A DNA stretch of 64,000 nucleotides from assembly GCF_003234965.1 (NCBI RefSeq), contig NZ_QKVK01000003.1:186001-250000 (forward strand), given 5' to 3'. Shown here one piece after another: positions 1-64,000 of the stretch. The notes beneath the pieces were generated by a model. The model was not told where the DNA came from. It saw nothing but the letters and a program-made list of their open reading frames with translations, and did not search any database. The translations under genes were made by a program, and so were the position numbers. Positions within the stretch are counted from its first letter, which is position 1. Each line of letters starts with the position of its first letter. The DNA is from Aestuariivirga litoralis (GTDB taxonomy: Bacteria; Pseudomonadota; Alphaproteobacteria; Rhizobiales; Aestuariivirgaceae).

Positions 1-1514
1 AAGGTGTCGGTCTCGCGCCTGGCGGGCTTGCCGCAACTGGGGCAGTCCACATGCTTCCAGGTCGGGTGATGCTCCAGCGGATTGCCCGGCTTGTCGAAGG
101 TGACATCCTCCGGCAGCGTGACGGGCAGCTGGTCCTTCGGCACCGGCACGATGCCGCAGGCGGCGCAGTGGATGACCGGGATCGGGCAGCCCCAGTAGCG
201 CTGGCGCGAAACGCCCCAGTCGCGCAGGCGGAAATTCACCTTGCGCTCGCCGATGCCCATCTTCTCCATGCGCGTGGCGATCTCTTCCTTCGCCTCCGGC
301 ACGCTCATGCCGTCGAGGAAGTCGGAGTTGATGAGAACGGTATTGTCACCCTCCTTCTCGACGAAGGCCTCGCTGCCGACCTCGAAGGTCGCGGGATCGG
401 TGCCCTTGGGCGCCACCACCGGGATCACCGGCAGCCCGTATTTGCGGGCGAAGTCGAGGTCGCGCTGGTCATGCGCGGGGCAGCCGAAGATCGCGCCCTC
501 GCCATAGCCCATCAGCACGAAGTTCGCCGCATAGACCGGAAGCCTCACGCCGGGGCGGAAGGGATGACGCGCATAGAGGCCCAGCGCATGGCCTTTCTTC
601 TCGGCGCGCTCGATCGTCTCCTCGGAGGTGCCCAGTGCGGCCACTTCGCGGCGGAAGGCGGCAAGACCTGCATCGCTCTCGGAGAGGCGCTTGGCCAGCT
701 CATGGTCGGCGGAGATGGCGCAGAAGCTGGCGCCGAAGATCGTGTCGTGGCGCGTCGTATACACCGTCAGACGCTCGTCCAGCGCCTTGCCGTTCTCGTC
801 TTCCAGCGCAAAGGAGAAACGCATGCCCTCCGAACGGCCGATCCAGTTCTTCTGCATCAGCCGTACTTTTTCGGGCCACTTGTCGAGGCCGTTGAGGGCG
901 GAGAGCAGCTCGTCGGAATAGGCCGTGATCTTCAGGAACCATTGCGCCAGCTCGCGCTTCTCGACCAGCGCACCGGAGCGCCAGCCGCGGCCGTCGATCA
1001 CCTGCTCGTTGGCGAGCACCGTATGGTCGACCGGGTCCCAGTTCACCATCGAGACCTTGCGCTCGACCAGGCCCTTCTTCATGAAGTCGATGAACATCGC
1101 CTGTTCATGCATGTAGTAGCTGGGATCGCAGGTGGCGATCTCGCGGCTCCAGTCGAGTGCGAGCCCCATCGACTGCAGCTGGCGCTTCATGGTGGCGATG
1201 TTGTCGTAGGTCCAGGACTTCGGATGAATGCCGCGGTCGATGGCGGCATTCTCGGCCGGCATGCCGAAGGCGTCCCAGCCCATGGGGTGGAGCACGTTAT
1301 AGCCCAGCGCCCGGCGGAAGCGGGCGATCACGTCGCCCATGGTGTAGTTGCGCACATGGCCCATGTGGATGCGGCCCGAGGGATAGGGGAACATCTCGAG
1401 CACGTAGTACTTGGGGCGCGAGGCATCTTCCTTGGCCTCGAAGCTCTTGTTGTCGGTCCAGTGCTTCTGCCAGCGCGGCTCGGCGTCGCGCGGGTTGTAA
1501 CGTTCGGTGCTCAC
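1..1514 (-). CDS. leuS: Leucyl-tRNA synthetase, N-terminal part (3' end outside window)
   Basis: Class I aminoacyl-tRNA synthetase that charges tRNA-Leu in the cytoplasm. The minus strand reads 504 codons without a stop to the window edge, so the C-terminal half, including the KMSKS loop, is missing here. The HIGH signature appears as HMGH at residues 50-53, followed by the family-typical stretch around [12 protein letters not shown] and a Zn-ribbon-like CPSCG near the truncation. The start is GTG at 1514. The nearest ATG, 10 bases upstream, is out of frame, and an AGGA-type Shine-Dalgarno lies about 12 bases before the GTG. It is divergent from the YggS gene, with about 108 bases between. 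Confidence 0.95.
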
Positions 1515-1622
1515 GGGCAGTCATCCTGTCGAAACGGGGAGGGCTTTGCGGCAAGCTGGTACCAGTCCTTGAAAAGCCCTGCAAGCTTGGCCTAAAGCAG
1601 CGTCCTGACAGGAGTTTCCGGC

Positions 1623-2282
1623 ATGGTCCACGAGGGTCTGAAAAAGGTGCTGAACGGGGTGGTGGCAGCCGCCCAGGCGGCGGGCCGGGCTCCCGAAGGC
1701 GTCACCCTGATCGCGGTCTCCAAGACCTTCGACGGGCCCGAGATCGTGCCGGTGATCGAGGCCGGCCAGCGGGTTTTCGGCGAAAACCGGGTGCAGGAGG
1801 CGAAGGCCAAGTGGCCGGCGCTGAAAATGGCCTGGCCGGACGTGGAGCTGCACCTGATCGGCCCCCTCCAGTCCAACAAGGCGGCAGAGGCCGTGCAGCT
1901 TTTCGACGCCATCCATACCGTGGACCGACCCAAGATCGCCGCCGAGATCGCCAAGGAGATGCGGCGTCAGGCAAAGCCGTGCAAGCTCTTCGTCCAGGTC
2001 AACACCGGGCGTGAGCCGCAGAAGGCCGGGATCGATCCCGACCAGGCGGATGCCTTCCTGGCGGCCTGCAAGGAGGCCCACGGCCTCGAAATCTCCGGCC
2101 TGATGTGCATCCCGCCCGCCGATGAGGACCCGACGCCGCATTTCACCCTGCTGGCGGAGATCGCCCGCCGCAACGGGCTTTCCCAGCTCTCCATGGGCAT
2201 GAGCGGCGACTACGCCAAGGCCATCGCCTGCGGCGCCACCCACGTCCGGGTGGGCTCGGCGATCTTCGGCACGCGCGGCTAG
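1623..2282 (+). CDS. yggS: YggS/PLPBP family pyridoxal-phosphate homeostasis protein
   Basis: A 219-residue cytosolic PLP-binding protein of the YggS/PROSC family, with an alanine-racemase-like TIM barrel but no racemase partner domain. The family buffers PLP and affects amino-acid and keto-acid balance. The PLP lysine is K34 in the motif AVSKT. The family signatures GENRVQE, HLIGPLQSNK and the C-terminal SMGMSGDY and VRVGSAIFG (phosphate-binding) are all present. The length is normal. It is a single gene divergent from leuS, followed by a palindrome-rich spacer. Confidence 0.95.
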   Translation: MVHEGLKKVLNGVVAAAQAAGRAPEGVTLIAVSKTFDGPEIVPVIEAGQRVFGENRVQEAKAKWPALKMAWPDVELHLIGPLQSNKAAEAVQLFDAIHTVDRPKIAAEIAKEMRRQAKPCKLFVQVNTGREPQKAGIDPDQADAFLAACKEAHGLEISGLMCIPPADEDPTPHFTLLAEIARRNGLSQLSMGMSGDYAKAIACGATHVRVGSAIFGTRG

Positions 2283-2290
2283 AACGCGAT

Positions 2291-2420
2291 TCGTCTTCTC
2301 CCGCTCCCTTCGGCGGGAGATGCGGGGAAGGATGCACGGTGCTCACGCCGGAGCGCGCGCTCCCTCACCTGCCCCAGCTCCGTTGGGGCCCCCTCCTCTC
2401 CCGCTGCGCAGGAGAGGACG
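2291..2420. repeat. Palindrome-rich intergenic repeat
   Basis: Three hairpins lie in the spacer between convergent YggS and L,D-transpeptidase genes. One is CTCCCGC/GCGGGAG (2298-2304 with 2313-2319). One is GCCCCA/TGGGGC just downstream, around 2370-2388. One is CCTCTCC/GGAGAGG (2395-2401 with 2411-2417). The CTCCC...GGGAG composition resembles the dispersed palindromic elements common between genes in alphaproteobacteria. A similar shorter hairpin occurs at 50785-50801 in another convergent spacer. It could also act as a bidirectional transcription end. Confidence 0.55.
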
Positions 2421-2438
2421 ACCCCTCGCCTCTCCGCC

Positions 2439-2963
2439 CTAAATCCGGATCTTGGTCTTCGGCCCGATCATCCCCAGGATAATTCTCATGTCGCGGGCCG
2501 AAACGGCGACGCAGCCGGCCGTCGGCCCGCCATCGGGCTGGCGGAGGTGGAAGAACACCGCGCTGCCATGCCCCTGCACCCGTGGCCGCTCGTTGTGGGA
2601 CAGTTCCACCACAACGTCATAGAGGTGGTCCGGCCGCTTCATCGTCTCGTGCGAGGTGGCATAGGGGATGCGGACGAGGCGGTTGTAGTTGCGATCGCCC
2701 ACTGTTTCGCACCAGCCGTCATGGTCCCGCATCGCCTGCGCCGCGAGGCGGTTGCGCGGCGGCAGGCCCTTGTCGGCCCGGTAGAAAAGGCGGCGGACCT
2801 GCCAGTCGCCGCGCGGGCTCGCCCCGTCGCCCTCGCGCTTCAGGTAGCGCTTGCCGGAGCGGCCGATGGAGCAGGGAAAGGCCATTTCCCCCACCTTGAG
2901 CAGGCCAGTGGTCGCCCTGGCATTGCGGGTCAGAACGTGGATGGTCTGGACAGTTCTTTTCAC
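2439..2963 (-). CDS. L,D-transpeptidase (YkuD) family protein
   Basis: A 174-residue YkuD-fold protein. The family forms 3-3 cross-links in peptidoglycan or attaches proteins to it, using a cysteine nucleophile. The active-site block is readable: H139 in HGSAVFFH and C151 in GPTAGCVAVS. No signal peptide or membrane segment is visible at the N-terminus (MKRTVQTIHV), which is odd for an enzyme whose substrate is periplasmic. This short form is nonetheless common in alphaproteobacteria. It is divergent from the response-regulator gene, with 107 bases between. Confidence 0.88.
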   Translation of the reverse strand: MKRTVQTIHVLTRNARATTGLLKVGEMAFPCSIGRSGKRYLKREGDGASPRGDWQVRRLFYRADKGLPPRNRLAAQAMRDHDGWCETVGDRNYNRLVRIPYATSHETMKRPDHLYDVVVELSHNERPRVQGHGSAVFFHLRQPDGGPTAGCVAVSARDMRIILGMIGPKTKIRI

Positions 2964-3070
2964 GGGGTCGATTTTTCCAACACTTCGGCCTTGAAAAGGC
3001 CATGTGGCACCCTAACATTCAACCTCGCCGGAGCAAGCGATTTCAAAGACTTCGGGGCACAGGGGGCGCG

Positions 3071-3757
3071 ATGAGCGGCACGAGGAAGATCATCATCGTC
3101 GATGACGACGACATGCTGCGCGAGACGCTCATCGAGCAATTCTCCCTCCATGACGAATTTGCCGTCAGCGAATCTGCAACCGCCACGGCGGGTGTCAAGG
3201 CGGTCAAGGCCGACGCGCCCGACCTCGTCATACTCGACGTGAACCTGCCCGACATGGATGGCCGCGAGGCCTGCAAGATTATCCGCAAGAACGGCTACAA
3301 GGGCCCGGTCATCCTGCTCACCGCCCAGGCCTCCGAGGCCGACACGATCCTGGGGCTGGATGCCGGGGCCAATGACTATGTGACCAAGCCCTTCCGCTTC
3401 GCGGTGCTGCTGGCCCGCATCCGCGCGCACCTCCGCCAGCACGAGCACAGCGAGGATGCGACCTTCAAGGTTGGCCCCTATACCTTCAAGCCCTCGGCCA
3501 AGCTGCTGCTGCGCGACGACAGCAAGAAGATCCGCCTGACCGAGAAGGAAACCGCCATCATCAAGTTCCTGCTGCGCTCCGGCGAGCAGATCGTGGGGCG
3601 CGACGTGCTGCTCCAGGAGGTCTGGGGCTACAATGCCGGGGTCACCACCCACACGCTCGAAACCCATGTCTACCGGCTGCGCCAGAAGATCGAGCGCGAC
3701 CCCTCCCACGCCGAGATCCTGGTCACCGAGGGGGGCGGCTACAAGCTCGTCCCCTAG
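3071..3757 (+). CDS. OmpR/PhoB-family response regulator
   Basis: A 228-residue two-component transcription factor. The receiver domain covers residues about 5-120, with the acidic pocket D11-D13, phospho-acceptor D56 (LDVNLPDMDG), T84 (LLTA) and K106 (TKP). A winged-helix Trans_reg_C DNA-binding domain covers about 130-226, with the typical THTLETHVYRLRQKIE recognition region. The ATG at 3071 is chosen because the longer in-frame reading from 3002 adds non-family residues. No histidine kinase is adjacent. Its placement beside a cNMP-like protein and xthA is a familiar Hyphomicrobiales arrangement. It may correspond to CenR-type regulators, but I cannot confirm that. Confidence 0.93.
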   Translation: MSGTRKIIIVDDDDMLRETLIEQFSLHDEFAVSESATATAGVKAVKADAPDLVILDVNLPDMDGREACKIIRKNGYKGPVILLTAQASEADTILGLDAGANDYVTKPFRFAVLLARIRAHLRQHEHSEDATFKVGPYTFKPSAKLLLRDDSKKIRLTEKETAIIKFLLRSGEQIVGRDVLLQEVWGYNAGVTTHTLETHVYRLRQKIERDPSHAEILVTEGGGYKLVP

Positions 3758-3853
3758 GCCCGTTTCCCGAAAGCTTGGCGGCCCTGCCGCGCTCCTGTAA
3801 ACGAACATTAAAGAACCTAGGGGCGAAAAGAAGCAGGGTCAGGCCGGGGTTTG

Positions 3854-4321
3854 ATGAGCGTTCGAGCAGACGTCGAGACATTGCGCAGCATTCCGATCTT
3901 CTCGGAATGCGATGCCGTGCACCTGCAGCTCCTCGCCTTTTCCGCCGCCCGGCAAAGCTTCGCCGCCGGTGAATTCATCATCCGCCAGGGCAACAGGGGC
4001 ACCGCCGCCTTCCTGATCCTCAGCGGCGAGGCGCGTCTTTCCTCCACCGAGGCGGGGCCGCTGGGCTCGGCCGGCGAGGGGGCCCTCTTGGGCGAGATCG
4101 CGATGATCGGCGAGCGGCCCTATTCAGTGACGGCCACCGCGGTTGAAACCGTCTCCACCGCGCGCATCGACCGCGAACTCTTCATGCGCGTCGCCCGCGA
4201 GTTCCCAGAATTCGGCACGGCCGTCTTCAACGTGCTGGCCCGCCGCCTCGACCATGTGATGGGCGATCTCGATGCCGCCCGCCAGCAATTCGAGAAGGCG
4301 CGCTCCTTCAAGTCGATCTGA
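3854..4321 (+). CDS. Cyclic nucleotide-binding-domain protein (degenerate cassette)
   Basis: A 155-residue protein made of one cNMP-binding beta-roll (about residues 10-125) with a short helical tail and no DNA-binding or kinase domain. The phosphate-binding cassette reads GALLGEIAMIGERPYSVTA (about 76-94). The glutamate E81 is present, but the arginine that normally contacts the cyclic phosphate is replaced by tyrosine (Y90), so ligand binding is doubtful. The ATG at 3854 is preferred to the TTG three bases before it. It lies 96 bases after the response regulator, and its stop codon abuts the stop of convergent xthA. Confidence 0.85.
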   Translation: MSVRADVETLRSIPIFSECDAVHLQLLAFSAARQSFAAGEFIIRQGNRGTAAFLILSGEARLSSTEAGPLGSAGEGALLGEIAMIGERPYSVTATAVETVSTARIDRELFMRVAREFPEFGTAVFNVLARRLDHVMGDLDAARQQFEKARSFKSI

Positions 4322-5131
4322 TCAGGCGGCGGTGAAGCTCGCCATCACCGGCACGTGGTCGGAAGGCTGCTCCCAGCCGCGCGCTTCCTTGAGGATGTCG
4401 ATCTTCCCGCAGTTGGGCGCCAGGCCCGCGGTCGACCAGATGTGGTCGAGCCTTCGGCCGCGATCCGCCGCCAGCCAGTCCCTGGCGCGGTAGCTCCACC
4501 AGGTATAGAGCTTCTGGTCCGCCGGCACGTGCTGGCGCAGCAGGTCCACCCACTTGCCCTTCTTCTGGATGCGCAGCAGGCCCTCGGTCTCGATGGGCGT
4601 GTGGCTGACGACCTTGAGCAGATCCTTGTGGGACCACACGTCATGTTCCAGCGGCGCGATGTTGAGGTCGCCGACGAGGATGCTCTCGTGGCCCTTGGGC
4701 ACGCAGCCCTTGCCGAACCAGGCTTCGAGCTCGTCGATGAACTGGAGCTTGTGGGCGAACTTCTCGTTGATCTTGGGGTCCGGCTCGTCGCCGCCTGCCG
4801 GCACATAGAGATTGTGGATGGTGATGGGCTTCGTGCCTGCCACCGTCACCGAGATGTGGCGGCAATCCTCCTTGCCGCAGAAGGGCTTCGTCGCCTGGGC
4901 GAGGAACGGCCGCCTCGAGACGATGGCGACCCCGTGATAGCCCTTCTGGCCGAACTCGGCGATGTGCTCATAGCCCGCATCGCGGATGGGGCCGGAGGGA
5001 AACTGGCCCTGCGGGCACTTGGTTTCCTGCAGGCACAGCACGTCCGGCTGCCAGCGCTCGAGAAGCTTGGTGACCAGCCCGATGCGGAGACGGACCGAAT
5101 TGATGTTCCAGGTTGCGACCTTGAGGCTCAT
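4322..5131 (-). CDS. xthA: Exodeoxyribonuclease III (AP endonuclease)
   Basis: A 269-residue EEP-superfamily nuclease of base excision repair, which cleaves at abasic sites and trims 3' ends. The visible signature residues are N9/N11 in ATWNINSVR, metal ligand E36 in CLQETK, D-x-N in VGDLNIAP, and the terminal SDHVPV with the catalytic histidine. The length matches E. coli XthA. The stop codon (TGA on the minus strand, bases 4322-4324) directly abuts the stop of the convergent cNMP-domain gene, leaving no spacer for a terminator. Confidence 0.96.
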   Translation of the reverse strand: MSLKVATWNINSVRLRIGLVTKLLERWQPDVLCLQETKCPQGQFPSGPIRDAGYEHIAEFGQKGYHGVAIVSRRPFLAQATKPFCGKEDCRHISVTVAGTKPITIHNLYVPAGGDEPDPKINEKFAHKLQFIDELEAWFGKGCVPKGHESILVGDLNIAPLEHDVWSHKDLLKVVSHTPIETEGLLRIQKKGKWVDLLRQHVPADQKLYTWWSYRARDWLAADRGRRLDHIWSTAGLAPNCGKIDILKEARGWEQPSDHVPVMASFTAA

Positions 5132-5174
5132 GCACCTGCCTTAGCCGCAGTGATGCGCGGCTGGCAAGCCGTCA

Positions 5175-6107
5175 CTATCGCTCAGGGCTGAACACGGTGT
5201 TCCAGTCCTGTTTCATGTCCACCACGTGCCAGCCGCGCTCCGGTGCCTCGGCCAGTGCGGCGACCAGCCTGCCCGTGCTCGCCGTCACCGCGTCATAGGC
5301 ATATTCGCGCGCGCCGTCGGTGTGGTGGACGATGAGCCCGAAACTCGGCCGCGGGTTGCCGATGGTGGTGTATTGCAGCATGGCGTGGTCGCCATCGCTG
5401 TTGCCGTAGCACATGACGGGCCGCCGCCCGATGAACTGGTGGATGCCCGCGGGCTTGGCATGCTTGTCGTTGACGAAGAGGCCCTCCAGCGACTTGGTCA
5501 GTATCGGCACGCCGTCACGCAGTTCGAAGGAGGTCTGCCCGGTCGACCCCACCACGCGCTCGTGCGGAATCCCATAGACGCGCTCCACCCACACCCGCAT
5601 GAAATCCGCGCCGCCACCCGACACGATGAAATTCTTGAAGCCAGAACCCTCGAGCATCCGCAGCACTTCCTGCATCGGCTGGTAGGTGAGATCGTCATAG
5701 CGCCGCCCGAAGCGCGGATGCCGCGCCGCTGCAAGCCAGGCTTCGACGGACTGGCGGAAGGCATCGGTGGTGATGTCCGCATGGCTGTGTGCGATCACCT
5801 CGCGCAGACCCGCATAGCCATCCGCCAGAAGGGGGGCAAGGTCACCCGTCAGGGCTGCCTGCACCATGGTCGACTCCGCGAGCGCAGGCTCCGCCGCTGC
5901 GCGCCGGCGCAATTCATCGAAGCCGAAGGCCGCCTGGAAGGGCACCGGGTTCTCGGGCCACAGCGTGCCGTCATTATCGAAGACCGCGATGCGCTCGGGT
6001 GCCGGGATGAAGTCCGGTGATGCGGTATCCGTCACGCGCGCCACGAAGGCAAGCATGGCGCGCTTTGCGGCGCAGTCGTTCCATGACGGAAGCGGATCGT
6101 CCCTCAT
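5175..6107 (-). CDS. HAD-superfamily phosphatase (phosphoserine-phosphatase-like)
   Basis: A 310-residue HAD hydrolase. Motif I is FDNDGT, with nucleophile D44 and acid/base D46. Motif II is the serine in IVSGGGAD. Motif III is the lysine region around LFVNDKHAKP. Motif IV is GNSDGD. The helical cap between motifs I and II resembles the phosphoserine-phosphatase type, so a small phosphomonoester substrate is likely but not identifiable. A longer reading to 6170 exists. The ATG at 6107 is chosen because it follows the stop of the upstream 2H-phosphoesterase gene with one base between (TGACATG), suggesting translational coupling. No signal peptide is visible. Confidence 0.85.
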   Translation of the reverse strand: MRDDPLPSWNDCAAKRAMLAFVARVTDTASPDFIPAPERIAVFDNDGTLWPENPVPFQAAFGFDELRRRAAAEPALAESTMVQAALTGDLAPLLADGYAGLREVIAHSHADITTDAFRQSVEAWLAAARHPRFGRRYDDLTYQPMQEVLRMLEGSGFKNFIVSGGGADFMRVWVERVYGIPHERVVGSTGQTSFELRDGVPILTKSLEGLFVNDKHAKPAGIHQFIGRRPVMCYGNSDGDHAMLQYTTIGNPRPSFGLIVHHTDGAREYAYDAVTASTGRLVAALAEAPERGWHVVDMKQDWNTVFSPER

Positions 6108-6108
6108 G

Positions 6109-6750
6109 TCAGCGGTCGCGGCAATCATGCAGGTGATGAAGCTTCTTCTGGGCCACGCCATAGTCGCCAAGGTGATAGAGGCTCACCGACACGGCGTGCA
6201 TCGGAAACGCCTCGAAGGGTTCGGCCTTCAGCTGTTCGACGAAGCTGTTGGTGCCGATGCCCACGGTGAGATGCGTATTGTAGTTCTGCCCCGTGCGGGC
6301 GCCGATGAAGCCCTTCACGTAATCCACCGTCGCCTGCCCCACGGCCGCGCCGTCGGGCCGGGGTGCGAAGGCCGATGCCGTGCCGGCCTGCGTGGTGAAA
6401 GGCGAGATCGCATCGATCACCCGCTGCTGCACGCGCCGGAAATCATCCGTCGGCGTGATGACGATGCCGGCAAGCCCCAGCTTCCCGTCACTCAGGGCAT
6501 AGAGGCCCGTCGCCTTGCTCTGCCAGTTGACCGGGCCCGCGTCCCGCAATGCTGCCGAAACAGCCTGCGCGGCATCGGCGAGCCTGGCGCGATCGATGAA
6601 GCACTGGACCAGCGTCACATGCGGGGCATGGTCATCGTCGAGCGCGAAGCCCTGCGGGAAGTCGGCCCGGAGCCGCGCATTCACGGCCCGCGCCCTGGCG
6701 GTTATCTCCGCGTCGGGGTCCATCAGCACGTTGACAGCAATCGGATCCAT
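6109..6750 (-). CDS. 2H phosphoesterase (2'-5' RNA ligase-like) family protein
   Basis: A 213-residue protein with two HxT motifs spaced as in the 2H phosphoesterase superfamily: H44-V-T (HAPHVTL) and H160-L-T (YNTHLTV). The family includes RNA 2'-3' cyclic phosphodiesterases and 2'-5' ligases. The precise substrate here is unknown. It is the upstream gene of a two-gene unit with the HAD phosphatase, which could suggest sequential cleavage of a cyclic or phosphodiester intermediate (inference). No signal sequence is visible. Confidence 0.78.
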   Translation of the reverse strand: MDPIAVNVLMDPDAEITARARAVNARLRADFPQGFALDDDHAPHVTLVQCFIDRARLADAAQAVSAALRDAGPVNWQSKATGLYALSDGKLGLAGIVITPTDDFRRVQQRVIDAISPFTTQAGTASAFAPRPDGAAVGQATVDYVKGFIGARTGQNYNTHLTVGIGTNSFVEQLKAEPFEAFPMHAVSVSLYHLGDYGVAQKKLHHLHDCRDR

Positions 6751-6867
6751 CCCGTCCTCCCGTGAACAACCACAGGATGGAACGCGACGAAGATGGCTGC
6801 AAGCCGCAACGCGCGCCCGACAGGTACGAAGGGGGAGGTCGGCACCCGCCCAGGCGGGTGATTTGCG

Positions 6868-7515
6868 CTATGGCCCGTTCTTGCTGTCGCGCTTGATCTT
6901 GACCACGAAGAGCTTGGGATCGGGCTCGATGCCGGGCTGCAGGTTCTCGAGCGACACGGTGGTCTTGCGCCCCTTGCCGTCCGTGACGATCCACTGCTGC
7001 AGCGCCTTGCGGGCCTGGTCATAGACGAGGGTGAGCTGGCCGCTGCCCAGCGTGTTCTTCTTGTCTTCCACGGTGACGGTGGTCATGCCGTCCTGTTCCT
7101 GGAAATCGAGGATGTTGGTGTCCTTGGCAATGTCCACCTTGTTGCCCAGCACCAGGCGCAGCGGCGTCTGGGACAGCGGGAACTGGTCGCCCTTTTCCTT
7201 CTTCACGTTCTTGATGGTCAGCCAGGTGCCGTCGGAGACGATCAGGAAGGGGTTGGGGGGCGCGTACTCGAAGCGCATCTTGCCCGGCTTCGAGATATAG
7301 AAAATGCCTTGCGACATGTTGCCCTTCGGGCTGATCTGCGTGAACTCGCCCTGCAGGGTCTTGAAGCTGTTGAGGTAATCCGAAATCGCGTTGACCGCGC
7401 CCTGCTGCTCGGGGCTCAGTTTCATGGGCTCCGCGGCGGCGGCCGGAAGGGCGGCCAGCGTGGCAAGGGCCACTCCCAGGAAGGCACGGCGCGAGAGCTG
7501 CAAGAGTGTGGTCAT
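6868..7515 (-). CDS. lolA: LolA-family outer-membrane lipoprotein carrier protein
   Basis: A 215-residue periplasmic carrier that shuttles lipoproteins from the inner membrane to the outer-membrane receptor. The N-terminus has basic residues (LSRRAFLG), a hydrophobic core and an AAA-type signal peptidase site near residue 28. The mature part shows the LolA half-barrel signature, including FKTLQGEFTQ, GIFYISKPGKMRFEY and ISDGTWL-like positions (VSDGTWLTI). It is 112 bases downstream of ftsK on the same strand, a conserved alphaproteobacterial neighbour pair. Confidence 0.93.
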   Translation of the reverse strand: MTTLLQLSRRAFLGVALATLAALPAAAAEPMKLSPEQQGAVNAISDYLNSFKTLQGEFTQISPKGNMSQGIFYISKPGKMRFEYAPPNPFLIVSDGTWLTIKNVKKEKGDQFPLSQTPLRLVLGNKVDIAKDTNILDFQEQDGMTTVTVEDKKNTLGSGQLTLVYDQARKALQQWIVTDGKGRKTTVSLENLQPGIEPDPKLFVVKIKRDSKNGP

Positions 7516-7627
7516 CCTGTTCTTTCCGGATTGGGGCGGCGCAAATCGCCCGGTCTTCTAGGCCATGGCAGGCTTATCCGCAAGAACGGGCCGATTTTGA
7601 GGCAAGTGCCGGAAAATGACGGAAATG

Positions 7628-10222
7628 TCAGTCCCGGGCGCTGTCGCCCGGCACCAGGATCTCGCGCTTTCCGGTGGCATTGGCGGCCGAGATCAGCCCC
7701 TCGCGCTCCATCCGCTCGATGAGGCTTGCGGCCTTGTTGTAGCCGATCTGGAGGCGGCGCTGCACATAGGAGGTGGAGACCTTCTTGTCGCGCAGCACCA
7801 CCTGCACCGCCTGGTCATAAAGGTCATCGCCCGAGCCACCGCCCTCGCCGCCCGCGACCCCGCCTTCACCGAAAGCCTCGTCCGGCTCCTCGGTGACGGC
7901 CTCGACATATTGCGGGTCGCCCTGCGCCTTGAGGTGCGCCACGATCTTCTCCACCTCGTCGTCGGCGACGAAGGGGCCATGCAGACGCGAGATGCGCCCG
8001 CCGCCGGCCATGTAGAGCATGTCGCCCTGGCCGAGGAGCTGTTCGGCCCCCTGCTCGCCGAGAATGGTGCGGCTGTCGATCTTGGAGGTGACCTGGAAGG
8101 AAATGCGGGTGGGGAAATTGGCCTTGATGGTGCCGGTGATGACGTCGACCGAAGGGCGCTGGGTTGCCATCACCACATGGATGCCGGCGGCGCGCGCCAT
8201 CTGGGCGAGGCGCTGGACGGCCCCTTCGATGTCCTTGCCCGCCACCATCATCAGGTCGGCCATCTCGTCGATGATGACCACGATATAGGGCATGGGGGAA
8301 AGGTCCATCGCCTCCTTCTCGAAGACGGGCTCGCCCGTCTCGGGGTCGAAGCCGGTCTGGACGGTGCGGTGCAGTTCCTCGCCCTTCTGTGCGGCCTGCT
8401 TCATGCGCGCATTGTAGCCGTCGATGTTGCGCACGCCGACCTTGGACATCTTGCGATAGCGCTCTTCCATCTCGCGCACCGCCCACTTGAGCGCCACGAC
8501 GGCCTTGCGCGGGTCGGTGACGACGGGGGCGAGCAGATGGGGAATTCCTTCGTACACGGACAATTCCAGCATCTTCGGGTCGATCATGATCAGCTTGCAG
8601 CGTTCCGGCGGCAGCCGGTAGAGCAGCGACAGGATCATGGTGTTGATGCCCACCGACTTGCCCGAGCCGGTGGTGCCGGCGATCAGCAGGTGGGGCATGC
8701 GCGCGAGGTCGGCGAAGACCGGCTCGCCGCCGATATTCTTGCCGAGCGCGATCGCCAGGTTGAGGTTGGTCTTCTCGAAGGCCTCGGAACCCAGCATCTC
8801 GCGCAGGAACACCGTTTCGCGCTTGGCGTTGGGAAGCTCGATGCCGATGGCGTTGCGTCCCTGCACCACGGCGACGCGGGCCGAGATGGCGCTCATCGAA
8901 CGCGCGATGTCGTCCGCCAGCGAGATGACACGCGACGACTTGATGCCGGGTGCGGGCTCGAGTTCGTAGAGCGTCACGGCCGGGCCGGGGCGCACCTTGA
9001 GGATCTGGCCCTTCACGCCGAAATCATCCAGCACGCCCTCCAGCATGCGGGCATTCTGCTCGAGCGCCTCGTCGGACAGTTCGGCGGGCTTGCCGACGCG
9101 CTTCGGCTCGGCGAGCAGCGTGAGCGGCGGCAACTCATACTCGTGGCGCGACCCGAAGCCGAGGCCCGGCTGCATGTCCTTCTTCAGGCGCTTGCCCTGC
9201 TTCAGCGGCTTGTGGGTGCGGGTAACCTTGGGGGCAGGAGCTTCGTCCTCTGCCTCCTCCTCCTCCTCGTAGGCCTCCTCTTCCGCGTATTCGGCCTCCG
9301 CTGCGTAGCCGTCTTCCTCGTAGACCTCCTCTTCGGCGAAAGCCTCTGCGGCGTCCTCGCCCATCTCCTCCATCGGCGGGGCGGGGCGGCGGGCGGAGAA
9401 GGTTGGCTCGATGCGGGCAGTCAACGGGCTCCTGCCGCGGCGCGGTGCTTCGGTCTGCGGCGCGAGGCGGCGGATGATGTCATCGGCGTCGCCCTGCTGT
9501 TCGAACTGCGCCTCGGCGCGGCGCAGTTCGCGCCAGCGCGACCACATTTCACGGGCATAGCCGAAGCCCAGGCCGAGCCCCGCGCCGGTGGCACGCAGCA
9601 GCTTGCGGCTGCGGCTGGGTGCCGCCACTGCCTGCTCCACCGCTGCCGCGCGGCTCATGCCCAGGGCCCGCAGGCCGAAGAACAGCGTCACGGCCAGCAT
9701 GAAGAGGCCGGTGGCCAGCGTCGGGATCCAGCCGGAGATCGCCACCGACAGGACCATCATCAGCAGATTGTGGATGACGTCGCCGGCATTGCCGCCCAGC
9801 CCGGAGGTCAGCGACCAGCTCGCCGGTGCGGGCAGCGCGGCCAGCGTGGCGCTGGCGGAGAAGGCACAGAGGAGCCAGGCGAAGGACTGGCGCAGCGGCC
9901 GCGGCAGGCCTTCATGGGCGAGGAAACCCACCGCCCAGCGCATGGGGATGGCCAGCAGCACCAGCACGCCGAGGCCGAAGAACTGCATCAGTTCGTCGGC
10001 GATGACAGCACCCGGGTAACCCAGCCAGTTGCGCGCCGTGCGGTCCAGCGCGTGGTTGAGCGAAGGGTCATCGACCGACCAGGAGGCCAGCGACAGGCTG
10101 GCGGCAATCAGGGCCAGGAACAGCACGACACCCGCCACCTCGAACAGGCGGCGCTTGAGGAAGATCCGCACGGCGGCGGGGACCGCACTGTCGTCGGTGT
10201 CGTAGGACGGTTGGTACGCCAT
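7628..10222 (-). CDS. ftsK: DNA translocase FtsK
   Basis: An 864-residue septal DNA pump for chromosome dimer resolution and segregation. It has four membrane segments in the first 200 residues, then an unusually acidic Glu-rich linker (about 285-340), then the motor: Walker A GTTGSGKS at about 515-522 and Walker B IIDEMADL near 645. A C-terminal gamma winged helix (about 800-862) reads KOPS sites. The ATG at 10222 is preceded by GGAGG at good spacing, so the 14 extra residues of the longer reading are rejected. Several TTAA motifs lie upstream (10270-10310). Confidence 0.97.
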
Positions 10223-10324
10223 CACAAAGCCTCCGCCGGGGAGACACTCCACCGGCCCTAACACATGGTTAAGCCTATTCTGGCCGGGCCGTGGTTAAGG
10301 CTCAGTTTAAGGCGGGCATCAAGA

Positions 10325-10352
10325 AACCCGGCGGGGTTGCCCCCGCCGGGTT
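10325..10352 (-). terminator. Rho-independent-type terminator of glnK-amtB
   Basis: A perfect 12-bp stem (10325-10336 with 10341-10352) of AACCCGGCGGGG type closes on a four-base loop. It lies 25 bases beyond the amtB stop on the minus strand and is followed there by a short T-containing tract (TTTCTT). The position between amtB and ftsK, which is transcribed in the same direction, would isolate the two units. Confidence 0.8.
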
Positions 10353-10377
10353 GCGATCTTGCCAGCAGAGATCGGCT

Positions 10378-11913
10378 TCAGTTGTAGGCGCGCTCGCCGT
10401 GGTCGACGAGGTCGAGGCCCTCGCGCTCCTCCTGCTCCTTGACGCGCAGGCCGAAGACCGCCTTGCAGATCATCAGGGAGACGATGGAGACCACCGACGT
10501 CCAGACGATGGCGATGATCACCGCCATGGCCTGGGCATACATCTGCGTGCCGAAGGAGTAGGCCGCGACCGCCACGGAGGTGTCCGCCGCGAGGTAGTCG
10601 GTGACGCCCGTGCCCCCCAGTGCGGGGTTGACGAAGATGCCCGTCAGCAGCGCGCCCAGGATGCCGCCCACGCCATGGACGCCGAACACGTCGAGCGAGT
10701 CGTCATAACCGAACTTCGCCTTCAGAACGACCACCGCCCACAGGCAGAGGAAGCCGGCGGCGATGCCGATGAGGATCGCCCCGCCCGGACCGACGAAGCC
10801 GCAGGCCGGGGTGATGGCGACGAGGCCCGCGACCGCACCCGAGGCGCCGCCCAGCAGGCTGGGATGGCCGCGGAAGATCCATTCCCCCGCCGTCCAGGCC
10901 AGCGCCGCCGCTGCCGCGGCGATGGTGGTGTTGAGGATGATCAGCGCCGTCAGGCCATTCGCCTCGAGGCTCGATCCGGCATTGAAGCCATACCAGCCGA
11001 ACAGCAGCAGGCCGACGCCCGTCAGCATGAAGGTGAGGTTGTGCGGCGTGATCGGATCACGGCCATAACCCACGCGCTTGCCGAGGAAGATGGCGCAGAC
11101 GAGGCCCGCGACACCGGCATTGATGTGCACCACCGTGCCGCCCGCGAAGTCGAGCGCACCGAGGTTGAAGAGGTAGCCGTTGCCGGCGTTCACCAGCGCC
11201 CCATATTCGCCGAGCACCGCGGCCTTGGCCTCGTCGGTGGTGGCTGCGGCCAGCGCGTCGAGCAGCTGCTTGGCCTTGTCCTCGCCGACCAGTGAGCTGA
11301 CCAGCGCCAGATTGTCGGGCGACAGCGTATAGGCGTCGGGCCCCGCCCAGAACCACACCATGTGCGCCATGGGCAAATAGGCGAAGGTGAACCACAGCAC
11401 CATGAACAGCAGCACCGCCGAGAACTTCATGCGTTCGGCGAAGGCGCCGATGATGAGGGCGGGCGTAATGCAGGCGAAGGTCATCTGGAAGATGACGAAG
11501 GCCAGCTCCGGAATGTTGGTTTCCTTGGAGAAGGTGCCGGTCTCGGAGGCCGTGGTCACGCCACCCAGCATCAGCTTGGCGAAGCCGCCGAAGAACGGGT
11601 TGAGTGCCGCGCTGGCATTGGAGGTGAAGGCCATCGAGTAGCCGTAGACCACCCACAGGATCGAGATGATGGAGAAGATGGTCAGCACCTGCATCAGCAC
11701 CGACAGGACGTTCTTGGCGCGCACCAGGCCGCCATAGAACAGCGCAAGACCGGGAATGGTCATCAGCACCACCATGGAGGTGGCGACCAGCATCCAGGTC
11801 GTGTCGCCCTTGTTGACGGTGGCGGCGGCTTCAGCGGCCGTGACGAACAGCGGCGTGAGGCCAAGTCCCGCCGCGGCGAGAACCAGCCTCTTGGTGAATG
11901 GTGTGGAATTCAT
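10378..11913 (-). CDS. amtB: Ammonium transporter AmtB
   Basis: A 511-residue inner-membrane ammonium channel with a cleavable signal peptide (AAEA near residue 30) followed by about 11 membrane helices. The twin pore histidines are visible, in GTVVHINAGVAG and FGVHGVGG, as is the Amt signature DFAGGTVVHI. The protein is longer than E. coli AmtB mainly through an insertion around the KQLLDALAAATTDEAKAA segment between helices. It lies 26 bases downstream of glnK, the classic glnK-amtB operon in which GlnK plugs the channel when nitrogen is sufficient. Confidence 0.97.
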   Translation of the reverse strand: MNSTPFTKRLVLAAAGLGLTPLFVTAAEAAATVNKGDTTWMLVATSMVVLMTIPGLALFYGGLVRAKNVLSVLMQVLTIFSIISILWVVYGYSMAFTSNASAALNPFFGGFAKLMLGGVTTASETGTFSKETNIPELAFVIFQMTFACITPALIIGAFAERMKFSAVLLFMVLWFTFAYLPMAHMVWFWAGPDAYTLSPDNLALVSSLVGEDKAKQLLDALAAATTDEAKAAVLGEYGALVNAGNGYLFNLGALDFAGGTVVHINAGVAGLVCAIFLGKRVGYGRDPITPHNLTFMLTGVGLLLFGWYGFNAGSSLEANGLTALIILNTTIAAAAAALAWTAGEWIFRGHPSLLGGASGAVAGLVAITPACGFVGPGGAILIGIAAGFLCLWAVVVLKAKFGYDDSLDVFGVHGVGGILGALLTGIFVNPALGGTGVTDYLAADTSVAVAAYSFGTQMYAQAMAVIIAIVWTSVVSIVSLMICKAVFGLRVKEQEEREGLDLVDHGERAYN

Positions 11914-11939
11914 CGGAAATCTGCTCCCTGATGCTGTGA

Positions 11940-12278
11940 TTAGAGTGCCGCCGTGCCGGACTCGCCGGTGCGGATGCGGACGGCCTGTTCGAGCGGCAGC
12001 ACGAAGATCTTGCCGTCGCCGATCTGGCCGGTCTGGCCGGTGGTCTGGATCGCCTCGATGACCTTGTCGGCCATGTGCTCGTCGACCGCGAGTTCGAGCT
12101 TCACCTTGGGAACGAAGCTCACGGTGTATTCCGCACCGCGGTAGAACTCGGTGTGGCCGCGCTGCCGGCCGTGGCCGCGCACTTCCGTCACCGTGATGCC
12201 CTGGATGCCCAGCGCACCCAGCGCTTCGCGCACCTCTTCCAGTTTGAAAGGCTTGATCACTGCAATTATGAATTTCAT
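11940..12278 (-). CDS. glnK: Nitrogen regulatory PII protein GlnK
   Basis: A 112-residue PII signal protein sensing ATP/ADP and 2-oxoglutarate. The T-loop contains Y51 in YRGAEYTV, the uridylylation site. The B-loop TGQIGDGKIFV and the C-terminal RIRTGE are intact. The ATG at 12278 (MKFIIAVIKPF) is the family-conserved start with a GGGGAG Shine-Dalgarno, so the longer upstream reading is discarded. It is the first gene of the glnK-amtB operon. A sigma-54-like promoter sits at 12311-12326. Confidence 0.97.
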   Translation of the reverse strand: MKFIIAVIKPFKLEEVREALGALGIQGITVTEVRGHGRQRGHTEFYRGAEYTVSFVPKVKLELAVDEHMADKVIEAIQTTGQTGQIGDGKIFVLPLEQAVRIRTGESGTAAL

Positions 12279-12310
12279 GCGTGCTCCCCGTTTTGGTGTG
12301 ACAGGTGCAT

Positions 12311-12326
12311 CACAAGTTTCGTGCCA
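12311..12326 (-). promoter_or_regulatory. Sigma-54-like promoter of glnK-amtB
   Basis: The minus strand reads TGGCAC, five bases, TTGTG. This matches the consensus TGGCAC-N5-TTGCA except that the -12 GC is GT. The predicted transcript start would be about 20 bases before the glnK ATG, leaving room for its GGGGAG ribosome site. glnK-amtB operons are commonly NtrC/sigma-54 controlled, so context supports the call. Confidence 0.55.
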
Positions 12327-12357
12327 ATTGTGCGCTGCAGCTAAACCCTTGATTCCC

Positions 12358-12379
12358 GTGGTGAAAATTGAGTCACCAC
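12358..12379. promoter_or_regulatory. Inverted repeat upstream of glnK, possible activator site
   Basis: A perfect 7-bp inverted repeat GTGGTGA / TCACCAC is separated by eight A/T-rich bases. It lies about 70 bases upstream of the predicted glnK start of transcription, in the divergent spacer with the FAD hydroxylase gene. The arms have the opposite order to a classical NtrC site (TGCAC...GTGCA), so the bound protein is uncertain. Confidence 0.35.
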
Positions 12380-12505
12380 CTTGGGTATGTGATGAAAAAA
12401 CAGGCAGGCTGCGGCATGGGCGGTGTGTCTGCCTAATGTTAAGGCACTGATCCGCGACGCAGAACCACCTGTATTTCACTGCCGAAACGGGCGAAACAGG
12501 ACCCC

Positions 12506-13744
12506 ATGACCAAGCCACACGACATCATCGTCATCGGCGCCGCGCTGAATGGCCTCGCCGCCGCTCTCGCGCTGGGCGGCCGCCACGTGAAGCGCCCGCT
12601 GGATGTCGTGGTGGTCGACGCGAAGGACCCGCGCGCCTTCTCGACCAATGCCTTCGATGGCCGTGCCTCCGCCATCACCGCCGCGGCGCGCCGCATGTTC
12701 GAGGCGCTCGGTATCTGGGACAAGGTGGCGCACGAGGCGCAACCCATGGCCGAGATCATCGTCACCGACAGCGCGGTGCCGGGGGGAGCCCGTCCCGTGC
12801 TGCTGCAGTTCGGCGAGGCCGACATGAAGGGCGGCCCCTCCTCCCACATGATCGAGAACCGCTTCCTCTATGGCGCCATGCTGGAGGCCGCGCAGGCGTC
12901 GCCCCACATCCGCTTCTGCGTTGGCCAGGCGGTGGAGCACTATCACTTCAAGCCCGGCCTAGCGGCGGTGACGCTTGCCGACGGGACGGCGCTGAAGGCC
13001 TCCCTCATCGTCGCCGCCGACGGCCGCAACTCGCCCGCACGCGAGGCGGCGGGCATCAAGCTGGTCGGCTGGCCCTATGACCAGATGGGCCTCGTCGCCA
13101 CGGTGGAGCACGAGCTTCCCCACAATGGCCGTGCTGAGGAGCATTTCACGCCGTCAGGCCCCTTTGCCATCCTGCCGCTGCCCGGGAACCGCTCGTCCCT
13201 CGTCTGGTCCGAACGCACCGAGCAGGCCCAGCGCATGCTGGCGCTGCCGATGGAGGACTTCGAGGAAGAGCTGAAGCTGCGCTTCGGTACGCATCTGGGC
13301 GAGGTGAAGCTGATCTCCGGCCGCCACGGCTATCCGCTCGCCATGTATCTGGCCGAGACCTTCACCGCCCCGCGCCTGGCGCTGGTCGGTGATGCCGCGC
13401 ATGTGCTGCACCCGCTGGCAGGCCTCGGCTTCAACCTGGGCCTCCGCGATGTGGCGGCGCTGGCCGACTGCATCCATGATGCGGCGGGCCTCGGCCTCGA
13501 CATCGGCAGCGAGGCGGTGCTCGACCGCTACACCCAGTGGCGCCGCTTCGACACGGTGGCGACGGGCGCGATGATGGACGGCATGAACCGCCTCTTCGCC
13601 AACACCAACCCGGTGCTCACACTGATCCGCCGCGCCGGGCTGCTTGCCGTCAACCGCATGGGCGGCATGAAGTCGATGTTCGTCTCGGAAGCCGCCGGCA
13701 TCTCGGGCGACCTGCCGCGGCTGTTGCGCGGCGAAAGGGTCTAG
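12506..13744 (+). CDS. UbiH/UbiF/COQ6-type FAD-dependent hydroxylase
   Basis: A 412-residue flavoprotein monooxygenase of the ubiquinone-biosynthesis hydroxylase family. The second FAD motif, ALVGDAAHVLHPLAGLGFNLGLRD (about 292-315), is the strong family signature, and the middle DG motif (VAADGRNS) is also present. The N-terminal dinucleotide fold reads IGAALNG, not the usual GxGxxG, with alanine at the second glycine. A role in aromatic ring hydroxylation of the quinone is likely, but which position cannot be told. It is transcribed alone, divergent from glnK, with 227 bases between. Confidence 0.88.
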   Translation: MTKPHDIIVIGAALNGLAAALALGGRHVKRPLDVVVVDAKDPRAFSTNAFDGRASAITAAARRMFEALGIWDKVAHEAQPMAEIIVTDSAVPGGARPVLLQFGEADMKGGPSSHMIENRFLYGAMLEAAQASPHIRFCVGQAVEHYHFKPGLAAVTLADGTALKASLIVAADGRNSPAREAAGIKLVGWPYDQMGLVATVEHELPHNGRAEEHFTPSGPFAILPLPGNRSSLVWSERTEQAQRMLALPMEDFEEELKLRFGTHLGEVKLISGRHGYPLAMYLAETFTAPRLALVGDAAHVLHPLAGLGFNLGLRDVAALADCIHDAAGLGLDIGSEAVLDRYTQWRRFDTVATGAMMDGMNRLFANTNPVLTLIRRAGLLAVNRMGGMKSMFVSEAAGISGDLPRLLRGERV

Positions 13745-13912
13745 CGGCCCGCCAATCGCCGGTTGTCGATGTGGGATGACTTTCAACCAGTCTTGCTTGC
13801 CAGCTAAGTTGCGACAAGGTTGCCGGCCATCCGCTGCCCCGCGGCATTTGCCATCGGCAGGTGGACAGTGCATCCTGAGCGCCGCAAGAGGGGCGCGCGA
13901 AGCTTGAACACG

Positions 13913-15763
13913 ATGTCCGAAGAGCGGCAGCTGCTGGCGATGCTCATCGCCGATGTTGCGGGCTATTCAAGCCTCATGGCGCGCGACGAGGCGGCAACGC
14001 TCAGCGGCCTGCAACAGTGCCAGTCGCTGCTCGAGCGCATGGTGGGTGCCTTTGGCGGCTTCGTGGTGGACACCGCGGGCGATGGCATGCTGGCGGCCTT
14101 TCCCAGTTCGGTGCGCGCCGCGGAATGCGCCATCGCCGTTCAGACAGCGATGCGCGAGGAGGCTGCCTCCACGGCCATGCAGCTGCGCATCGGCGTCAAT
14201 GTCGGCGAGGTGGTGCGGCGCGGCACGCGCATTTTCGGCGATGCGGTCAATGTCGCGGCCCGCATCGCAGCGGTGGCGGAGCCCGGCTCGGTGGTGCTCT
14301 CGGCCAACGCGCATGAGCAGGTGCACGGCAAGATCACCGCCCGCTTCACCGAGCTCGGCGCGGTGCCGCTCAAGAACATCGAAAACCCGCCGCGCCTGTT
14401 TGCGTTGGCCGGCGGCACAAGCGACAAGCCCCCCAGCGCCGGGACACCGGACGCACCGGTGAGGCAGGCGATCGCCGTCATCCCCTTCGCCAACCTGTCG
14501 GATGATCCTGCCCAGGAATATTTCTCCGACGGCATCAGCGAGGACATCATCACCGATCTCAGCAAGATCGGGGCGCTGTCGGTAGTGTCGCGCAATACCT
14601 CCTTTGCCATGAAGGGCAAGACGCTTGCCGTGCCGCAGATGTCGCGCGAGGTCGGCGCACGCTACGTGCTGCATGGCAGCGTGCGCAAGTCAGGGAGCCG
14701 GCTGCGCATTTCTGCGAGCCTTGGAGATGGAGCAACCGGCACCAACCTGTGGGCCGAACGCTTCGATCGCGACATGACCGACATCTTCGCGATGCAGGAC
14801 GAGATCTCCGCGGCGATCGTCAGCGCCCTCAGGCTGACGCTGCTGCCAGAGGAGAAGCGCGCCATCGAGCGGCGCGGGACACAGAGCATCGACGCCTACA
14901 ATCTGCTGCTGCAGGCGCGCTTCTTCCGCTACAGCAACACCGCCAAGGACACCCGCCAGGCCCTGCAGCTTGCACAGCAGGCCATCGCATTCGATCCACG
15001 CTATGCCGAGGCCTGGGCGGTGGTGGCCGCAGCACAGATCGCCCTGCATGAAATGACGGGCGGCGGCGACACCGGCCTCGCCGCGGCCGAAAGCGCCCTG
15101 CGGCTCGATGGCACGCTGGCCCTGGCGCATGCCGCGCGCGGACGGGTGCTGTGCGGGTTGGGCCGCTATGAGGACGCCTTTGCGGCGCATCGCCTGTCGG
15201 AGACACTCGACCCGGACTCCTATGATGTGCAGTTCCTGTTCGGACGCACCTGTACCGAGCTAGGCGAGGCGCAATCTGCCATTGATCATCTCGAGGCTGC
15301 AGCCCGCATTGCCGAAGGCGAGTTCCTGGCCCTCGCGCTTGCCATCCAGAGTTACAATGCGTTGGGTCGGCGGGCCGAAGCGGCCGATGCCAGCCGCCGC
15401 ACGCTTGCGCGCATCGAGCGCATCCTGGCGCAGCGCCCGGACGATGCCAGTGCGCTGTTTCACGGCTCCTCGGTTCTGGCGGAACTCGGCCGCCGCGACG
15501 CGGCGATTGCCTGGGCCGATCGCGCACTGGCCATGGCACCGGACGAGCCGCGCGGCGCCTATCTGCTGGCCTGCACCTATGCGCTTCTTGGCGAAACGGA
15601 ACAGGCGGTGGAACTGCTGCATCGGGCTGTGCAGCAGATGCAGCCGCGCTACGTGACCTGGGTGCGCAACGATACCGACCTCGAAAGTCTGCGCGATCAC
15701 CCACGCTACAAGGCAATCATCGCCGAGATGGAGCGCCGCCTCGAGCGCGACGAAACCGGCTAG
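13913..15763 (+). CDS. Class III adenylate/guanylate cyclase with TPR C-terminus
   Basis: A 616-residue protein. Residues 8-165 form a class III nucleotide cyclase catalytic domain with metal ligands D14 (IADVAGYS) and D57 (DTAGDGML), and N/R transition-state residues in NVAARI. Residues about 180-310 carry the linker typical of rhizobial cyclase-TPR proteins (AVIPFANLSDDP, FSDGISEDI), which resembles the TolB-like periplasmic fold. Residues 340-600 are TPR-like helices. There is no clear membrane segment. ATG at 13913 is preferred over the upstream reading from 13820. Its last four bases (CTAG) are shared with the stop of the convergent DUF971 gene. Confidence 0.88.
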   Translation: MSEERQLLAMLIADVAGYSSLMARDEAATLSGLQQCQSLLERMVGAFGGFVVDTAGDGMLAAFPSSVRAAECAIAVQTAMREEAASTAMQLRIGVNVGEVVRRGTRIFGDAVNVAARIAAVAEPGSVVLSANAHEQVHGKITARFTELGAVPLKNIENPPRLFALAGGTSDKPPSAGTPDAPVRQAIAVIPFANLSDDPAQEYFSDGISEDIITDLSKIGALSVVSRNTSFAMKGKTLAVPQMSREVGARYVLHGSVRKSGSRLRISASLGDGATGTNLWAERFDRDMTDIFAMQDEISAAIVSALRLTLLPEEKRAIERRGTQSIDAYNLLLQARFFRYSNTAKDTRQALQLAQQAIAFDPRYAEAWAVVAAAQIALHEMTGGGDTGLAAAESALRLDGTLALAHAARGRVLCGLGRYEDAFAAHRLSETLDPDSYDVQFLFGRTCTELGEAQSAIDHLEAAARIAEGEFLALALAIQSYNALGRRAEAADASRRTLARIERILAQRPDDASALFHGSSVLAELGRRDAAIAWADRALAMAPDEPRGAYLLACTYALLGETEQAVELLHRAVQQMQPRYVTWVRNDTDLESLRDHPRYKAIIAEMERRLERDETG

Positions 15764-16113
15764 CGGCTGAAGCCCGCAGACTTGAGCTTGTCGAGATAGG
15801 CGGGCCACATGTTGCAGTGCTCGCGCCCGAGTTTCAGCAGGTAGGGCCAGGTGTAGAGCCCAGTCGAATGACCGTCATCGAAGATGATGCGCACGGCATA
15901 GCTGCCCACCGGCTCGAGCCTGCTGATCTTCACGTTGCGCTTGCCCCACACCAGCTGCTCCTGGCCCGGGCCATGGCCCTTCACCTCGGCACTGGGGCTC
16001 TCGACGCGCAGGTATTCGGCCGCCAGCGCCACCTGCTCGCCTGAGTCGAAGCGTACATGGAGCTCGCGGCCGCCTTCTGCGAGCCGCAGCTCCTCCGGCC
16101 AGGGCTCACTCAC
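15760..16113 (-). CDS. DUF971 (gamma-butyrobetaine hydroxylase-like N-terminal) protein
   Basis: A 117-residue protein with the DUF971 fold seen at the N-terminus of gamma-butyrobetaine hydroxylase and in Fe-S assembly-related proteins. The visible family residues are [14 protein letters not shown], the [20 protein letters not shown] core and a C-terminal [11 protein letters not shown]-like tail. The start is GTG at 16113, eight bases inside the end of the upstream Trm112-like gene (GTGAGTGA), which implies translational coupling. A longer ATG reading from 16158 would overlap that gene fully and is rejected. The precise role is unknown. Confidence 0.82.
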
Positions 16114-16291
16114 GGTTGATCTCGCGCGCCTCGTCGGGAAGCATGATCGGGATGCCATCGCGGATGGGATAGGCCAGCCCCGCCGCGCGCGAGATCAGCT
16201 CCTGTTTCTCCGCATCATATTGCAGTCTCGTCTTGGTGACGGGGCAGACAAGCAGTTCGAGCAGGCGCGGATCGGTGCGGATATCGGCCAT
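16106..16291 (-). CDS. Trm112/YcaR-family small protein
   Basis: A 61-residue protein of the UPF0434/Trm112 family, recognisable from [32 protein letters not shown] and a DEAR tail. Eukaryotic Trm112 activates methyltransferases. Bacterial members are small and of uncertain role. Only one cysteine (CPVT) remains, so no zinc ribbon is expected. It lies between the LON-domain gene (9 bases upstream) and the DUF971 gene (overlapping) in a four-gene minus-strand unit starting with the thioredoxin-TPR protein. Confidence 0.88.
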
Positions 16292-16300
16292 GGTGAAATC

Positions 16301-16969
16301 CTATTGCAGGCGCGGCTTGGCGCCCTTGCCCATCTTGCCGAGCGCCACCTCGGTCAAGGCCACGAGAACGTCGGCGCGCGTCTTGAGGTCGGGCGCCTCG
16401 AGCAGCGCCTGCTTCTCCTGCGGCGGATAGGGTGCGAGCAGCGAGAGCGTGTTGACCAGCACCTCGGTGGGCGCGGAGTCCACTTCCTTCCAGTCGGCGC
16501 TCATGTTGTTGGCGTCGAGATAGTCGCGGAACACCTTGAGAAGTGCAGGACGGTTCACCTCCGCAGCACCAGCACCCATGGCGAGGTCAGCCGCGAAAGG
16601 ATGGTAGTTGGCGATCACCTGGCGGAACGGCGTGTCGACGTCGAGTTCGTCGACGACCTGGAAGCGGCTGACACCGGTGAGGGTGATCAGCATCCGGTCA
16701 TCGGGCGTCTCGGACCACGAGGTGATGCGGCCGACACAGCCGACCTTCATCAGCTTCGGCACATCCGCCGCCTCGTCATCGGCCGCGGGCTGGATCATGC
16801 CGATCAGCCGGTCGGTTGACAGCGCATGCTCGATCATCGCGAGATAGCGCGGCTCGAAGATGTTGAGCGGCAGGTCGGCGCGCGGCAGCAGCAGGGCGCC
16901 CGCCAGCGGAAACACCGGGATGCGCTGGGCCAGGTCCTGCGGCCCGCGATAACGGTCGAAGATGCCCAT
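16301..16969 (-). CDS. LON peptidase substrate-binding (N-terminal) domain protein
   Basis: A 222-residue protein consisting only of the LON N-terminal substrate-binding domain (PUA-like), without AAA or protease modules. The motifs are IPVFPLAGALLLPRADLPLNIFEPRY at the start and GCVGRI in the core. Its ATG at 16969 overlaps the stop of the upstream thioredoxin gene by one base (TGATG). The association with a CnoX-like thioredoxin suggests a protein quality-control role (inference). Confidence 0.9.
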   Translation of the reverse strand: MGIFDRYRGPQDLAQRIPVFPLAGALLLPRADLPLNIFEPRYLAMIEHALSTDRLIGMIQPAADDEAADVPKLMKVGCVGRITSWSETPDDRMLITLTGVSRFQVVDELDVDTPFRQVIANYHPFAADLAMGAGAAEVNRPALLKVFRDYLDANNMSADWKEVDSAPTEVLVNTLSLLAPYPPQEKQALLEAPDLKTRADVLVALTEVALGKMGKGAKPRLQ

Positions 16970-17895
16970 CAGGAGAACAGCACGGAGGACAGCTTGCGCC
17001 GGCCGGCCAGGGTGAACTCGTCCTTGGGGCCCCAGGCCTCGAAGAACTTCACCAGCTGCTTGCGCGCCGCCTCGTCGTTCCACGCGCGCATCTTCTTGAT
17101 CACGTAGATCAGCTGGTCGGTGGCCGCCTCGCGCTCGTTGGCACCGTTGAGCAGCACCGCGAGCTCGAGCCTCGCCTGGAAGTCATCCGGGTTCGCCTCG
17201 ACCTTGGCCTTGAGCGCCCCGATCTCGGAGGTATCGACCGGGTTGAGCGCCAGTTCGAGCTGCGCCTTCACGCTCAGCACTTCGGGGTCGCCGGCCTTGG
17301 CCGGCGGCACGAGGGCCAGCGTCTTCTGGGCATTCTCGAGGTCGCCCAGCGCCATTTCGCAGCGCACCAGCCCGGCGATGGCGCCCACGTTCTCACGGTC
17401 GACCTGGAGGAGCTGCGCGAAGAGCTGGGCCGCGTGCTGGTGATCCTTCTCGGCCTCGAGCGCGCGGGCATCCGCCAGCACCGCCTCGATCTCCTCGGCC
17501 ATGCTGCCCTGGCCGCCGAGGCGGTCGACGAACTGCTTGATCTGGCCCTCGGGCAGTGCCCCCATGAAGCCATCGACCGGCTGGCCGTTGACGAAGGCAT
17601 AGACGGCGGGGATCGACTGGATGCGCATCTGCTGGGCGAGCTGCTGGTTCTCGTCCACGTTGATCTTGACCATGCGCACCTTGCCGTTGGCGGCCTTGAC
17701 CACCTTCTCGAGTGCGGGTCCGAGCTGCTTGCAGGGGCCGCACCACGGCGCCCAGAAATCGACGATCACAGGCTGCTGGCGCGACGCCTCGATCACGTCC
17801 TGCATGAAGCTCTGGGTGTTGGAATCCTTGATGAGGTCGCCCGCCGCGGCCGGGGCGGGGCTGCCGGTGGGCTGGCCGCCGAATGTCATGCTCAT
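16969..17895 (-). CDS. Thioredoxin-TPR co-chaperone (CnoX/YbbN family)
   Basis: A 308-residue protein with an N-terminal thioredoxin domain (about 25-130) and a C-terminal TPR-like region (about 150-308), the YbbN/CnoX architecture. The family holds oxidatively stressed clients and delivers them to chaperonins. The redox motif is the canonical WCGPC (W51-C55), with cis-Pro in SIPAVY, so classical disulfide reductase activity is likely. No signal peptide is visible, so it should be cytosolic. It is the first gene of the unit with LON-domain, Trm112-like and DUF971 genes. Confidence 0.92.
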   Translation of the reverse strand: MSMTFGGQPTGSPAPAAAGDLIKDSNTQSFMQDVIEASRQQPVIVDFWAPWCGPCKQLGPALEKVVKAANGKVRMVKINVDENQQLAQQMRIQSIPAVYAFVNGQPVDGFMGALPEGQIKQFVDRLGGQGSMAEEIEAVLADARALEAEKDHQHAAQLFAQLLQVDRENVGAIAGLVRCEMALGDLENAQKTLALVPPAKAGDPEVLSVKAQLELALNPVDTSEIGALKAKVEANPDDFQARLELAVLLNGANEREAATDQLIYVIKKMRAWNDEAARKQLVKFFEAWGPKDEFTLAGRRKLSSVLFS

Positions 17896-17966
17896 GGAAC
17901 TGCCCTTCGAAACTGTCTCTGCTCCCTATGTGGAGCAAACCATTCTTCTTTTCAATGACGGCGCCC

Positions 17967-18458
17967 TCAGGCCACCGCCACCACCTTCGGCTCGTGCCCG
18001 CAGGACCGGATGAAGGTGACGAGGTCGGCGGAGCGGATGGTGGTGGTCGCGGTGTTCTCGAGCGGATGGTAGTTCACCAGCTCATGCGCCATCATGGCGG
18101 CGTCCAGCACAACGTTGACGCGCTTTTCGGTATCATTGATCAACCCGAACGGGGTGACCGAGCCGGGCTCCACTCCCAGCACCTCCTTCAACAGCTCCGC
18201 CTTGCCGAAGGACAGCCGCCGCGAGCCGATCTTGGCCGGTGCGGCCTTCAGGTCCACCTGCGCCTCCTCGAGGCAGACGATCAGCCAGATATTGCCCTTG
18301 TCGTCCTTGAGGAACAGGTTCTTGCAATGCCCGCCGGGGATCTCGCCGCGCAGTGCCTGGGCCTCCTCCACTGTGTAGACGGGGGCATGGTCGCGGGTGG
18401 TGGTGTCGAGGCCCAGGGCCTTGAAACGGGCAAAAAGATCATCGCGGGTCGCGGGCAT
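17967..18458 (-). CDS. Prolyl-tRNA editing protein (YbaK/ProX family)
   Basis: A 163-residue free-standing editing domain of the INS/YbaK superfamily, matching the ProX/PrdX type that deacylates mischarged Ala-tRNA-Pro. The invariant lysine is K46 in HCKNLFLKD. GSVTPFGLIND and NYHPLENTATT match the family core. It is a single gene between the thioredoxin unit and tRNA-Gly, 71 bases from the thioredoxin start. Confidence 0.93.
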   Translation of the reverse strand: MPATRDDLFARFKALGLDTTTRDHAPVYTVEEAQALRGEIPGGHCKNLFLKDDKGNIWLIVCLEEAQVDLKAAPAKIGSRRLSFGKAELLKEVLGVEPGSVTPFGLINDTEKRVNVVLDAAMMAHELVNYHPLENTATTTIRSADLVTFIRSCGHEPKVVAVA

Positions 18459-18568
18459 GGCGGCCGAATTTCCCTTGTGAAAGATTGAGATGATCTTCTT
18501 CTTGCATTTGCCGGCGAGTTAGGCAATAAGGCGCCCACCCACCGGCAACTGCCGGTCAGGCCATGGAA

Positions 18569-18643
18569 GCGGGCGTAGCTCAGGGGTAGAGCATAACCTT
18601 GCCAAGGTTAGGGTCGGGCGTTCGATTCGCCTCGCCCGCTCCA
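18569..18643 (+). tRNA. tRNA-Gly (GCC)
   Basis: A 75-base cloverleaf including encoded CCA. The acceptor stem is GCGGGCG/CGCCCGC. The D arm is GCTC...GAGC. The anticodon stem TAACC/GGTTA encloses TTGCCAA, with anticodon GCC at 18601-18603. The T arm carries TTCGATT. All stems pair, with one G-U in the T stem. A short T-rich tail follows (ATTTTCT). Confidence 0.97.
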
Positions 18644-18714
18644 ATTTTCTCCTCATCATTGATTTTGCGGTAGTCCCCTCTGCAAGCCTGCGGGATCGCC
18701 GCTGGCCTGCTGCG

Positions 18715-19518
18715 TTACCTGCGCCACTGCCTGATGCGGCGGTAGAGACCGGGCCAGTACACCGACAACCACCACGACAGCTGCCTGCGCAACGGCCATT
18801 CCGGCAAGGGATAGGTCTGGAAGACGAGGATGTGCCTGTCGTCCACCTCATGCTGCTTCATCAGCAAGGCCATCAATTCATCGTCACCCAGCAGCGCATC
18901 GCGGTAGCGCGCCACATGCTCCGGCCGGCACCAGAAGGATTTGTTGAAGCCGATTGCAAACATCCGGAAATCCTGTTGGAGCCGGCCATGCCCGAACACC
19001 GCCATGCTGACCTCCGGCCATTCGGGGCGGAAGGTGTCGTCGAAGGCGATGATGCCATCATCGGTGAGCACGGAGAGCGCGAGGTCGATGTCGCCCGTCA
19101 CCGCCGCCAAATGGTGGCCGCCATCGACATGGAAGAACGACACGGCCCCTGCAACGCGGCGCATGTCATCGGCGGTGACGGCCGACGACAGGCGCTCATC
19201 AATGGTGATGCGCCGCCGGTCGATGCCGAAGCGGTCGAGATTGGCGACGAAACGCTCCCTGCTGCCGGCACCCGACTTGTCGATGTTGCTGGCCTGGTCG
19301 CCGAACAGATCGACCGCGTAGAGCGGGCGTCGGCCGGAGAAGGCTGCGAGCGCAATGAAGGACTTGCCGTGGTGGACGCCGATTTCGGCGACGGCGCCGC
19401 CAGTGGCATTCTGCTCGCTGACCAGCCGGCGCATGATTGCGAAGTCGGTCCAGGCGAGCCACCCCTCTATGCGCCTCAGCGCATCATGGGAGACCGCCGT
19501 GGTGGCGTGGGATGTCAT
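18715..19518 (-). CDS. Class I SAM-dependent methyltransferase
   Basis: A 267-residue protein with a Rossmann methyltransferase core: motif I VAEIGVHHGKS at about 43-53, an acidic ligand at VDLFGD, and FFHVDGGHH, typical of the Methyltransf_24 type often found in glycan and cephalosporin-hydroxylase-like contexts. The C-terminal end is aromatic and basic (SWWLSVYWPGLYRRIRQW), suggesting membrane contact. The substrate is unknown. It stands 46 bases from the end of the Mrp operon on the same strand, and could be its last gene. Confidence 0.75.
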   Translation of the reverse strand: MTSHATTAVSHDALRRIEGWLAWTDFAIMRRLVSEQNATGGAVAEIGVHHGKSFIALAAFSGRRPLYAVDLFGDQASNIDKSGAGSRERFVANLDRFGIDRRRITIDERLSSAVTADDMRRVAGAVSFFHVDGGHHLAAVTGDIDLALSVLTDDGIIAFDDTFRPEWPEVSMAVFGHGRLQQDFRMFAIGFNKSFWCRPEHVARYRDALLGDDELMALLMKQHEVDDRHILVFQTYPLPEWPLRRQLSWWLSVYWPGLYRRIRQWRR

Positions 19519-19564
19519 GTCGCGCCGGCCTCCCGCCAGTTGATGGATCGCCCCGCAGCCCGCA

Positions 19565-21172
19565 TCAGTGCGGCGCCAGCCAGCCTTGTAGCACCACCCA
19601 CAGGATCAGCACCACGGCGAGGGTGAGCGTCGACACCTGCCACTGGTGCGCGCGGATCTCGAAGCGCGTCGCCAGGCGGGCGAGGCGCGGCGCTTCGCGC
19701 TCGGCGATGGCGATGGCGCGCGCCCCGACGTCACCCGGCTCGATGCGGGGCAGCTGCGTGCCCGCCGCGGCCAGCGCCCAGGCGATGGCAGCACCCGCCG
19801 CAACCGGCCAGCCGAGTTCGAACAGCACGCCGGGCTTCAGCGCATAACCCGCCGCAACGCCCGTCACGGCGCCGAACAGGCTCCACATCAGCAGCGTCGC
19901 GGCGAGGCCGGCGGCGATCCAGGCCCAGCCGGGCAGCGGTTCCTGCTTCGCCGCCGCGGGGGCGGCTTTCACCAGCCGCAGGAAATGCAGCATCAGCACC
20001 GTGCTGCCGGTGGCGGCGAGCGCGAAGAGGAGGCCGGTGACGCCGCTGCCCGCAACATCCTTGAAGGCCAGCTTGCCGAGCGCGCCGCCGCTCAGCGGCA
20101 GGCCGGCAAAGCCGAGCGCCAGCACGCCCGCCAGCAGCAGCTGCCAGAGCGGTGGTCTCGCGGCCGCGAGCATCAGGAACAGGCCACCCTTGGTGAGCAC
20201 GTGATAGACCGCGTAGAAGGCAACGATGCTGCCCGCCCCCGGCACGCCGGCGGCCAGCCCCGCGCCCAGCACCGCCGCCATCTGCCCGAGCTGGCTGATG
20301 CTGGAATAGGCGAGCACGCTGCGCGGATTGTTCTGCGTGAGCCCCAGCACCGCGCCGTAGAAGGCTGAGAACAGGCCGGCGGCGAGGATCATGCCGCCCG
20401 CCACCGGCATCGGCGCATCGAGCGGCAGGAAGCGGATGAGGCCGATGAGGCCGGCCTTCGACGTGGCGCCGCTGAGCACGGCCGCGGCGGCGAGCGGCCC
20501 TGCCGCATAGGACATGGGCATCCAGCCATGCAGCGGGAAGAGTCCGATCTTGAGGCCGAAGCCAACGACGACGAGCGTGATGACGAGGCCCGCCTCGGGC
20601 GAGGCCGGCAGGGCGTGCATCACCGTGGCGATGGCCAGCCCCTGGCCCTGCGCCTCGACGGTGAGCAGCACGAAGGCGGCGAGGATCAGCGCCTCGCCGA
20701 TGAGGGCTGCCGCCAGCGTGGCACGGCCAGCCCGCTGCGCCTCCTCGCCGCCGCCGAAGGCGATGAGGCCATAGGCGGGAAGGCTGGCCAGCGCATAGAG
20801 CGCGTAGAAACTCACGACGTCACCCGCCACGAAGACGCCGAGGCTGCCGGACAGCGTCAGCAGCCACCACAGGGAAAAGCGCCCCGCGCCCTCGCGGCCC
20901 TTCAGCCACTGGCTCGCCGCGAAACCGCCGATCATCCACAACAGGCCCGAAGCCGCCAGCAGCAGCGCCCCGGCCTGGTCCACGATGGCGGTCCAGCTGC
21001 CGAGCAGGGTGTAGGAGCTGACGCTGCCCTCCCACGCGATCGGCAGGAGAAGCAGGGCGGGCGCCGGAGCGACGCCGAGAAGGCGCGGCACCAGCCTGCC
21101 CAGCGGCGCCGACAGCAGCAGCAGCGCCATGGCGAGCGGCAGGAGGATCATCGCCATGATCGTGACGATCAC
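19565..21172 (-). CDS. Mrp-type second antiporter-like subunit (MrpA/MrpD family)
   Basis: A 535-residue polytopic Proton_antipo_M protein (about 14 helices), the last gene of the Mrp array. The mid-membrane lysine block FGLKIGLFPLHGWMP is present. However, the TM5 glutamate essential in MrpA, MrpD, NuoL and NuoM is alanine here (A127, in SFYALYALASLP), whereas the neighbouring MrpD keeps it. The start is GTG at 21172, overlapping the mrpD stop as GTGA. A later ATG (21157) is possible. It probably plays the MrpA-core role, since no full-length MrpA exists in the array. Confidence 0.82.
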   Translation of the reverse strand: MIVTIMAMILLPLAMALLLLSAPLGRLVPRLLGVAPAPALLLLPIAWEGSVSSYTLLGSWTAIVDQAGALLLAASGLLWMIGGFAASQWLKGREGAGRFSLWWLLTLSGSLGVFVAGDVVSFYALYALASLPAYGLIAFGGGEEAQRAGRATLAAALIGEALILAAFVLLTVEAQGQGLAIATVMHALPASPEAGLVITLVVVGFGLKIGLFPLHGWMPMSYAAGPLAAAAVLSGATSKAGLIGLIRFLPLDAPMPVAGGMILAAGLFSAFYGAVLGLTQNNPRSVLAYSSISQLGQMAAVLGAGLAAGVPGAGSIVAFYAVYHVLTKGGLFLMLAAARPPLWQLLLAGVLALGFAGLPLSGGALGKLAFKDVAGSGVTGLLFALAATGSTVLMLHFLRLVKAAPAAAKQEPLPGWAWIAAGLAATLLMWSLFGAVTGVAAGYALKPGVLFELGWPVAAGAAIAWALAAAGTQLPRIEPGDVGARAIAIAEREAPRLARLATRFEIRAHQWQVSTLTLAVVLILWVVLQGWLAPH

Positions 21173-22677
21173 GGGAACCTCCCGATCTCGAAGAAGGCGA
21201 TGGGGTGCAGCGGCATGAGGCCCATCAGCACCGACACGGAGGCGAGCCCCAGCGCGATCAACTGGCGGGTGCGGCCGATGCTGGCCAGTTCGGCAGCCTT
21301 TGTCGGTGCCGCCATCATGCGCGCCAGCACGGCGAAGACATAGGCGCCCGCCAGCACGCCGCCGGCGATGATGACCGTGGCCCACACCCAGTGCCCCTCG
21401 GCCAGAGCGGCGGCCAGCAGCATGAACTTGGCGGAGAAGCCGCCGCTCGGCGGCAGGCCCATCAGCGACAGGCCGCTGATGGCGAAGGTGAGCACCACCA
21501 GCGGCGCCCGCGCGCTCAAGCCCCCCAGGTCCCGGATGCGGTCATGCCCCAGCACCTCCGCCACCAGGCCTGCGGCAAGGAACATGCCGGCCTTGGCAAA
21601 GGCATGGGCCACCACCTGCAGCCAGGCGCCGGTCCACGCCGCCGACGCGACGATGTCGCCGGCAGTCTTCGGCACCAGGGTGAAGACGAAGAACATGTAG
21701 CCGATCTGCGCCACCGTCGAATAGGCGACGAGCAGCTTGAGGCGTGGCTGGCGCAGCGCCGTGACGCTGCCGATGATCACCGCGAGCGCACCGAGAAACG
21801 CCAGGAGCTGCATGTCCGCCGGCTCGCGCAGGCTGGGGAAGGTGTCGAACCACAGCCGCATCAGCAGGAACAGGCTGCCCTTGACGACCAGGGCGGAGAG
21901 CACGGCGCTGCCTGCCGCCGGCGCACCCGCATGGGCGGGCGGCAGCCACAGGTGGAAGGGGAACAGCGCCGTCTTGGCGAGCAGCCCCACGGTGACGAAG
22001 CCCGCCGCGGCCAGTGTCGCCGCATTGGGCTGGACCTGTGCCGCAATGGCGGAAATCGCCAGCGTGCCATAGGCGCCATAGATCAGCACGATGCCGAAGA
22101 GATAGAGCATCGAGCCGAACACCGCGAAGAGCAGATAGCGCAGCGCAGCGCGCAGCGTTTCCGCGCCGCCCTTGATCGCCACCACGGGAATGGCGGCGAA
22201 GGTGAGAAGCTCGAGCCCGACATAGAGGTTGAACAGGTCGGTCGAGGTGAAGAGCAGGTTCAGGGCGCTCGCCATGGCGAGCAGCGCCGACCAGAAGATC
22301 AGCGACAGCCGCGCCTCCGGCTGGCCCCTGGCTTGCGCGAAATCCTTCCACGCGAAACTGGCGGCACCGAGGAAGATCACCGCGCTCACCACCATCATCA
22401 GCGCCGAAACGCCATCGGCGCGCAGCGTGATGCCGAGCGGCGGCTGGAACCCACCCACCACATAGGCAAGCGGCGTGGCGCTGCCCGCAACCAGCAGCGC
22501 CACGCGCACGGCCACATAGAGCTGGAACAGCAGCGCCGCGGCGACGATCATCCGTGCCGCCCGGCCGCCGAGGCCGATGAGCGCCACCAGCGCCACGGCG
22601 GGCATGACGATGCCCAGCACCAGAAGCGCGCCGCCCGGTGTGGTGCCCGTTTCGGCAATGGCCTGAAGCGGGATCAC
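21169..22677 (-). CDS. mrpD: Monovalent cation/H+ antiporter subunit D
   Basis: A 502-residue polytopic protein homologous to NuoM/NuoN-type proton-translocating subunits. The TM5 glutamate E156 (LYVGLELL) and the lysine block LLAKTALFPFHLWLPPAHAGAP are intact. The start is GTG at 22677, overlapping the mrpC stop (GTGA). The longer reading reaching 22905 lies within mrpC in another frame and is rejected. Confidence 0.92.
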   Translation of the reverse strand: MIPLQAIAETGTTPGGALLVLGIVMPAVALVALIGLGGRAARMIVAAALLFQLYVAVRVALLVAGSATPLAYVVGGFQPPLGITLRADGVSALMMVVSAVIFLGAASFAWKDFAQARGQPEARLSLIFWSALLAMASALNLLFTSTDLFNLYVGLELLTFAAIPVVAIKGGAETLRAALRYLLFAVFGSMLYLFGIVLIYGAYGTLAISAIAAQVQPNAATLAAAGFVTVGLLAKTALFPFHLWLPPAHAGAPAAGSAVLSALVVKGSLFLLMRLWFDTFPSLREPADMQLLAFLGALAVIIGSVTALRQPRLKLLVAYSTVAQIGYMFFVFTLVPKTAGDIVASAAWTGAWLQVVAHAFAKAGMFLAAGLVAEVLGHDRIRDLGGLSARAPLVVLTFAISGLSLMGLPPSGGFSAKFMLLAAALAEGHWVWATVIIAGGVLAGAYVFAVLARMMAAPTKAAELASIGRTRQLIALGLASVSVLMGLMPLHPIAFFEIGRFP

Positions 22678-22991
22678 GGCTCTTCGTCCTCCTGGTCGAG
22701 CGAGGCTTCGCCCGCCTCGGCATGAAGCGCCAAGAGCAGCGCCACCGCGATGGCGGTGGCCGAGAAGGCAACGACGATCCCCGTGATCACCAGCGCCTGC
22801 GGAACCGGATCGCCGCCCAGCCCCGCCGCAGCACCACGCCGGGCGATGACGCCGAACAGCAGGAACACGCCGGAGCCCAGCAGGTTGAGGGCCAGCAGCT
22901 TGCACAGCGGGTGCGGATTGACGATCAGCCCATAGACCGCGAGCCCGATGAGGCCCGATCCCGCCAGCCAGAACAGCAGCACGGCGCTCAT
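22674..22991 (-). CDS. mrpC: Monovalent cation/H+ antiporter subunit C (NuoK-like)
   Basis: A 105-residue, three-helix protein of the MnhC/NuoK family. The family-conserved positions are GLIVNPHPLCKLLALNLL in helix 2 and DPVPQALVITGIVVAFSATA in helix 3, ending in an acidic tail. The ATG at 22991 overlaps the stop of the upstream fused subunit (ATGA). Confidence 0.93.
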   Translation of the reverse strand: MSAVLLFWLAGSGLIGLAVYGLIVNPHPLCKLLALNLLGSGVFLLFGVIARRGAAAGLGGDPVPQALVITGIVVAFSATAIAVALLLALHAEAGEASLDQEDEEP

Positions 22992-23926
22992 GCTGAGTCC
23001 TTGGCCCTGGGCGGCCCGGCGATGAGCAGGCCGAGGATGACGGCGATCGACAGCGTGAGGGCCACCTCCATCACCACGATCAGCGGCTTGGCGAGGCCAT
23101 CCGGATAGGCGAGGAAGACGCCCGGCGCGACGAAGCCGAGAAAGCCGATGGCAAGGAATACCAGCGGCCCCGCCACGATGGCGAGCCGCAGCAGCGGCGA
23201 GGAGACGCGCGGCACCCTGCGCACCCCCGCCACCATGACGAGGATCCACATCGCCGCCAGCACCGTGCCGCCCTGGAAGGCGCCGCCCGGCACGTCCGCC
23301 CCCGCCCATGTCATGTAGATGGCGAAGACGAAGCCGATGGGCGGCAGGGTGCGGGCGAGCAGCATAAGCACGCTGTGGGGATGCTGGAACAGCCGGAGGC
23401 CGGGAACGCCACCCCAGTCCTGGTCGCGCGCCAGTGCCCACACGCCGATCAGCGCCAGCAGCAGCACCACCTTTTCGAGCAGCGTGTCGAAGCTGCGATA
23501 GACGAAGAGCACGCCGGCCACCGGGTTGCCGAGACCGCTTTCGGGCAGCCGCTCCAGAACCGGCGCGGCGAGCGAGACGGGTGCACCCGGCAGGACGAAG
23601 GCGAGCGACGCGATGCCGATGGCGACGAGGGTGGCGAAGACCGCTGCCAGCACGTGGAAGCCGCGGCTCAGCCGCACCACGCGCTGGCTGTCGCCTGCCA
23701 CCTTGTGGGCGGCGATGACCATCAGAAGGCCCGTGGCGCCGCTGCCGATGGCGGCCTCGGTGAGCGACACGTCGACGGCATGAAGCCTGACCCAGGCGAG
23801 CGACAGGAGCAGGCCATAGGCGATGAAGATGATGACCGCCGTCATCATGTTGCGCGCGATGATGCTCCAGCCACCCACGCCCAACAGCATCAGGGCAAGA
23901 ACGACATCGAAGCCCGTCTCCATCAT
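22988..23926 (-). CDS. Fused MrpA C-terminal domains (DUF4040/MbhE-like) plus MrpB
   Basis: A 312-residue membrane protein. Residues about 1-80 match the DUF4040/MbhD segment normally found at the C-terminus of MrpA (NMMTAVIIFIAYGLLLSLAW, SLTEAAIGSGATG). Residues about 90-165 are an MbhE-like two-helix linker. Residues about 190-305 are the MnhB domain (TLPPIGFVFAIYMTWAGADVPGGAFQGG). The arrangement is like archaeal Mrp and Mbh modules. Start at 23926 overlaps mrpG by ATGA; a second ATG follows immediately. The extended reading to 24001 is rejected. Confidence 0.85.
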   Translation of the reverse strand: MMETGFDVVLALMLLGVGGWSIIARNMMTAVIIFIAYGLLLSLAWVRLHAVDVSLTEAAIGSGATGLLMVIAAHKVAGDSQRVVRLSRGFHVLAAVFATLVAIGIASLAFVLPGAPVSLAAPVLERLPESGLGNPVAGVLFVYRSFDTLLEKVVLLLALIGVWALARDQDWGGVPGLRLFQHPHSVLMLLARTLPPIGFVFAIYMTWAGADVPGGAFQGGTVLAAMWILVMVAGVRRVPRVSSPLLRLAIVAGPLVFLAIGFLGFVAPGVFLAYPDGLAKPLIVVMEVALTLSIAVILGLLIAGPPRAKDSA

Positions 23927-24201
23927 GACTCGCCCTCGCCGCGCACGCTGCGCGCCAGGATCTGCGTCACGACGGCGCCGGAGAGCTGGACGAGCAGCCA
24001 CACCGCCAGCATCTTCGCGGCGGCCAGCCAGCCCAGCTGCGGCAGCAGCCCCAGAACCACGAGGCCAAGGCCGAGATTGTCCACCTTGGTCAGCGCATGG
24101 AGCCGGGTCAGCGTGTCGGGAAAGCGCAGCAGGCCCAGCGTGCCGGCGAGAAACAGCACCGCGCCGGCACTGACGGCAAGGATGGTGAAGAGATCAGCCA
24201 T
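23923..24201 (-). CDS. mrpG: Monovalent cation/H+ antiporter subunit G
   Basis: A 92-residue, three-helix MnhG/PhaG protein. The signature GLLRFPDTLTRLHALTKVDNLGLGL is clear. The start overlaps the end of mrpF by eight bases, and the stop overlaps the next gene as ATGA, consistent with tight translational coupling. Confidence 0.93.
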   Translation of the reverse strand: MADLFTILAVSAGAVLFLAGTLGLLRFPDTLTRLHALTKVDNLGLGLVVLGLLPQLGWLAAAKMLAVWLLVQLSGAVVTQILARSVRGEGES

Positions 24202-24454
24202 TGCCGTCGCTCCGCCAGGTAACGAAGCCGACCGAGGCGAAGACCGCGAGGATGCCCAGCATCAGCGCCACGTCGATGATCGCCGTCTGCCCCATGGCAG
24301 CGGCGAGCAGCAGCAGCACCGCCACGCCGCCCGAACCGCTGAGCTGGGCGGCCATCAAGCGGTCGGAACTTCCCGGCCCGCGCAGCACCCGCACCAGCCC
24401 GCCCGCGATGGTGAGCAGGATGAACAGCCCCGCCGCGAAGTAGAAGGCGGTCAT
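24194..24454 (-). CDS. mrpF: Monovalent cation/H+ antiporter subunit F
   Basis: An 86-residue, three-helix MnhF protein with the conserved VRVLRGPGSSDRLMAAQ loop and IDVALMLGILAVFASVGF helix. It overlaps mrpE by four bases (ATGA). Confidence 0.93.
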   Translation of the reverse strand: MTAFYFAAGLFILLTIAGGLVRVLRGPGSSDRLMAAQLSGSGGVAVLLLLAAAMGQTAIIDVALMLGILAVFASVGFVTWRSDGNG

Positions 24455-24960
24455 GCCGAGGGCCTTTCAGCCAGAACGGCCGAGAGCCGCGCCTCTTCCT
24501 CCGCCAGGAGCTCCGCCACGGGCTGGCCGCAATCAAGCGCATGGACCTCGATGAGGTCGGTCTCATCCGTTCGCGTGGGCAGCGTGCCGGGCAGCAGGCT
24601 GGCATAGGTCATGAACAGGAAACGGCGGTTGCCGGGCGGCAGGGCCGTGCGGTAGGCCACCATGCCCGGCCGGAGCGGCATCCGCGGTGTGAGTACGATC
24701 CGCGCCACGGTGACGCCCGCCACCACGCTCTGCCACAGGAAGCGGGCGAACAGCGACAGTGCCCGGCCCGGGCGCAGCGTCATCTCGCCCGCCGGAATGA
24801 GCTGCAGGCTGAGCCAGGCCGCGATGACGGCGGTGACGAGGCCGGCGGCAAGGTCCTTGGCGGCGGTGCCGGCCAGCACCACCCAGAACAGGAAATAGGC
24901 AGCCGACCGCAGCAGCAGCGCCACGGCCGGTCTGGTGTCCTTGCTCGCCCCGCCCTCCAT
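24451..24960 (-). CDS. mrpE: Monovalent cation/H+ antiporter subunit E
   Basis: A 169-residue MnhE protein. Two or three membrane segments precede a cytosolic domain containing VTVARIVLTPRMPLRPGMV and ASLLPGTLP, the family hallmarks. Its ATG lies only six bases after the stop of the RND transporter gene, which makes it part of the same transcription unit on spacing alone. Confidence 0.92.
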   Translation of the reverse strand: MEGGASKDTRPAVALLLRSAAYFLFWVVLAGTAAKDLAAGLVTAVIAAWLSLQLIPAGEMTLRPGRALSLFARFLWQSVVAGVTVARIVLTPRMPLRPGMVAYRTALPPGNRRFLFMTYASLLPGTLPTRTDETDLIEVHALDCGQPVAELLAEEEARLSAVLAERPSA

Positions 24961-24966
24961 GCTGGC

Positions 24967-27900
24967 TCAGGCCTGCGGCGCAGGCGTCTCAGCCGGAAGC
25001 TTCGGCTTGGCGCCGTCTTTCCTTTCCTGCCAGCCGAACCAGGTAACGTAGAGCGTGGGCAGGAAGATGAGGGTGAGCACAGTGGCGACGAGCAGCCCGC
25101 CCATGATGGCGAAGGCCATGGGCCCCCAGAACACCGTCCAGGCGATGGGGATCATGCCGAGCACGGTCGACACCGCGGTGAGCATGATCGGCCGGAAGCG
25201 CGCCGAGCACGCATCCACCGCCGCATTGAACACGTCCTTGCCTGCCGCCCGCTCGGCGTCGATTTGCCCGAGCAGGATCACCGCGTTCTTGGTGATCATG
25301 CCGAGCAGCGCCAGGATGCCGAGGATGGCGACGAAGCCAAGCGGCCTGCCGGAGAGAAGAAGGGCTCCGACCACGCCGATCATGCCCAGCGGCCCGACGC
25401 TCAGCACCATGATGAGGCGCTGGAAGCCCTGCAGCTGGAACATCAGCACGGTGAGCATGATGATCAGCATCACGGGCACGACGGCGAGCACCGAGGCCTG
25501 CGACTTCGCACTCTCTTCCACCGTGCCGCCCACCGTGATCGCATAGCCGGCGGGCAGTGACTGGCGCAGCTCGGCGATGGGCCCGTCGAGTGCCGAGACC
25601 ACCTCCTCCGGCAGCACGCCGGGGCGGAGGTCGGACTGGACGGTGAGGTTCGGCGTGCGGTCGCGGCGCCAGATCAGCGGATATTCCTGCTCGTAGTCGA
25701 AGCGCGCGAACTGGGCCAGCGGCACGGTGCGGCCACTGGGCAGCGGCACCTGGAGCGTGCGCAGCCCGTCAAGCGACACGCGCTGGTCACCCGTGGCGCG
25801 GGCCACGACGTTGACCAGGTAGATGTCGTCGCGGATCTGCGTCACCGGCACGCCGGAGACCACGGTGTCGAGGATGCGGGCCACCGCCTGCGAGCTCAAG
25901 CCCAGCTGCCGCGCCTCGTCCTGGTCGATCTTGATGCGGAGCTGGCGGGCGGGTTCGAGCCAGTCGAAGTTGACGTTCTCGACACTGGGATTGGCGGAGA
26001 CCGTGGCGGCGAGCTTCAGCGCGATGTCACGCACCTTCGAGAGGTCGGGACCGCTGACGCGATACTGGATGGGCCAGCCGACGGGAGGACCCAGCTCCAG
26101 CGGATAGACGCGGCTCACCGCATTGGGGAAGTCCTTGGCGAGGGCCTCCTGCAGCTTCGCCTGCAGCCGGTCGCGCCCTGCCACGTCCTTGGCCACGATG
26201 ACGGCCTGGCTGAAGAAGGCGTTGGGCAGCTGCACGTTGAGCGGCAGGTAGAAGCGGATGGCGCCGCGGCCGACATAGCTCGACCAGCGCTCGACGTCCG
26301 GATCGCCCTTGAGCAGCGCATCGAGCCGCTCGACCGCCGTTTCGGAGGCATAGATCGAGGAATTCTGCGGCAGGCTGAGGTCGACGAGCAGTTCCGGCCG
26401 GTCGGAGGACGGGAAGAACTGCCGCGGGATCAGCGGCATGGCCATGAGCGAGGCAATGAACAGCGCAATCGTCACGGCGATGGTGAGGTACTTCACCTTG
26501 ATGGCGCCCGAAAGGAAGGCGCGGTAGGCACGGAACACGATGCCGGGGCCGCCTTCCTTCTTCTTCGGCGGTTTCAGGATGACAACGCCGAGGAGCGGCG
26601 CGAAGACCACCGCCACGAACCACGACACCACCAGCGCGATCGACACCACTGCGAAGAGCGAGAAGGTGTATTCGCCCGCCGAACTCGCCGCGAAGCCCAC
26701 GGGCACGAAGCCCGCCATGGTGACGAAGGTGCCCGCCAGCATGGCGTAGGCATAGGTGCGGTAGGCGAAGGTGGCGGCCGACATCTTGTCGTCGCCCTCG
26801 CCCAGCCTCGTCAGCATGGCGTCCGTCGTCGTCATCGCGTCGTCGACGAGAAGTGCCAGCGCGATGATGAGGGCGCCGAGCGAGATGCGCTGCATGTCGA
26901 TCGACACGAAGTCCATCACCACGAAGACGATGGCGAGCGTCAGCGGAATGGCGAGCGCGATGACGAGGCCCGGCCTCACACCGAGGCTGATGAAGCTGAC
27001 GACCAGGATGATGGCAATCGCCTGCCACAGCGATTCCATGAATTCGGAAATGGCATGGTCGACGGTCACCGCCTGGTCGGCGACCAGGAAGGGTTCGATG
27101 CCGAGCGGCAGTTCGGCCTTGGCATCGTTCATCACGGTGGTGATGTTCTTGCCGAGCGCCAGGATGTCGCCGCCGTCGCGCATGGCGATGGCGAGCCCGA
27201 TGGCGGGCTCGCCATTGACCCGGAACAGGGGTTGCGGCGGGTCGGAATAGCCGCGGCGGATGGTGGCGATGTCGGCCAGACGCAGCATGCGGCCGCCGAT
27301 GGCGAAGTTCACGTTGGCAAGGTCCTGCTCGGACTCGAAGGCGCCGGAGACGCGCAGCGCGATCGATTCGTCACCGGTCTCGATCTGGCCTGCCGGGCGG
27401 ATGGCGTTCTGCGCCTGCAGGGCGGCAAGCAGCTGCGAGCGGTCGATGCCGAGATTGGCCAGCTCCTCCATCGAGAACTCGATGTAGACGGTCTCGTCCT
27501 GCACACCCAGCAGCTCGACCTTGGAGACATCCGGCACGCCGAGCAGCTTGTCGCGCAGGGCCTCCACATGGTCGCGCAGTTCACGGTGGTTGAAGCCATC
27601 CGCCGTCACGCCATAGATGATGCCGAAGGTATCGCCGAAATCGTCGTTGAAGCCAGGGCCCAGAACACCGGCGGGCAGCGTGTGGCGCATGTCGCCCACG
27701 GACTTGCGCACCTCATACCAGGTATCTGTCACCTCCTGCGCATTGGTCTTGCCGTCGAGGTTGACGAAGATCGTCGACACGCCCGCGCGGGTGAAGCTGC
27801 GAAGGAAGTCGAGGTGCGGGGTTTCCTGCAGCGTGCGCTCGAGGCGCTCCGTCACCTGCTTCAGCGTTTCTTCCGTGGTGGCGCCGGGCCACTGCGCCTG

Positions 27901-28050
27901 CACCACCATGGTCTTGATGATGAAGGACGGGTCCTCGCTGCGGCCGAGGCGGTAATAGGAGCCAAGCCCCGCGATCACCGCGAGGATCATCAGGTAGATG
28001 GTGATGGAGCGGTGCTTCAGCGCCCATTCGGAGAGATTGAAGCCCTTCAT
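24967..28050 (-). CDS. RND-family efflux transporter permease (AcrB/MdtB-like)
   Basis: A 1027-residue inner-membrane proton-driven pump with 12 predicted helices and two large periplasmic loops. The proton-relay aspartate pair is visible in LLVDDAMTTTDAML (about 403-416). A GTFVTMAGFVPVGFA stretch and the second-half counterpart ALLGMITKNAVILLGQIDAE match the efflux RND class (AcrB/D/F). The ATG overlaps the stop of the adaptor gene (ATGA, 28047-28050). No TolC-type outer-membrane gene is adjacent, so it must borrow one. Immediately downstream is mrpE. Confidence 0.95.
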   Translation of the reverse strand: MKGFNLSEWALKHRSITIYLMILAVIAGLGSYYRLGRSEDPSFIIKTMVVQAQWPGATTEETLKQVTERLERTLQETPHLDFLRSFTRAGVSTIFVNLDGKTNAQEVTDTWYEVRKSVGDMRHTLPAGVLGPGFNDDFGDTFGIIYGVTADGFNHRELRDHVEALRDKLLGVPDVSKVELLGVQDETVYIEFSMEELANLGIDRSQLLAALQAQNAIRPAGQIETGDESIALRVSGAFESEQDLANVNFAIGGRMLRLADIATIRRGYSDPPQPLFRVNGEPAIGLAIAMRDGGDILALGKNITTVMNDAKAELPLGIEPFLVADQAVTVDHAISEFMESLWQAIAIILVVSFISLGVRPGLVIALAIPLTLAIVFVVMDFVSIDMQRISLGALIIALALLVDDAMTTTDAMLTRLGEGDDKMSAATFAYRTYAYAMLAGTFVTMAGFVPVGFAASSAGEYTFSLFAVVSIALVVSWFVAVVFAPLLGVVILKPPKKKEGGPGIVFRAYRAFLSGAIKVKYLTIAVTIALFIASLMAMPLIPRQFFPSSDRPELLVDLSLPQNSSIYASETAVERLDALLKGDPDVERWSSYVGRGAIRFYLPLNVQLPNAFFSQAVIVAKDVAGRDRLQAKLQEALAKDFPNAVSRVYPLELGPPVGWPIQYRVSGPDLSKVRDIALKLAATVSANPSVENVNFDWLEPARQLRIKIDQDEARQLGLSSQAVARILDTVVSGVPVTQIRDDIYLVNVVARATGDQRVSLDGLRTLQVPLPSGRTVPLAQFARFDYEQEYPLIWRRDRTPNLTVQSDLRPGVLPEEVVSALDGPIAELRQSLPAGYAITVGGTVEESAKSQASVLAVVPVMLIIMLTVLMFQLQGFQRLIMVLSVGPLGMIGVVGALLLSGRPLGFVAILGILALLGMITKNAVILLGQIDAERAAGKDVFNAAVDACSARFRPIMLTAVSTVLGMIPIAWTVFWGPMAFAIMGGLLVATVLTLIFLPTLYVTWFGWQERKDGAKPKLPAETPAPQA

Positions 28051-29141
28051 TGCTGGCTCTCGAGCAGGCGCACCTGCTGGCCGGGGTGCAGCGCCTGCAC
28101 GCCGGCGGTGACGACGACGTCACCCGCCTTCAGCCCATCGGCGATGGCCACGAGATATTCGCCGAAGCGCTTCACCGAGACGGGGCGCAGCGCCACCGTC
28201 TGGTTCGCCGGGTCGACGACCCATACGGCGGGGCTCTGCTCGGCGCGGGTCAGGGCACTTGCCGGCACCTCGATCACCGCATCCTGCACCGTGGTCATCA
28301 CGCCGTTCACGGTGGCGCCGAGGCGCATCGCTTCCGGCGGGTTCTCCAGCGTCACCTTGACCTTGAAGGTGCGGGTGATGGGATCGGCCTGCGGCGATAC
28401 CTCGCGCACATGGCCGCGCACCTTCACCGTCGGGTCATCTGCGAGGGAGACCATGATGTCCGGGTTGGCGGGCGCGGAGCGGATCACCTGCGACGGCACG
28501 TCGAACACCGCGTCGCGCCCGTCCTGGCGCGCCACGCGCACGATCATCTGGCCCGGCGTCACCACCTCGCCGGCGCCGGGGCCGACGGTGGTGATCACGC
28601 CGTCCTGGTCGGCGCGCAATTCGGTGAAGCCGAGCAGGTCTTCCGCGGCACTCAGCTGCGCTTCTGCGGCCTCGACCTGCGCGGCGGCGGTGTTCTTGCC
28701 CTTTTCAGCGGTTTCATAGGCGGCGCGCGTCGCCCAGCCCTGGCGGAACAGGGTGCGCTGCCGGTCATAATGGCCGGCCGCCTGGTTGTACTGCGCCTGG
28801 GCGGCGGCCAGCGCCGCCGTGGCAGCACGCAGCTGGTTCTCCTCGTTCTGCGATTCGAGGCGGGCCACGAGGTCGCCGGCTTGCAGCCGCTCGCCCAGCT
28901 TGCCGCCGTTCTCGAGCAGCCTGCCGCCGATGCGGAAGGCCAGCGGAACCTCGTCCTCGGCCTCGATGCGGCCGGTGAGGTTGACGGTGGTGGCGCCCTG
29001 GATTTCCGCGATGACGGTGGTCCGCACCTGGCGCGGCGGCGCCGGCGGCGCCTCCGCCTCCTGCTTGCAGGCTGCCAGCAGGGGCAGCACCATCACCAAT
29101 GCCACAATTCCCCGCACGCCGAGCGAGCCTTTTCGTGTCAT
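28047..29141 (-). CDS. RND efflux periplasmic adaptor (membrane fusion) lipoprotein
   Basis: A 364-residue HlyD/AcrA-type adaptor. The N-terminus is a lipoprotein signal with lipobox LAAC (C25). Then come a beta-barrel/lipoyl region (GGKLGERLQAGDLVARL), an alpha-helical hairpin (about 95-175, QYNQAAGHYDRQRTLF...) and a C-terminal barrel (AALR-type end). The ATG at 29141 has a GAGGGA ribosome site. The longer reading to 29204 is not supported. It is the first gene of a possible nine-gene unit with the RND pump and the Mrp genes. Confidence 0.93.
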   Translation of the reverse strand: MTRKGSLGVRGIVALVMVLPLLAACKQEAEAPPAPPRQVRTTVIAEIQGATTVNLTGRIEAEDEVPLAFRIGGRLLENGGKLGERLQAGDLVARLESQNEENQLRAATAALAAAQAQYNQAAGHYDRQRTLFRQGWATRAAYETAEKGKNTAAAQVEAAEAQLSAAEDLLGFTELRADQDGVITTVGPGAGEVVTPGQMIVRVARQDGRDAVFDVPSQVIRSAPANPDIMVSLADDPTVKVRGHVREVSPQADPITRTFKVKVTLENPPEAMRLGATVNGVMTTVQDAVIEVPASALTRAEQSPAVWVVDPANQTVALRPVSVKRFGEYLVAIADGLKAGDVVVTAGVQALHPGQQVRLLESQQ

Positions 29142-29245
29142 TTCGCGTCCCTCACGACAATCAGCCACTCTCAGGCTACTATTTGAAACAATCTGAAGGT
29201 GCAATCAACCTTGCGCTTCAAAATGCTGTGGCAATACTCCGCACC

Positions 29246-31249
29246 TCAGCCTTGGGCCCGCGCCAGCATGCCAGCAACGAATTGCGACGCCTCGGTGACG
29301 GGCTCGCGCCATGAGCCGGGGTCCTGCTGATAGGCGAGCGTGAGGCTCGGATACCAAAGGCTCGGGCTCTCGCCCCCCCAATACCAGTGGCGGCCCTGTC
29401 CGGCGGGAACCATGACCACCGCGGGCTTCCCCAGGGCGCCCGCCAGATGCGCGGTGACATTGTCGGTGGTGAACACGACGTCACAGGCGTCGATCAGCGC
29501 CAGCAGGCCCTCGATGTCGTTGAACACGTCGACATCCCGGGCGATGTGCACGGTGCTGCCGAGCCGTGCGGCCACGGCGGCGATCTCCTCTTCCACCTGC
29601 CCGTACTGGAGATTGACGAAGCGCAGGCCAGGGAGCTGCAGAAGCGGCGCGAAGTCGGCGAGTGCCACGCTGCGGTGGTGGCCAAGCTTCTTGTTGCCGC
29701 TGCGCCACGCCACGCCGCAGACCAGTTCGCCGGTGGCGGAAGCATTCGCCGCTTGCAGCGCGGCGCGCCGCGCCTGATCGGCGGTGAAATAGGGGGAGCG
29801 GCGCCGGGCGATGCGGGCCGCGTCGAGCTTCAGCAGGAAGCCGAGGTCGCCCACCGGCGCCTGCGCCGCGAAGGGGCCTTCCACACGCTGTTCCGTCATT
29901 TCACGGCCGATCAGCCTGACATGCGGGAAGGCACGCGCCAGCACCGGGTGCAGCCGCCTGTCCGCCGACAGCGCTATCCTCTGTGCCGGATCGACGAGCG
30001 GCAACATGGCGGCGAAGAACACCTCGTCACCCAGCCCCTGTTCCGCCCACAGCAGGACTTCGCCGTCGCAGGTGGCGCCGTCCCAGGCGGGGAGCGCTGT
30101 TTCGGGTCCGCGCGCACCCGGCCTTTCCGCTGCGAAGCGCGACCGGTAGAAGTCGAAGCCCGTGGCGAAATCGCGCTGCCGCAGCGCCACCAGCGATGCA
30201 TTGTAGCGCGCCATGGCGAAGGACGGCTTCAGCCGCATCGCCTCTTCGTAGCTGGCGAGCGCATCCGCCATGCGGCCGAGGTCGACCAGCGCATTGCCGC
30301 GGCTGCACCACGCCTCGGCGGACGTGGGCTTCAGGCTCACGGCCCTGTCGTGATCGGCCAGCGCCTCGCCGAGGCGGCCTGCCTCCGCCAGCGCGCCGCC
30401 ACGGTTGCTGAGGGCCTCGGCATAATCCGGCCGCAGCCGGAGGGCCGTGTCGAAGCTCGCCAGCGCCTCGTCGAGGCGCCCCAGGTCCTTCAGCGCGTTG
30501 CCGCGGTTGTTGTGGCCTTCGGCATAATCGGGCCGGAGCGCGATGGCGCGGTCATGGCTTTCCAGCGCGCGTTCCGGCCAGCCCAGCCGGGCCAGCGCAT
30601 TGCCGCGGTTGCTGTAGGCTTCCGCATAGTCGGGCCGGAGCGCGATGGCGCGGTCATAGCTCGCCAGCGCCTCGTCGAGACGCTCCAGTTCCTTCAGCAC
30701 ATTGCCGCGGTTGCTGTGGGCCTCGGCATAGCCGGGCCTGAGGCTGATCGCCCTGTCGTAATGTGCAAGCGCCTCCTCGAACCGGCCCTCGTCCTTGAGC
30801 AGCACCCCGATGTTGTTGTGGGCATCGGCGAAGCGCGGCGCCAGGCTGAGCGCCGCCTCGAAGCTCTGCATCGCATCGGCGCCGCGGCCGAGCTCCTTCA
30901 GCGCATTGCCGCGCTCGAAATGCGACAGCGGGTCCCTGCCATTGAGCGCGATGGCGCGATCGAAGCTTGCCAGTGCGTCGGCGGGGCGGCCGAGGCTCAG
31001 AAGCGCATGGCCGAGATTGTAGTGGGCTTCGGCGAAGTCGGGGCGGACCGCGAGTGCTGCCGAAATCTGCTCGGCACCACGCGCCAGGTCTCCCTGCTGC
31101 ACATAGGTCAGCCCCAGCAGGTGAAGGCTGTCGAAGTGCCGCGCGTCATGCTTCAGCACCTTGCGGTACATGGCCTGCGCGCCGGCGGCATCACCGCTCT
31201 GGTGCAGCGCCAGGGCCTTCTGGAAGAGGGTGCGTGTGTCGGGCGGCAT
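29246..31249 (-). CDS. TPR-repeat glycosyltransferase, paralog 1
   Basis: A 667-residue protein. Residues about 1-350 are roughly ten tandem TPRs of exactly 34 residues (ALASYDRAIALRPDYAEA-type units), several nearly identical even in DNA. Residues about 385-660 are a glycosyltransferase-9/heptosyltransferase-like domain: LLWAEQGLGDEVFFA, a GVAWRSGNKK loop, RSVALADFAPLL and TDNVTAHLAGALGKPAVV, where a nucleotide-sugar site is expected. No signal peptide is visible. Two paralogs lie at 34309-36615 and 37299-38975. It probably modifies a glycan or protein, but donor and acceptor are unknown. Confidence 0.85.
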   Translation of the reverse strand: MPPDTRTLFQKALALHQSGDAAGAQAMYRKVLKHDARHFDSLHLLGLTYVQQGDLARGAEQISAALAVRPDFAEAHYNLGHALLSLGRPADALASFDRAIALNGRDPLSHFERGNALKELGRGADAMQSFEAALSLAPRFADAHNNIGVLLKDEGRFEEALAHYDRAISLRPGYAEAHSNRGNVLKELERLDEALASYDRAIALRPDYAEAYSNRGNALARLGWPERALESHDRAIALRPDYAEGHNNRGNALKDLGRLDEALASFDTALRLRPDYAEALSNRGGALAEAGRLGEALADHDRAVSLKPTSAEAWCSRGNALVDLGRMADALASYEEAMRLKPSFAMARYNASLVALRQRDFATGFDFYRSRFAAERPGARGPETALPAWDGATCDGEVLLWAEQGLGDEVFFAAMLPLVDPAQRIALSADRRLHPVLARAFPHVRLIGREMTEQRVEGPFAAQAPVGDLGFLLKLDAARIARRRSPYFTADQARRAALQAANASATGELVCGVAWRSGNKKLGHHRSVALADFAPLLQLPGLRFVNLQYGQVEEEIAAVAARLGSTVHIARDVDVFNDIEGLLALIDACDVVFTTDNVTAHLAGALGKPAVVMVPAGQGRHWYWGGESPSLWYPSLTLAYQQDPGSWREPVTEASQFVAGMLARAQG

Positions 31250-31305
31250 GATGCGCTTTCGCGGTTGATCTGGCAGGGCAGGGCCGGTGATGGACGGCCC
31301 GCCCG

Positions 31306-32058
31306 CTAGGCCAGGGCATAGTGGTGGGTTTCGATGTCCTCGGCGAACATTTTCTCGATCAGCGCGCGGCCCTCGGGAAAGCCCTCGAACATGGCGCGGC
31401 TGGTGGCCGAGGCCGGACGGTAGCCGCCCTTGGCCGAAATCTCGCTGAACTCGCGATAGAGCGAGGCCGGCAGGCCAACGCGGGCCGCGAAGGCTGGCAC
31501 GTCATGCTCGAAATCCTCATAACGGATCATGAGGTCCACCACGCTCCGGCCATCGACATGGGTGATGAGACGATTGGAGGCAAAGACGCCGGGATTGGTG
31601 TGCTGCCGCCGCCGGTAGGCGGCCTCGATCTCCGGCTGCCTCAGATGATGGTACTTGAGCCAGACGCGAAAATCCTGCGGCGAGGTCGGCCCGTGCCGCG
31701 CCCGTTCCCAGTAATACCAGCTCACCACATAATCGAAGGGGTTGCGGGTGATCGCCACCTTCAGATAGCCGTCGAACACCGGTTGCGGCACAAGGGCGCG
31801 CAGTTCCGCCGCCTCCATGTGATTGTAGAAACGCAAGCCAGGCGGATGCTGCCCGCCCGGTGCCGCGGGGCCGGCATCGCCGAGGTGGTTGCGCGGGCCG
31901 CCATGGCCCAGAGCCGCGCGGATCTTCTCGTCGGCCGGTGCAATGGGCGTCACCACATCTTCCGGGCCGGCATATTTCGACAGCGCGATCTCGAAGCTGG
32001 TCCCGCCGGTCTTGCGCGTCTTGAGGAAGATGAACTGGTGGCTGTGGGAGAGGATCAT
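31306..32058 (-). CDS. Sulfotransferase-like protein (Sulfotransfer_2 type)
   Basis: A 250-residue P-loop protein. The 5'-phosphosulfate-binding loop is KTRKTGGTSFE (about 13-23), and the 3'-phosphate site is ITRNPFDYVVSWYYW (about 113-127), as in carbohydrate sulfotransferases using PAPS. No membrane anchor is visible. It is 56 bases upstream of TPR-glycosyltransferase 1 on the same strand, so the two may be co-transcribed. Confidence 0.8.
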   Translation of the reverse strand: MILSHSHQFIFLKTRKTGGTSFEIALSKYAGPEDVVTPIAPADEKIRAALGHGGPRNHLGDAGPAAPGGQHPPGLRFYNHMEAAELRALVPQPVFDGYLKVAITRNPFDYVVSWYYWERARHGPTSPQDFRVWLKYHHLRQPEIEAAYRRRQHTNPGVFASNRLITHVDGRSVVDLMIRYEDFEHDVPAFAARVGLPASLYREFSEISAKGGYRPASATSRAMFEGFPEGRALIEKMFAEDIETHHYALA

Positions 32059-32226
32059 GCCCCGGCGCTTCGCATTTTGACGTTGATCATCAGCACTGAT
32101 TCCGACATTGCTGCTCTATCAATCCAAGTCCGGCACGTCGACGGGAAAGTTTCGTCCGCCGCCCTTCGGCCTTGCTGTTAACCATTTGATTTACCGGCAC
32201 GAACCAGCCGGAAGGAGAGCCCTCAG

Positions 32227-32892
32227 GTGAGTGAATTCCGGAACGGCCACGCGCCCTTTCCCGAGACGCTTGTGATTTCAGCCGAACGCTCCGGCCTCAA
32301 CCTCGTCCGCCACGCCTGCGAGGTGCTGAGCGGCCGCCGCACGCCCGGCAAGGTCCACCTCGTCAAGGACGGCCCGCTGCTCTTCCACCGCACCCATTAT
32401 GCCGGCCACCGGGGGCCGCCGGTGGGCCCCTTCGCGCCGCTGTTCAACGCCGATGGCAGCACCAGCTACGCCAAGGCGCTGCTCCTGCTGCGCGACCCGG
32501 CGGAAAGCTTCGTGCGCGCCTTCGACAAGAACCTGGTGGCGATGAAGCAATACTGCCGCAACATCCAGCTCTTCGATGCCTTCCCCGGCGAGAAGCTGGT
32601 GGTCAGCTACGATGACCTCGTCAGCAGCGACGAGTCGCTGCGCACCATCTTCGGCTTTCTCGGCATCGCCGCCGCCTTTGATCCGGCGAAGATGGACTGG
32701 ATCCGCAAGGACGGCGTGGCCTGGTATGACAGGAACCAGCCATCCGGTTCGCAGACCCGCGGCGACCCCGGACTGCTGAAGGCCCACCAGTCGGCCCTGG
32801 CGCTGGAGGAGCGCCAGGCCCTCGCCATCTTCCTGAGGAGCGAGCTGGGGCCGCTGGCGCCCGCCTATCTCGCCCGCTGGAATTTCGGCTGA
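32227..32892 (+). CDS. Sulfotransferase-like P-loop protein
   Basis: A 221-residue protein starting at GTG (32227) with an AGGAG site 10-12 bases before it. The N-terminal loop ISAERSGLNLVRH is in the position of the 5'-PSB motif, and LLLRDPAESFVRAF matches the 3'-PB motif. GEKLVVSYDDL followed by FGFLG is the usual sulfotransferase C-terminal pattern. The P-loop lacks the usual G-T pair, so activity is less certain than for its neighbours. It is the only plus-strand gene in this block, divergent from the previous entry (168-base spacer) and convergent with the next. Confidence 0.7.
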   Translation: MSEFRNGHAPFPETLVISAERSGLNLVRHACEVLSGRRTPGKVHLVKDGPLLFHRTHYAGHRGPPVGPFAPLFNADGSTSYAKALLLLRDPAESFVRAFDKNLVAMKQYCRNIQLFDAFPGEKLVVSYDDLVSSDESLRTIFGFLGIAAAFDPAKMDWIRKDGVAWYDRNQPSGSQTRGDPGLLKAHQSALALEERQALAIFLRSELGPLAPAYLARWNFG

Positions 32893-32908
32893 GGAGCCCG
32901 GCGCGGCC

Positions 32909-33622
32909 TCAGGCCCGGGGGTCCTGACTGCGCATCCACTGCTCGCAGAGTTCATAGAACACGAAGTCGCGTGCATACCAGCGCCGCAGGTTGTCCTGCG
33001 CCAGGTCGCTGAGCTCCGGCGTGCGGGAATAGTCGTTGCGGTGAGCGGCTGCCGGATCCTTCGCCGGCTGCAGCACGCTGCAGGTCAGGCCAAGCCCCAT
33101 GCGCGCCAGGAAGGCATCGAAGTCCGTTTCGAAGTTCTCCTGCCGGACGATCCACACGGGCGGCCTCGCGCTGAGGAAGCCGACGCGCTCGAACCAGTCG
33201 ATCTGCTGCATCGAGGTATGGCGGATGGCGCTGATCGCCTGCGCGGCAAGGAGCCCCCGCTCGCCCGGCTGGAACAGCGCCTCGGCCAGGTCATTGGCAT
33301 GCTCGAAGGCGGCGAAGGCCAGCGCCTCTGCCTTCGACCACTCGACGTAGATGCGCGGCTGGCCCTTGCGCTTGCGCGAATAGAAGCCCGACTTGAAGCG
33401 GCTGACGGGATTGCGGATCGAGAAGAAGTAGTCGAGCCGCTCCGGCACCTCGTAGAGCTTGGTGGCATGCGACAGCTGGTGGATGTGAAGCCCGTGCGCC
33501 CTGATCTGCTGCGCCAGGTGCATGATCTGCGTGCCGGCATTCTTGCCGATATGCAGGAAGGCGATCTCGCGCAGGCCGGCGGCCCCAGGCTGCGGCGGCC
33601 GCGACACCATCTTGCCGTTCAT
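32909..33622 (-). CDS. Sulfotransferase-like protein
   Basis: A 237-residue protein with 5'-PSB-like loop FLHIGKNAGTQIMH (about 23-36) and 3'-PB motif SIRNPVSRFKSGFYSRKR (about 68-85), both as in PAPS-dependent sulfotransferases. The region resembling the acceptor pocket is short. The ATG overlaps the stop of the upstream sulfotransferase gene by ATGA (33619-33622), so the two are coupled. Confidence 0.8.
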   Translation of the reverse strand: MNGKMVSRPPQPGAAGLREIAFLHIGKNAGTQIMHLAQQIRAHGLHIHQLSHATKLYEVPERLDYFFSIRNPVSRFKSGFYSRKRKGQPRIYVEWSKAEALAFAAFEHANDLAEALFQPGERGLLAAQAISAIRHTSMQQIDWFERVGFLSARPPVWIVRQENFETDFDAFLARMGLGLTCSVLQPAKDPAAAHRNDYSRTPELSDLAQDNLRRWYARDFVFYELCEQWMRSQDPRA

Positions 33623-34278
33623 GCCCTGCTTCCCTCCCCCGCCGCGGCGGCCTCGTCATAACCGAAGGCGGCATAGTCCTCGGCATACATGTCGCGGATC
33701 AGCGCGATGTCGGCGGCACTCGGCTCGACCTTGCGGGGCGCCGAGTTGTTCACCACAGGCAGCTTCAGCTCGCCCTGCGGCCGGAAGCCCACATCCTCCA
33801 GAACCCGGCGGATGATGACATCGAGCCCGGCCTCGTACTTGAAGATCTTCGTCACCTTCTCGCCGACGAAGCGCACCTGCGGCTTGAAGTGGCCGGAAAA
33901 CAGGTTCTCGTTGCGCCGGTACTCGGCGAACATGCGGACAAGGAAATCCGTGAACCCGCTTTGCGCCAGCTCTTCCGCCTTGTTCGACTTCTCGAGTGAC
34001 CACTTGTACTGCGAGATCATGCGCTGCACCGGATGGCGCACGATGGCGAAGCTGTAGAGCGCGTCGAGTTCGAACAGCCGGCGCAGCACCTCATAGTCGT
34101 AATGCGCCGGCGGCACCTTGAGATAGGGCCGCACCGGCATGTAGGTGGGGGGGTCGAAATAGCCCGTAAGGCCCACGGCGCGGAAGAAGGTCTCCACCGC
34201 CGTGCCGCCGGTCTTGGGCACATGGATGAACAGGAAGGTCTTTTCCAGGTCGTTCTTGCGGTATTGGTAGAGTGGCAT
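33619..34278 (-). CDS. Sulfotransferase-like protein (Sulfotransfer_2 type)
   Basis: A 219-residue protein with the best-preserved 5'-PSB of the group, FIHVPKTGGTAVE (about 17-29), and 3'-PB motif AIVRHPVQRMISQYKW (about 78-93). The pattern VPKTGGT is diagnostic for heparan- or chondroitin-type Sulfotransfer_2 enzymes and their bacterial relatives. It is coupled to the following sulfotransferase by ATGA and lies 30 bases after TPR-glycosyltransferase 2. Confidence 0.85.
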   Translation of the reverse strand: MPLYQYRKNDLEKTFLFIHVPKTGGTAVETFFRAVGLTGYFDPPTYMPVRPYLKVPPAHYDYEVLRRLFELDALYSFAIVRHPVQRMISQYKWSLEKSNKAEELAQSGFTDFLVRMFAEYRRNENLFSGHFKPQVRFVGEKVTKIFKYEAGLDVIIRRVLEDVGFRPQGELKLPVVNNSAPRKVEPSAADIALIRDMYAEDYAAFGYDEAAAAGEGSRA

Positions 34279-34308
34279 GAGGGATCCCGTGTTCGCCCGG
34301 CGTCACAT

Positions 34309-36615
34309 CTAGCGGCCCGCGGGCGGCGCGTCGAGGTTCCGGATCAGCCGGGCGGCCTCCTCCAGCGCCGGGGCCCAGGTGCCGAGATCGGGCTGGTAGA
34401 CCAGGTTGAGGCTCGGGTACCACAGGCTTTGCCGTTCGCCGCCCCAGTACCAGTAGCGGCCCTTGCCGGATGGAACGAGAACGATGGCGGGCTTGCCCAG
34501 GGCACCAGCGAGGTGCGCCGTGACATTGTCGATGGTCAGCACCACGTCGCACAGGTCGATCGCTGCCGCCAGCCCGTCGAGGTCGTTGAACACGTCGAGA
34601 TCCCGCAGCACCTCGACGGCCAGGCCGTGCTGCACGCGGGCCCCGGCGATGTCGTCATCCACCGCGCCATATTGCAGGTTGACGCAGGTGAAGGCGGAAC
34701 CCTGCAGGATGGCGGCGAAATCGCCGAGGCCTAGGCTGCGTGCCGCCCCCAGCCTGACATTGCCGCTGCGCCACGACAGGCCGCAGACCGGGCGACGCGC
34801 CAGCGCCGGATTGGCCGCGCCGAGGCGCTGCCGGCGCGCCTCGCCTGCCACCAGATAAGGGTAGCGGCGCGCCGCGATCCGCGCCGCATCGACCTTGAGC
34901 AGATGCCCGAGGTCGCCCATCGCCGCCTGCGCGGCGAAGCCCTCACCGGTTGCGGCACCCGCCCGGTCGCACAGGGCGATGCCGGGAAACGACCGGTGGA
35001 ACAGCGGGTGCAGCCTCCGGTCCGCCGCCACCGTCACCTGCAGCGCCGGCAGGTCGAGCAGCGACAGAAGCGAGGCGTAGAACACCTCGTCGCCGATTCC
35101 CTGTTCGCCCCACAGCAGCAGCGGGCCGCCGGGCGGGCTGCCGTCCCAGGCCGGCGCGTTCGTTGCCAGCGCCTTGCCGTCGAATTCCGCGGTCTTCCAG
35201 CGCTCGCGGTAAAGCGCGAAGCCCTGCCGGAAGTCCTGTGCCTGCAGCGCCACCATGGCCTTGTTGTAGCGCATGCCCGGCTCCTCCGGGCTGAGCGCCA
35301 GCGCCGCGTCGAAGCTTGCCGCCGCCGCCGCCAGCCGGCCGAGGTCGCGCAGCACGTTGCCACGGTTGCTGTAGGCCTCGGCATAGTCCGGCCGGAGCGC
35401 GATGGCCCGGTCGAGGCTGGCCAGCGCCTCTTCCAGCCGGTTCATCTCGCGCAGCGTGTTGCCACGGTTGCTGTGCGCCTCGGCGGAGCCGGGCCGGAGC
35501 GCGATGGCGCGGTCATGGGCTGCGAGCGCCTCCTCGAGGCGCAGCATGTCGGCCAGCACGTTGCCGCGGTTGCTGTGCGCCTCGGCGAGCTCCGGCCGGA
35601 GCGCGATGGCGGCCTCGAGGCTCGCCAGCGCCGCCTCGCCGCGGCCAAGCTCCTTCAGCGCGGTACCGCGGTTCGCCAGTGCCTCGGCGTGGCCGGGGTT
35701 GAGGGCGATGGCGCGGTCATAGCTCGCCACTGCCTCTTCCGCCCGCTGCTGCTGCTTCAGCACCTTGCCGAGATTGTAGTGGACCTCGGCTGAGTCCGGC
35801 TGCAGCGCCAGCGCCGCACGCAGGGCCGCCTCGGCGGCATCGAGGCGGCCGAGAGAGGCCAGCGCAATCGCGCGGTTCATCTGCACCTGGGGTGCCCGCG
35901 GCTCGAGGCGCAGCGCCCGGTCAGAGGACTCCAGCGCCTCGGCCGGGCGGCCAAGCGCCATGAGCGCGGTGGCACGGCCGGCATGGGCCGCGGCGAAATC
36001 CGGGTTCAGCGCAATGGCGCGGTCATGATCGGCGAGCGCCTCCTGCGGCCGGCCCAGCATTGCCAGTACGTCGCCCCTGTTGCACAGGCCGGGCACGAAA
36101 CCGGCATTGCGCCGCAGCGCCTCGCCGAAACTTGCAACCGCGTCGGGGAGCCGCCCCATGCGGCGCAGCACGAGGCCCCGGTTGTTCCACGCCATCAGCA
36201 TGGCGGGGTCGATCTTCAGCGCCGTATCGTAATGCGCCAGCGCGTCCGCCAGCCGGCCCATGTCGTGGAGGCAGTTGCCGAGATTGTAGTGCGCCTCGCG
36301 CGAGCGGGGGTTCAGCTGCGCCGCGCGGGCGAATTCCCCGGCCGCTGCGGGCGCGCGGCCGAGGCCCCGCAGGATCAGGCCATGGGTATTGAAGGCCTCC
36401 GGCATGTCGCGGCGCAGTGCCAGTGCCTGCTCGATGCTGCGCAGCGCCGCCTGCAGGTCACGTGCGTGATAGTTTGCCAGCGCCAATATGTGCAGGGCAT
36501 CGAAGTTGCGAGGCTCGGCGCGCAGGATGGCCTGCGCCTGGCGGATGGCACCGGCGAGGTCGCCACCCTGCAGGGCGGCCAGCGCCTGGCGCAGCTGGGT
36601 GAGCGTGCCGGACAT
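34309..36615 (-). CDS. TPR-repeat glycosyltransferase, paralog 2
   Basis: A 768-residue protein, the longest of the three paralogs. About thirteen TPRs cover residues 1-460. The C-terminal GT9-like domain (about 490-760) keeps LLLWGEQGIGDEVFYA, a GLSWRSGNVRLG loop and TIDNVTAHLAGALGKPAIV, followed by YWYWGGE. It lies six bases after the GT8-like gene and 30 bases before a sulfotransferase gene. The difference in repeat number from its paralogs suggests expansion or contraction of 102-base units. Confidence 0.85.
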   Translation of the reverse strand: MSGTLTQLRQALAALQGGDLAGAIRQAQAILRAEPRNFDALHILALANYHARDLQAALRSIEQALALRRDMPEAFNTHGLILRGLGRAPAAAGEFARAAQLNPRSREAHYNLGNCLHDMGRLADALAHYDTALKIDPAMLMAWNNRGLVLRRMGRLPDAVASFGEALRRNAGFVPGLCNRGDVLAMLGRPQEALADHDRAIALNPDFAAAHAGRATALMALGRPAEALESSDRALRLEPRAPQVQMNRAIALASLGRLDAAEAALRAALALQPDSAEVHYNLGKVLKQQQRAEEAVASYDRAIALNPGHAEALANRGTALKELGRGEAALASLEAAIALRPELAEAHSNRGNVLADMLRLEEALAAHDRAIALRPGSAEAHSNRGNTLREMNRLEEALASLDRAIALRPDYAEAYSNRGNVLRDLGRLAAAAASFDAALALSPEEPGMRYNKAMVALQAQDFRQGFALYRERWKTAEFDGKALATNAPAWDGSPPGGPLLLWGEQGIGDEVFYASLLSLLDLPALQVTVAADRRLHPLFHRSFPGIALCDRAGAATGEGFAAQAAMGDLGHLLKVDAARIAARRYPYLVAGEARRQRLGAANPALARRPVCGLSWRSGNVRLGAARSLGLGDFAAILQGSAFTCVNLQYGAVDDDIAGARVQHGLAVEVLRDLDVFNDLDGLAAAIDLCDVVLTIDNVTAHLAGALGKPAIVLVPSGKGRYWYWGGERQSLWYPSLNLVYQPDLGTWAPALEEAARLIRNLDAPPAGR

Positions 36616-36621
36616 GGCCGC

Positions 36622-37302
36622 CTATTTTCCCAGGCCTTCCTCGGCGCGCTTCAGGCTGTCGTGCCACAGCTCGGCCATGCCGCTGTCGCGGTAGTCGGCA
36701 AAGCACGGCGTGCCGAGCGTATAGTGCACCAGCTTGGCCGCCGGATTGTCGTCATATTCGATGGCGAGCCAGTTCCACTCCCGCGGGATCTCGCCGATCA
36801 GGTCATCGCTGAGCCAGGTGAAGCGGTGCAGGAAGGCGCCATCCTTGGTCTCGACGAAGGCCGGGTCGAGCTGCCGGTTGGCAGGATGCCCGCAGTTCCA
36901 CAGGATGACGCTCGACCAGTTCTTGCGCGGATAGTTGTCGTTCCTGTTGCCGAGATACTTGGTGGCCGCCTTGGTCTTGTAGTCGTGCTTCACCACCATG
37001 ACGGCCTTGGAGGGATCGCGCAGCCGCCACAGCTCGGCGATGTCGGCGTTGCAGATCATGTCGCCGTCGGCGAAGATCGCCCAACCCTCGAAGCCCATCA
37101 GGTAGGGCGTCAGGAATCGGGTGTAGATGAACACGTTGCTGCCATCGCGGTGGCGCTCGGTGTAGCCGGCGATCGACTGCGGATTGAGCGGCAGGAACTG
37201 CACCGGCAGGCTCGCCTTCTCGATCACGCTCTGGCAGAACACGTGATAGGCAATGGCCTCGCGCTGGTCGAAGCCGACGATCAGGTTGACGCGTTCCGTC
37301 AT
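36622..37302 (-). CDS. Glycosyltransferase (GT8-like, DxD type)
   Basis: A 226-residue GT-A fold protein. The N-terminus LIVGFDQREAIAYHVFCQSVIE is typical of GT8-like enzymes that act on nucleotide sugars. The metal motif is DGD in IFADGDMIC (about 77-85), and a WNCGH/IEYDDNP region forms the acceptor side. The ATG at 37302 overlaps the stop of TPR-glycosyltransferase 3 (ATGA). The longer reading to 37746 lies out of frame within that gene and is rejected. Confidence 0.82.
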   Translation of the reverse strand: MTERVNLIVGFDQREAIAYHVFCQSVIEKASLPVQFLPLNPQSIAGYTERHRDGSNVFIYTRFLTPYLMGFEGWAIFADGDMICNADIAELWRLRDPSKAVMVVKHDYKTKAATKYLGNRNDNYPRKNWSSVILWNCGHPANRQLDPAFVETKDGAFLHRFTWLSDDLIGEIPREWNWLAIEYDDNPAAKLVHYTLGTPCFADYRDSGMAELWHDSLKRAEEGLGK

Positions 37303-38975
37303 AGGATGTCCTTTACCGAAGCCACGGCCGTGTGAATGGCGGCCTGCCATTGCCCGGCCTGCTGCTGCGCCACGCGCCGCAGGCTCGGATACCATAAGTT
37401 GTTGGCACCGCCCTGCCAATACCACAGGCAGCCCTTGCCGGTGGGCACCAGCACCACGCCGGGCCTGGCGAGCGCGCCTGCCAGATGCGCCGTCACGTTG
37501 GACGTGGTCAGCACGCCATCGCAGCCGGCGACCAGCGCCAGCAGCCCGTCGATGTCGTTGAACACGTCGAGCCCCGCCACCTCGTGCACGCGGACGCCCA
37601 GGGCATCGCGCACCTCGGCGATCTCGTCCGCCACCTCGCCATATTGCAGGTTCACGAAGGTCACGCCCTCGGTCTGCAGCAGCGGGGCCAGATCGATCAG
37701 CCGCAGGCTCTTCTCTGCGCCGAAGCGCTTGTTGGCACTCTTCCACGACAGCCCGCAGACCGGCTGCTGCAGCAGGACGGGATTGTCACGCCGCAGCAGT
37801 GCAAGCCGGGCATCGTCCGCCACGAGGTACGGCATGCGCCGCGCTGCGATGGTGGTGTCATCGACGCCGAGAATGGCGCCGAGGTCGCCCATCGCCGCCT
37901 GCGCCGTGAGCCCTTCGTCCAGCGCCTGTTCCAGGTCGCTGCTCGCGATGAGCCGCAACCCGGGGAAGGAGCGTTCGTAGATGCCGCGGAGCCGCGCATC
38001 GGCCGCCACCGTCACGCTCATCCCATGCGGCAGGAGCGACAGCATGGAGGCATGGAAGATCTCGTCGCCGATGCCTTGTTCGCCCCACAGCAGCACATGT
38101 CCGCCGGTCTCGCCGCGCCATGCCGGCAATCCGGTGCGCGGCGCCGCACCGGTGAAGGCGGGGCTCTTCCAGCGCCAGTGATAGCGCGCGAAGCCTTCCT
38201 TCAGCCGCCCCATGCCGAGCAGCAGCTGCGCCTTGTTGTGCTCGGCCTCGGCATAGCCGGGCCGCAGCCGCAGTGCTTCGTCATAGCTCGCCAGCGCCTC
38301 GTCATGGCGCTTCATCTCGCCCAGCACATTGGCGCGGTTGTAATGCGCCTCGGCATAGCCGGGCCTGAGGGCGATGGCGGCGTCGTGGCAGGCCAGCGCC
38401 TCGCCATGGCGGCCCAGCTCCTTCAACACATTGCCGCGGTTGCTGTGCGCCTCGGCATAGCGCGGCCTGAGCCTGATCGCCGCGTCATAGCTGGCCAGCG
38501 CCGCGTCGGGCCGGCCCTCGTCCTTGAGGGCAATGCCGCGATTGTTGAAGGCCTCGGCCAATGTGGGGTCGAGGCGGATCGCCGCGTCATAGGCCGCCAC
38601 CGCCTCGCCATTGCGCTTGAGGTCCTTCAGCGCGTTGCCAGCTTCGAGGTGATACTGCGCATCATCGGGCTTCAGCTTCAGCGCGGTGGTGAAACTTTCG
38701 AGTGCCTCGCCCGGCCGCCCCAGCGTCAGCAGCGCATTGCCGAGGTTGTAATGCGCCTCGGCGAAGCCCGACCGCAGCGCAATCGCGCGGCGGATCAGTT
38801 CCACCCCCCTGGCGGGCTCGCCAGCCTGGATGAAGGTGAGGCCCATCAGGTGCAGGCTGTCGAAATGCCCGGGCTCAAGCGCCAGCACCTGCGCGTAGAG
38901 CGCCTGCGCGGCAGCAGCCTGCCCGCGCTGGTGAAGCGCGAGAGCCTTCTGGAAAATGTCATTCGGCGCGGTCAC
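37299..38975 (-). CDS. TPR-repeat glycosyltransferase, paralog 3
   Basis: A 558-residue protein with about seven TPRs (1-255) and a GT9-like domain (about 280-550): LLWGEQGIGDEIFHA, GLSWKSANKRFG, then TTSNVTAHLAGALARPGVVLVP and CLWYWQGG. The Asp of the paralogs' TDN/IDN motif is Ser here. It is coupled to the GT8-like gene downstream. It heads the local run of leftward genes ending in the sulfotransferases near 32.9 kb. Confidence 0.85.
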   Translation of the reverse strand: MTAPNDIFQKALALHQRGQAAAAQALYAQVLALEPGHFDSLHLMGLTFIQAGEPARGVELIRRAIALRSGFAEAHYNLGNALLTLGRPGEALESFTTALKLKPDDAQYHLEAGNALKDLKRNGEAVAAYDAAIRLDPTLAEAFNNRGIALKDEGRPDAALASYDAAIRLRPRYAEAHSNRGNVLKELGRHGEALACHDAAIALRPGYAEAHYNRANVLGEMKRHDEALASYDEALRLRPGYAEAEHNKAQLLLGMGRLKEGFARYHWRWKSPAFTGAAPRTGLPAWRGETGGHVLLWGEQGIGDEIFHASMLSLLPHGMSVTVAADARLRGIYERSFPGLRLIASSDLEQALDEGLTAQAAMGDLGAILGVDDTTIAARRMPYLVADDARLALLRRDNPVLLQQPVCGLSWKSANKRFGAEKSLRLIDLAPLLQTEGVTFVNLQYGEVADEIAEVRDALGVRVHEVAGLDVFNDIDGLLALVAGCDGVLTTSNVTAHLAGALARPGVVLVPTGKGCLWYWQGGANNLWYPSLRRVAQQQAGQWQAAIHTAVASVKDIL

Positions 38976-39055
38976 GGGCGCGGCTTCAATCCTGCGTCGG
39001 CTGTGTGGTGCGGTCCTCTAACACCCCTGTCCGGACAGCGCCAGCGGATCGGCGC

Positions 39056-39721
39056 TCAGCCACCCAGCGCGATGGTCAGGGCCACCAGAACGCTGCCCAG
39101 GACGGCCATCGACCCAGCCGTCCACCAGGGCGAAAAGCCCGAGGCCCGGCCATAGGCGTGGCCGATGAAGGCCAGCATGGCGAGTCCGATGGCGTTCGAC
39201 AGGCGCATGGCGAGCGGCAGGTCCGACATGAAGACGAAGGGCAGGATCACCGGGAAGGTGGAGGCCACCACGATCAGGAACACTGCCAGCGCACCGCGCA
39301 GGTCATCGCGGGTGATGGGCGGTGCGGTCGAAATCAGCGGCAGCGCGGCAATGCGCTGTCTAATGCGCTCCAGCGCCTCCTCGGTCAGTTCGGTGCCCAC
39401 CACCGGCGGCACGTTCCGGCGGATCAGCGCATGGGCCTCGGCATGGCTGCGCGAGCGTTGCACCGCGCGCACCGTCTTGCGGTCGCCGCCGCGTTCATTG
39501 AGACGGCCCATGATGAACATGATGGCGTCGATCAGTCCCCAGGCGATGTTGCAGCCCAGCGCCGCGATCAGCATCACCCGTACCTCCACCCGGTCCGCCG
39601 TGGCAACGCTCAGCGATCCGGTGAAGCTCATCACCATGATCAGGCCGAAGAGGATCTCGGCCAGCCGCTCGCCCGGCGCGAGCACGCTGCTGTCGGGGGG
39701 TGGTGAAGGGTCCTGGGTCAT
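39056..39721 (-). CDS. VIT1/CCC1-like membrane protein
   Basis: A 221-residue protein with about five membrane helices. The N-terminal block LAEILFGLIMVMSFTGSLSVA resembles the first helix of VIT1/CCC1 iron and manganese transporters. A long cytosolic segment (about 80-140) separates helices 2 and 3, where metal-binding residues sit in that family, but the glutamate ladder is weak here. It lies 18 bases after the CAX gene, suggesting a two-gene cation-transport pair. Confidence 0.65.
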   Translation of the reverse strand: MTQDPSPPPDSSVLAPGERLAEILFGLIMVMSFTGSLSVATADRVEVRVMLIAALGCNIAWGLIDAIMFIMGRLNERGGDRKTVRAVQRSRSHAEAHALIRRNVPPVVGTELTEEALERIRQRIAALPLISTAPPITRDDLRGALAVFLIVVASTFPVILPFVFMSDLPLAMRLSNAIGLAMLAFIGHAYGRASGFSPWWTAGSMAVLGSVLVALTIALGG

Positions 39722-39739
39722 CGCCGTCTCATGCCGGTT

Positions 39740-40819
39740 TCAGGTGGGTGGAAGGATGAACAGCGTGACCCCGAAGATCGCATAGATCATCAGCATCAGC
39801 AGGCCGATGAACCATGCTGCATGCCCGCTCGCCGCGGTCAGCGCGGCCGTCAGCGTGGCCACAAAGATCATTACCACCGCTCCCGGCCAGAATTGCAGCG
39901 ACATGGGTTGCGGCCCGATCACATGGCTGAGCAGCACCAGCACCGGAGCGACGAACAGCGCGATCTGCACGGCGCTGCCGAAGGAGATGCCGAGGCTCAG
40001 GTCCAGCCGGTTGCGGCGCGCGGCCGCGAAGGCGGCCGTCATCTCGGCGGCGGCGCCGACGATGGCGACGACCACGAAGCCCACGAAGGCGGGGGACAGG
40101 CCAAGCGCCGCGGAGGCACCGGTCAGCGACGCCACGAACACCTCGCTCACCAGCGCCACCACGACGGTGGTGCCCAGCAGCACGCCGATGGCGAGGCCGA
40201 GCGGCCACACCGCGCCCTCCTCCGCCTCATGCGCGGCGGCAGCGAAATACTCCCGGTGCGTGCCGAGGGTGAACACCAGGCTGAAGCCATAGCCCGCCAG
40301 CAGGATCACCGCGATCGCGACGCTGAGCGACGACGGCAGGCTTTGCGAATCCATGTCGGCCAGCGCCGAGGGCACCATCAGCCCGAAGGCGGCAAGGAAC
40401 AGCAGCGCCACCTGCAGCCTTGCAGCGCCGCGGTTGAACTCCTGCACGTGGTGGCGCAGCCCGCCCAGAAGGAAGCTCATGCCGGTCATGAACAGCGCAT
40501 TGGTGACGATGGCGCCGGCGATCGTCGCCTTGACCAGCAGATATTCCCCGGCCTGAAGGGCCGCCAGCGCGATCAGCAGCTCCGTCAGGTTGCCCAGCGT
40601 GGCGTTGAGCAGGCCGCCGATGGTGTCGCCGGTGCGCGCCGCCACCTGCTCGGTGGCGAGGCTCAGCAAGGCGGCGAGCGGCACGATGGCCAGGATGGCG
40701 AGGAGAAAGGTCAGGGTGTGGGCGCCGGGCGCTGCCGCCTCCGCAATGAGCGGCGCTGGCACCACCGGCAGCAGCCACAGCACCTTGTTGTCGCGGATCG
40801 CACCCAGCAGCTTGCCCAT
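39740..40819 (-). CDS. Calcium/proton antiporter (CAX/ChaA family)
   Basis: A 359-residue CaCA-superfamily exchanger with about 11 helices and an acidic loop in the middle (AAHEAEEGA). The first alpha-repeat is [16 protein letters not shown]. The second reads [37 protein letters not shown]. The usual GNAAEH is thus GAAAEM, losing Asn and His while keeping the key Glu. It starts three bases after the TPR-sulfotransferase stop. Confidence 0.85.
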
Positions 40820-40822
40820 CGC

Positions 40823-42802
40823 TCACTCCACGCCAAGGGCCCGCTTCAGCGGGCCAAGATGATTTTCATATCTGCGCCAGGCTGCCACCGACGTGCGGTA
40901 GACCGGCTGGCGCACCTGCCATTGCGATGGCGTGCGCACTTGGCTCTCCCGCGCATGATAGTCGAGGCAGGCCGGGTCCCAGTCGAGGCCCACGAAATCC
41001 ACCAGCGCGCGGGCGGAGGTCTCGAGGTCATTGACGGTATCCTCGTAGATGCAGTCATGGATGGGCAGCGGCAGCACCTTCCGCCAATGTGCCATCAGGT
41101 CCTCATAGGCGCGATAGTAGTGGCCGAGCGTGGTGAGGTCGCGGTTGTAGCCGTGGTGCGGATTGAAGTCCTGCATGTACATCGACAGGCAATTGTCCAT
41201 GGCGTCGCGGCGGCAGTGGATGATGTGCGCCCGGGGGAACAGCAGCGCGATGAGGCCGAGCATTTCGTAGTTGTGCGGCCGCTTGTCGATGACCCGCAGC
41301 ATGCCTGGCGCCGCACCCCGGAACGCCGCGAGATAGCGCTCCGCCAGCCGCAGCGAAGCTTCGGCATCGAGTGCCGCGACCGCCTGCGTGAAGGCCTCGG
41401 GCATCTTCAGGCCGCCGCCCAGTTTCTTCGACAGCGCGGCCATGTCCTGCAATTCGCCGAAGCCCTGCGCGGCGGGATGCGCGGCGAGAATCTGTTCGGT
41501 CAGCGTCGTGCCGGAGCGCGGCATGCCGACGATGAACACCGGCCGCGCATCCTCCGACCCGAAGTCGCGGCGCGCGGCAAAGAAGGCGGGTGTGAACAGG
41601 CGCTGCATGGCGCTGAAGCCGGCCCGATGCGCCGCGAGGTCGAAGCGCGAGGCACGGCACAGCTTGCTCTGTGCGAAATGCGCCATCGCGTCGTCCTGGC
41701 GTCCGGCATCATTGCAGATCTTGGCAAAGCCATGGTGCAGCTGCTCACGCTGCTCAGCCGTCAGACGGCCGTCGCGCAGGCGGTCCGCAATGGCGGCGAA
41801 GAGCGGGTCACCCGCCTTGAACTTGCGCAGACCCGCCAGCCCATGAAGGCTTGCCACGTTGCCGGGCTCGTCCTCCAGAACGGCGTTGAACAACTCCTCG
41901 GCATCGGCGAAGCGGCCCTCCTCCGCCGTCAGCTTCGCCAGTCCCAGCCTGGCCTCCACATGGCCGGGCTGCAGAGCCAGCGCCTGCGCAAAGCTCTGCG
42001 CCGCATCTTCCGGCCGGCCGGTCTCCATCATGACCAGGCCGAGCGTCGCATGGGCACCTGCATTGCCGGGCGCGTGCGCCACGGCCTTCGAAACCGATTC
42101 CCGCGCCTCGTCCAGTCGGCCCAGCGCCAGCAGCGCGGCGGCCCGCTCGCGCCAGGCTTCGGCGAAGTCGGGCTTCAGTGCGACGGCCCTGTCGACACTC
42201 GCCAGCGCCTCCTCGAAGCGGCCGAGGTTCTGCAGCACCAGCCCCCGGTTGGAGTGGGCTTCTGCATGCTGCGGGCTGATCGCCACAAGCCGGTCATAGC
42301 AGGCCAGCGCCTCGGCATGGAGGTTCACGTCCTTCAGGCAGGCGCCGAGATTGTTGAGGATGTCGGCCCGCGCCGGGGCGCGCTCGGCCGCCAGCCGGTA
42401 ATCCGCCAGGGCCTCCTCGCGCCGGCCCAGCTCCCGCAGCGTGTTGGCGCGATTGTAGCGCGCATCCACACTCTGCGGATCGAGCGTGATGACGCGCGTG
42501 AAATCGGCGATCGCCCGTTCAGGCTCGCCCAGTCGGCGCAGCGCCACGCCGCGGTGGTTGAACACCGATGCCACGTCCTGGCGAAGCGCCAGCGCCCGGT
42601 CGAGCAGCTGCCGCGCCGCCGCGGTGTCACCGGCCTGCAGTGCGCACAGGCCGCTCAGCTGCAGGGCATCGAAGTTGCGCCGGTCGATCTCCAGCACCTG
42701 GGCATAGAGCGCGCGGGCCTGCGCCAGCTCACCCTTGCGCTGCAGCGCGAAGCCTGCCTGCAGAAGCCGCCCGATGGTGGCGCTGGCGGCGGCGCCGTTC
42801 AC
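40823..42802 (-). CDS. TPR-repeat sulfotransferase
   Basis: A 659-residue protein. TPRs occupy residues about 1-330. A sulfotransferase domain covers about 390-640, with 5'-[20 protein letters not shown] and 3'-[20 protein letters not shown], the pattern of the large bacterial TPR-sulfotransferase family related to tyrosylprotein sulfotransferases. The start is GTG at 42802, overlapping the stop of the upstream glycosyltransferase gene (GTGA). The upstream extension to 43009 is rejected. Confidence 0.9.
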
Positions 42803-43767
42803 GGTGCCACGCCCGCGGCGGAGGTCATCCAATGCTGCGCGAAGTGGCGGATGACGATCGAGTTGTTGCGCTGCGCATCCGGCCCCGGCCCGCGGTTGAT
42901 GCGGCCAAGGCTGGTGCGGCCATAGAAGCCCCGGTGCAGCTTGGGCTGGTAGTTGGACCGCCTGGACGGCACGACGAAGCGCCGGGCCCGGCAATGGGCG
43001 CTGATCCACACGTCATCGACGAAGAAGGCCTCCTTCGGCGCCGCGCTGTAGTCCATCACCGCCGCGAGATCGAAGAAGCCGGGCCGCACCAGGTATCCGG
43101 ACAGGCCTTGCACGATGTCGACCTCCATCGGCCGCGCCAGGCGCCGCGCCCGCACCGGTGCCGGCGGCAGCATGCGCAGGTTGCTCCACACCGTGGTCGG
43201 GCGGTCGATCAGGTCGGGTGGCACCACCCAGCCGCTCATGCAGAAGGCCGCGGCCGGGTCGCGCTCGGCGGCCGCCAGCAGGTCGGCCACCAGGTTCGCG
43301 GGATAGATGCGGTCGTCATCGACGACGATGATGGGCGTCTGCGGCGCTTCCGCCACGAGCGTGGGCAGCAGCTTGGTGGCCGGCCCCAGGTCCTCGCACC
43401 AGCGCACTTCCACCGCCTTCAGCCCCGCGACGAAGCCCGGCACCTGATAGGCCACGCCCTCGCGCCGGCTGAAGCGCGGCAGGTTCAGCACGATGCGGGC
43501 GGGTGCCAGGCTCTGGCGCATCAAGCTCTTCAGCGTGCGCTCGATCAGCGGCAGCCGGCTGGGGATCGAGGTGAGTGACACCACCGCCGGGCAGCGCCGC
43601 GGATTGGCCGCCCAGTGCGCGTCGAGCTCGGCAAGGCTCCGGCGGCTCAGCGCCAGCTCGTCCGCCACGTCGCGGACCAGCGTTTCGCCCTCGAAGAAAT
43701 CATGGATCTTGATCGCCGCCGCCACGCCGCCGAGGCCCAGCAGGGCGGCTCCGGCGCCGCTCAGCAT
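42799..43767 (-). CDS. Glycosyltransferase (GT-A, GT2-like)
   Basis: A 322-residue protein with a hydrophobic N-terminal segment (about 3-20) that may anchor it in the membrane, then a GT-A domain: VVSLTSIPSRLPLIERTLKSLMRQSL, metal site VVDDDRIYP (about 147-155) and a later DDVWIS. The fold resembles GT2-like enzymes that act on surface glycans. It is the first gene of a leftward run with the TPR-sulfotransferase, CAX and VIT-like genes, divergent from pgpA. Confidence 0.75.
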   Translation of the reverse strand: MLSGAGAALLGLGGVAAAIKIHDFFEGETLVRDVADELALSRRSLAELDAHWAANPRRCPAVVSLTSIPSRLPLIERTLKSLMRQSLAPARIVLNLPRFSRREGVAYQVPGFVAGLKAVEVRWCEDLGPATKLLPTLVAEAPQTPIIVVDDDRIYPANLVADLLAAAERDPAAAFCMSGWVVPPDLIDRPTTVWSNLRMLPPAPVRARRLARPMEVDIVQGLSGYLVRPGFFDLAAVMDYSAAPKEAFFVDDVWISAHCRARRFVVPSRRSNYQPKLHRGFYGRTSLGRINRGPGPDAQRNNSIVIRHFAQHWMTSAAGVAP

Positions 43768-43875
43768 GGTGAAAGTTTTCTACGTCCCTGCATGGGCTTA
43801 TGTTAAGAGACCGGCAGCGGAAAGTCAGCGGGAAATTTGGTGCAGGGCAGCGCGGGAAAGGCAGCATACCGCCAC

Positions 43876-44340
43876 ATGGCGAACCCCTCGGTGGCCCTGG
43901 CGCTGAGCTTCGGCCTGGGCCTCGCGCCGTGGATGCCCGGCACCTTCGGGGCGCTCGGCGCCGTCCTGCTCTATCCCGCCGTCATGCTGCTGCCATGGCC
44001 CGCGCAGCTGGTTCTGGTTCTGGCGCTGCTGTGGCTCGGCTGCATCGCCTGTGGCCGTGCCGCTGCCGTTCTGGGCGGAGAGGATCCCTCTGCCATCGTC
44101 TGGGACGAGACGGTGGGCATGCTCATCACCCTGGTGCTCACACCCGCCACGCCGCTGTCCTGGCTGGTGGGTTTCCTCGCCTTCCGCGTTCTCGACATCA
44201 ACAAGCCCTGGCTGGTCGGCGCGGCCGAGCGGCATTTCCGCGGCGGCACCGGCATCATGGCCGATGACGCGCTGGCGGGGCTGTTCGCCGCCGGCATCGT
44301 GTGGGCCCTGCTCGCCCTGCTTCACGCCCTCACGGGGTGA
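43876..44340 (+). CDS. pgpA: Phosphatidylglycerophosphatase A
   Basis: A 154-residue inner-membrane phosphatase with about four helices. PgpA removes the phosphate from phosphatidylglycerol phosphate. The family motifs GLAPWMPGTFG, VWDETVGMLI and FRVLDINKPW are clear, and the terminal GGTGIMADDALAG carries the acidic pair. The ATG at 43876 gives the normal length. Earlier TTG/GTG starts (43837, 43840) are possible. The 3' end overlaps the convergent DUF4833 gene by 11 bases. Confidence 0.92.
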   Translation: MANPSVALALSFGLGLAPWMPGTFGALGAVLLYPAVMLLPWPAQLVLVLALLWLGCIACGRAAAVLGGEDPSAIVWDETVGMLITLVLTPATPLSWLVGFLAFRVLDINKPWLVGAAERHFRGGTGIMADDALAGLFAAGIVWALLALLHALTG

Positions 44341-44845
44341 AGCTTTCCTTCACCGGCTTGCCGGTTGCCAGCGCATAGCCATAGAGGTCCACCCGGGTGA
44401 CGCTCGGCACCGAGCCGCTCTCGTCGAGGTGCAGATAGGCATGGTCAAGCCGGCTCGGCACGCCGGCCACCTTGCCCTCGATGCGCGGCACGCCGTCCAC
44501 CAGCTTCAGCAGTGCCGGCCGCCTGGGGTAGGAGACGACGCGCACCATGAAACTTCCCGGCTTGCCGGGCGCCGGCTGCCACTTCACCCCGAAGGCGAAG
44601 CTGCGCTCGAGCGAGGACAGGTCGCGCTTTTCGCCGTCGTCGTTGAAGCGCCGCCAGAACACCTCCACCGGCTGGCGCGGGTCGAGCTTGCCATCGCGCA
44701 GCCGCGCTGCATAGACGATGGTGTTGGGGTTCATCGAGCGCTGCACGTAGAACACCTGGTTGGCATCGCTGGGCACCGGATAGACCTCTTCCGCGGCGAC
44801 GGGGGCCGCCAGCAGCATCAGCAATGCTGCCGCAATCGGTCTCAT
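44330..44845 (-). CDS. DUF4833 exported protein
   Basis: A 171-residue protein with a signal peptide (MRPIAAALLMLLAAPVAAEE, cleavage after AAA/VAA near residue 18). The mature part matches the DUF4833 pattern (VFYVQRSMNPNTIVYAARL, VEVFWRRFNDDGE, FAFGVKW). Function is unknown. The ATG overlaps the stop of the CDP-alcohol phosphatidyltransferase gene (ATGA), so it is coupled to lipid synthesis. Confidence 0.75.
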   Translation of the reverse strand: MRPIAAALLMLLAAPVAAEEVYPVPSDANQVFYVQRSMNPNTIVYAARLRDGKLDPRQPVEVFWRRFNDDGEKRDLSSLERSFAFGVKWQPAPGKPGSFMVRVVSYPRRPALLKLVDGVPRIEGKVAGVPSRLDHAYLHLDESGSVPSVTRVDLYGYALATGKPVKESFTP

Positions 44846-45441
44846 GCCTGCTCCTGCAGCAGCTTCTTTGCCCGCAGGAAGCGCTGCAGGGCGGTGGCGT
44901 GGGTGAGGACGGCGAGCAGCCACAGCGCCCAGGGGATCAGGTCGAGGCTGGCCCCGAACAGGCTCTGGCAGACCAGCGCGAGGCAGATGAAGAGAATGCG
45001 CTCCTGGCGTTCGAACAGGTCGGGCCAGGCGACGTTGTCGACCTTGGTTTCCATCGCGGCGCGCGCCTTCATGTAACTGGTCAGGAAGCCGCCGGAGAGG
45101 GCGAAGAAGCCCGCTGCCCATGCATCGCTCACATAGGCCAGCGCGGCGAGCGCGATCATTTCCTGGTAGCGGTCGACGATGGCGTCGAGATAGCCGCCGA
45201 AGGCCGAACTCTCGCGCCGGATGCGCGCCACAGCGCCATCGAGCGAATCGGCCGAGAAGGCCACGGCAAGGCTCAGCGCATACCAGAAGGGTGCCCGGTG
45301 CCAGACATAGGCGAGGCTCACCACGGCGATGAGGCCGAGCCCCAGCAGCGTCACCTGGTTGGCGGTCATCACGCGCGCCAGCGGCCGCGCCGGCGCCTCC
45401 CACAGCGGGTCGATGTATTTCTTGAACAACCCGTCAATCAT
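44842..45441 (-). CDS. CDP-alcohol phosphatidyltransferase
   Basis: A 199-residue membrane enzyme that transfers a phosphatidyl or nucleotide-linked head group to an alcohol. The complete signature DxxDGxxARx8GxxxDxxxD is present, at D65, D68, G69, A72, R73, G82, D86 and D90. The later SYMKARA and FERQERI positions resemble the archaetidylinositol-phosphate / inositol-phosphate-transferring branch more than PgsA (from memory, so tentative). The ATG overlaps the FGGY kinase stop by eight bases. The longer reading to 45822 is rejected. Confidence 0.88.
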   Translation of the reverse strand: MIDGLFKKYIDPLWEAPARPLARVMTANQVTLLGLGLIAVVSLAYVWHRAPFWYALSLAVAFSADSLDGAVARIRRESSAFGGYLDAIVDRYQEMIALAALAYVSDAWAAGFFALSGGFLTSYMKARAAMETKVDNVAWPDLFERQERILFICLALVCQSLFGASLDLIPWALWLLAVLTHATALQRFLRAKKLLQEQA

Positions 45442-46972
45442 CGGCGGCTCCCTCGAAGGCGGCGCGGAACCATGGCGCATTGCGCTTGTAGGCGTCGAGG
45501 AACAGCCTGAACCGCGCCTCGAAATAGGCCTGCCGCGCCGTGTCGGGCCGGTAGACGGTCTCCGAGGAGCGGTCGAAGCTCCGGGCGGCGTCCCACACGC
45601 TCGGCCGCCAGCCCAGGCCCGCGGCGGCGATGGCGCCTGCCCCGCGCACCCCGGCATTGCGCGGGTCGCGCGCCACCGCGATGTCGACGCCGAGGCAGTC
45701 CGCCAGCACCTGGCAGAGCGTGGCGTTGAGCGCCCCGCCGCCGACGGCGCGCAGCAGATGGGCGTGCTTCGTGCCCTTCTGCCTGGCCACCGACCGCCAC
45801 GCCCAGCGGGTGTTGAGGGCAACGCCCTCGGTCACCGCCTGGCGCAGGCTGGCCCGGCCATGCTGCAGCGACAGGCCGAGGAATGCGCCACGCAGCCGGT
45901 TGTCGTCCACCGGCACGCGCTCGCCGGCGAGCCACGGCAGGAACAGCGGCGGGGCAACCCCCGGCGCCTCGTCCTCCTGCGGCTCGTTGCCGGCAAGGCG
46001 TGCCAGCCAGTCGAGGCAGGAGCCGGCGCTCTCCTGGGTGGCGATCAGCAGCGGCCGGTTGCCGAAGGGGCTGAGGATCGTGGCGTAGCCCTCGCTCGCC
46101 GACAGGCGGCGGCCGGGATAGAAACCGCTGATCCACGAGCTGGTGCCAAGCGAGATGTGAAGCTCGCCGTCCTCGACCGCGCCGCTGCCGATGGCCGCGG
46201 CGCAGACATCGCCGGCGCCGGCGAAAACCGGAAGGCCCTCTGGCAGGCCCAGTTCGGTGGCCGCCGCAGCGGTGAGACCGCCCGGCGAGGACGTGCCCTC
46301 GACGATGTCCGGCAGCAGGCTGCGCTTCAGCCCGAAGCGTCGTACCAGGCTGTCCGACCAGCCCTCGCGGCCCTGCCGCGTGTCCATCATCCAGGTGACG
46401 TTGGCAAGGTCGGCGGTGGTCACGGCAAGGCCCGTGGCGCGCAGCAGCAGCCAGTCCTTCACGTCGAGCAGCTTCCACGCTTCGGCATAGGTTTCCGGCT
46501 CATGCCGCTTCAGCCACAGCATCTTGGCGGGCGGGTCCATGCCGTTGAGCGAGGGCGCGCCATTGGTGAGCCGGATCGAGTTCATGAGCTTGAACAGCCC
46601 GTAGCCGAACAGCGTGGGGAAACCTCCCATCACCTCGCGCGCCAGGCTGGCGGCGCGCTTGTCGAGCCAGATCATGCAGGGGCGCAGCGGCCTTCCATCG
46701 CGGTCAACCGCCACCACGCCGCACATCTGCGAGGCGAAGACCATGCCGGCGGCGCGCTCGCGCAGGCCGGGGCAGCTGTTGGAGAGCTTGACCAGCGCCA
46801 GCCTGAGCGCCAGCCACCAGTCGAGCGGGTCCTGCTCGGCGCAGCCGGGGCCCGGATAGGTGACGGGATAGGGGTGGTCGGCGGCGTGGAGGACGTCGAG
46901 ATCGGGTCCGATCAGCCCCACCTTCAGGCTGCTCGTGCCGACGTCCACCGCAATGATGAGATCTTGTTTCAC
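45434..46972 (-). CDS. FGGY-family carbohydrate kinase
   Basis: A 512-residue two-domain sugar or polyol kinase, xylulokinase-like. The N-terminal phosphate motif is VDVGTSSLKVGL, the FGGY-type substrate region is QMCGVVAVDRDGRP, the catalytic aspartate lies in FAGAGDVCAAAIGSG, and the adenosine site is VGGGALNATLCQVLADCLG. It uses ATP on a pentulose or polyol. It is coupled directly to a CDP-alcohol phosphatidyltransferase, which suggests the phosphorylated product may become a lipid head group (inference). Confidence 0.88.
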   Translation of the reverse strand: MKQDLIIAVDVGTSSLKVGLIGPDLDVLHAADHPYPVTYPGPGCAEQDPLDWWLALRLALVKLSNSCPGLRERAAGMVFASQMCGVVAVDRDGRPLRPCMIWLDKRAASLAREVMGGFPTLFGYGLFKLMNSIRLTNGAPSLNGMDPPAKMLWLKRHEPETYAEAWKLLDVKDWLLLRATGLAVTTADLANVTWMMDTRQGREGWSDSLVRRFGLKRSLLPDIVEGTSSPGGLTAAAATELGLPEGLPVFAGAGDVCAAAIGSGAVEDGELHISLGTSSWISGFYPGRRLSASEGYATILSPFGNRPLLIATQESAGSCLDWLARLAGNEPQEDEAPGVAPPLFLPWLAGERVPVDDNRLRGAFLGLSLQHGRASLRQAVTEGVALNTRWAWRSVARQKGTKHAHLLRAVGGGALNATLCQVLADCLGVDIAVARDPRNAGVRGAGAIAAAGLGWRPSVWDAARSFDRSSETVYRPDTARQAYFEARFRLFLDAYKRNAPWFRAAFEGAADD

Positions 46973-47017
46973 AATGCGCCGGAAACGAATTGGGGCTAGA
47001 CAGCCGTTATCGGGATT

Positions 47018-48016
47018 ATGCCGGGAAGGTCAATTCATTTGTTCCAAGCACAGCAGCCGGAGGGTGCCGCCGCCATCGACGCGGTGATCACCTGGGTGGA
47101 CGACACCACGCCGGGCTACCGCGAGATGCTGAAGGCCCATGCGCGCGCGGTGCCGGACCTCGATCCCTCGCGCACCCGCGACAATCTGGAGATCCTGCGC
47201 TATGGGCTCCGCGCGCTGGAGCGCCATGCCCCCTGGGTGAACCGGGTCTTCCTCTTCACCTGCCGCCCGCAGGTGCCCTCCTGGCTCGACACCGCGCATC
47301 CGCGCCTCACCGTCATCCACCATGACGAGGTGATCCCCGCGGCGCTGCTCCCCACCTTCAACTCCTTCGCCATCATCAGCCACCTGCACCTGATCCCCGG
47401 CCTGTCGGAAACCTTCCTCTACCTCGAGGACGACATGCTGTTCCTGAAGGACGTGACCCCCGCCGACTTCCGCGCCGCCGACGGCCGGCCACTGGTGTTC
47501 GAGAAGCCCGCCGCCACGCCGCGTCATGACACGATCCGCAACCCCGCCTCCGAAAGCCCGTGGAACATGGCACTGGCCGAATCGAACCGCCTGCTCGACC
47601 GGGACTTCGGCGCGGCGTGGCGCGGCCACGTCAACCACGTGCCACTGCTCATTTCCCGCAGCGAGTGGCTGGCCATGACCGAGCGCTATCCGGAGGCCTT
47701 TGCCGCCACCCGCACCGCGCGCTTCCGCGCGCCGGGCAACGTGGCGCCGGAATATCTCTATCCGCAGCTCATGCTGGCCGAAGGCAGGGCGGTGCGCGCC
47801 AGCCCGGCGGAGCTTCATGCCTCGAGCGGTTATGTGCCGCTCGAGGACATCTGGCCAGCCACCGCCTATGCCCTGCTCCGCGCCGAACTGCAGAACCCGA
47901 AATGGGTGACCCTCAACGACAATTTCGGCAAGCACCCGAGCCGCGTCACCGAATGGATGGCGCGCCGGTGGCTCGGGCGGGCGGCACCTCAGCGCTCCGC
48001 CTTCGAACGGGCGTGA
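47018..48016 (+). CDS. Stealth-family sugar-phosphotransferase
   Basis: A 332-residue protein with Stealth conserved regions: CR1 IDAVITWVDD (about 20-29), CR2 spanning RDNLEILRYGLRALERHAPWV, PTFNSFAIISHLHLIPGLSE and FLYLEDDML (about 63-150), and a later HVNHVPLL/YPEAF region. Stealth enzymes transfer hexose-1-phosphate or similar units to capsule or surface polymers. It is divergent from the FGGY kinase with 45 bases between, and its 3' end overlaps the convergent GT4 gene by 28 bases. Confidence 0.87.
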   Translation: MPGRSIHLFQAQQPEGAAAIDAVITWVDDTTPGYREMLKAHARAVPDLDPSRTRDNLEILRYGLRALERHAPWVNRVFLFTCRPQVPSWLDTAHPRLTVIHHDEVIPAALLPTFNSFAIISHLHLIPGLSETFLYLEDDMLFLKDVTPADFRAADGRPLVFEKPAATPRHDTIRNPASESPWNMALAESNRLLDRDFGAAWRGHVNHVPLLISRSEWLAMTERYPEAFAATRTARFRAPGNVAPEYLYPQLMLAEGRAVRASPAELHASSGYVPLEDIWPATAYALLRAELQNPKWVTLNDNFGKHPSRVTEWMARRWLGRAAPQRSAFERA

Positions 48017-49146
48017 CGCGCCATGGCGCACCGGTAGAAGGCCTCGAAATCGCCGATCCGCTGCGCCACGTCATACTGGCGGGCATGGGCCCGGCCCCAG
48101 TCGGCCAGCGCCTGCCGTTCTGGCCCGCCGTCCAGCAGCGCGGCAATGCGTGCGCCCAGCGCGGCACCATCGCCGGGCGGAACCAGCAGGCCGGCGCCGC
48201 GGCCCGTCAGCACCGTGCGGTAGCCCGCATTGCCCGCGGCGATCACCGGCGTGCCGCTGGCCAGTGCCTCTGCCAGCACGATGCCGAAGCTCTCGCCATA
48301 AAGCGCGGGTGAAACGGCCAGCGTCGCCTGCGACAGCAGATGGCACTGCTCCGCCTCCGAAGGCGTCATCACGAATTCGATTGAATCACGGCCCAGCCTG
48401 CGCTGCGCCGCCAGAACCGCATCGCGCAGATCGCCGTCGCCTGCCACCACGAAGCGCGGCTTGGCAGCGCCACCCGGCCGCGCCACCGCGCCGGAGGCCA
48501 GCCGGTCGGCCGCATCCAGCAGAACCTGCACGCCCTTGCGCGGCTCCAGCCGGCCGATGAACAGGACATCGGGCCGCTGCCGCGCTGGTGCCTTGTGGAG
48601 CATGAGAAACGGCGACAGGTCGGTGACCGGCGGCAGGACCACCGGCTGCACGCCGGACGTGCCGGGCCGCAGATGCGCCAGGGGCGCCTCCGACACGGCA
48701 ATTGCGCCGTCGAGCCGCGCCAGAAGATAGCGGCTCAGCAGCTTGAACAGGTTGCGCAGCGCCGCTCCCGTGACGCCGGGCGGCGGCGTGTCGTGAAAGG
48801 TGGCCACGCGCGTCCCGCCGAGGCGCCGGAACAGCTGCCACGGCATCAGCGGATCCCACGGCGTGTGGAAATGCACCACGTCCGGCTGCCAGCGGCCGAG
48901 CTCCGCCAGCACATTGCGCAGTTCGCCCTCGGCGGCCCATGTCAGTTCAAAGCGCGTGCCCGCAAAGGCCACGCTGCGCATCCCCCCCAGCCGCCACATC
49001 CCCGCATCGGTGGGCCTTGCAGCGCCAGGGGCAATGATCAGCGTGTCATGGCCGCGCGCTGCCAGCGCGGCAGCCAGCGCATGCATGTGCCGCTGCACCC
49101 CGCCATGCCGGTCCGGGTCATAGGGGCAAACCTGAACGATCCTCAT
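47989..49146 (-). CDS. GT4 glycosyltransferase, PimA-like
   Basis: A 385-residue GT-B retaining glycosyltransferase. The N-terminus VCPYDPDRHGGVQRHMHALA and IIAPG closely resembles mycobacterial PimA, the enzyme that mannosylates phosphatidylinositol, though PimA's own pattern is FDVPGGVQSH. The EX7E motif is ESFGIVLAE, and the donor loop is FIGRLEPRKGVQVLLDA. A substrate of phosphatidylinositol type is suggested by similarity and by inositol-phosphate synthase 6 kb away, but not proven. Confidence 0.82.
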   Translation of the reverse strand: MRIVQVCPYDPDRHGGVQRHMHALAAALAARGHDTLIIAPGAARPTDAGMWRLGGMRSVAFAGTRFELTWAAEGELRNVLAELGRWQPDVVHFHTPWDPLMPWQLFRRLGGTRVATFHDTPPPGVTGAALRNLFKLLSRYLLARLDGAIAVSEAPLAHLRPGTSGVQPVVLPPVTDLSPFLMLHKAPARQRPDVLFIGRLEPRKGVQVLLDAADRLASGAVARPGGAAKPRFVVAGDGDLRDAVLAAQRRLGRDSIEFVMTPSEAEQCHLLSQATLAVSPALYGESFGIVLAEALASGTPVIAAGNAGYRTVLTGRGAGLLVPPGDGAALGARIAALLDGGPERQALADWGRAHARQYDVAQRIGDFEAFYRCAMARHARSKAER

Positions 49147-49161
49147 GCCGGGATCGCCGGA

Positions 49162-49911
49162 CTAGACCTTGTATTCATAGACCTTGCCTGGCTCGCGCTC
49201 GCAATCGGGCGGGAAGCTCCGGCGCTTGTCGGCATAATATTGCTCACGCCAGTCACCATCCGCGGCGCGGTTGTAGGTGATGTAGAGCACGCGCCGCGGT
49301 TTGCCGGTCACATTGGGCGCGGACCGGTGCGGCGCATAGGAGTCGAAGAAGATCGCATCGCCCGGCGCGGTGGGCACCGCCACGAAGTCCATGCCCTGCA
49401 TCTGCTCGGCATTGAGCGGTGCCCACAGGTCACCGATCAGGCCGCGGTCATGATGGCCCGACACCATCTCGAGGCAGCCGTTCTCAATCGTGCAGGGATC
49501 AACGCTCACCATGGCGGTGAGGTGGAATGCGGAATATTTTCCCCAGTCCGCCTGGGCATCCTGGTGCGGCTCGAAGCCAGCGCCCCCTGGAAGCTTGAAG
49601 TTGATCTTCTCCTTGAACAGCACGGCCTCGCCGCCGAGCAGCTGCGTGCTGATGCCGCGCAGGTCGCCGTCACACAGCCCCTGGAAACCCTCATGATAGG
49701 GATAGACGTTTTCGATCCGCTGCAGCAGCCGTGCCCCGTCGCTGCGCGAGCGTTCGAAATACTTCATGGCCTTCCCGGGGGTTTCTGGCCAGCCTTCCAC
49801 GTCATCGGTCCAGCGGATGAGGTCGGCAAGCTGACGGCCCGCAAAGAGGCTGCGGATCACGAGATATCCGGTGGCGCGAAACTGTGCGATATCCTGCGGA
49901 CTTAGTTGCAT
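49162..49911 (-). CDS. Phytanoyl-CoA dioxygenase (PhyH)-family Fe(II)/2OG oxygenase
   Basis: A 249-residue non-heme iron oxygenase. The metal ligands are HxD in EPHQDAQADWG (about 117-127) and a distal histidine in SYAPHRSAPN, with the 2-oxoglutarate arginine in KPRRVLYITYN. These define the PhyH fold. The substrate is unknown; family members hydroxylate lipids, amino acids and natural products. It is next to the GT4 gene on the same strand (15 bases). The ATG at 49911 lacks a strong ribosome site. The reading extended to 50583 is rejected. Confidence 0.88.
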   Translation of the reverse strand: MQLSPQDIAQFRATGYLVIRSLFAGRQLADLIRWTDDVEGWPETPGKAMKYFERSRSDGARLLQRIENVYPYHEGFQGLCDGDLRGISTQLLGGEAVLFKEKINFKLPGGAGFEPHQDAQADWGKYSAFHLTAMVSVDPCTIENGCLEMVSGHHDRGLIGDLWAPLNAEQMQGMDFVAVPTAPGDAIFFDSYAPHRSAPNVTGKPRRVLYITYNRAADGDWREQYYADKRRSFPPDCEREPGKVYEYKV

Positions 49912-50019
49912 GAAATGCGGCAAACTTGACAACGCAAACGAGGATGCTACAGCCCCCATAGGTTGTCGAGAAATTTCTTTGTGCCAATCGCGCAGCGCGC
50001 GCCAGCAACGGAACCTCAC

Positions 50020-50757
50020 GTGGGCATTGAACAGGCACTGATTTTGGCGGCAGGGCGCGGCGTGCGCATGGGGCCGCGCGGGCAAAGCATTCCCAAGGGC
50101 TTCATCGAGGTGGGGGGCAGGACACTCGTGTCGCGTTCGCTGTCGCTGCTGGCGGCAGCCGGCATTCGCGACGTCACCATCGTCACCGGCCACCTGGCGG
50201 AAAACTATGCCGGGCTTGCACCCGTGCCTGGCCTCGCCGTCGCCACCCTGCATAATCCGCTTTTCGCGGAGAAGGGCAGTTTCGAGAGCCTGCGTGTCGG
50301 CCTTGGCGCCATGGGCGGTCCATTCCTGCTGCTTGAGTCGGACATCATCTACGAACCACGCGCCCTGGCCACCGTCCTCGAATCCGGTCACGACAGCGTC
50401 ATCCTGACATCGGGCCCGACCGGCGCGGGCGACGAGGTCTATGTCTGGGCCGACGATCACCACGGCGTGGCGCGGTTCCGCGGCATGTCCAAGCAGCGCA
50501 CGACCCACCCCGATGCGCCCTTCGGCGAACTCGTCGGCATCTCGAAGATTTCCGCAGCGCTGGCGCACTCGCTCTCGATCCATGCCGATGAAGCGAAGCC
50601 CGACAGCGACTATGAAAGTGCCGTGGTCAGGGCGGCGGGCGACACCCGCATCGCCTGCCTGCGCGTCGATGACCTGCTATGGGGCGAGATCGACGACGAG
50701 GCCATGCTGGCTCGCGTCGAGGCACATCTGTGGCCCCGCCTCGTTGCCCTTGGCTGA
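50020..50757 (+). CDS. LicC-like nucleotidyltransferase
   Basis: A 245-residue NTP-transferase. ALILAAGRGVRMGPRGQSIPKGFIEVGG is the nucleotide-binding signature, LLLESDIIYEP gives the metal aspartate, and the tail DDLLWGEIDDEAML resembles phosphocholine/aminoethylphosphonate cytidylyltransferases (LicC, PntC). It activates a phosphorylated small head group as its CDP derivative (inferred from family). Start GTG at 50020 is preferred; in-frame GTG 49981 and TTG 49963 are alternatives. It is divergent from the PhyH gene. Confidence 0.8.
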   Translation: MGIEQALILAAGRGVRMGPRGQSIPKGFIEVGGRTLVSRSLSLLAAAGIRDVTIVTGHLAENYAGLAPVPGLAVATLHNPLFAEKGSFESLRVGLGAMGGPFLLLESDIIYEPRALATVLESGHDSVILTSGPTGAGDEVYVWADDHHGVARFRGMSKQRTTHPDAPFGELVGISKISAALAHSLSIHADEAKPDSDYESAVVRAAGDTRIACLRVDDLLWGEIDDEAMLARVEAHLWPRLVALG

Positions 50758-50784
50758 CATCAAACACCGATCCTGAATCGTCGT

Positions 50785-50801
50785 CTCCTGCCCGGCGGGA
50801 G
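50785..50801. repeat. Short palindrome between convergent genes
   Basis: CTCCTGCC/GGCGGGAG-type hairpin with one G-T pair, between the convergent nucleotidyltransferase and ABC-transporter genes. Its CTCC...GGGAG composition echoes the palindromic spacer at 2291-2420. It could act as a shared transcription end. Confidence 0.4.
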
Positions 50802-50827
50802 AGGAAGAGGCCCCGGCGCGTCCGCCG

Positions 50828-52507
50828 CTAGGACGCCGCTGCTTCGACGGAGGGCGTGCGTGGCAGCTCCGTCATCTGGCCGTTCTCGAAGGAGAACACC
50901 CGGTCGCAGCAGTCGAGCCAGGCGAGATCGTGGGTGGACACCACCAGCGTCTTGCCGCGCGCCTTCAGCGCGGGCAGCATCTTGCGGAAGAAATAGGTCC
51001 GACGGTCCGGGTCCTGGTCGGCGACGAACTCGTCGAGCACCAGCACGTTGCGGTCCTCGATCAAGGCCACCGCGAGGGCCAGCCGGCGCCGCTGCCCGGC
51101 AGAGAGATCGATGCGGGTGAAGGCATCGTTCTGGATGTCGGTGGCGCCATAGAGATGCACTGCTTTCAGCACCGCTTCGGCCTTTTCCCGCGCAATGCCC
51201 TCGATTCCGTAGAGCTGGCGGAACACGTGGAACTGCGTGAAGATGGCCGAGAACTGTGCGCGATAGAAGTCCATGTCCTCCGGCGCCAGCTCCTTGCCGT
51301 CGAGCGCGATGCTGCCGGCCGTGGGTTCGAGCAGCCCGGTGAGCACGTTCATGAACGTCGTCTTGCCGGATCCGTTGCTGCCGACGAGGAACACCACCTC
51401 GCCGCGCTTCAGCTCGAAGTTGATCGGCCCCAGCGTGAAGCTGCTGGCCTCGCGCGAATCATAGCGCGCCTCGACGCCCTTGAGCGTGATCCGGCTGAAG
51501 GCCGGCGCTTTCTCGACCGCAGGATATTGCGACGGCTTGTCGATTGCCCTTTCGACGTCTTCCAGTTCGCGTGACAGGTCATCGATGCGCAGGAAGGAGA
51601 CAAGGGTTCCGATCACCGATGGATAGCTGGTGACGATCTGCTCGAAGGGCGTGAGCGAGAACAGCACCAGCGTCAGCAGCTGGAAGGTGACGACCGAATC
51701 GGTGCGCACCAGATAGGGCACGAGGAACACGATGCCGGCGAGCAGCAGGAACTTCAGTCCATGCACCGCCGACTCGCCGGTTTCGTAGATGCGGTTCACC
51801 TTGATCAGCAGCTGGCGCAGCCGCTCCAGCACGCGTGACAGGTCGCCGCTGAAGCTCTTCCGCCGCCCCTGATGCAGGCGCAGTTCGCGGAAGCCGCGCA
51901 GCATTTCGGACACGCGCTCGAAATAGGCGACTTCCAGGGCGCGGGCGTCGTCGTTGAGCTTCGCCATGGTCTTCTGCTGCAAGTGGTAGGACAGCGCTCC
52001 GCCCACCATCACCAGCACGGCGAAGAAGCCGGCGATCGCCGAGTAGTAGAAAACCTGCGGAATGGCGATCGACAGGAAGATCACCGCTGGCATCAGGTTC
52101 AGGAACGTGCTGGTGAAGCCCGCCACGCCGCTCACGTCGGTGGTGAGGATGTGGTAGATCGCCCCGTGTTCGCGCCGGTCGATGAAGCTGGGCTGCACGT
52201 TGAGCAGGCCGCCGATCAGCTTGAGCCGAACATTGTTGACGACCTGGGTGGTCACCACGGTGACCAGCACCTGATACAGGAAGGTTGAGGCGATGACCGT
52301 GATGAAGGTCACCGTAAACATCGGCAGCCAGTAGGAGATGGTCTGGTCCACCGGAGCGGCCGCGGCCTTGTTGACGACCATCATCACCCAGTCGCGTGAC
52401 AGGCCGGCGATCAGCGCAAGAGCCATCACGAGATACTTCAGGCGCTGTGGCGCATGTGCCCACAGGAACTTCAGCATGGGTATGAAATGCTTGAAACTGC
52501 TGTTCAC
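50828..52507 (-). CDS. Cyclic-peptide-exporter-type ABC transporter (SyrD/PvdE family)
   Basis: A 559-residue half-transporter with six N-terminal helices (about 25-300) and a C-terminal ATPase. Walker A is GSNGSGKTT (about 374-382), the signature is LSAGQRRRL, and Walker B is VLVLDEFVADQDP. The H-loop is STHD. DEFVADQDPDRRTYFFRKMLP is characteristic of the SyrD/PvdE cyclic peptide and siderophore export family. No peptide synthetase is nearby, so its cargo may be a lipid or glycolipid (inference). It is divergent from the GINT1-like gene. Confidence 0.9.
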   Translation of the reverse strand: MNSSFKHFIPMLKFLWAHAPQRLKYLVMALALIAGLSRDWVMMVVNKAAAAPVDQTISYWLPMFTVTFITVIASTFLYQVLVTVVTTQVVNNVRLKLIGGLLNVQPSFIDRREHGAIYHILTTDVSGVAGFTSTFLNLMPAVIFLSIAIPQVFYYSAIAGFFAVLVMVGGALSYHLQQKTMAKLNDDARALEVAYFERVSEMLRGFRELRLHQGRRKSFSGDLSRVLERLRQLLIKVNRIYETGESAVHGLKFLLLAGIVFLVPYLVRTDSVVTFQLLTLVLFSLTPFEQIVTSYPSVIGTLVSFLRIDDLSRELEDVERAIDKPSQYPAVEKAPAFSRITLKGVEARYDSREASSFTLGPINFELKRGEVVFLVGSNGSGKTTFMNVLTGLLEPTAGSIALDGKELAPEDMDFYRAQFSAIFTQFHVFRQLYGIEGIAREKAEAVLKAVHLYGATDIQNDAFTRIDLSAGQRRRLALAVALIEDRNVLVLDEFVADQDPDRRTYFFRKMLPALKARGKTLVVSTHDLAWLDCCDRVFSFENGQMTELPRTPSVEAAAS

Positions 52508-52620
52508 GGACGTGACTTGGCTCTGCTCTGCTCATCGCGGCCGGCAAGGCGGGGGGCCGCCTTGCCGTAGGCCGCGCCACTTGATAGACACACTCGGGGA
52601 TTGTCACAATAGGAAGTATT

Positions 52621-54336
52621 TTGAGTGATCTTCCGGTAGCCAGCCGTATCACGACCGGAACCGCACCGCTGCAGCCGCTGATTGTCACGGCGGCGGACCA
52701 CCGCTTTGCCCGCACGCTCATGCAGTTCCTGTTGTCCGCCGAGCGCCAGGGCGAGCACCGGCGCTGCCGCTGGGCTGTATATGACCTGGGACTTTCTGAC
52801 GCGGACAGAGCCGAGCTGCGACAACGATTTGCGTGGGCATCGCTGAAAGCGTTTTCACCGGCCAACTACCCACCGCACGTGGCGGTGGCGAGCGGCAGCT
52901 ATGCCTGGAAGCCCGTCATCATCGCGGACGCTGCGCAGTCCTGGGCGGGGCCGCTGTTCTGGTTCGACAGCGGCACGGTGCTGCGCCGCCCGCTCGATGC
53001 TGCGCTTTCCGAGCTGGCCCGTCAGGGCTTCTGGGGCCTGCGCAGCCAGATGCCATTGGCCCGGAAATGCGATCCGCGGGTGCTTGATGCGCTCGCCGTA
53101 GCGCCGGAGGTTCGCCATCTGCGGGAATACGCGGCCGGTGCCGTGGGCTTCGACTTACGCACGCCACTGGGCCGCCAGCTGGTGCAGGACTGGGCCCGTC
53201 ATGCCCTTGTTCGTGATCACATCGTGCCCGAGGGCTACCCGCCTTTTCACAAGCATGATCAGGCGCTGCTGAATTGCCTCCTCGCCAAGGCGGCCTTTGA
53301 AGGCCGTTTCGAGCCGACAGATGAGGAGATCGACATCAGCTCGGCCTCACCCGTCAAGGACGTATCGACCCGCAATTTCGTCCCCGGCCACATGCCACTC
53401 GCAGCCGACCCCCTGCTCCGCGCCTGGCAGGCCACACACAAGGCAGCCGACCAGCTCTATCATCGCGCCCGCCGTTTTGACGACACCCGGCTGGACGGCC
53501 TGCGGCGGCGCTGGAAGGAGCATTTCTCCGTCCACATCAGGAATGTGGCTACCGGCCATGAGACCGTCCTCTCCGGCCCCGGCGGCAGCTATTACGCTGA
53601 CCCCTTCCTCTGGCAGCGCGACGGCAGGACCTGGCTCTTCGTCGAGGAGTTCATCTATGCCCGCGACCAGGGTCGCCTTGCCGTACTGGAACTCGACGAC
53701 CGGCTCCACGTCGCCACTGCCGAGCCCGTCCAATTCGTGCCCGGTTATGCGGCACTCGACTGCCATGCCTCCTTTCCATTCATCTTCGCTCATGGCGGCG
53801 AGACCTACATGATCCCCGAAACCCATGAGCGGCGAAGTGTCGATCTCTACGTCTGCGAGCACTGGCCGGCGCGCTGGCGGCTCGTGCGGCGTTTGCTGGG
53901 GGGCATCGATGCGGTTGACACCATGGCGCTGCATCACGCGGGCCGGTGGTACCTGATCACCTCTGTGGCAGGGGGGGGCCAGAACCGGCATCTCGAAATC
54001 CACCATGCGACCGACATGCTCACGGGTTGCTTCGAGCCGCATCCGGTCAACGTCCGGAACATCTACGGCGACAACGCAAATGGCACCGGACGCAACGCCG
54101 GATTCATCATTCAGCAACCCGATGGTGCATTGCTGCGCCTCATGCAGAGCAGTGCCCGATACTATGGCGAATCAGTCCAGCCGATGCGGATCACCATGCT
54201 CACGGAGTCGGACTTCAGCGAGGAACCTGTGAATTCAGTCGATTGTCTTTCCGGCATTGTCGCCGGCTTTCCAACCCACCATGTCAGCCGCTCCGCCGGC
54301 CTCCTCGCCTTCGACACGCGCGACCGTGTGCGCTGA
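52621..54336 (+). CDS. Fused glycosyltransferase / GINT1-like beta-propeller protein
   Basis: A 571-residue protein with a TTG start at 52621 and AGGAAG five bases before it. Residues about 20-220 look like a GT-A glycosyltransferase (VTAADHRFARTLMQF, YAWKPVII, LFWFDSGTVL). Residues about 320-560 match the GINT1 N-terminal five-bladed-propeller region (YYADPFLWQRDGRTWLFVEEF, FPFIFAHGGETYMIPET, DTMALHHAGRWYLIT) of plant glucosamine inositolphosphorylceramide transferase. The domain also occurs in other bacterial glycan enzymes, so the ceramide link is suggestive only. It is the first gene of an operon with inositol-phosphate synthase. Confidence 0.72.
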   Translation: MSDLPVASRITTGTAPLQPLIVTAADHRFARTLMQFLLSAERQGEHRRCRWAVYDLGLSDADRAELRQRFAWASLKAFSPANYPPHVAVASGSYAWKPVIIADAAQSWAGPLFWFDSGTVLRRPLDAALSELARQGFWGLRSQMPLARKCDPRVLDALAVAPEVRHLREYAAGAVGFDLRTPLGRQLVQDWARHALVRDHIVPEGYPPFHKHDQALLNCLLAKAAFEGRFEPTDEEIDISSASPVKDVSTRNFVPGHMPLAADPLLRAWQATHKAADQLYHRARRFDDTRLDGLRRRWKEHFSVHIRNVATGHETVLSGPGGSYYADPFLWQRDGRTWLFVEEFIYARDQGRLAVLELDDRLHVATAEPVQFVPGYAALDCHASFPFIFAHGGETYMIPETHERRSVDLYVCEHWPARWRLVRRLLGGIDAVDTMALHHAGRWYLITSVAGGGQNRHLEIHHATDMLTGCFEPHPVNVRNIYGDNANGTGRNAGFIIQQPDGALLRLMQSSARYYGESVQPMRITMLTESDFSEEPVNSVDCLSGIVAGFPTHHVSRSAGLLAFDTRDRVR

Positions 54337-54347
54337 GACAATTCCCG

Positions 54348-55139
54348 ATGAATCTCAATAGCTTATGGATTGGCGGCACGTTACCACCCCTGCAGCGCCT
54401 CTGCCTTGCCTCCGCCGTGGCCACCGGCTGCCCCGTCCGCCTGTTCACCTATGAGGATGTGGATGGCATCCCCGAGGGTGTCGCCGTCGCCGATGCGCGC
54501 GAGGTGCTTGGCCTCGACAAGTTGATCCGCCATCGCAAGTCCGGCAGCGTGGCCTTGTTTTCTGATCGTTTTCGCTATGAAATCATTGGCTTGGAACTCG
54601 GCGCCTGGATCGATACCGACGTTCTGTTCCTGCAAGCGCCCGAGGCTGCGGGCGACTGTCTCGTGGGGTTGGAGGACAGCAAGCTCGTCGGCTCCTGCTT
54701 CATCTGGATCAAGCCGGGCCATCCGCTGATCGATGACCTGCGCCTCCACGCCGCTGACGAGTACCCCATCCCCGGCTGGTATCCCCTGTGGCGGCGAACA
54801 TATCTCAAGTTACGGAAAGCCTTGGGGAAACCCGAGCACGTCAGCGACCACGACTGGGGCGTGATCGGTCCCAACCTGCTCACCTGGCTGTTGCAGCAGC
54901 GCGGCATGTTCGACGACGCCCGTCCCGTCACCTGGGTCTCGGGCCTGCCATGGGACGAACGCCACAACATCTGGGACGGCAGTTACGACTGGCGGCGGTG
55001 GATCAACTCCGATACGGTCGGAATTCACTTGTGGAACTATGGCTTGTCGCAGGAAGAGCGATATCGGAGACCAGAACCGGGAAGTCTTCTGCAGACGGTT
55101 GCGGACAAGTGCGGATTTCAATGGCCCACGACAAGCTGA
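54348..55139 (+). CDS. Glycosyltransferase (GT32-like)
   Basis: A 263-residue protein. The GT32 pattern SDRFRYEIIGLELGAWIDTDVLFLQAP (about 66-92) contains the metal motif DTD (D84/D86 area), and a C-terminal WNYGLSQEERYRRP follows. These enzymes transfer alpha-linked hexoses to lipids or glycans. The ATG is 12 bases after the upstream gene's stop. The 104-base gap before the next gene is AT-rich and may hold an additional promoter. Confidence 0.8.
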   Translation: MNLNSLWIGGTLPPLQRLCLASAVATGCPVRLFTYEDVDGIPEGVAVADAREVLGLDKLIRHRKSGSVALFSDRFRYEIIGLELGAWIDTDVLFLQAPEAAGDCLVGLEDSKLVGSCFIWIKPGHPLIDDLRLHAADEYPIPGWYPLWRRTYLKLRKALGKPEHVSDHDWGVIGPNLLTWLLQQRGMFDDARPVTWVSGLPWDERHNIWDGSYDWRRWINSDTVGIHLWNYGLSQEERYRRPEPGSLLQTVADKCGFQWPTTS

Positions 55140-55243
55140 CAGGCCTTGTCCAAGGTGTTGTTCTGAACGGCTTGTCTTGCCGGGAATTTTGTGACAGTTG
55201 TCCGGATAACTTAAATTTGAATACTTTTTCGTGAGGGGTAACC

Positions 55244-56332
55244 TTGATTCGCACGGCTATCGTGGGTGTGGGCAATTGCGCCAGTTCACTCGTACAGGGC
55301 GTCTACTATTGCCGCGCTCAGGGCGCATCAGCGATCGGGGTACCATTTCCGAAGCTTGGGCCTTACGTTCCGGGCGACATCGAATTCGTCGCGGCCTTCG
55401 ACATTGATGGCCGCAAGACGGGCCAGGATTTATCGGAGGCCGTGTTCGCAGCCCCCAATTGCACCACCGTTTTCCACCCCAGCCTGCCAAAGACGAATGT
55501 GACGGTGGGCCGCGGTCCCAATCTCGACGGAATGACTGCCTTTCTCGGCAACCAGGCGCCGCAGCGCAGCTTCGTGCCGAGCCCGGCACCGGAAATGTCC
55601 GCGGCGGAGGTTGTCTCCGCGATGAAGGCGGCGCGTACCGAGGTGGTCATCAGCTTCCTGCCCGTCGGCTCACAGCAGGCCAGCGAGTTCTATGCCACAT
55701 GCGCTCTCGAGGCGGGTGCCGCCTATGTCAATGCCATTCCGGTCTTCCTCGCCAGCAATCCGGTCTGGGCCAGCGCATTCAAACAGCGCGGACTTCCCAT
55801 CCTGGGCGACGACTTCAAGGCCCAGGTTGGGGCCACCATTGTTCACCGGACGCTGGCCCATCTGTTTGACATGCGCGGCGCTGTGCTGGACCGGTCCTAT
55901 CAGCTGAATGTCGGTGGCAATACCGACTTCCTCAACATGATGGATCACAACAGGCTTCTCAGCAAACGCGAGTCGAAGACAGAAGCCGTGCAATCCGTGC
56001 TCGAAAGCAGGCTTTCGGACGACAATGTCCGGATCGGACCCTCCGACTATGTTCCCTGGCTCAACGACCAGAAGGTCGGATATGTGCGTCTCGAGGGTCG
56101 CCTTCTTGGTGGTGTTCCCATGAATATGGAAGTGCGGCTGTCGGTCGAAGATTCGCCCAATGCCGCCGCCATGGCGATGTCGGCCATCCGCTGCGCGAAG
56201 ATTGCCCTTGACCGCAAACTGTCCGGTGCGATCTGGGAGGCCTCCGCCTTCCTGTTCAAGCATCCACCACGCCAGGTGCAGGATGACGAAGGCCAGCGTT
56301 TGCTTGTCGAGTTTGCCGAAGGAAGGCTCTGA
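55244..56332 (+). CDS. ino1: myo-Inositol-1-phosphate synthase
   Basis: A 362-residue NAD-dependent synthase that cyclises glucose-6-phosphate to inositol-3-phosphate. The length and layout match the short bacterial (actinobacterial-type) enzymes. The NAD motif is IVGVGNCASSLVQG (residues 6-19). LGDDFKAQVGATIVHR and LNVGGNTDFLNM carry active-site residues, and PSDYVPWLND and SPNAAAMAMSAIRCAK are conserved. It starts with TTG at 55244, nine bases after a GAGGGG ribosome site. It is rare in Hyphomicrobiales and implies an inositol-containing product. Confidence 0.92.
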   Translation: MIRTAIVGVGNCASSLVQGVYYCRAQGASAIGVPFPKLGPYVPGDIEFVAAFDIDGRKTGQDLSEAVFAAPNCTTVFHPSLPKTNVTVGRGPNLDGMTAFLGNQAPQRSFVPSPAPEMSAAEVVSAMKAARTEVVISFLPVGSQQASEFYATCALEAGAAYVNAIPVFLASNPVWASAFKQRGLPILGDDFKAQVGATIVHRTLAHLFDMRGAVLDRSYQLNVGGNTDFLNMMDHNRLLSKRESKTEAVQSVLESRLSDDNVRIGPSDYVPWLNDQKVGYVRLEGRLLGGVPMNMEVRLSVEDSPNAAAMAMSAIRCAKIALDRKLSGAIWEASAFLFKHPPRQVQDDEGQRLLVEFAEGRL

Positions 56333-56340
56333 TCCCAGCG

Positions 56341-57147
56341 ATGCCGGGACATGCGATCATCACGGGCGGAAGCAGCGGGATCGGCCTGGCAATCGCAAAA
56401 TTGCTGTCGTCGCGCGGCGCCTCCGTTTCCCTGATAGCGCGCAATCGCGACAAGCTTGGGGCCGCTCGTGAGGTCCTTTTGTCTGCGGCTGATGGACGGG
56501 CCAAGGTTCAGACCTTTTCGGCGGATGTCAGGGACGCCGAGGAATTGCAACAGGCGATCGCCTCGGCCGTCGCGGCCTTCGGTACTCCAGACTGGGGAAT
56601 ATCGTCCGCCGGCATCGTGATCCCGGGCATGTTCGTGAAGCAGTCGTTGCGGGACCACGAGGACCAGTGGCGAACCAACTACCTTGGCTCCCTGCAATTC
56701 GCGCACTTCATTCTTCCGCACCTCGAAAAGTCTTCCAGACCAAGACTCGTGCTCATTGCCTCAGGTGCGGCCTTTGCGGGTCTCTATGGGTACAGTTCCT
56801 ATGGTCCTGCAAAGTTCGCCGTGCGCGGACTTGCAGAGAGCCTGCGTGTGGAGCTGAAGCCCCGCAACGTGTCTGTTACCATAGCATTTCCAGGCGACAC
56901 GGATACGCCGCAGCTGCGCTCCGAACTGAAGCTGCGACCGAAAGTGACGAGCGAGCTTGCGCGCGGCGGTGGCGTCATGAGTCCGGAAGCGGTCGCAAAA
57001 GGCATCATCAGCGCGGCAGAGCGAGGTGACTTTCAGGTCACTTTCGGTTGGCAGCTCAAAATGCTGGCTCGCACCCATAGTCTCATCGCCCCATTGCTCC
57101 GCGGCTATCAGGACTGGCTCATCAAGCGCTCTGGTGAGGATCCGTGA
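56341..57147 (+). CDS. SDR reductase, 3-ketodihydrosphingosine reductase-like
   Basis: A 268-residue short-chain dehydrogenase. The cofactor motif is TGGSSGIG (8-15), N113 is in NYLG, and S141, Y154 and K158 form the catalytic set. The stretch YGPAKFAVRGLAE and PGDTDTP (about 184-190), followed by a KLRPKVT-like tail, is characteristic of KDSR, the sphingolipid reductase, rather than FabG. The usual NxAG is SSAG. It is eight bases after ino1 and overlaps the CdsA-like gene (GTGA), so a lipid role is likely. Confidence 0.82.
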   Translation: MPGHAIITGGSSGIGLAIAKLLSSRGASVSLIARNRDKLGAAREVLLSAADGRAKVQTFSADVRDAEELQQAIASAVAAFGTPDWGISSAGIVIPGMFVKQSLRDHEDQWRTNYLGSLQFAHFILPHLEKSSRPRLVLIASGAAFAGLYGYSSYGPAKFAVRGLAESLRVELKPRNVSVTIAFPGDTDTPQLRSELKLRPKVTSELARGGGVMSPEAVAKGIISAAERGDFQVTFGWQLKMLARTHSLIAPLLRGYQDWLIKRSGEDP

Positions 57148-58040
57148 CAGACCACCTGACCGTCGCCGCGCTTGCGCAGGCGATCGGATGGGCATTCGCC
57201 GTTGGCGCGCTGCTTCTGCTTGTTCTCACGGTGCTGCCGCAGACCCGAACGATCGCCCGCGGCCTGTGGCCCATCCTGGTCTCGGAGGCCGGGATCCTCG
57301 CCGCGGGGGTTCTGCCATGGTTCCTGCCCAGTTGGGCCCTGTTTACCCTTCTTGTGATCGTTGCTTCACGGATCGGGTTCGAGAGTGGAACCGTTCACGG
57401 GCTCATTGCCGCAAGACCCGTCCGCCTCATGTATTCGCTCCTGTTACCGGTCGCTTGTGTGATGGCTTGGTTCGGCGACTCAGCGCTTGTGCTGCCAGGT
57501 GCTGCGGCTCTCATGCTTGCGTCATTGCTTGCAATGAGCTTCTCCCGGCCTCGTTCCCTCGTAGGTGACCTTGCTAGATTCAGCATTTTTCCTTTGATTC
57601 CCTTCGCGGTGTTTTGCCATCTGGCAGGTCAGCCAGGCATGGCGTCCCTCATTGTTCTGGCCTTCTTTCTTGTCGAGACATTTGACAGTTTTTCGCTTCT
57701 TGGCGGCAAGCTGTTTGGCAAAACCTTGCTGGTGCCGCGCCTGAGCCCGCGCAAGACATGGGAAGGCCTTGCCACGGGAAGCGCAACCCTGTTCATGGCA
57801 GTCCTGGCGCTTGTGTCATGGCTCGGGCTACCGTTGCTCGAAATGTTGATGGGGGGAATGGTGGTGATTGCCTCGGCAATCACCGGTGATCTCCTTGGCT
57901 CCGCCGCCAAGCGTAGCGCCAGCGTGAAGGACTACCCGCCGGTCATGAAAGTCCAGGGAGGACTGCTCGACATCATCGACTCGTGGATCGTCGCCGGACC
58001 TTGCCTGGTCGGCTTCTACTTTCTCACAGCGGGTCAGTAG
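57144..58040 (+). CDS. CdsA-like phosphatidate cytidylyltransferase
   Basis: A 298-residue membrane protein with about eight helices. CdsA family features are seen in GGKLFGKTLLVPRLSPRKTWEG and in GDLLGSAAKRSASVKDYPPVMKVQGGLLDIIDS. The signature deviates from the consensus: the histidine of HGG is Gln and the final D-R is replaced by Ile/Asp-Ser. It may make a CDP-lipid for a special acceptor or have lost activity. Start GTG overlaps the SDR stop. It is the last gene of the plus operon, 47 bases from the convergent MaoC gene. Confidence 0.85.
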   Translation: MTDHLTVAALAQAIGWAFAVGALLLLVLTVLPQTRTIARGLWPILVSEAGILAAGVLPWFLPSWALFTLLVIVASRIGFESGTVHGLIAARPVRLMYSLLLPVACVMAWFGDSALVLPGAAALMLASLLAMSFSRPRSLVGDLARFSIFPLIPFAVFCHLAGQPGMASLIVLAFFLVETFDSFSLLGGKLFGKTLLVPRLSPRKTWEGLATGSATLFMAVLALVSWLGLPLLEMLMGGMVVIASAITGDLLGSAAKRSASVKDYPPVMKVQGGLLDIIDSWIVAGPCLVGFYFLTAGQ

Positions 58041-58087
58041 CCTGTGCTTGCTCGGGCCGGATCTTCGGATTGCCTGACGAGGCATTT

Positions 58088-58468
58088 CTAAGCGTTGGGT
58101 TCCAAGCCTGCTTCGGCAATGGCAACCAGCGTACCATCCGCAAGAGTGGCGAGAAGACGCAAGTGGAGCCGAGAGTCCGCCATATCGAGCTTGCGCGCCT
58201 TGAGAATCAGCGCGCTACCGACCGGCACCGGGCGAACGAAGCGAATCTGCAACGTGACTGTATGGTAGTCCCTGAGGCTCTCGAGAAGAGCCTCAAATCG
58301 GGCCGCAATGAACATTCCATGCAGGATCGGCTTCTCGAGACCGGCATCACGCGCATGGCTGGGCGAGAAGTGGATTGGGTTTTCATCTCCCGATGCGCGC
58401 GCAAAGGCCAAGACCTGTTCCGTGGTGACAACGCCTGTTTGCTGAGGCTCCGGGATCTCACTGGTCAT
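58088..58468 (-). CDS. MaoC-like hot-dog dehydratase subunit
   Basis: A 126-residue single hot-dog protein with the MaoC hydratase motif FARASGDENPIHFS (D28 and H33, the D-x4-H pair) followed by PILHGMF. This corresponds to the C-terminal, catalytic half of (R)-enoyl hydratase/HadB-type dehydratases. The ATG at 58468 overlaps the upstream hot-dog gene by 11 bases. A longer start at 58486 is possible. It probably pairs with that gene product. Confidence 0.87.
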   Translation of the reverse strand: MTSEIPEPQQTGVVTTEQVLAFARASGDENPIHFSPSHARDAGLEKPILHGMFIAARFEALLESLRDYHTVTLQIRFVRPVPVGSALILKARKLDMADSRLHLRLLATLADGTLVAIAEAGLEPNA

Positions 58469-58841
58469 CGGAGCAACGCTCCACAAACCAAATGTCGGAT
58501 GACGTCTGGAGACAGAGAAGACCCGCCTTATCTCTCAGGCACTGCTCGAGACGAAGGCGGTTCACGTCGACCGGCACGAGTTCAATCTCACAGCGATAGT
58601 CGACGTCCAGTTGGAGGGGATGTATCGCGTGGCTATCCTGCCCGGCATGGAGGGGATAGCGGCCTCTGGCGAATTTGCCGATTGCATCGACAACCTGGCC
58701 TGCTGTGGCCGCGCGGAATGCCATACTGACAAGCGGTGCGTCTCCGCTAAGGCCAAGTGCTGCACGATAGCTGCGGGCCTCTTTCGGAGTAATCCGGAAT
58801 GGGAATGCAGGAAGACTCACGCTGGGCGGCATCGCTGTCAC
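58458..58841 (-). CDS. Hot-dog-fold protein, probable dehydratase partner subunit
   Basis: A 127-residue protein resembling the non-catalytic N-terminal half of MaoC-type dehydratases. The pattern GRYPLHAGQDSHAIHPLQLDVDY matches the hot-dog core of FAS1-type regions, with no D-x4-H catalytic pair. Start GTG at 58841 overlaps the ketoacyl-synthase stop (GTGA); an internal ATG (58832) is an alternative. Together with the next gene it resembles a HadA/HadB-like heterodimer (inference). Confidence 0.62.
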   Translation of the reverse strand: MTAMPPSVSLPAFPFRITPKEARSYRAALGLSGDAPLVSMAFRAATAGQVVDAIGKFARGRYPLHAGQDSHAIHPLQLDVDYRCEIELVPVDVNRLRLEQCLRDKAGLLCLQTSSDIWFVERCSDDQ

Positions 58842-60061
58842 TGAGCAGAGGCCTTGCGCACGATGAGGCTCGCATTGATCCCGCCAAAGGCAAACGAGTT
58901 TGACATCGCGGCCGATATAGAAACGGGCCGCGCCAAGTTCGGCACCGGATCACGAAGGCAGTCACGATCCGGGCCTTGCCAGTTTATCGTTGGGGGAGCC
59001 ACGTCGGCTTGGGTGGCCTTGACGGTGACAACAAGCTCGAGAGCCCCGGCCGCACCAAGCGTGTGTCCGTGTATGGGTTTCGTGGAGGATACTGAAAGCC
59101 TGTCCACTCCAGAACCGAACACCCGGAGGAGAGCCTCGCTCTCAGACCGGTCATTGAGAATCGTGCCAGTTCCATGTGCATTGACGTAATCGATGTCGTC
59201 CGCCTCCAGGCCGGCATCGGCAATAGCCAACTGCATGGCCGTTGCTGCGCCTGTTGCATCTGGCCGCACGATATCGCCAGCATCACTCGTACTGCCAAAG
59301 CCGGCGAGTTCCACATGCGGCCGGGCTCCGCGTTCCCGTGCTGACTGCTCGGTCTCGAGCATCAGCATCGCGGCGCCTTCGCCGAGGACCATTCCGTCAC
59401 GTCCGGCCGAGAACGGCCGGCAATCGCGGAGTGTCATGACACGGAGTGTCTCCCATGCCCGAAAGGTTGCAGGGGTGATGAGGCACTCACTTCCGCCGAC
59501 CAGGGCCCGATCGGCCAATCCCTGGCGCAGCAGCATCAACCCCAGGCCGATGGCCTGGCTGGAGGAGGAGCATGCACTCGACACCGCAAGGGACATGCCT
59601 TTGGCACCGAACGCCATCGACAGGTGGGAGGCGGCCGCGTTTGGCATCACCTTCGGAATGGTCATCGGGTCAGTGCGCTCGTGCGACTGATAGAATTTGT
59701 AGTGCTCGATGTCTGACGTCGTGGCGCCACCAATGCCGCTGCCAACAAGAACCGCAGCCCTTGTGCCGAGGGGTGTTGATGCGGGCCACCCTGCATCGGC
59801 CAACGCTTCCCGGGCGGCCACAAGCGCCATTTGTGCAAACCGATCTGTCGACCTGATCGTCTCGGCGGGCAGCAGAGTAGCGGCATCGAAATCCGGCAGG
59901 TGCGCAGCCCGCTTCACTTGCTGATTGGAGGTGCGGGGCAGGGCCAGTACCCGCACGCCGGTTCTGCCCTCGCGCGTGGCATCCCACAGTGAATTCACCC
60001 CTAGTCCCAGGGCGGTGACGGCACCCATGCCGGTGATGAAAACGCGCGGCCTCGATCCCAT
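58838..60061 (-). CDS. Beta-ketoacyl-[ACP] synthase (KAS II-like)
   Basis: A 407-residue thiolase-fold condensing enzyme. The catalytic triad is C164 (SSACSSSSQA), H296 (NAHGTGT) and H333 (PIHGHTLGAAG). It condenses an acyl chain with malonyl-ACP. The ATG overlaps the acyl-carrier-protein stop by one base (TGATG). It is separate from the housekeeping fab cluster, so a specialised chain-elongation role is likely. Confidence 0.93.
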   Translation of the reverse strand: MGSRPRVFITGMGAVTALGLGVNSLWDATREGRTGVRVLALPRTSNQQVKRAAHLPDFDAATLLPAETIRSTDRFAQMALVAAREALADAGWPASTPLGTRAAVLVGSGIGGATTSDIEHYKFYQSHERTDPMTIPKVMPNAAASHLSMAFGAKGMSLAVSSACSSSSQAIGLGLMLLRQGLADRALVGGSECLITPATFRAWETLRVMTLRDCRPFSAGRDGMVLGEGAAMLMLETEQSARERGARPHVELAGFGSTSDAGDIVRPDATGAATAMQLAIADAGLEADDIDYVNAHGTGTILNDRSESEALLRVFGSGVDRLSVSSTKPIHGHTLGAAGALELVVTVKATQADVAPPTINWQGPDRDCLRDPVPNLARPVSISAAMSNSFAFGGINASLIVRKASAQ

Positions 60062-60318
60062 CAGGAGCGCTGCTTCTCCAGATGTGGCCGCAACGCCACG
60101 ACGAAGTCTCCGACCGTTCGCGCGTCAGAGAGGGAACTGTCCACCGGTATGTAGGCTCCGAACTCTTCCTCGACTGCCATCAGGATGACAATGACGTCAG
60201 CGGACGCGATCCCGAGGCTGTCAAGGGTGGCGTCAGGGGTGAGCTTGGCCTTGTCGATCAACCCTTCACGCGCCACGATCGCGAGAAGCCGATCCTCGAT
60301 ATGGTCAGATGCAGTCAT
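60061..60318 (-). CDS. Acyl carrier protein
   Basis: An 85-residue ACP. The phosphopantetheine attachment serine is S34 in LDSLGIAS, with the acidic helix II-like stretch following. The ATG at 60318 is preferred; the longer reading to 60363 is not ACP-like. It probably carries the chain for the coupled ketoacyl synthase. Confidence 0.88.
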   Translation of the reverse strand: MTASDHIEDRLLAIVAREGLIDKAKLTPDATLDSLGIASADVIVILMAVEEEFGAYIPVDSSLSDARTVGDFVVALRPHLEKQRS

Positions 60319-60387
60319 GCGACGCGGAACGCCCACCCATGGAAATATCTTGCGTTGTGGCAATCTAGAAAGATGAGGCCCTACTGT

Positions 60388-61173
60388 CTATACATCTTTG
60401 CCAGATTGGCCTCCCCGCAGATTTCGTGCCGGTAGCTCGAAAAGGGAGGCCGTCCCCTCCTCGATGACGTGTTCCAGGCGTCGAACAAACATGTCCCGAC
60501 GCAGCCCGGGCTCGATTGGGGGAAGAAATGCGATTACGGCATGACCCGGAGACGGCAGGACGGTTCCCGCCGGCCACTGGCGCCCGGAATTGACCGCAAC
60601 GGGCCAGCAGGGAGCCTTCAACGCGGAATACAGCAACCCCACGCCCGCCTTGTAGTCCGGCGGAGCCCCCACCTGGCGACGTGAACCTTCCGGAAAGATG
60701 ACGACTGGCCGGCCTGCGTGATGTGCTGCTTGGGCCGCGGAGAGCAGCGAGCGTGCAGCATCAAGGTCTCCGGAGCGGTCAACACCAATATGTCCCATCT
60801 TGCGGAGTATGCTGCCGATGATGGGAAGGGCCAGCAACTCGCTTTTCAGAATGATGGCCGGATCACCGAGCGCGTGCTGTAGCACAAGCGTTTCCAGAGC
60901 CGACTGGTGTTTGGCGGCGATGAGCGTGGGGCCGCACGACCGTGCGCTTAGCCCCCTCACCTCGAAGCTCAGTCCCGTCACAACACGCAATAGGCGGAGA
61001 ATGACTCCGAGATAGGAATTGACAATGGCGACAACGTAACGTCGGGGCAGCATGAGGGCGGGAAGGAGGACCATATAGACCATGGTCACCGTGGACATGC
61101 ACAGCCAGAAGCCGGCATGACGAAGCTGGCGGATCAAGGGACTGGGACGAGCGGCCGGATCAAGGAGGTCCAT
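60388..61173 (-). CDS. 1-Acylglycerol-3-phosphate acyltransferase (PlsC) family protein
   Basis: A 261-residue membrane-associated acyltransferase with one N-terminal helix (about 20-45). Motif I is KHQSALET, an H-x4-E variant (H89, E94) of the usual H-x4-D, found in part of the family. Motif III is FPEGSRR (160-166). It can esterify lysophospholipids or other lipid alcohols. The ATG at 61173 lies eight bases after the upstream gene stop. A longer start at 61260 would overlap that gene and is rejected. Confidence 0.87.
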   Translation of the reverse strand: MDLLDPAARPSPLIRQLRHAGFWLCMSTVTMVYMVLLPALMLPRRYVVAIVNSYLGVILRLLRVVTGLSFEVRGLSARSCGPTLIAAKHQSALETLVLQHALGDPAIILKSELLALPIIGSILRKMGHIGVDRSGDLDAARSLLSAAQAAHHAGRPVVIFPEGSRRQVGAPPDYKAGVGLLYSALKAPCWPVAVNSGRQWPAGTVLPSPGHAVIAFLPPIEPGLRRDMFVRRLEHVIEEGTASLFELPARNLRGGQSGKDV

Positions 61174-61181
61174 TGTCGGGT

Positions 61182-62153
61182 CTAGTTGATAAAGCCCAAG
61201 AGACCCTCCTCCGCACCCAGGGATCTGACCGCCTTTTCCTTCTCCGGCTCTGGCCGGCACGACTGCATTTTTGCAATTCCCATTGTGATATCAATGATGA
61301 GCTGTCTGTCGGTATGAGACTCGATTGCGGGTAGCGGCACGGAACACAGGCTGCCCGAACCTGGTTGACCAAACAACCGCCTCTTCCAGAAATATCCGCG
61401 GCGGCTGTGAGCGTGTTCACGCTGGATGCCGTAGCGGGCAAGAAGCTGCCGCTCCTCCTCGTCAAGATCAACACCGATCGACTTGAGGTATGTATAGAAC
61501 CGCCCGGTTTCGTGATCTACCTTTTCGCGATGGCGCATTTGGAAAGCATCGACGACTCCGATCGACGCATCTTGAAGGAGTCGGGGCCAGACCAGATCGA
61601 GACCATAGCCTGATATCGATTGGCTGAAGGTGGGGATCAAGGCGTAGAGGGCCTTCTGGCTGATATATGGTGCCATCACTTCGACAAACGACGATTCCCT
61701 GTAGATGTAACCGGGTTGCTGAAGAGTCATCTTCCAGTAGGCACCCGAATCTCGCGTCAATGCGGGCTGCGCCAACTGTAGCCCGACGGCGTCGACGAAG
61801 GCCAAGAACTGACTTAGCCGCGAAGCGTCAAACTCCACATCACCATCCAGAAACAGATAGCCGTCGTAGGCCTGCAAGAGGCCACGATCCCGCAGAAAGA
61901 GCTCCGCTGCATGAAATTTGCTGAGCCCCCCCGTCATCACGAACTCCGCCTGCGACAAGAGAGACTCATTCTTGCCGGGCGGCGCATAAAGCCGGAGGGC
62001 AAGGTCGAAGTTGCGCTGCTCTGGTGTCAGGCTGAGGAGTGACGACGCCACATCTTCGCGTAGCACCACAAAGACCAGAAAACGCCGACGACCTGTACGG
62101 CTATCTGAAAGGATCTTGAGAGTCCTGTCGTTGCGCCACTGCCCGACAGTCAC
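61182..62153 (-). CDS. DUF707-family glycosyltransferase-like protein
   Basis: A 323-residue protein beginning at GTG (62153). The central block GLSKFHAAELFLRD, YDGYLFLDGDVEFD, LAQPALTRDSGAYWKM and SSFVEVMAPYIS, then SGYGLDLVWP, matches the DUF707 pattern. The fold is likely GT-A with DGD metal site (about 103-105). It probably adds a sugar to an exported glycan or lipid. It is followed by the PlsC gene. Confidence 0.72.
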   Translation of the reverse strand: MTVGQWRNDRTLKILSDSRTGRRRFLVFVVLREDVASSLLSLTPEQRNFDLALRLYAPPGKNESLLSQAEFVMTGGLSKFHAAELFLRDRGLLQAYDGYLFLDGDVEFDASRLSQFLAFVDAVGLQLAQPALTRDSGAYWKMTLQQPGYIYRESSFVEVMAPYISQKALYALIPTFSQSISGYGLDLVWPRLLQDASIGVVDAFQMRHREKVDHETGRFYTYLKSIGVDLDEEERQLLARYGIQREHAHSRRGYFWKRRLFGQPGSGSLCSVPLPAIESHTDRQLIIDITMGIAKMQSCRPEPEKEKAVRSLGAEEGLLGFIN

Positions 62154-62213
62154 GACAAGTCCCCGCTTCGCACGCGCTCAGTCCACGAAGGGGAGTTGGC
62201 GGACGCGCATCCG

Positions 62214-63890
62214 TTAGTCGGCGTGGCTCGGCACCATGCCGACGGGCCGCAATATCTGCTCGATGGATGTGGGGTTGAATACATTTCCCCAACTGCTGGC
62301 TATTGGACGGTAGGCATTCTGGTATCTCTGATCGAAGGCGGGGATGCGTTCCACTGCTCGTTCAATAGCATGTTTCAGGCCATCGATGTTTGTGGGTGTC
62401 GTTTCAAAATTGGCCGAAATGCTCTTGAGGAATTCAGGCGACCGATTCTCGAAAGTATTGGTTACGACAAGCGCGCCCGTGGTTGCAAACTCAAACGGAA
62501 CCACACTGGGGTGGGGCGCGTACATCAGGCTGATGCCAAGATCGATGGAACTGACAAAATTGAAGTAATCGATTTCGCTCATCTTAGGTATGAATTCAAG
62601 CTGATGCCCGCGACCCAGTGCAACAGGTGGGTGCTGCTTGAGGCTGCCCAAGCCGATAAATCGCCACTTGGAATCGAAATGGCCCGCTGCACAGAGGTCA
62701 CGCAAGGCAATTTCGATCAGCTCATAGAGGTTTCGCGCCGCATGTCCTTCAGGCCGAGCATAGACGGCGCATGTCCGAACCTTCCTCTTCGCCATCTCCT
62801 CTGGTCTGGCGAGGGGGCAGGGCGTGATCAGATGCTCGAAGACTGCATAGTCCTTCCCCTCCGCCGGCATCTCGTCACGGCCAAACAGACCGATCCGGTG
62901 CTGCTTGAAGTAATCCACCAGAATGCTGGAGTTGAAAATGGGATAGCTGGGAAGATCATATGCGGCTGCACTCAGCGCATAGTGAGATCCGAAGCTGTGG
63001 AAGATCGGCTCGTACTCCTGGTGAAATCCGATGAACCTCGGCTCATCCGTCAGGGCTGCAATTTGGGTCGCGAAGTAGGCATCCCATGTTGAATAGGCCA
63101 CGACACGATCATGTGGGCCGACACGAATCGACGCGTGGTCATCGAGCGACTTGACGTCGACATCCTCGAAAAGCGCGTAGTCTGCCTTCCCACGCGCGCG
63201 CCACTGAAAATAGTCCTTGTTTGCCGTCCGCTCTCCAGTGGTGATGACTTTGATTTGGAATTCGTTTGCAAAACTTGCCTTGACGGCCCTCAGGAACTCG
63301 AAGAATGCACGATAGCCGCCGAACAGAATGTCCGGGTTGAAGTGTGGCATGAGTATCCACAACGTCTTGCTGCCCGGCGCGCCGGTCTGAAGATCCAGTC
63401 TGCGCGTACGTGCCCGCAGATCCTCTATGTTGTTCCTCAAGCTCGGAGCCGTGACGCCTGGCAGTGAAAACTCGAGTGCCTTGTCCAACTCAAACCGCGG
63501 CATCCGTCCTTCACGCTGGCCGGCGATGAGATAGTGATAGAAACCACAAGGAAGTTTTCCGGCTTCAACGACCTCCCTTACGTCGCTGTAGCGTGAGAGA
63601 TACCATTCTTCTGAAAAGTTTGGGTTGGGAGAAGCTCGTGAGGTCCTAACCGTTGCCAGATAGTGGGCATAGGCGTTCGTCGAAGACACTTTCGGGTCTC
63701 CGTCGAGATAGTTCTTGATGTAGAACTGAGCATCGAAACCAAACGACATCTGCACGATGGGAGAATTCACATCGACGCCAGAGTGAGTTGCGGAGGAGGT
63801 ACCCCCGGCCATGTTTCGGCCCAGCAATCGGTTGATGCCCAGAACTCTCCGCCATGATCCATCAGCTACAGCACTCATATTGCGTCTCAC
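62214..63890 (-). CDS. GT4-like (WsaF-type) rhamnosyltransferase-related protein
   Basis: A 558-residue protein. Residues about 60-130 are a small N-terminal region with the DxxFY..NY.D and W(Y/F)LxxYxDV pattern often found at the start of bacterial glycosyltransferases. Residues about 170-550 resemble the WsaF rhamnosyltransferase GT-B fold: LMPHFNPDILFGGYRAFFEFL, FIGFHQEYEPIFHSFG, VYARPEGHAARN and LMYAPHPSVVPFEFATTGA. The sugar is not certain. Start at 63890, with an alternative ATG at 63878. It is the first gene of the minus operon. Confidence 0.75.
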   Translation of the reverse strand: MRRNMSAVADGSWRRVLGINRLLGRNMAGGTSSATHSGVDVNSPIVQMSFGFDAQFYIKNYLDGDPKVSSTNAYAHYLATVRTSRASPNPNFSEEWYLSRYSDVREVVEAGKLPCGFYHYLIAGQREGRMPRFELDKALEFSLPGVTAPSLRNNIEDLRARTRRLDLQTGAPGSKTLWILMPHFNPDILFGGYRAFFEFLRAVKASFANEFQIKVITTGERTANKDYFQWRARGKADYALFEDVDVKSLDDHASIRVGPHDRVVAYSTWDAYFATQIAALTDEPRFIGFHQEYEPIFHSFGSHYALSAAAYDLPSYPIFNSSILVDYFKQHRIGLFGRDEMPAEGKDYAVFEHLITPCPLARPEEMAKRKVRTCAVYARPEGHAARNLYELIEIALRDLCAAGHFDSKWRFIGLGSLKQHPPVALGRGHQLEFIPKMSEIDYFNFVSSIDLGISLMYAPHPSVVPFEFATTGALVVTNTFENRSPEFLKSISANFETTPTNIDGLKHAIERAVERIPAFDQRYQNAYRPIASSWGNVFNPTSIEQILRPVGMVPSHAD

Positions 63891-63931
63891 AACCTAGGGA
63901 GTTGGGAAGGAAGAAGTCTTCAGATAATCGA

Positions 63932-63943
63932 AAAAACGTTTTT
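63932..63943. promoter_or_regulatory. A/T-rich palindrome upstream of the minus operon
   Basis: AAAAACGTTTTT is a perfect 12-base palindrome in an unusually A/T-rich 110-base spacer before the GT gene starting at 63890. It could be a promoter-proximal binding site. Nothing else is recognisable in this end region. Confidence 0.3.
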
Positions 63944-64000
63944 AGTCATCATAATCTTTACAAGCCCGGTCCAGTCATGAGCGGGGAAAGCGAAACCTAT

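Follow-up and report, generated by a model that had tools for sequence, protein, structure and literature searches.

The window analysed here, a 64,000-nucleotide stretch of the Aestuariivirga litoralis genome, carries between positions 43876 and 61173 the genes listed in Table 1. The gene list that a sequence-only reading had given for this locus is real: PgpA, the CDP-alcohol transferase, GT4, MIPS, SDR, CdsA, MaoC, KAS, ACP and PlsC all clear the Pfam cut-offs. DUF4833, the FGGY kinase, Stealth, PhyH, the PntC-like nucleotidyltransferase and the ABC exporter were absent from that list. The FGGY kinase gene overlaps the transferase gene. As for the dehydratases, the MaoC protein is supported but the second ORF has no Pfam match at E<=0.001, nor at E<=0.01. 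The proposed GINT1-like glycosyltransferase did not hold up. PF24793 spans only residues 316-538 of 571, with a sub-cut-off GH43 match beside it, so the protein is not shown to be a GINT1-type transferase, and GINT1 was dropped as a sign of a glycosylinositol-ceramide transferase.

The GC content falls from ~0.67 to 0.55-0.61 over the MIPS-to-end part of the window, and the low-GC part continues into surface-polysaccharide-like genes, as judged by eye.

Table 1. Genes of the locus, with coordinates in the window
Feature	Position	Strand	Basis
PgpA-family phosphatase	43876-44340	+	PF04608, 128.8 bits
DUF4833 protein	44330-44845	-	PF16117, 103 bits
CDP-alcohol phosphotransferase, inositol-phosphate (PIPS/AIPS) type	44842-45441	-	Pfam, 47.2 bits
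FGGY carbohydrate/polyol kinase	45434-46972	-	profile match; closest solved relative xylulose kinase
Stealth-family protein	47018-48016	+	PF11380, PF17102
PimA-like GT4 glycosyltransferase	47989-49146	-	Pfam; PDB PimA 4n9w, 2gej
PhyH dioxygenase	49162-49911	-	NF052437, 192 bits
PntC-like NTP transferase	49963-50757	+	PDB 6pd1
ABC exporter, YojI/cyclic-peptide type	50828-52507	-	profile matches
571-aa protein with C-terminal GINT1_N domain	52621-54336	+	PF24793, 89.8 bits
Glycosyltransferase-like protein	54348-55139	+	named by eye from sequence; no match in Pfam search
Myo-inositol-3-phosphate synthase (MIPS)	55244-56332	+	PF01658, Pfam 117.1 bits
SDR, 3-ketodihydrosphingosine-reductase-like	56341-57147	+	best PDB match 8jat (TSC10)
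Variant CdsA-family protein (CDP-lipid synthase), altered signature	57144-58040	+	PF01148 (CTP_transf_1), 95.4 bits
MaoC-type dehydratase	58088-58468	-	PF01575
Dehydratase-like ORF	58458-58841	-	tblastn matches in genus loci
Ketoacyl synthase (KAS)	58838-60061	-	PF00109/PF02801; C, H, H motifs
Acyl carrier protein (ACP)	60061-60318	-	PF00550
PlsC-family acyltransferase	60388-61173	-	PF01553

Inositol-phosphate enzymes and accessory genes

MIPS scores 402.9 bits against TIGR03450, below the NCBIfam cut-off of 638, and 378 bits against PDB 1gr0. The transferase carries the DxxDGxxAR..GxxxDxxxD motif together with SYxKAR and ERxER stretches, as the PIPS/AIPS type requires, and the basic residues of these stretches presumably have a binding role. 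Its NCBIfam scores are 118.9 bits for AIPS (cut-off 180), 78.9 for PIPS (cut-off 170) and 23.9-25.8 for PGP synthase, and no equivalog cut-off is reached among the NCBIfam matches of either protein. Seven PDB sequences match it at E<=0.01, and each is a DIPPS-type, AF2299 or PIPS entry. PgpA was found in 5 of the 41 genomes searched, all of them MIPS carriers from the genus of the window organism, where 6 of 25 genomes encode MIPS (Fisher 1.1e-4 for the association within the genus, relatedness of the genomes not corrected for). This distribution suggests that PgpA is probably dedicated to an inositol-lipid pathway, as its Bacteroides homologue is, and we propose it as a putative phosphatidylinositol-phosphate (or ceramide equivalent) phosphatase.

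MIPS, the PIPS-motif transferase and the PgpA-family phosphatase are clustered in the window as they are in BT_1522-BT_1526 of B. thetaiotaomicron (PMC9246714, PMC8791184). In that organism inositol lipids are lost when MIPS, PIPS or the homologue of PgpA is deleted (PMC9246714). The window type differs from the Bacteroides cluster in having KDSR, variant CdsA, FGGY, DUF4833, GT4, Stealth and PntC-like genes and in lacking an AUR1-like gene within the stretch; BT_1524 encodes a GtrA protein rather than DUF4833. An INO1-type MIPS (1gr0), a PIPS-type enzyme and a PimA-like GT4 are shared with mycobacterial PI/PIM synthesis, the two PimA entries being the only PDB sequences that match the GT4 at E<=1e-25 (n=2, ~104 bits). 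The PgpA-family phosphatase, the sphingolipid-type genes, the private acyl set and the Gram-negative host set the window apart from mycobacteria.

The Stealth protein is presumably a sugar-phosphate transferase, and the PhyH dioxygenase is nearest to methylphosphonate hydroxylase, below that family's cut-off of 500. The NTP transferase matches 6pd1 (nucleotidyl transferase/aminotransferase class V), which we take to be PntC (CTP:2-aminoethylphosphonate cytidylyltransferase), at E 2.4e-38 and 135.6 bits, whereas its next PDB match reaches E 1.8e-8 and 37.7 bits. This argues against a route to a soluble inositol solute (di-inositol phosphate) or to CDP-inositol, the donor known from Rhodothermus, in which the NTP transferase would be an inositol-phosphate cytidylyltransferase. 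Such a route is consistent with the top NCBIfam match of the NTP transferase, an IPCT domain (47.9 bits), and with the resemblance of the CDP-alcohol transferase to DIPPS, but it leaves PgpA and CdsA without a role, and the stretches read of the G001, f27 and Phreatobacter-type loci yielded no such NTP transferase. We regard it as improbable.

Recurrence among Hyphomicrobiales

MIPS, the PIP-synthase-type transferase, PgpA, the KDSR-like reductase, variant CdsA, DUF4833, the FGGY kinase and the PimA-like GT4 recur, in variably complete sets, in several Hyphomicrobiales families. The set is an accessory cluster of patchy distribution. Of 29 loci tabulated for carrying DUF4833 or a MIPS cluster, 23 have MIPS, and among these PgpA is present in 21 and KAS in 15. 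Eleven of the 25 MIPS loci from named records (L035-L043, L046, L049) have no such cluster around them and were excluded from the table. The KAS set is absent from two of the six genus rows, G001 and G008 (contig of 16.4 kb).

The fall in GC content and the polysaccharide-like genes next to the set could be taken to indicate that lipid, capsule and polysaccharide genes with no relation to each other lie side by side by chance in a low-GC stretch that was acquired. Chance is an unlikely cause of the grouping, since overlapping sets recur in other families, and do so in differing gene orders. The copy-number association of PgpA, and that of CdsA given below, also speak against this explanation, which we consider very improbable.

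Two cluster types emerge, one bearing an AUR1-like gene and one, to which the window belongs, with KDSR and an extra CdsA-family gene. The AUR1-like gene occurs in 4 of the 29 table rows, all Phreatobacter-type or similar. AUR1 is the sole PDB match of the Phreatobacter-type PAP2_3 protein (G154), and the copy tested against the NCBIfam phosphoinositol dihydroceramide synthase scored 131.8 (cut-off 480). The Phreatobacter-type relatives share a PAP2_3 protein with the Bacteroides cluster.

DUF4833 is encoded by 29 of 297 genomes of the order. The protein has a signal-like N-terminus, as judged by eye, and its predicted structure (pLDDT 92.1) gave no clear fold match. Its gene often adjoins sphingolipid-type genes.

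Ceramide genes and the lipid backbone

Serine palmitoyltransferase (SPT) and ceramide synthase had been listed as missing, which is true of the stretch but not of the genome. The search then proposed, for an alpha-oxoamine synthase and a ceramide synthase, revealed SPT (589.4 bits, above the cut-off of 500) on contig C1, together with an ACP, an epimerase, a synthetase, a bCerS-like GNAT, a DAGK-type lipid kinase, LptF/G and a phosphoesterase. The bacterial ceramide-synthesis set (SPT, bCerS, CerR, ACP, synthetase) is thus found together, bCerS being called from homology to family F9 and a sub-cut-off GNAT match, and CerR from Epimerase family and position only. The locus shares its gene content with the Caulobacter ceramide/ceramide-phosphoglycerate pathway (PMC11324152, PMC12275187); orthology to CpgB/CpgC/CpgA in the loci read was taken from gene order. 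The motif of the window transferase differs from that of the transferase beside the DAGK-type kinase, and the headgroup would be inositol here as opposed to glycerate in the Caulobacter pathway.

The claim of a KDSR-like reductase proved sound, TSC10 being the closest solved relative of the SDR (103.4 bits across residues 4-235). The YxxxK site expected of KDSR/TSC10 is present, and a DTDTP stretch resembles human KDSR. In NCBIfam no KDSR name was returned; the best match is PRK06181 (145.5 bits, cut-off 215). CdsA family membership also stands, but the canonical IPGHGGxxDRxD signature does not: it is replaced by QGGxxD(I/V)xD(A/S)W in 14 of 14 aligned cluster copies, all of which retain KR, KD, GD and SPxKT. 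IPGHGG is kept in all eight higher-scoring CdsA copies read (f41, f27 and f37 genomes; the other copy of the window organism not included). The extra CdsA-family gene is present in 16/16 genomes with a window-type cluster (both CdsA matches of G316 being partial) vs 0/15 others.

The cluster could instead make only plain phosphatidylinositol on diacylglycerol, and its glycosides, much as in mycobacteria, with CdsA as an extra supply of CDP-diacylglycerol and no ceramide involved. A PIPS-type transferase, a PimA-like GT4 and PlsC in the set are consistent with this. Furthermore, the genus shows no link between the ceramide and inositol loci, as SPT is found in 24 of 25 genomes with or without MIPS, and the Bacteroides PIP intermediate sits on diacylglycerol (PMC9246714). 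Against this reading stand a second, higher-scoring CdsA-family gene in these genomes and the uniformly changed signature of the cluster copy, which adjoins the KDSR-like SDR. Within the stretches read, 13 of the 23 MIPS-bearing loci contain an oxoamine synthase (the family of SPT) and 7 a ceramide-synthase-like (bCerS-like) GNAT, and DUF4833 lies beside sphingolipid-type genes also where the stretch read has no MIPS (G030, G227, G109, G073). We therefore find plain phosphatidylinositol rather unlikely.

The earlier suggestion of a sphingolipid gains from the oxoamine-synthase, ceramide-synthase-like and AUR1-like genes of relatives and from the organism's own ceramide-type locus. If an inositol lipid is made, we would lean slightly towards ceramide as its backbone, and otherwise diacylglycerol. 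Pfam profile searches and the locus table show no AUR1-like gene in the window set, and neither of the two PAP2_3 proteins read in the genome is an orthologue of the AUR1-like proteins, so the search turned up no classical IPC synthase.

Proposed pathway and its meaning

The clustering of MIPS, the PIPS-type transferase, the probably dedicated PgpA and the PimA-like GT4, and their joint recurrence in the genus, bear out the earlier idea of one pathway. We propose, with a probability of roughly 0.7, that this accessory pathway makes a glycosylated inositol phospholipid and is most likely linked to the sphingolipid metabolism of the organism. The enzyme families, their repeated grouping and the additional copies are read from the DNA; every reaction, the reaction order and the backbone are our proposal. 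MIPS would supply inositol-3-phosphate and variant CdsA a CDP-activated lipid, from which the PIPS-type transferase would form a lipid-phosphoinositol-phosphate, and PgpA would strip its terminal phosphate. Sugars would be attached by the PimA-like GT4, Stealth and other transferases. The lipid is perhaps decorated with aminoethylphosphonate as well, which the PntC-like enzyme would activate and the PhyH dioxygenase hydroxylate. The ABC exporter is a possible flippase for the product. The KAS/ACP/dehydratase set would provide a special acyl chain, and KDSR would reduce a sphingoid ketone.

CDP-ceramide is perhaps the route to a ceramide backbone. More speculatively, and at present more doubtful than plain phosphatidylinositol, inositol phosphoceramide may arise independently of AUR1: a ceramide kinase would yield ceramide-1-phosphate, variant CdsA would convert it to CDP-ceramide, the PIPS-type enzyme would swap CMP for inositol-3-phosphate and PgpA would dephosphorylate the product, to which GT4, Stealth and PntC would add, giving a bacterial counterpart, with sugars and a phosphonate, of the GIPCs of fungi and plants. 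The authors of the Caulobacter work suggested an NDP-activated ceramide as a possible product of CC_1161, which has a CDP-DAG-synthase domain (PMC11324152, PMC12275187). The protein occupying the CC_1161 position in other Alphaproteobacteria has no match in the A. litoralis genome.

Inositol sphingolipids are known in fungi and plants and, to our knowledge, among bacteria chiefly from Bacteroidetes. Since the core genes of relatives sit beside sphingolipid-type genes, Hyphomicrobiales carrying the cluster may, judging from gene content, make counterparts of the fungal and plant lipids. Inositol lipid production has been called relatively rare in bacteria, and Heaver et al. reported an inositol-ceramide-like lipid in Novosphingobium acidiphilum, a bacterium without the known clusters (PMC9246714). 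The recurrent Hyphomicrobiales cluster thus offers testable genes and perhaps a second chemistry for making inositol phosphoceramide, with DUF4833 as a marker family.

Gene content of the cluster

Pfam and NCBIfam bore out the genes named in the sequence-only reading and added DUF4833, an FGGY kinase that is xylulokinase-like, a Stealth protein, PhyH, an NTP transferase and an ABC exporter. The proposed GINT1-like glycosyltransferase fared less well, as the GINT1_N match spans just a portion of a single protein and does not establish a GINT1 enzyme. Literature searches of open-licence papers found no published description of the cluster, which lies on contig C20 of a 4.23 Mb genome.

Among solved structures, the inositol-phosphate synthase (MIPS) is closest to the mycobacterial inositol-3-phosphate synthase 1gr0 (378 bits; runner-up 166.5). 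The best solved relative of the SDR is TSC10 (103.4 bits; runner-up 89.5), and the only two PDB matches of the GT4 at E<=1e-25 are PimA. In NCBIfam the CDP-alcohol transferase scores best as archaetidylinositol phosphate synthase (118.9) and next as PIP synthase (78.9), both far ahead of PGP synthase (23.9–25.8), with all three under the equivalog cut-offs; in the PDB it has seven matches, each a DIPPS-type, AF2299 or PIPS entry. For the NTP transferase the nearest structure is 6pd1, the aminoethylphosphonate cytidylyltransferase PntC (135.6 bits; runner-up 37.7). PhyH is nearest to methylphosphonate hydroxylase, under the NCBIfam cut-off. The model predicted for DUF4833 is confident (pLDDT 92.1) and mostly beta, with no clear match to a known fold; Q35, P59, W64, R65, G71, E80 and G86 are invariant in 28 sequences.

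A TPR-sulfotransferase and a partial paralogue lie near the cluster, and similar genes adjoin it in some members of the genus. At the end of the window and the start of locus L169, GC drops to about 0.55, with surface-polysaccharide-type genes coming after; this is likely an acquired or fast-changing stretch.

Positions of the cluster, its surroundings and related loci
Feature	Location	Coordinates
Source of the window	own genome, contig C20	186001-250000
Sulfotransferase paralogue, partial	window	~30362-31228
TPR-sulfotransferase	window	40823-43009
Inositol cluster	window	43876-61173
DUF4833	window	44330-44845
Low-GC region	window	54000-64000
Low-GC region	L169	1-12000
Ceramide-type locus	L116 and L117 (own genome contig C1, ~206.7-216.4 kb)	L116 8690-15398; L117 1190-5437
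Second DUF4833 gene of relative G061, with adjoining PAP2_3 gene	contig C49 (L096)	51484-52927

Distribution of the cluster genes

In a sample of 41 genomes (our own and 40 relatives, 25 within the genus), MIPS is present in 11, six of them in the genus. PgpA was found in only five of the 41, all MIPS carriers of the genus, which makes it unlikely that PgpA serves here as the general PGP phosphatase. The sixth MIPS carrier of the genus, with no PgpA match, is a draft in 820 contigs, and in the same search none of the five carriers outside the genus had PgpA. With many of the genomes in draft form and several loci cut off at contig ends, absences hold for the stretch read.

MIPS, SDR and CdsA adjoin one another in the genus. 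Locus L045, from a record deposited as Aestuariivirga sp., has a MIPS 91% identical to ours. In other families these three recur jointly with PgpA and DUF4833, and the transferase-FGGY pair and ACP-KAS-MaoC set do so in part. MIPS alone is no marker of the cluster, since among the 25 loci with MIPS that came from named records, 11 hold none of the partners (L035-L043, L046, L049). A different neighbourhood, with an NTP transferase or CDP-alcohol transferase, was seen at L020, L021, L038 and L046 (other Hyphomicrobiales, Sphingomonas), and perhaps represents a CDP-inositol route.

DUF4833 occurs at 30 places in 29 of the 297 genomes of the order, 19 of which places were examined with about 11–20 kb of context. 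It adjoins sphingolipid-type genes, with MIPS absent from the stretch read, in G030 (where another MIPS lies elsewhere in the genome), G227, G109 and G073. The second copy in G061 has none of the other tabulated marker genes around it; it directly adjoins a PAP2_3 gene, in a stretch lacking MIPS.

Phosphonate genes were matched in five loci of family f41 (aminoethylphosphonate transaminase or phosphonopyruvate decarboxylase), and NCBIfam cut-offs were passed by these genes in G168 and by the PepM-nucleotidyltransferase fusion of G238. Aminoethylphosphonate biosynthesis genes adjoin MIPS, oxoamine synthase and LptF/G genes at L098, L100, L101, L103 and L104. A PntC-like gene is present in all five f41 loci and in 10 of 29 loci tabulated overall; it was not found in the stretch read of G001. 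According to PMC9174665, Bdellovibrio contains ceramide aminoethylphosphonate. Together with the f41 genes, this makes it a fair guess that the product bears a phosphonate group in carriers of the PntC-like gene, and not in all carriers of the cluster.

Ceramide-type genes and two cluster types

Serine palmitoyltransferase (SPT) and ceramide synthase had been reported missing, which holds for the window but not for the genome. Contig C1 carries SPT, ACP, an epimerase (CerR-like by place), an AMP-binding synthetase, a bCerS-like GNAT, a phosphoesterase, two LptF/G-like permeases and a DAGK-type kinase. This SPT gives 452 bits to the SPT structure 2x8u and passes the NCBIfam cut-off (589.4 against 500). 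Outside the genus, sphingolipid-type and inositol genes sit jointly in some loci. Across the 29 tabulated loci, chosen for holding DUF4833 or the MIPS cluster and scored at bit thresholds of our own setting, we found oxoamine synthase in 17, bCerS-like GNAT in 11, KAS in 17 and LptF/G in 17; the 23 MIPS-bearing ones include 21 with PgpA, 13 with oxoamine synthase, seven with bCerS-like GNAT and 15 with KAS.

The oxoamine synthases of the Phreatobacter-type family f20 are 44–48% identical to the genus SPT, and the one examined scores 467 against the SPT cut-off of 500. Those of f41 and f27 are divergent: one f27 copy scores higher as BioF (325) than as SPT (286), both under cut-off, although in the PDB an SPT heads its matches (207.6 bits). 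Two highly similar HemA-like oxoamine synthases, identified by motif and by eye, occur in a single genome (L083, L084).

All ten f20 genomes carry a PAP2_3 gene of at least 75 bits on the DUF4833 contig, at 13–17 kb from DUF4833 in nine and 47 kb in one. Two copies were compared, those of G154 and L044 (Phreatobacter sp.); they share 73% identity, and AUR1 is the only PDB match (E 5.8e-16) of the G154 copy. What window-type clusters (genus, G061, f41, f27) have instead is a KDSR-like SDR together with an additional gene of the CdsA family, and no AUR1-like gene was found in the stretches read of the 16 KDSR-bearing loci. Some PAP2_3 of at least 70 bits occurs in 5/16 window-type genomes and in 3/5 genus genomes without the cluster. 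Neither of the two PAP2_3 proteins in our own genome is an orthologue of the AUR1-like family.

CdsA-family matches number two or three in all 16 window-type genomes (partial in G316) and one in each of 15 comparison genomes (the ten f20 and five genus genomes without MIPS); the Fisher values ignore relatedness. The window-type CdsA keeps SPxKT, GD, KR and KD, and has an altered signature, QGGxxD(I/V)xD(A/S)W, in 14/14 aligned copies. IPGHGG stands in all eight of the higher-scoring copies that were read, which come from f41, f27 and f37 genomes; the other CdsA of our own genome enters the copy counts only.

A putative route to an inositol lipid

In the excerpted text of PMC9246714, deletion of the MIPS, PIPS or PgpA homologue in Bacteroides abolishes phosphatidylinositol, and PIP accumulates without the PgpA homologue; in the excerpt of PMC8791184, attempts to delete that PgpA gene did not succeed. 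The window fits this three-step scheme, in which MIPS would be followed by the PIPS-type transferase and then PgpA. Judged from gene content, the cluster makes an inositol lipid with a probability of about 0.72, and a little over half of that falls to a ceramide backbone.

How such a backbone might be activated is suggested by Caulobacter, where, in the part of PMC11324152 available, CC_1160 is a ceramide kinase and CC_1161 has a CDP-DAG-synthase domain that, its authors suggest, might form NDP-activated ceramide. Our own genome has a related kinase gene, orthology being based on gene order. No match turned up in it for the protein that other Alphaproteobacteria encode between the kinase and SPT, which leaves the altered-signature CdsA as a candidate for the lipid activation step. 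The exchange of one for the other is not clean, as G008 and G061 have both, and a CDP-ceramide route is regarded as rather unlikely.

SPT is present in 24 of the 25 genomes of the genus (E<=1e-90). This suggests that ceramide synthesis is general in the genus, and that the inositol cluster would be an addition to it.
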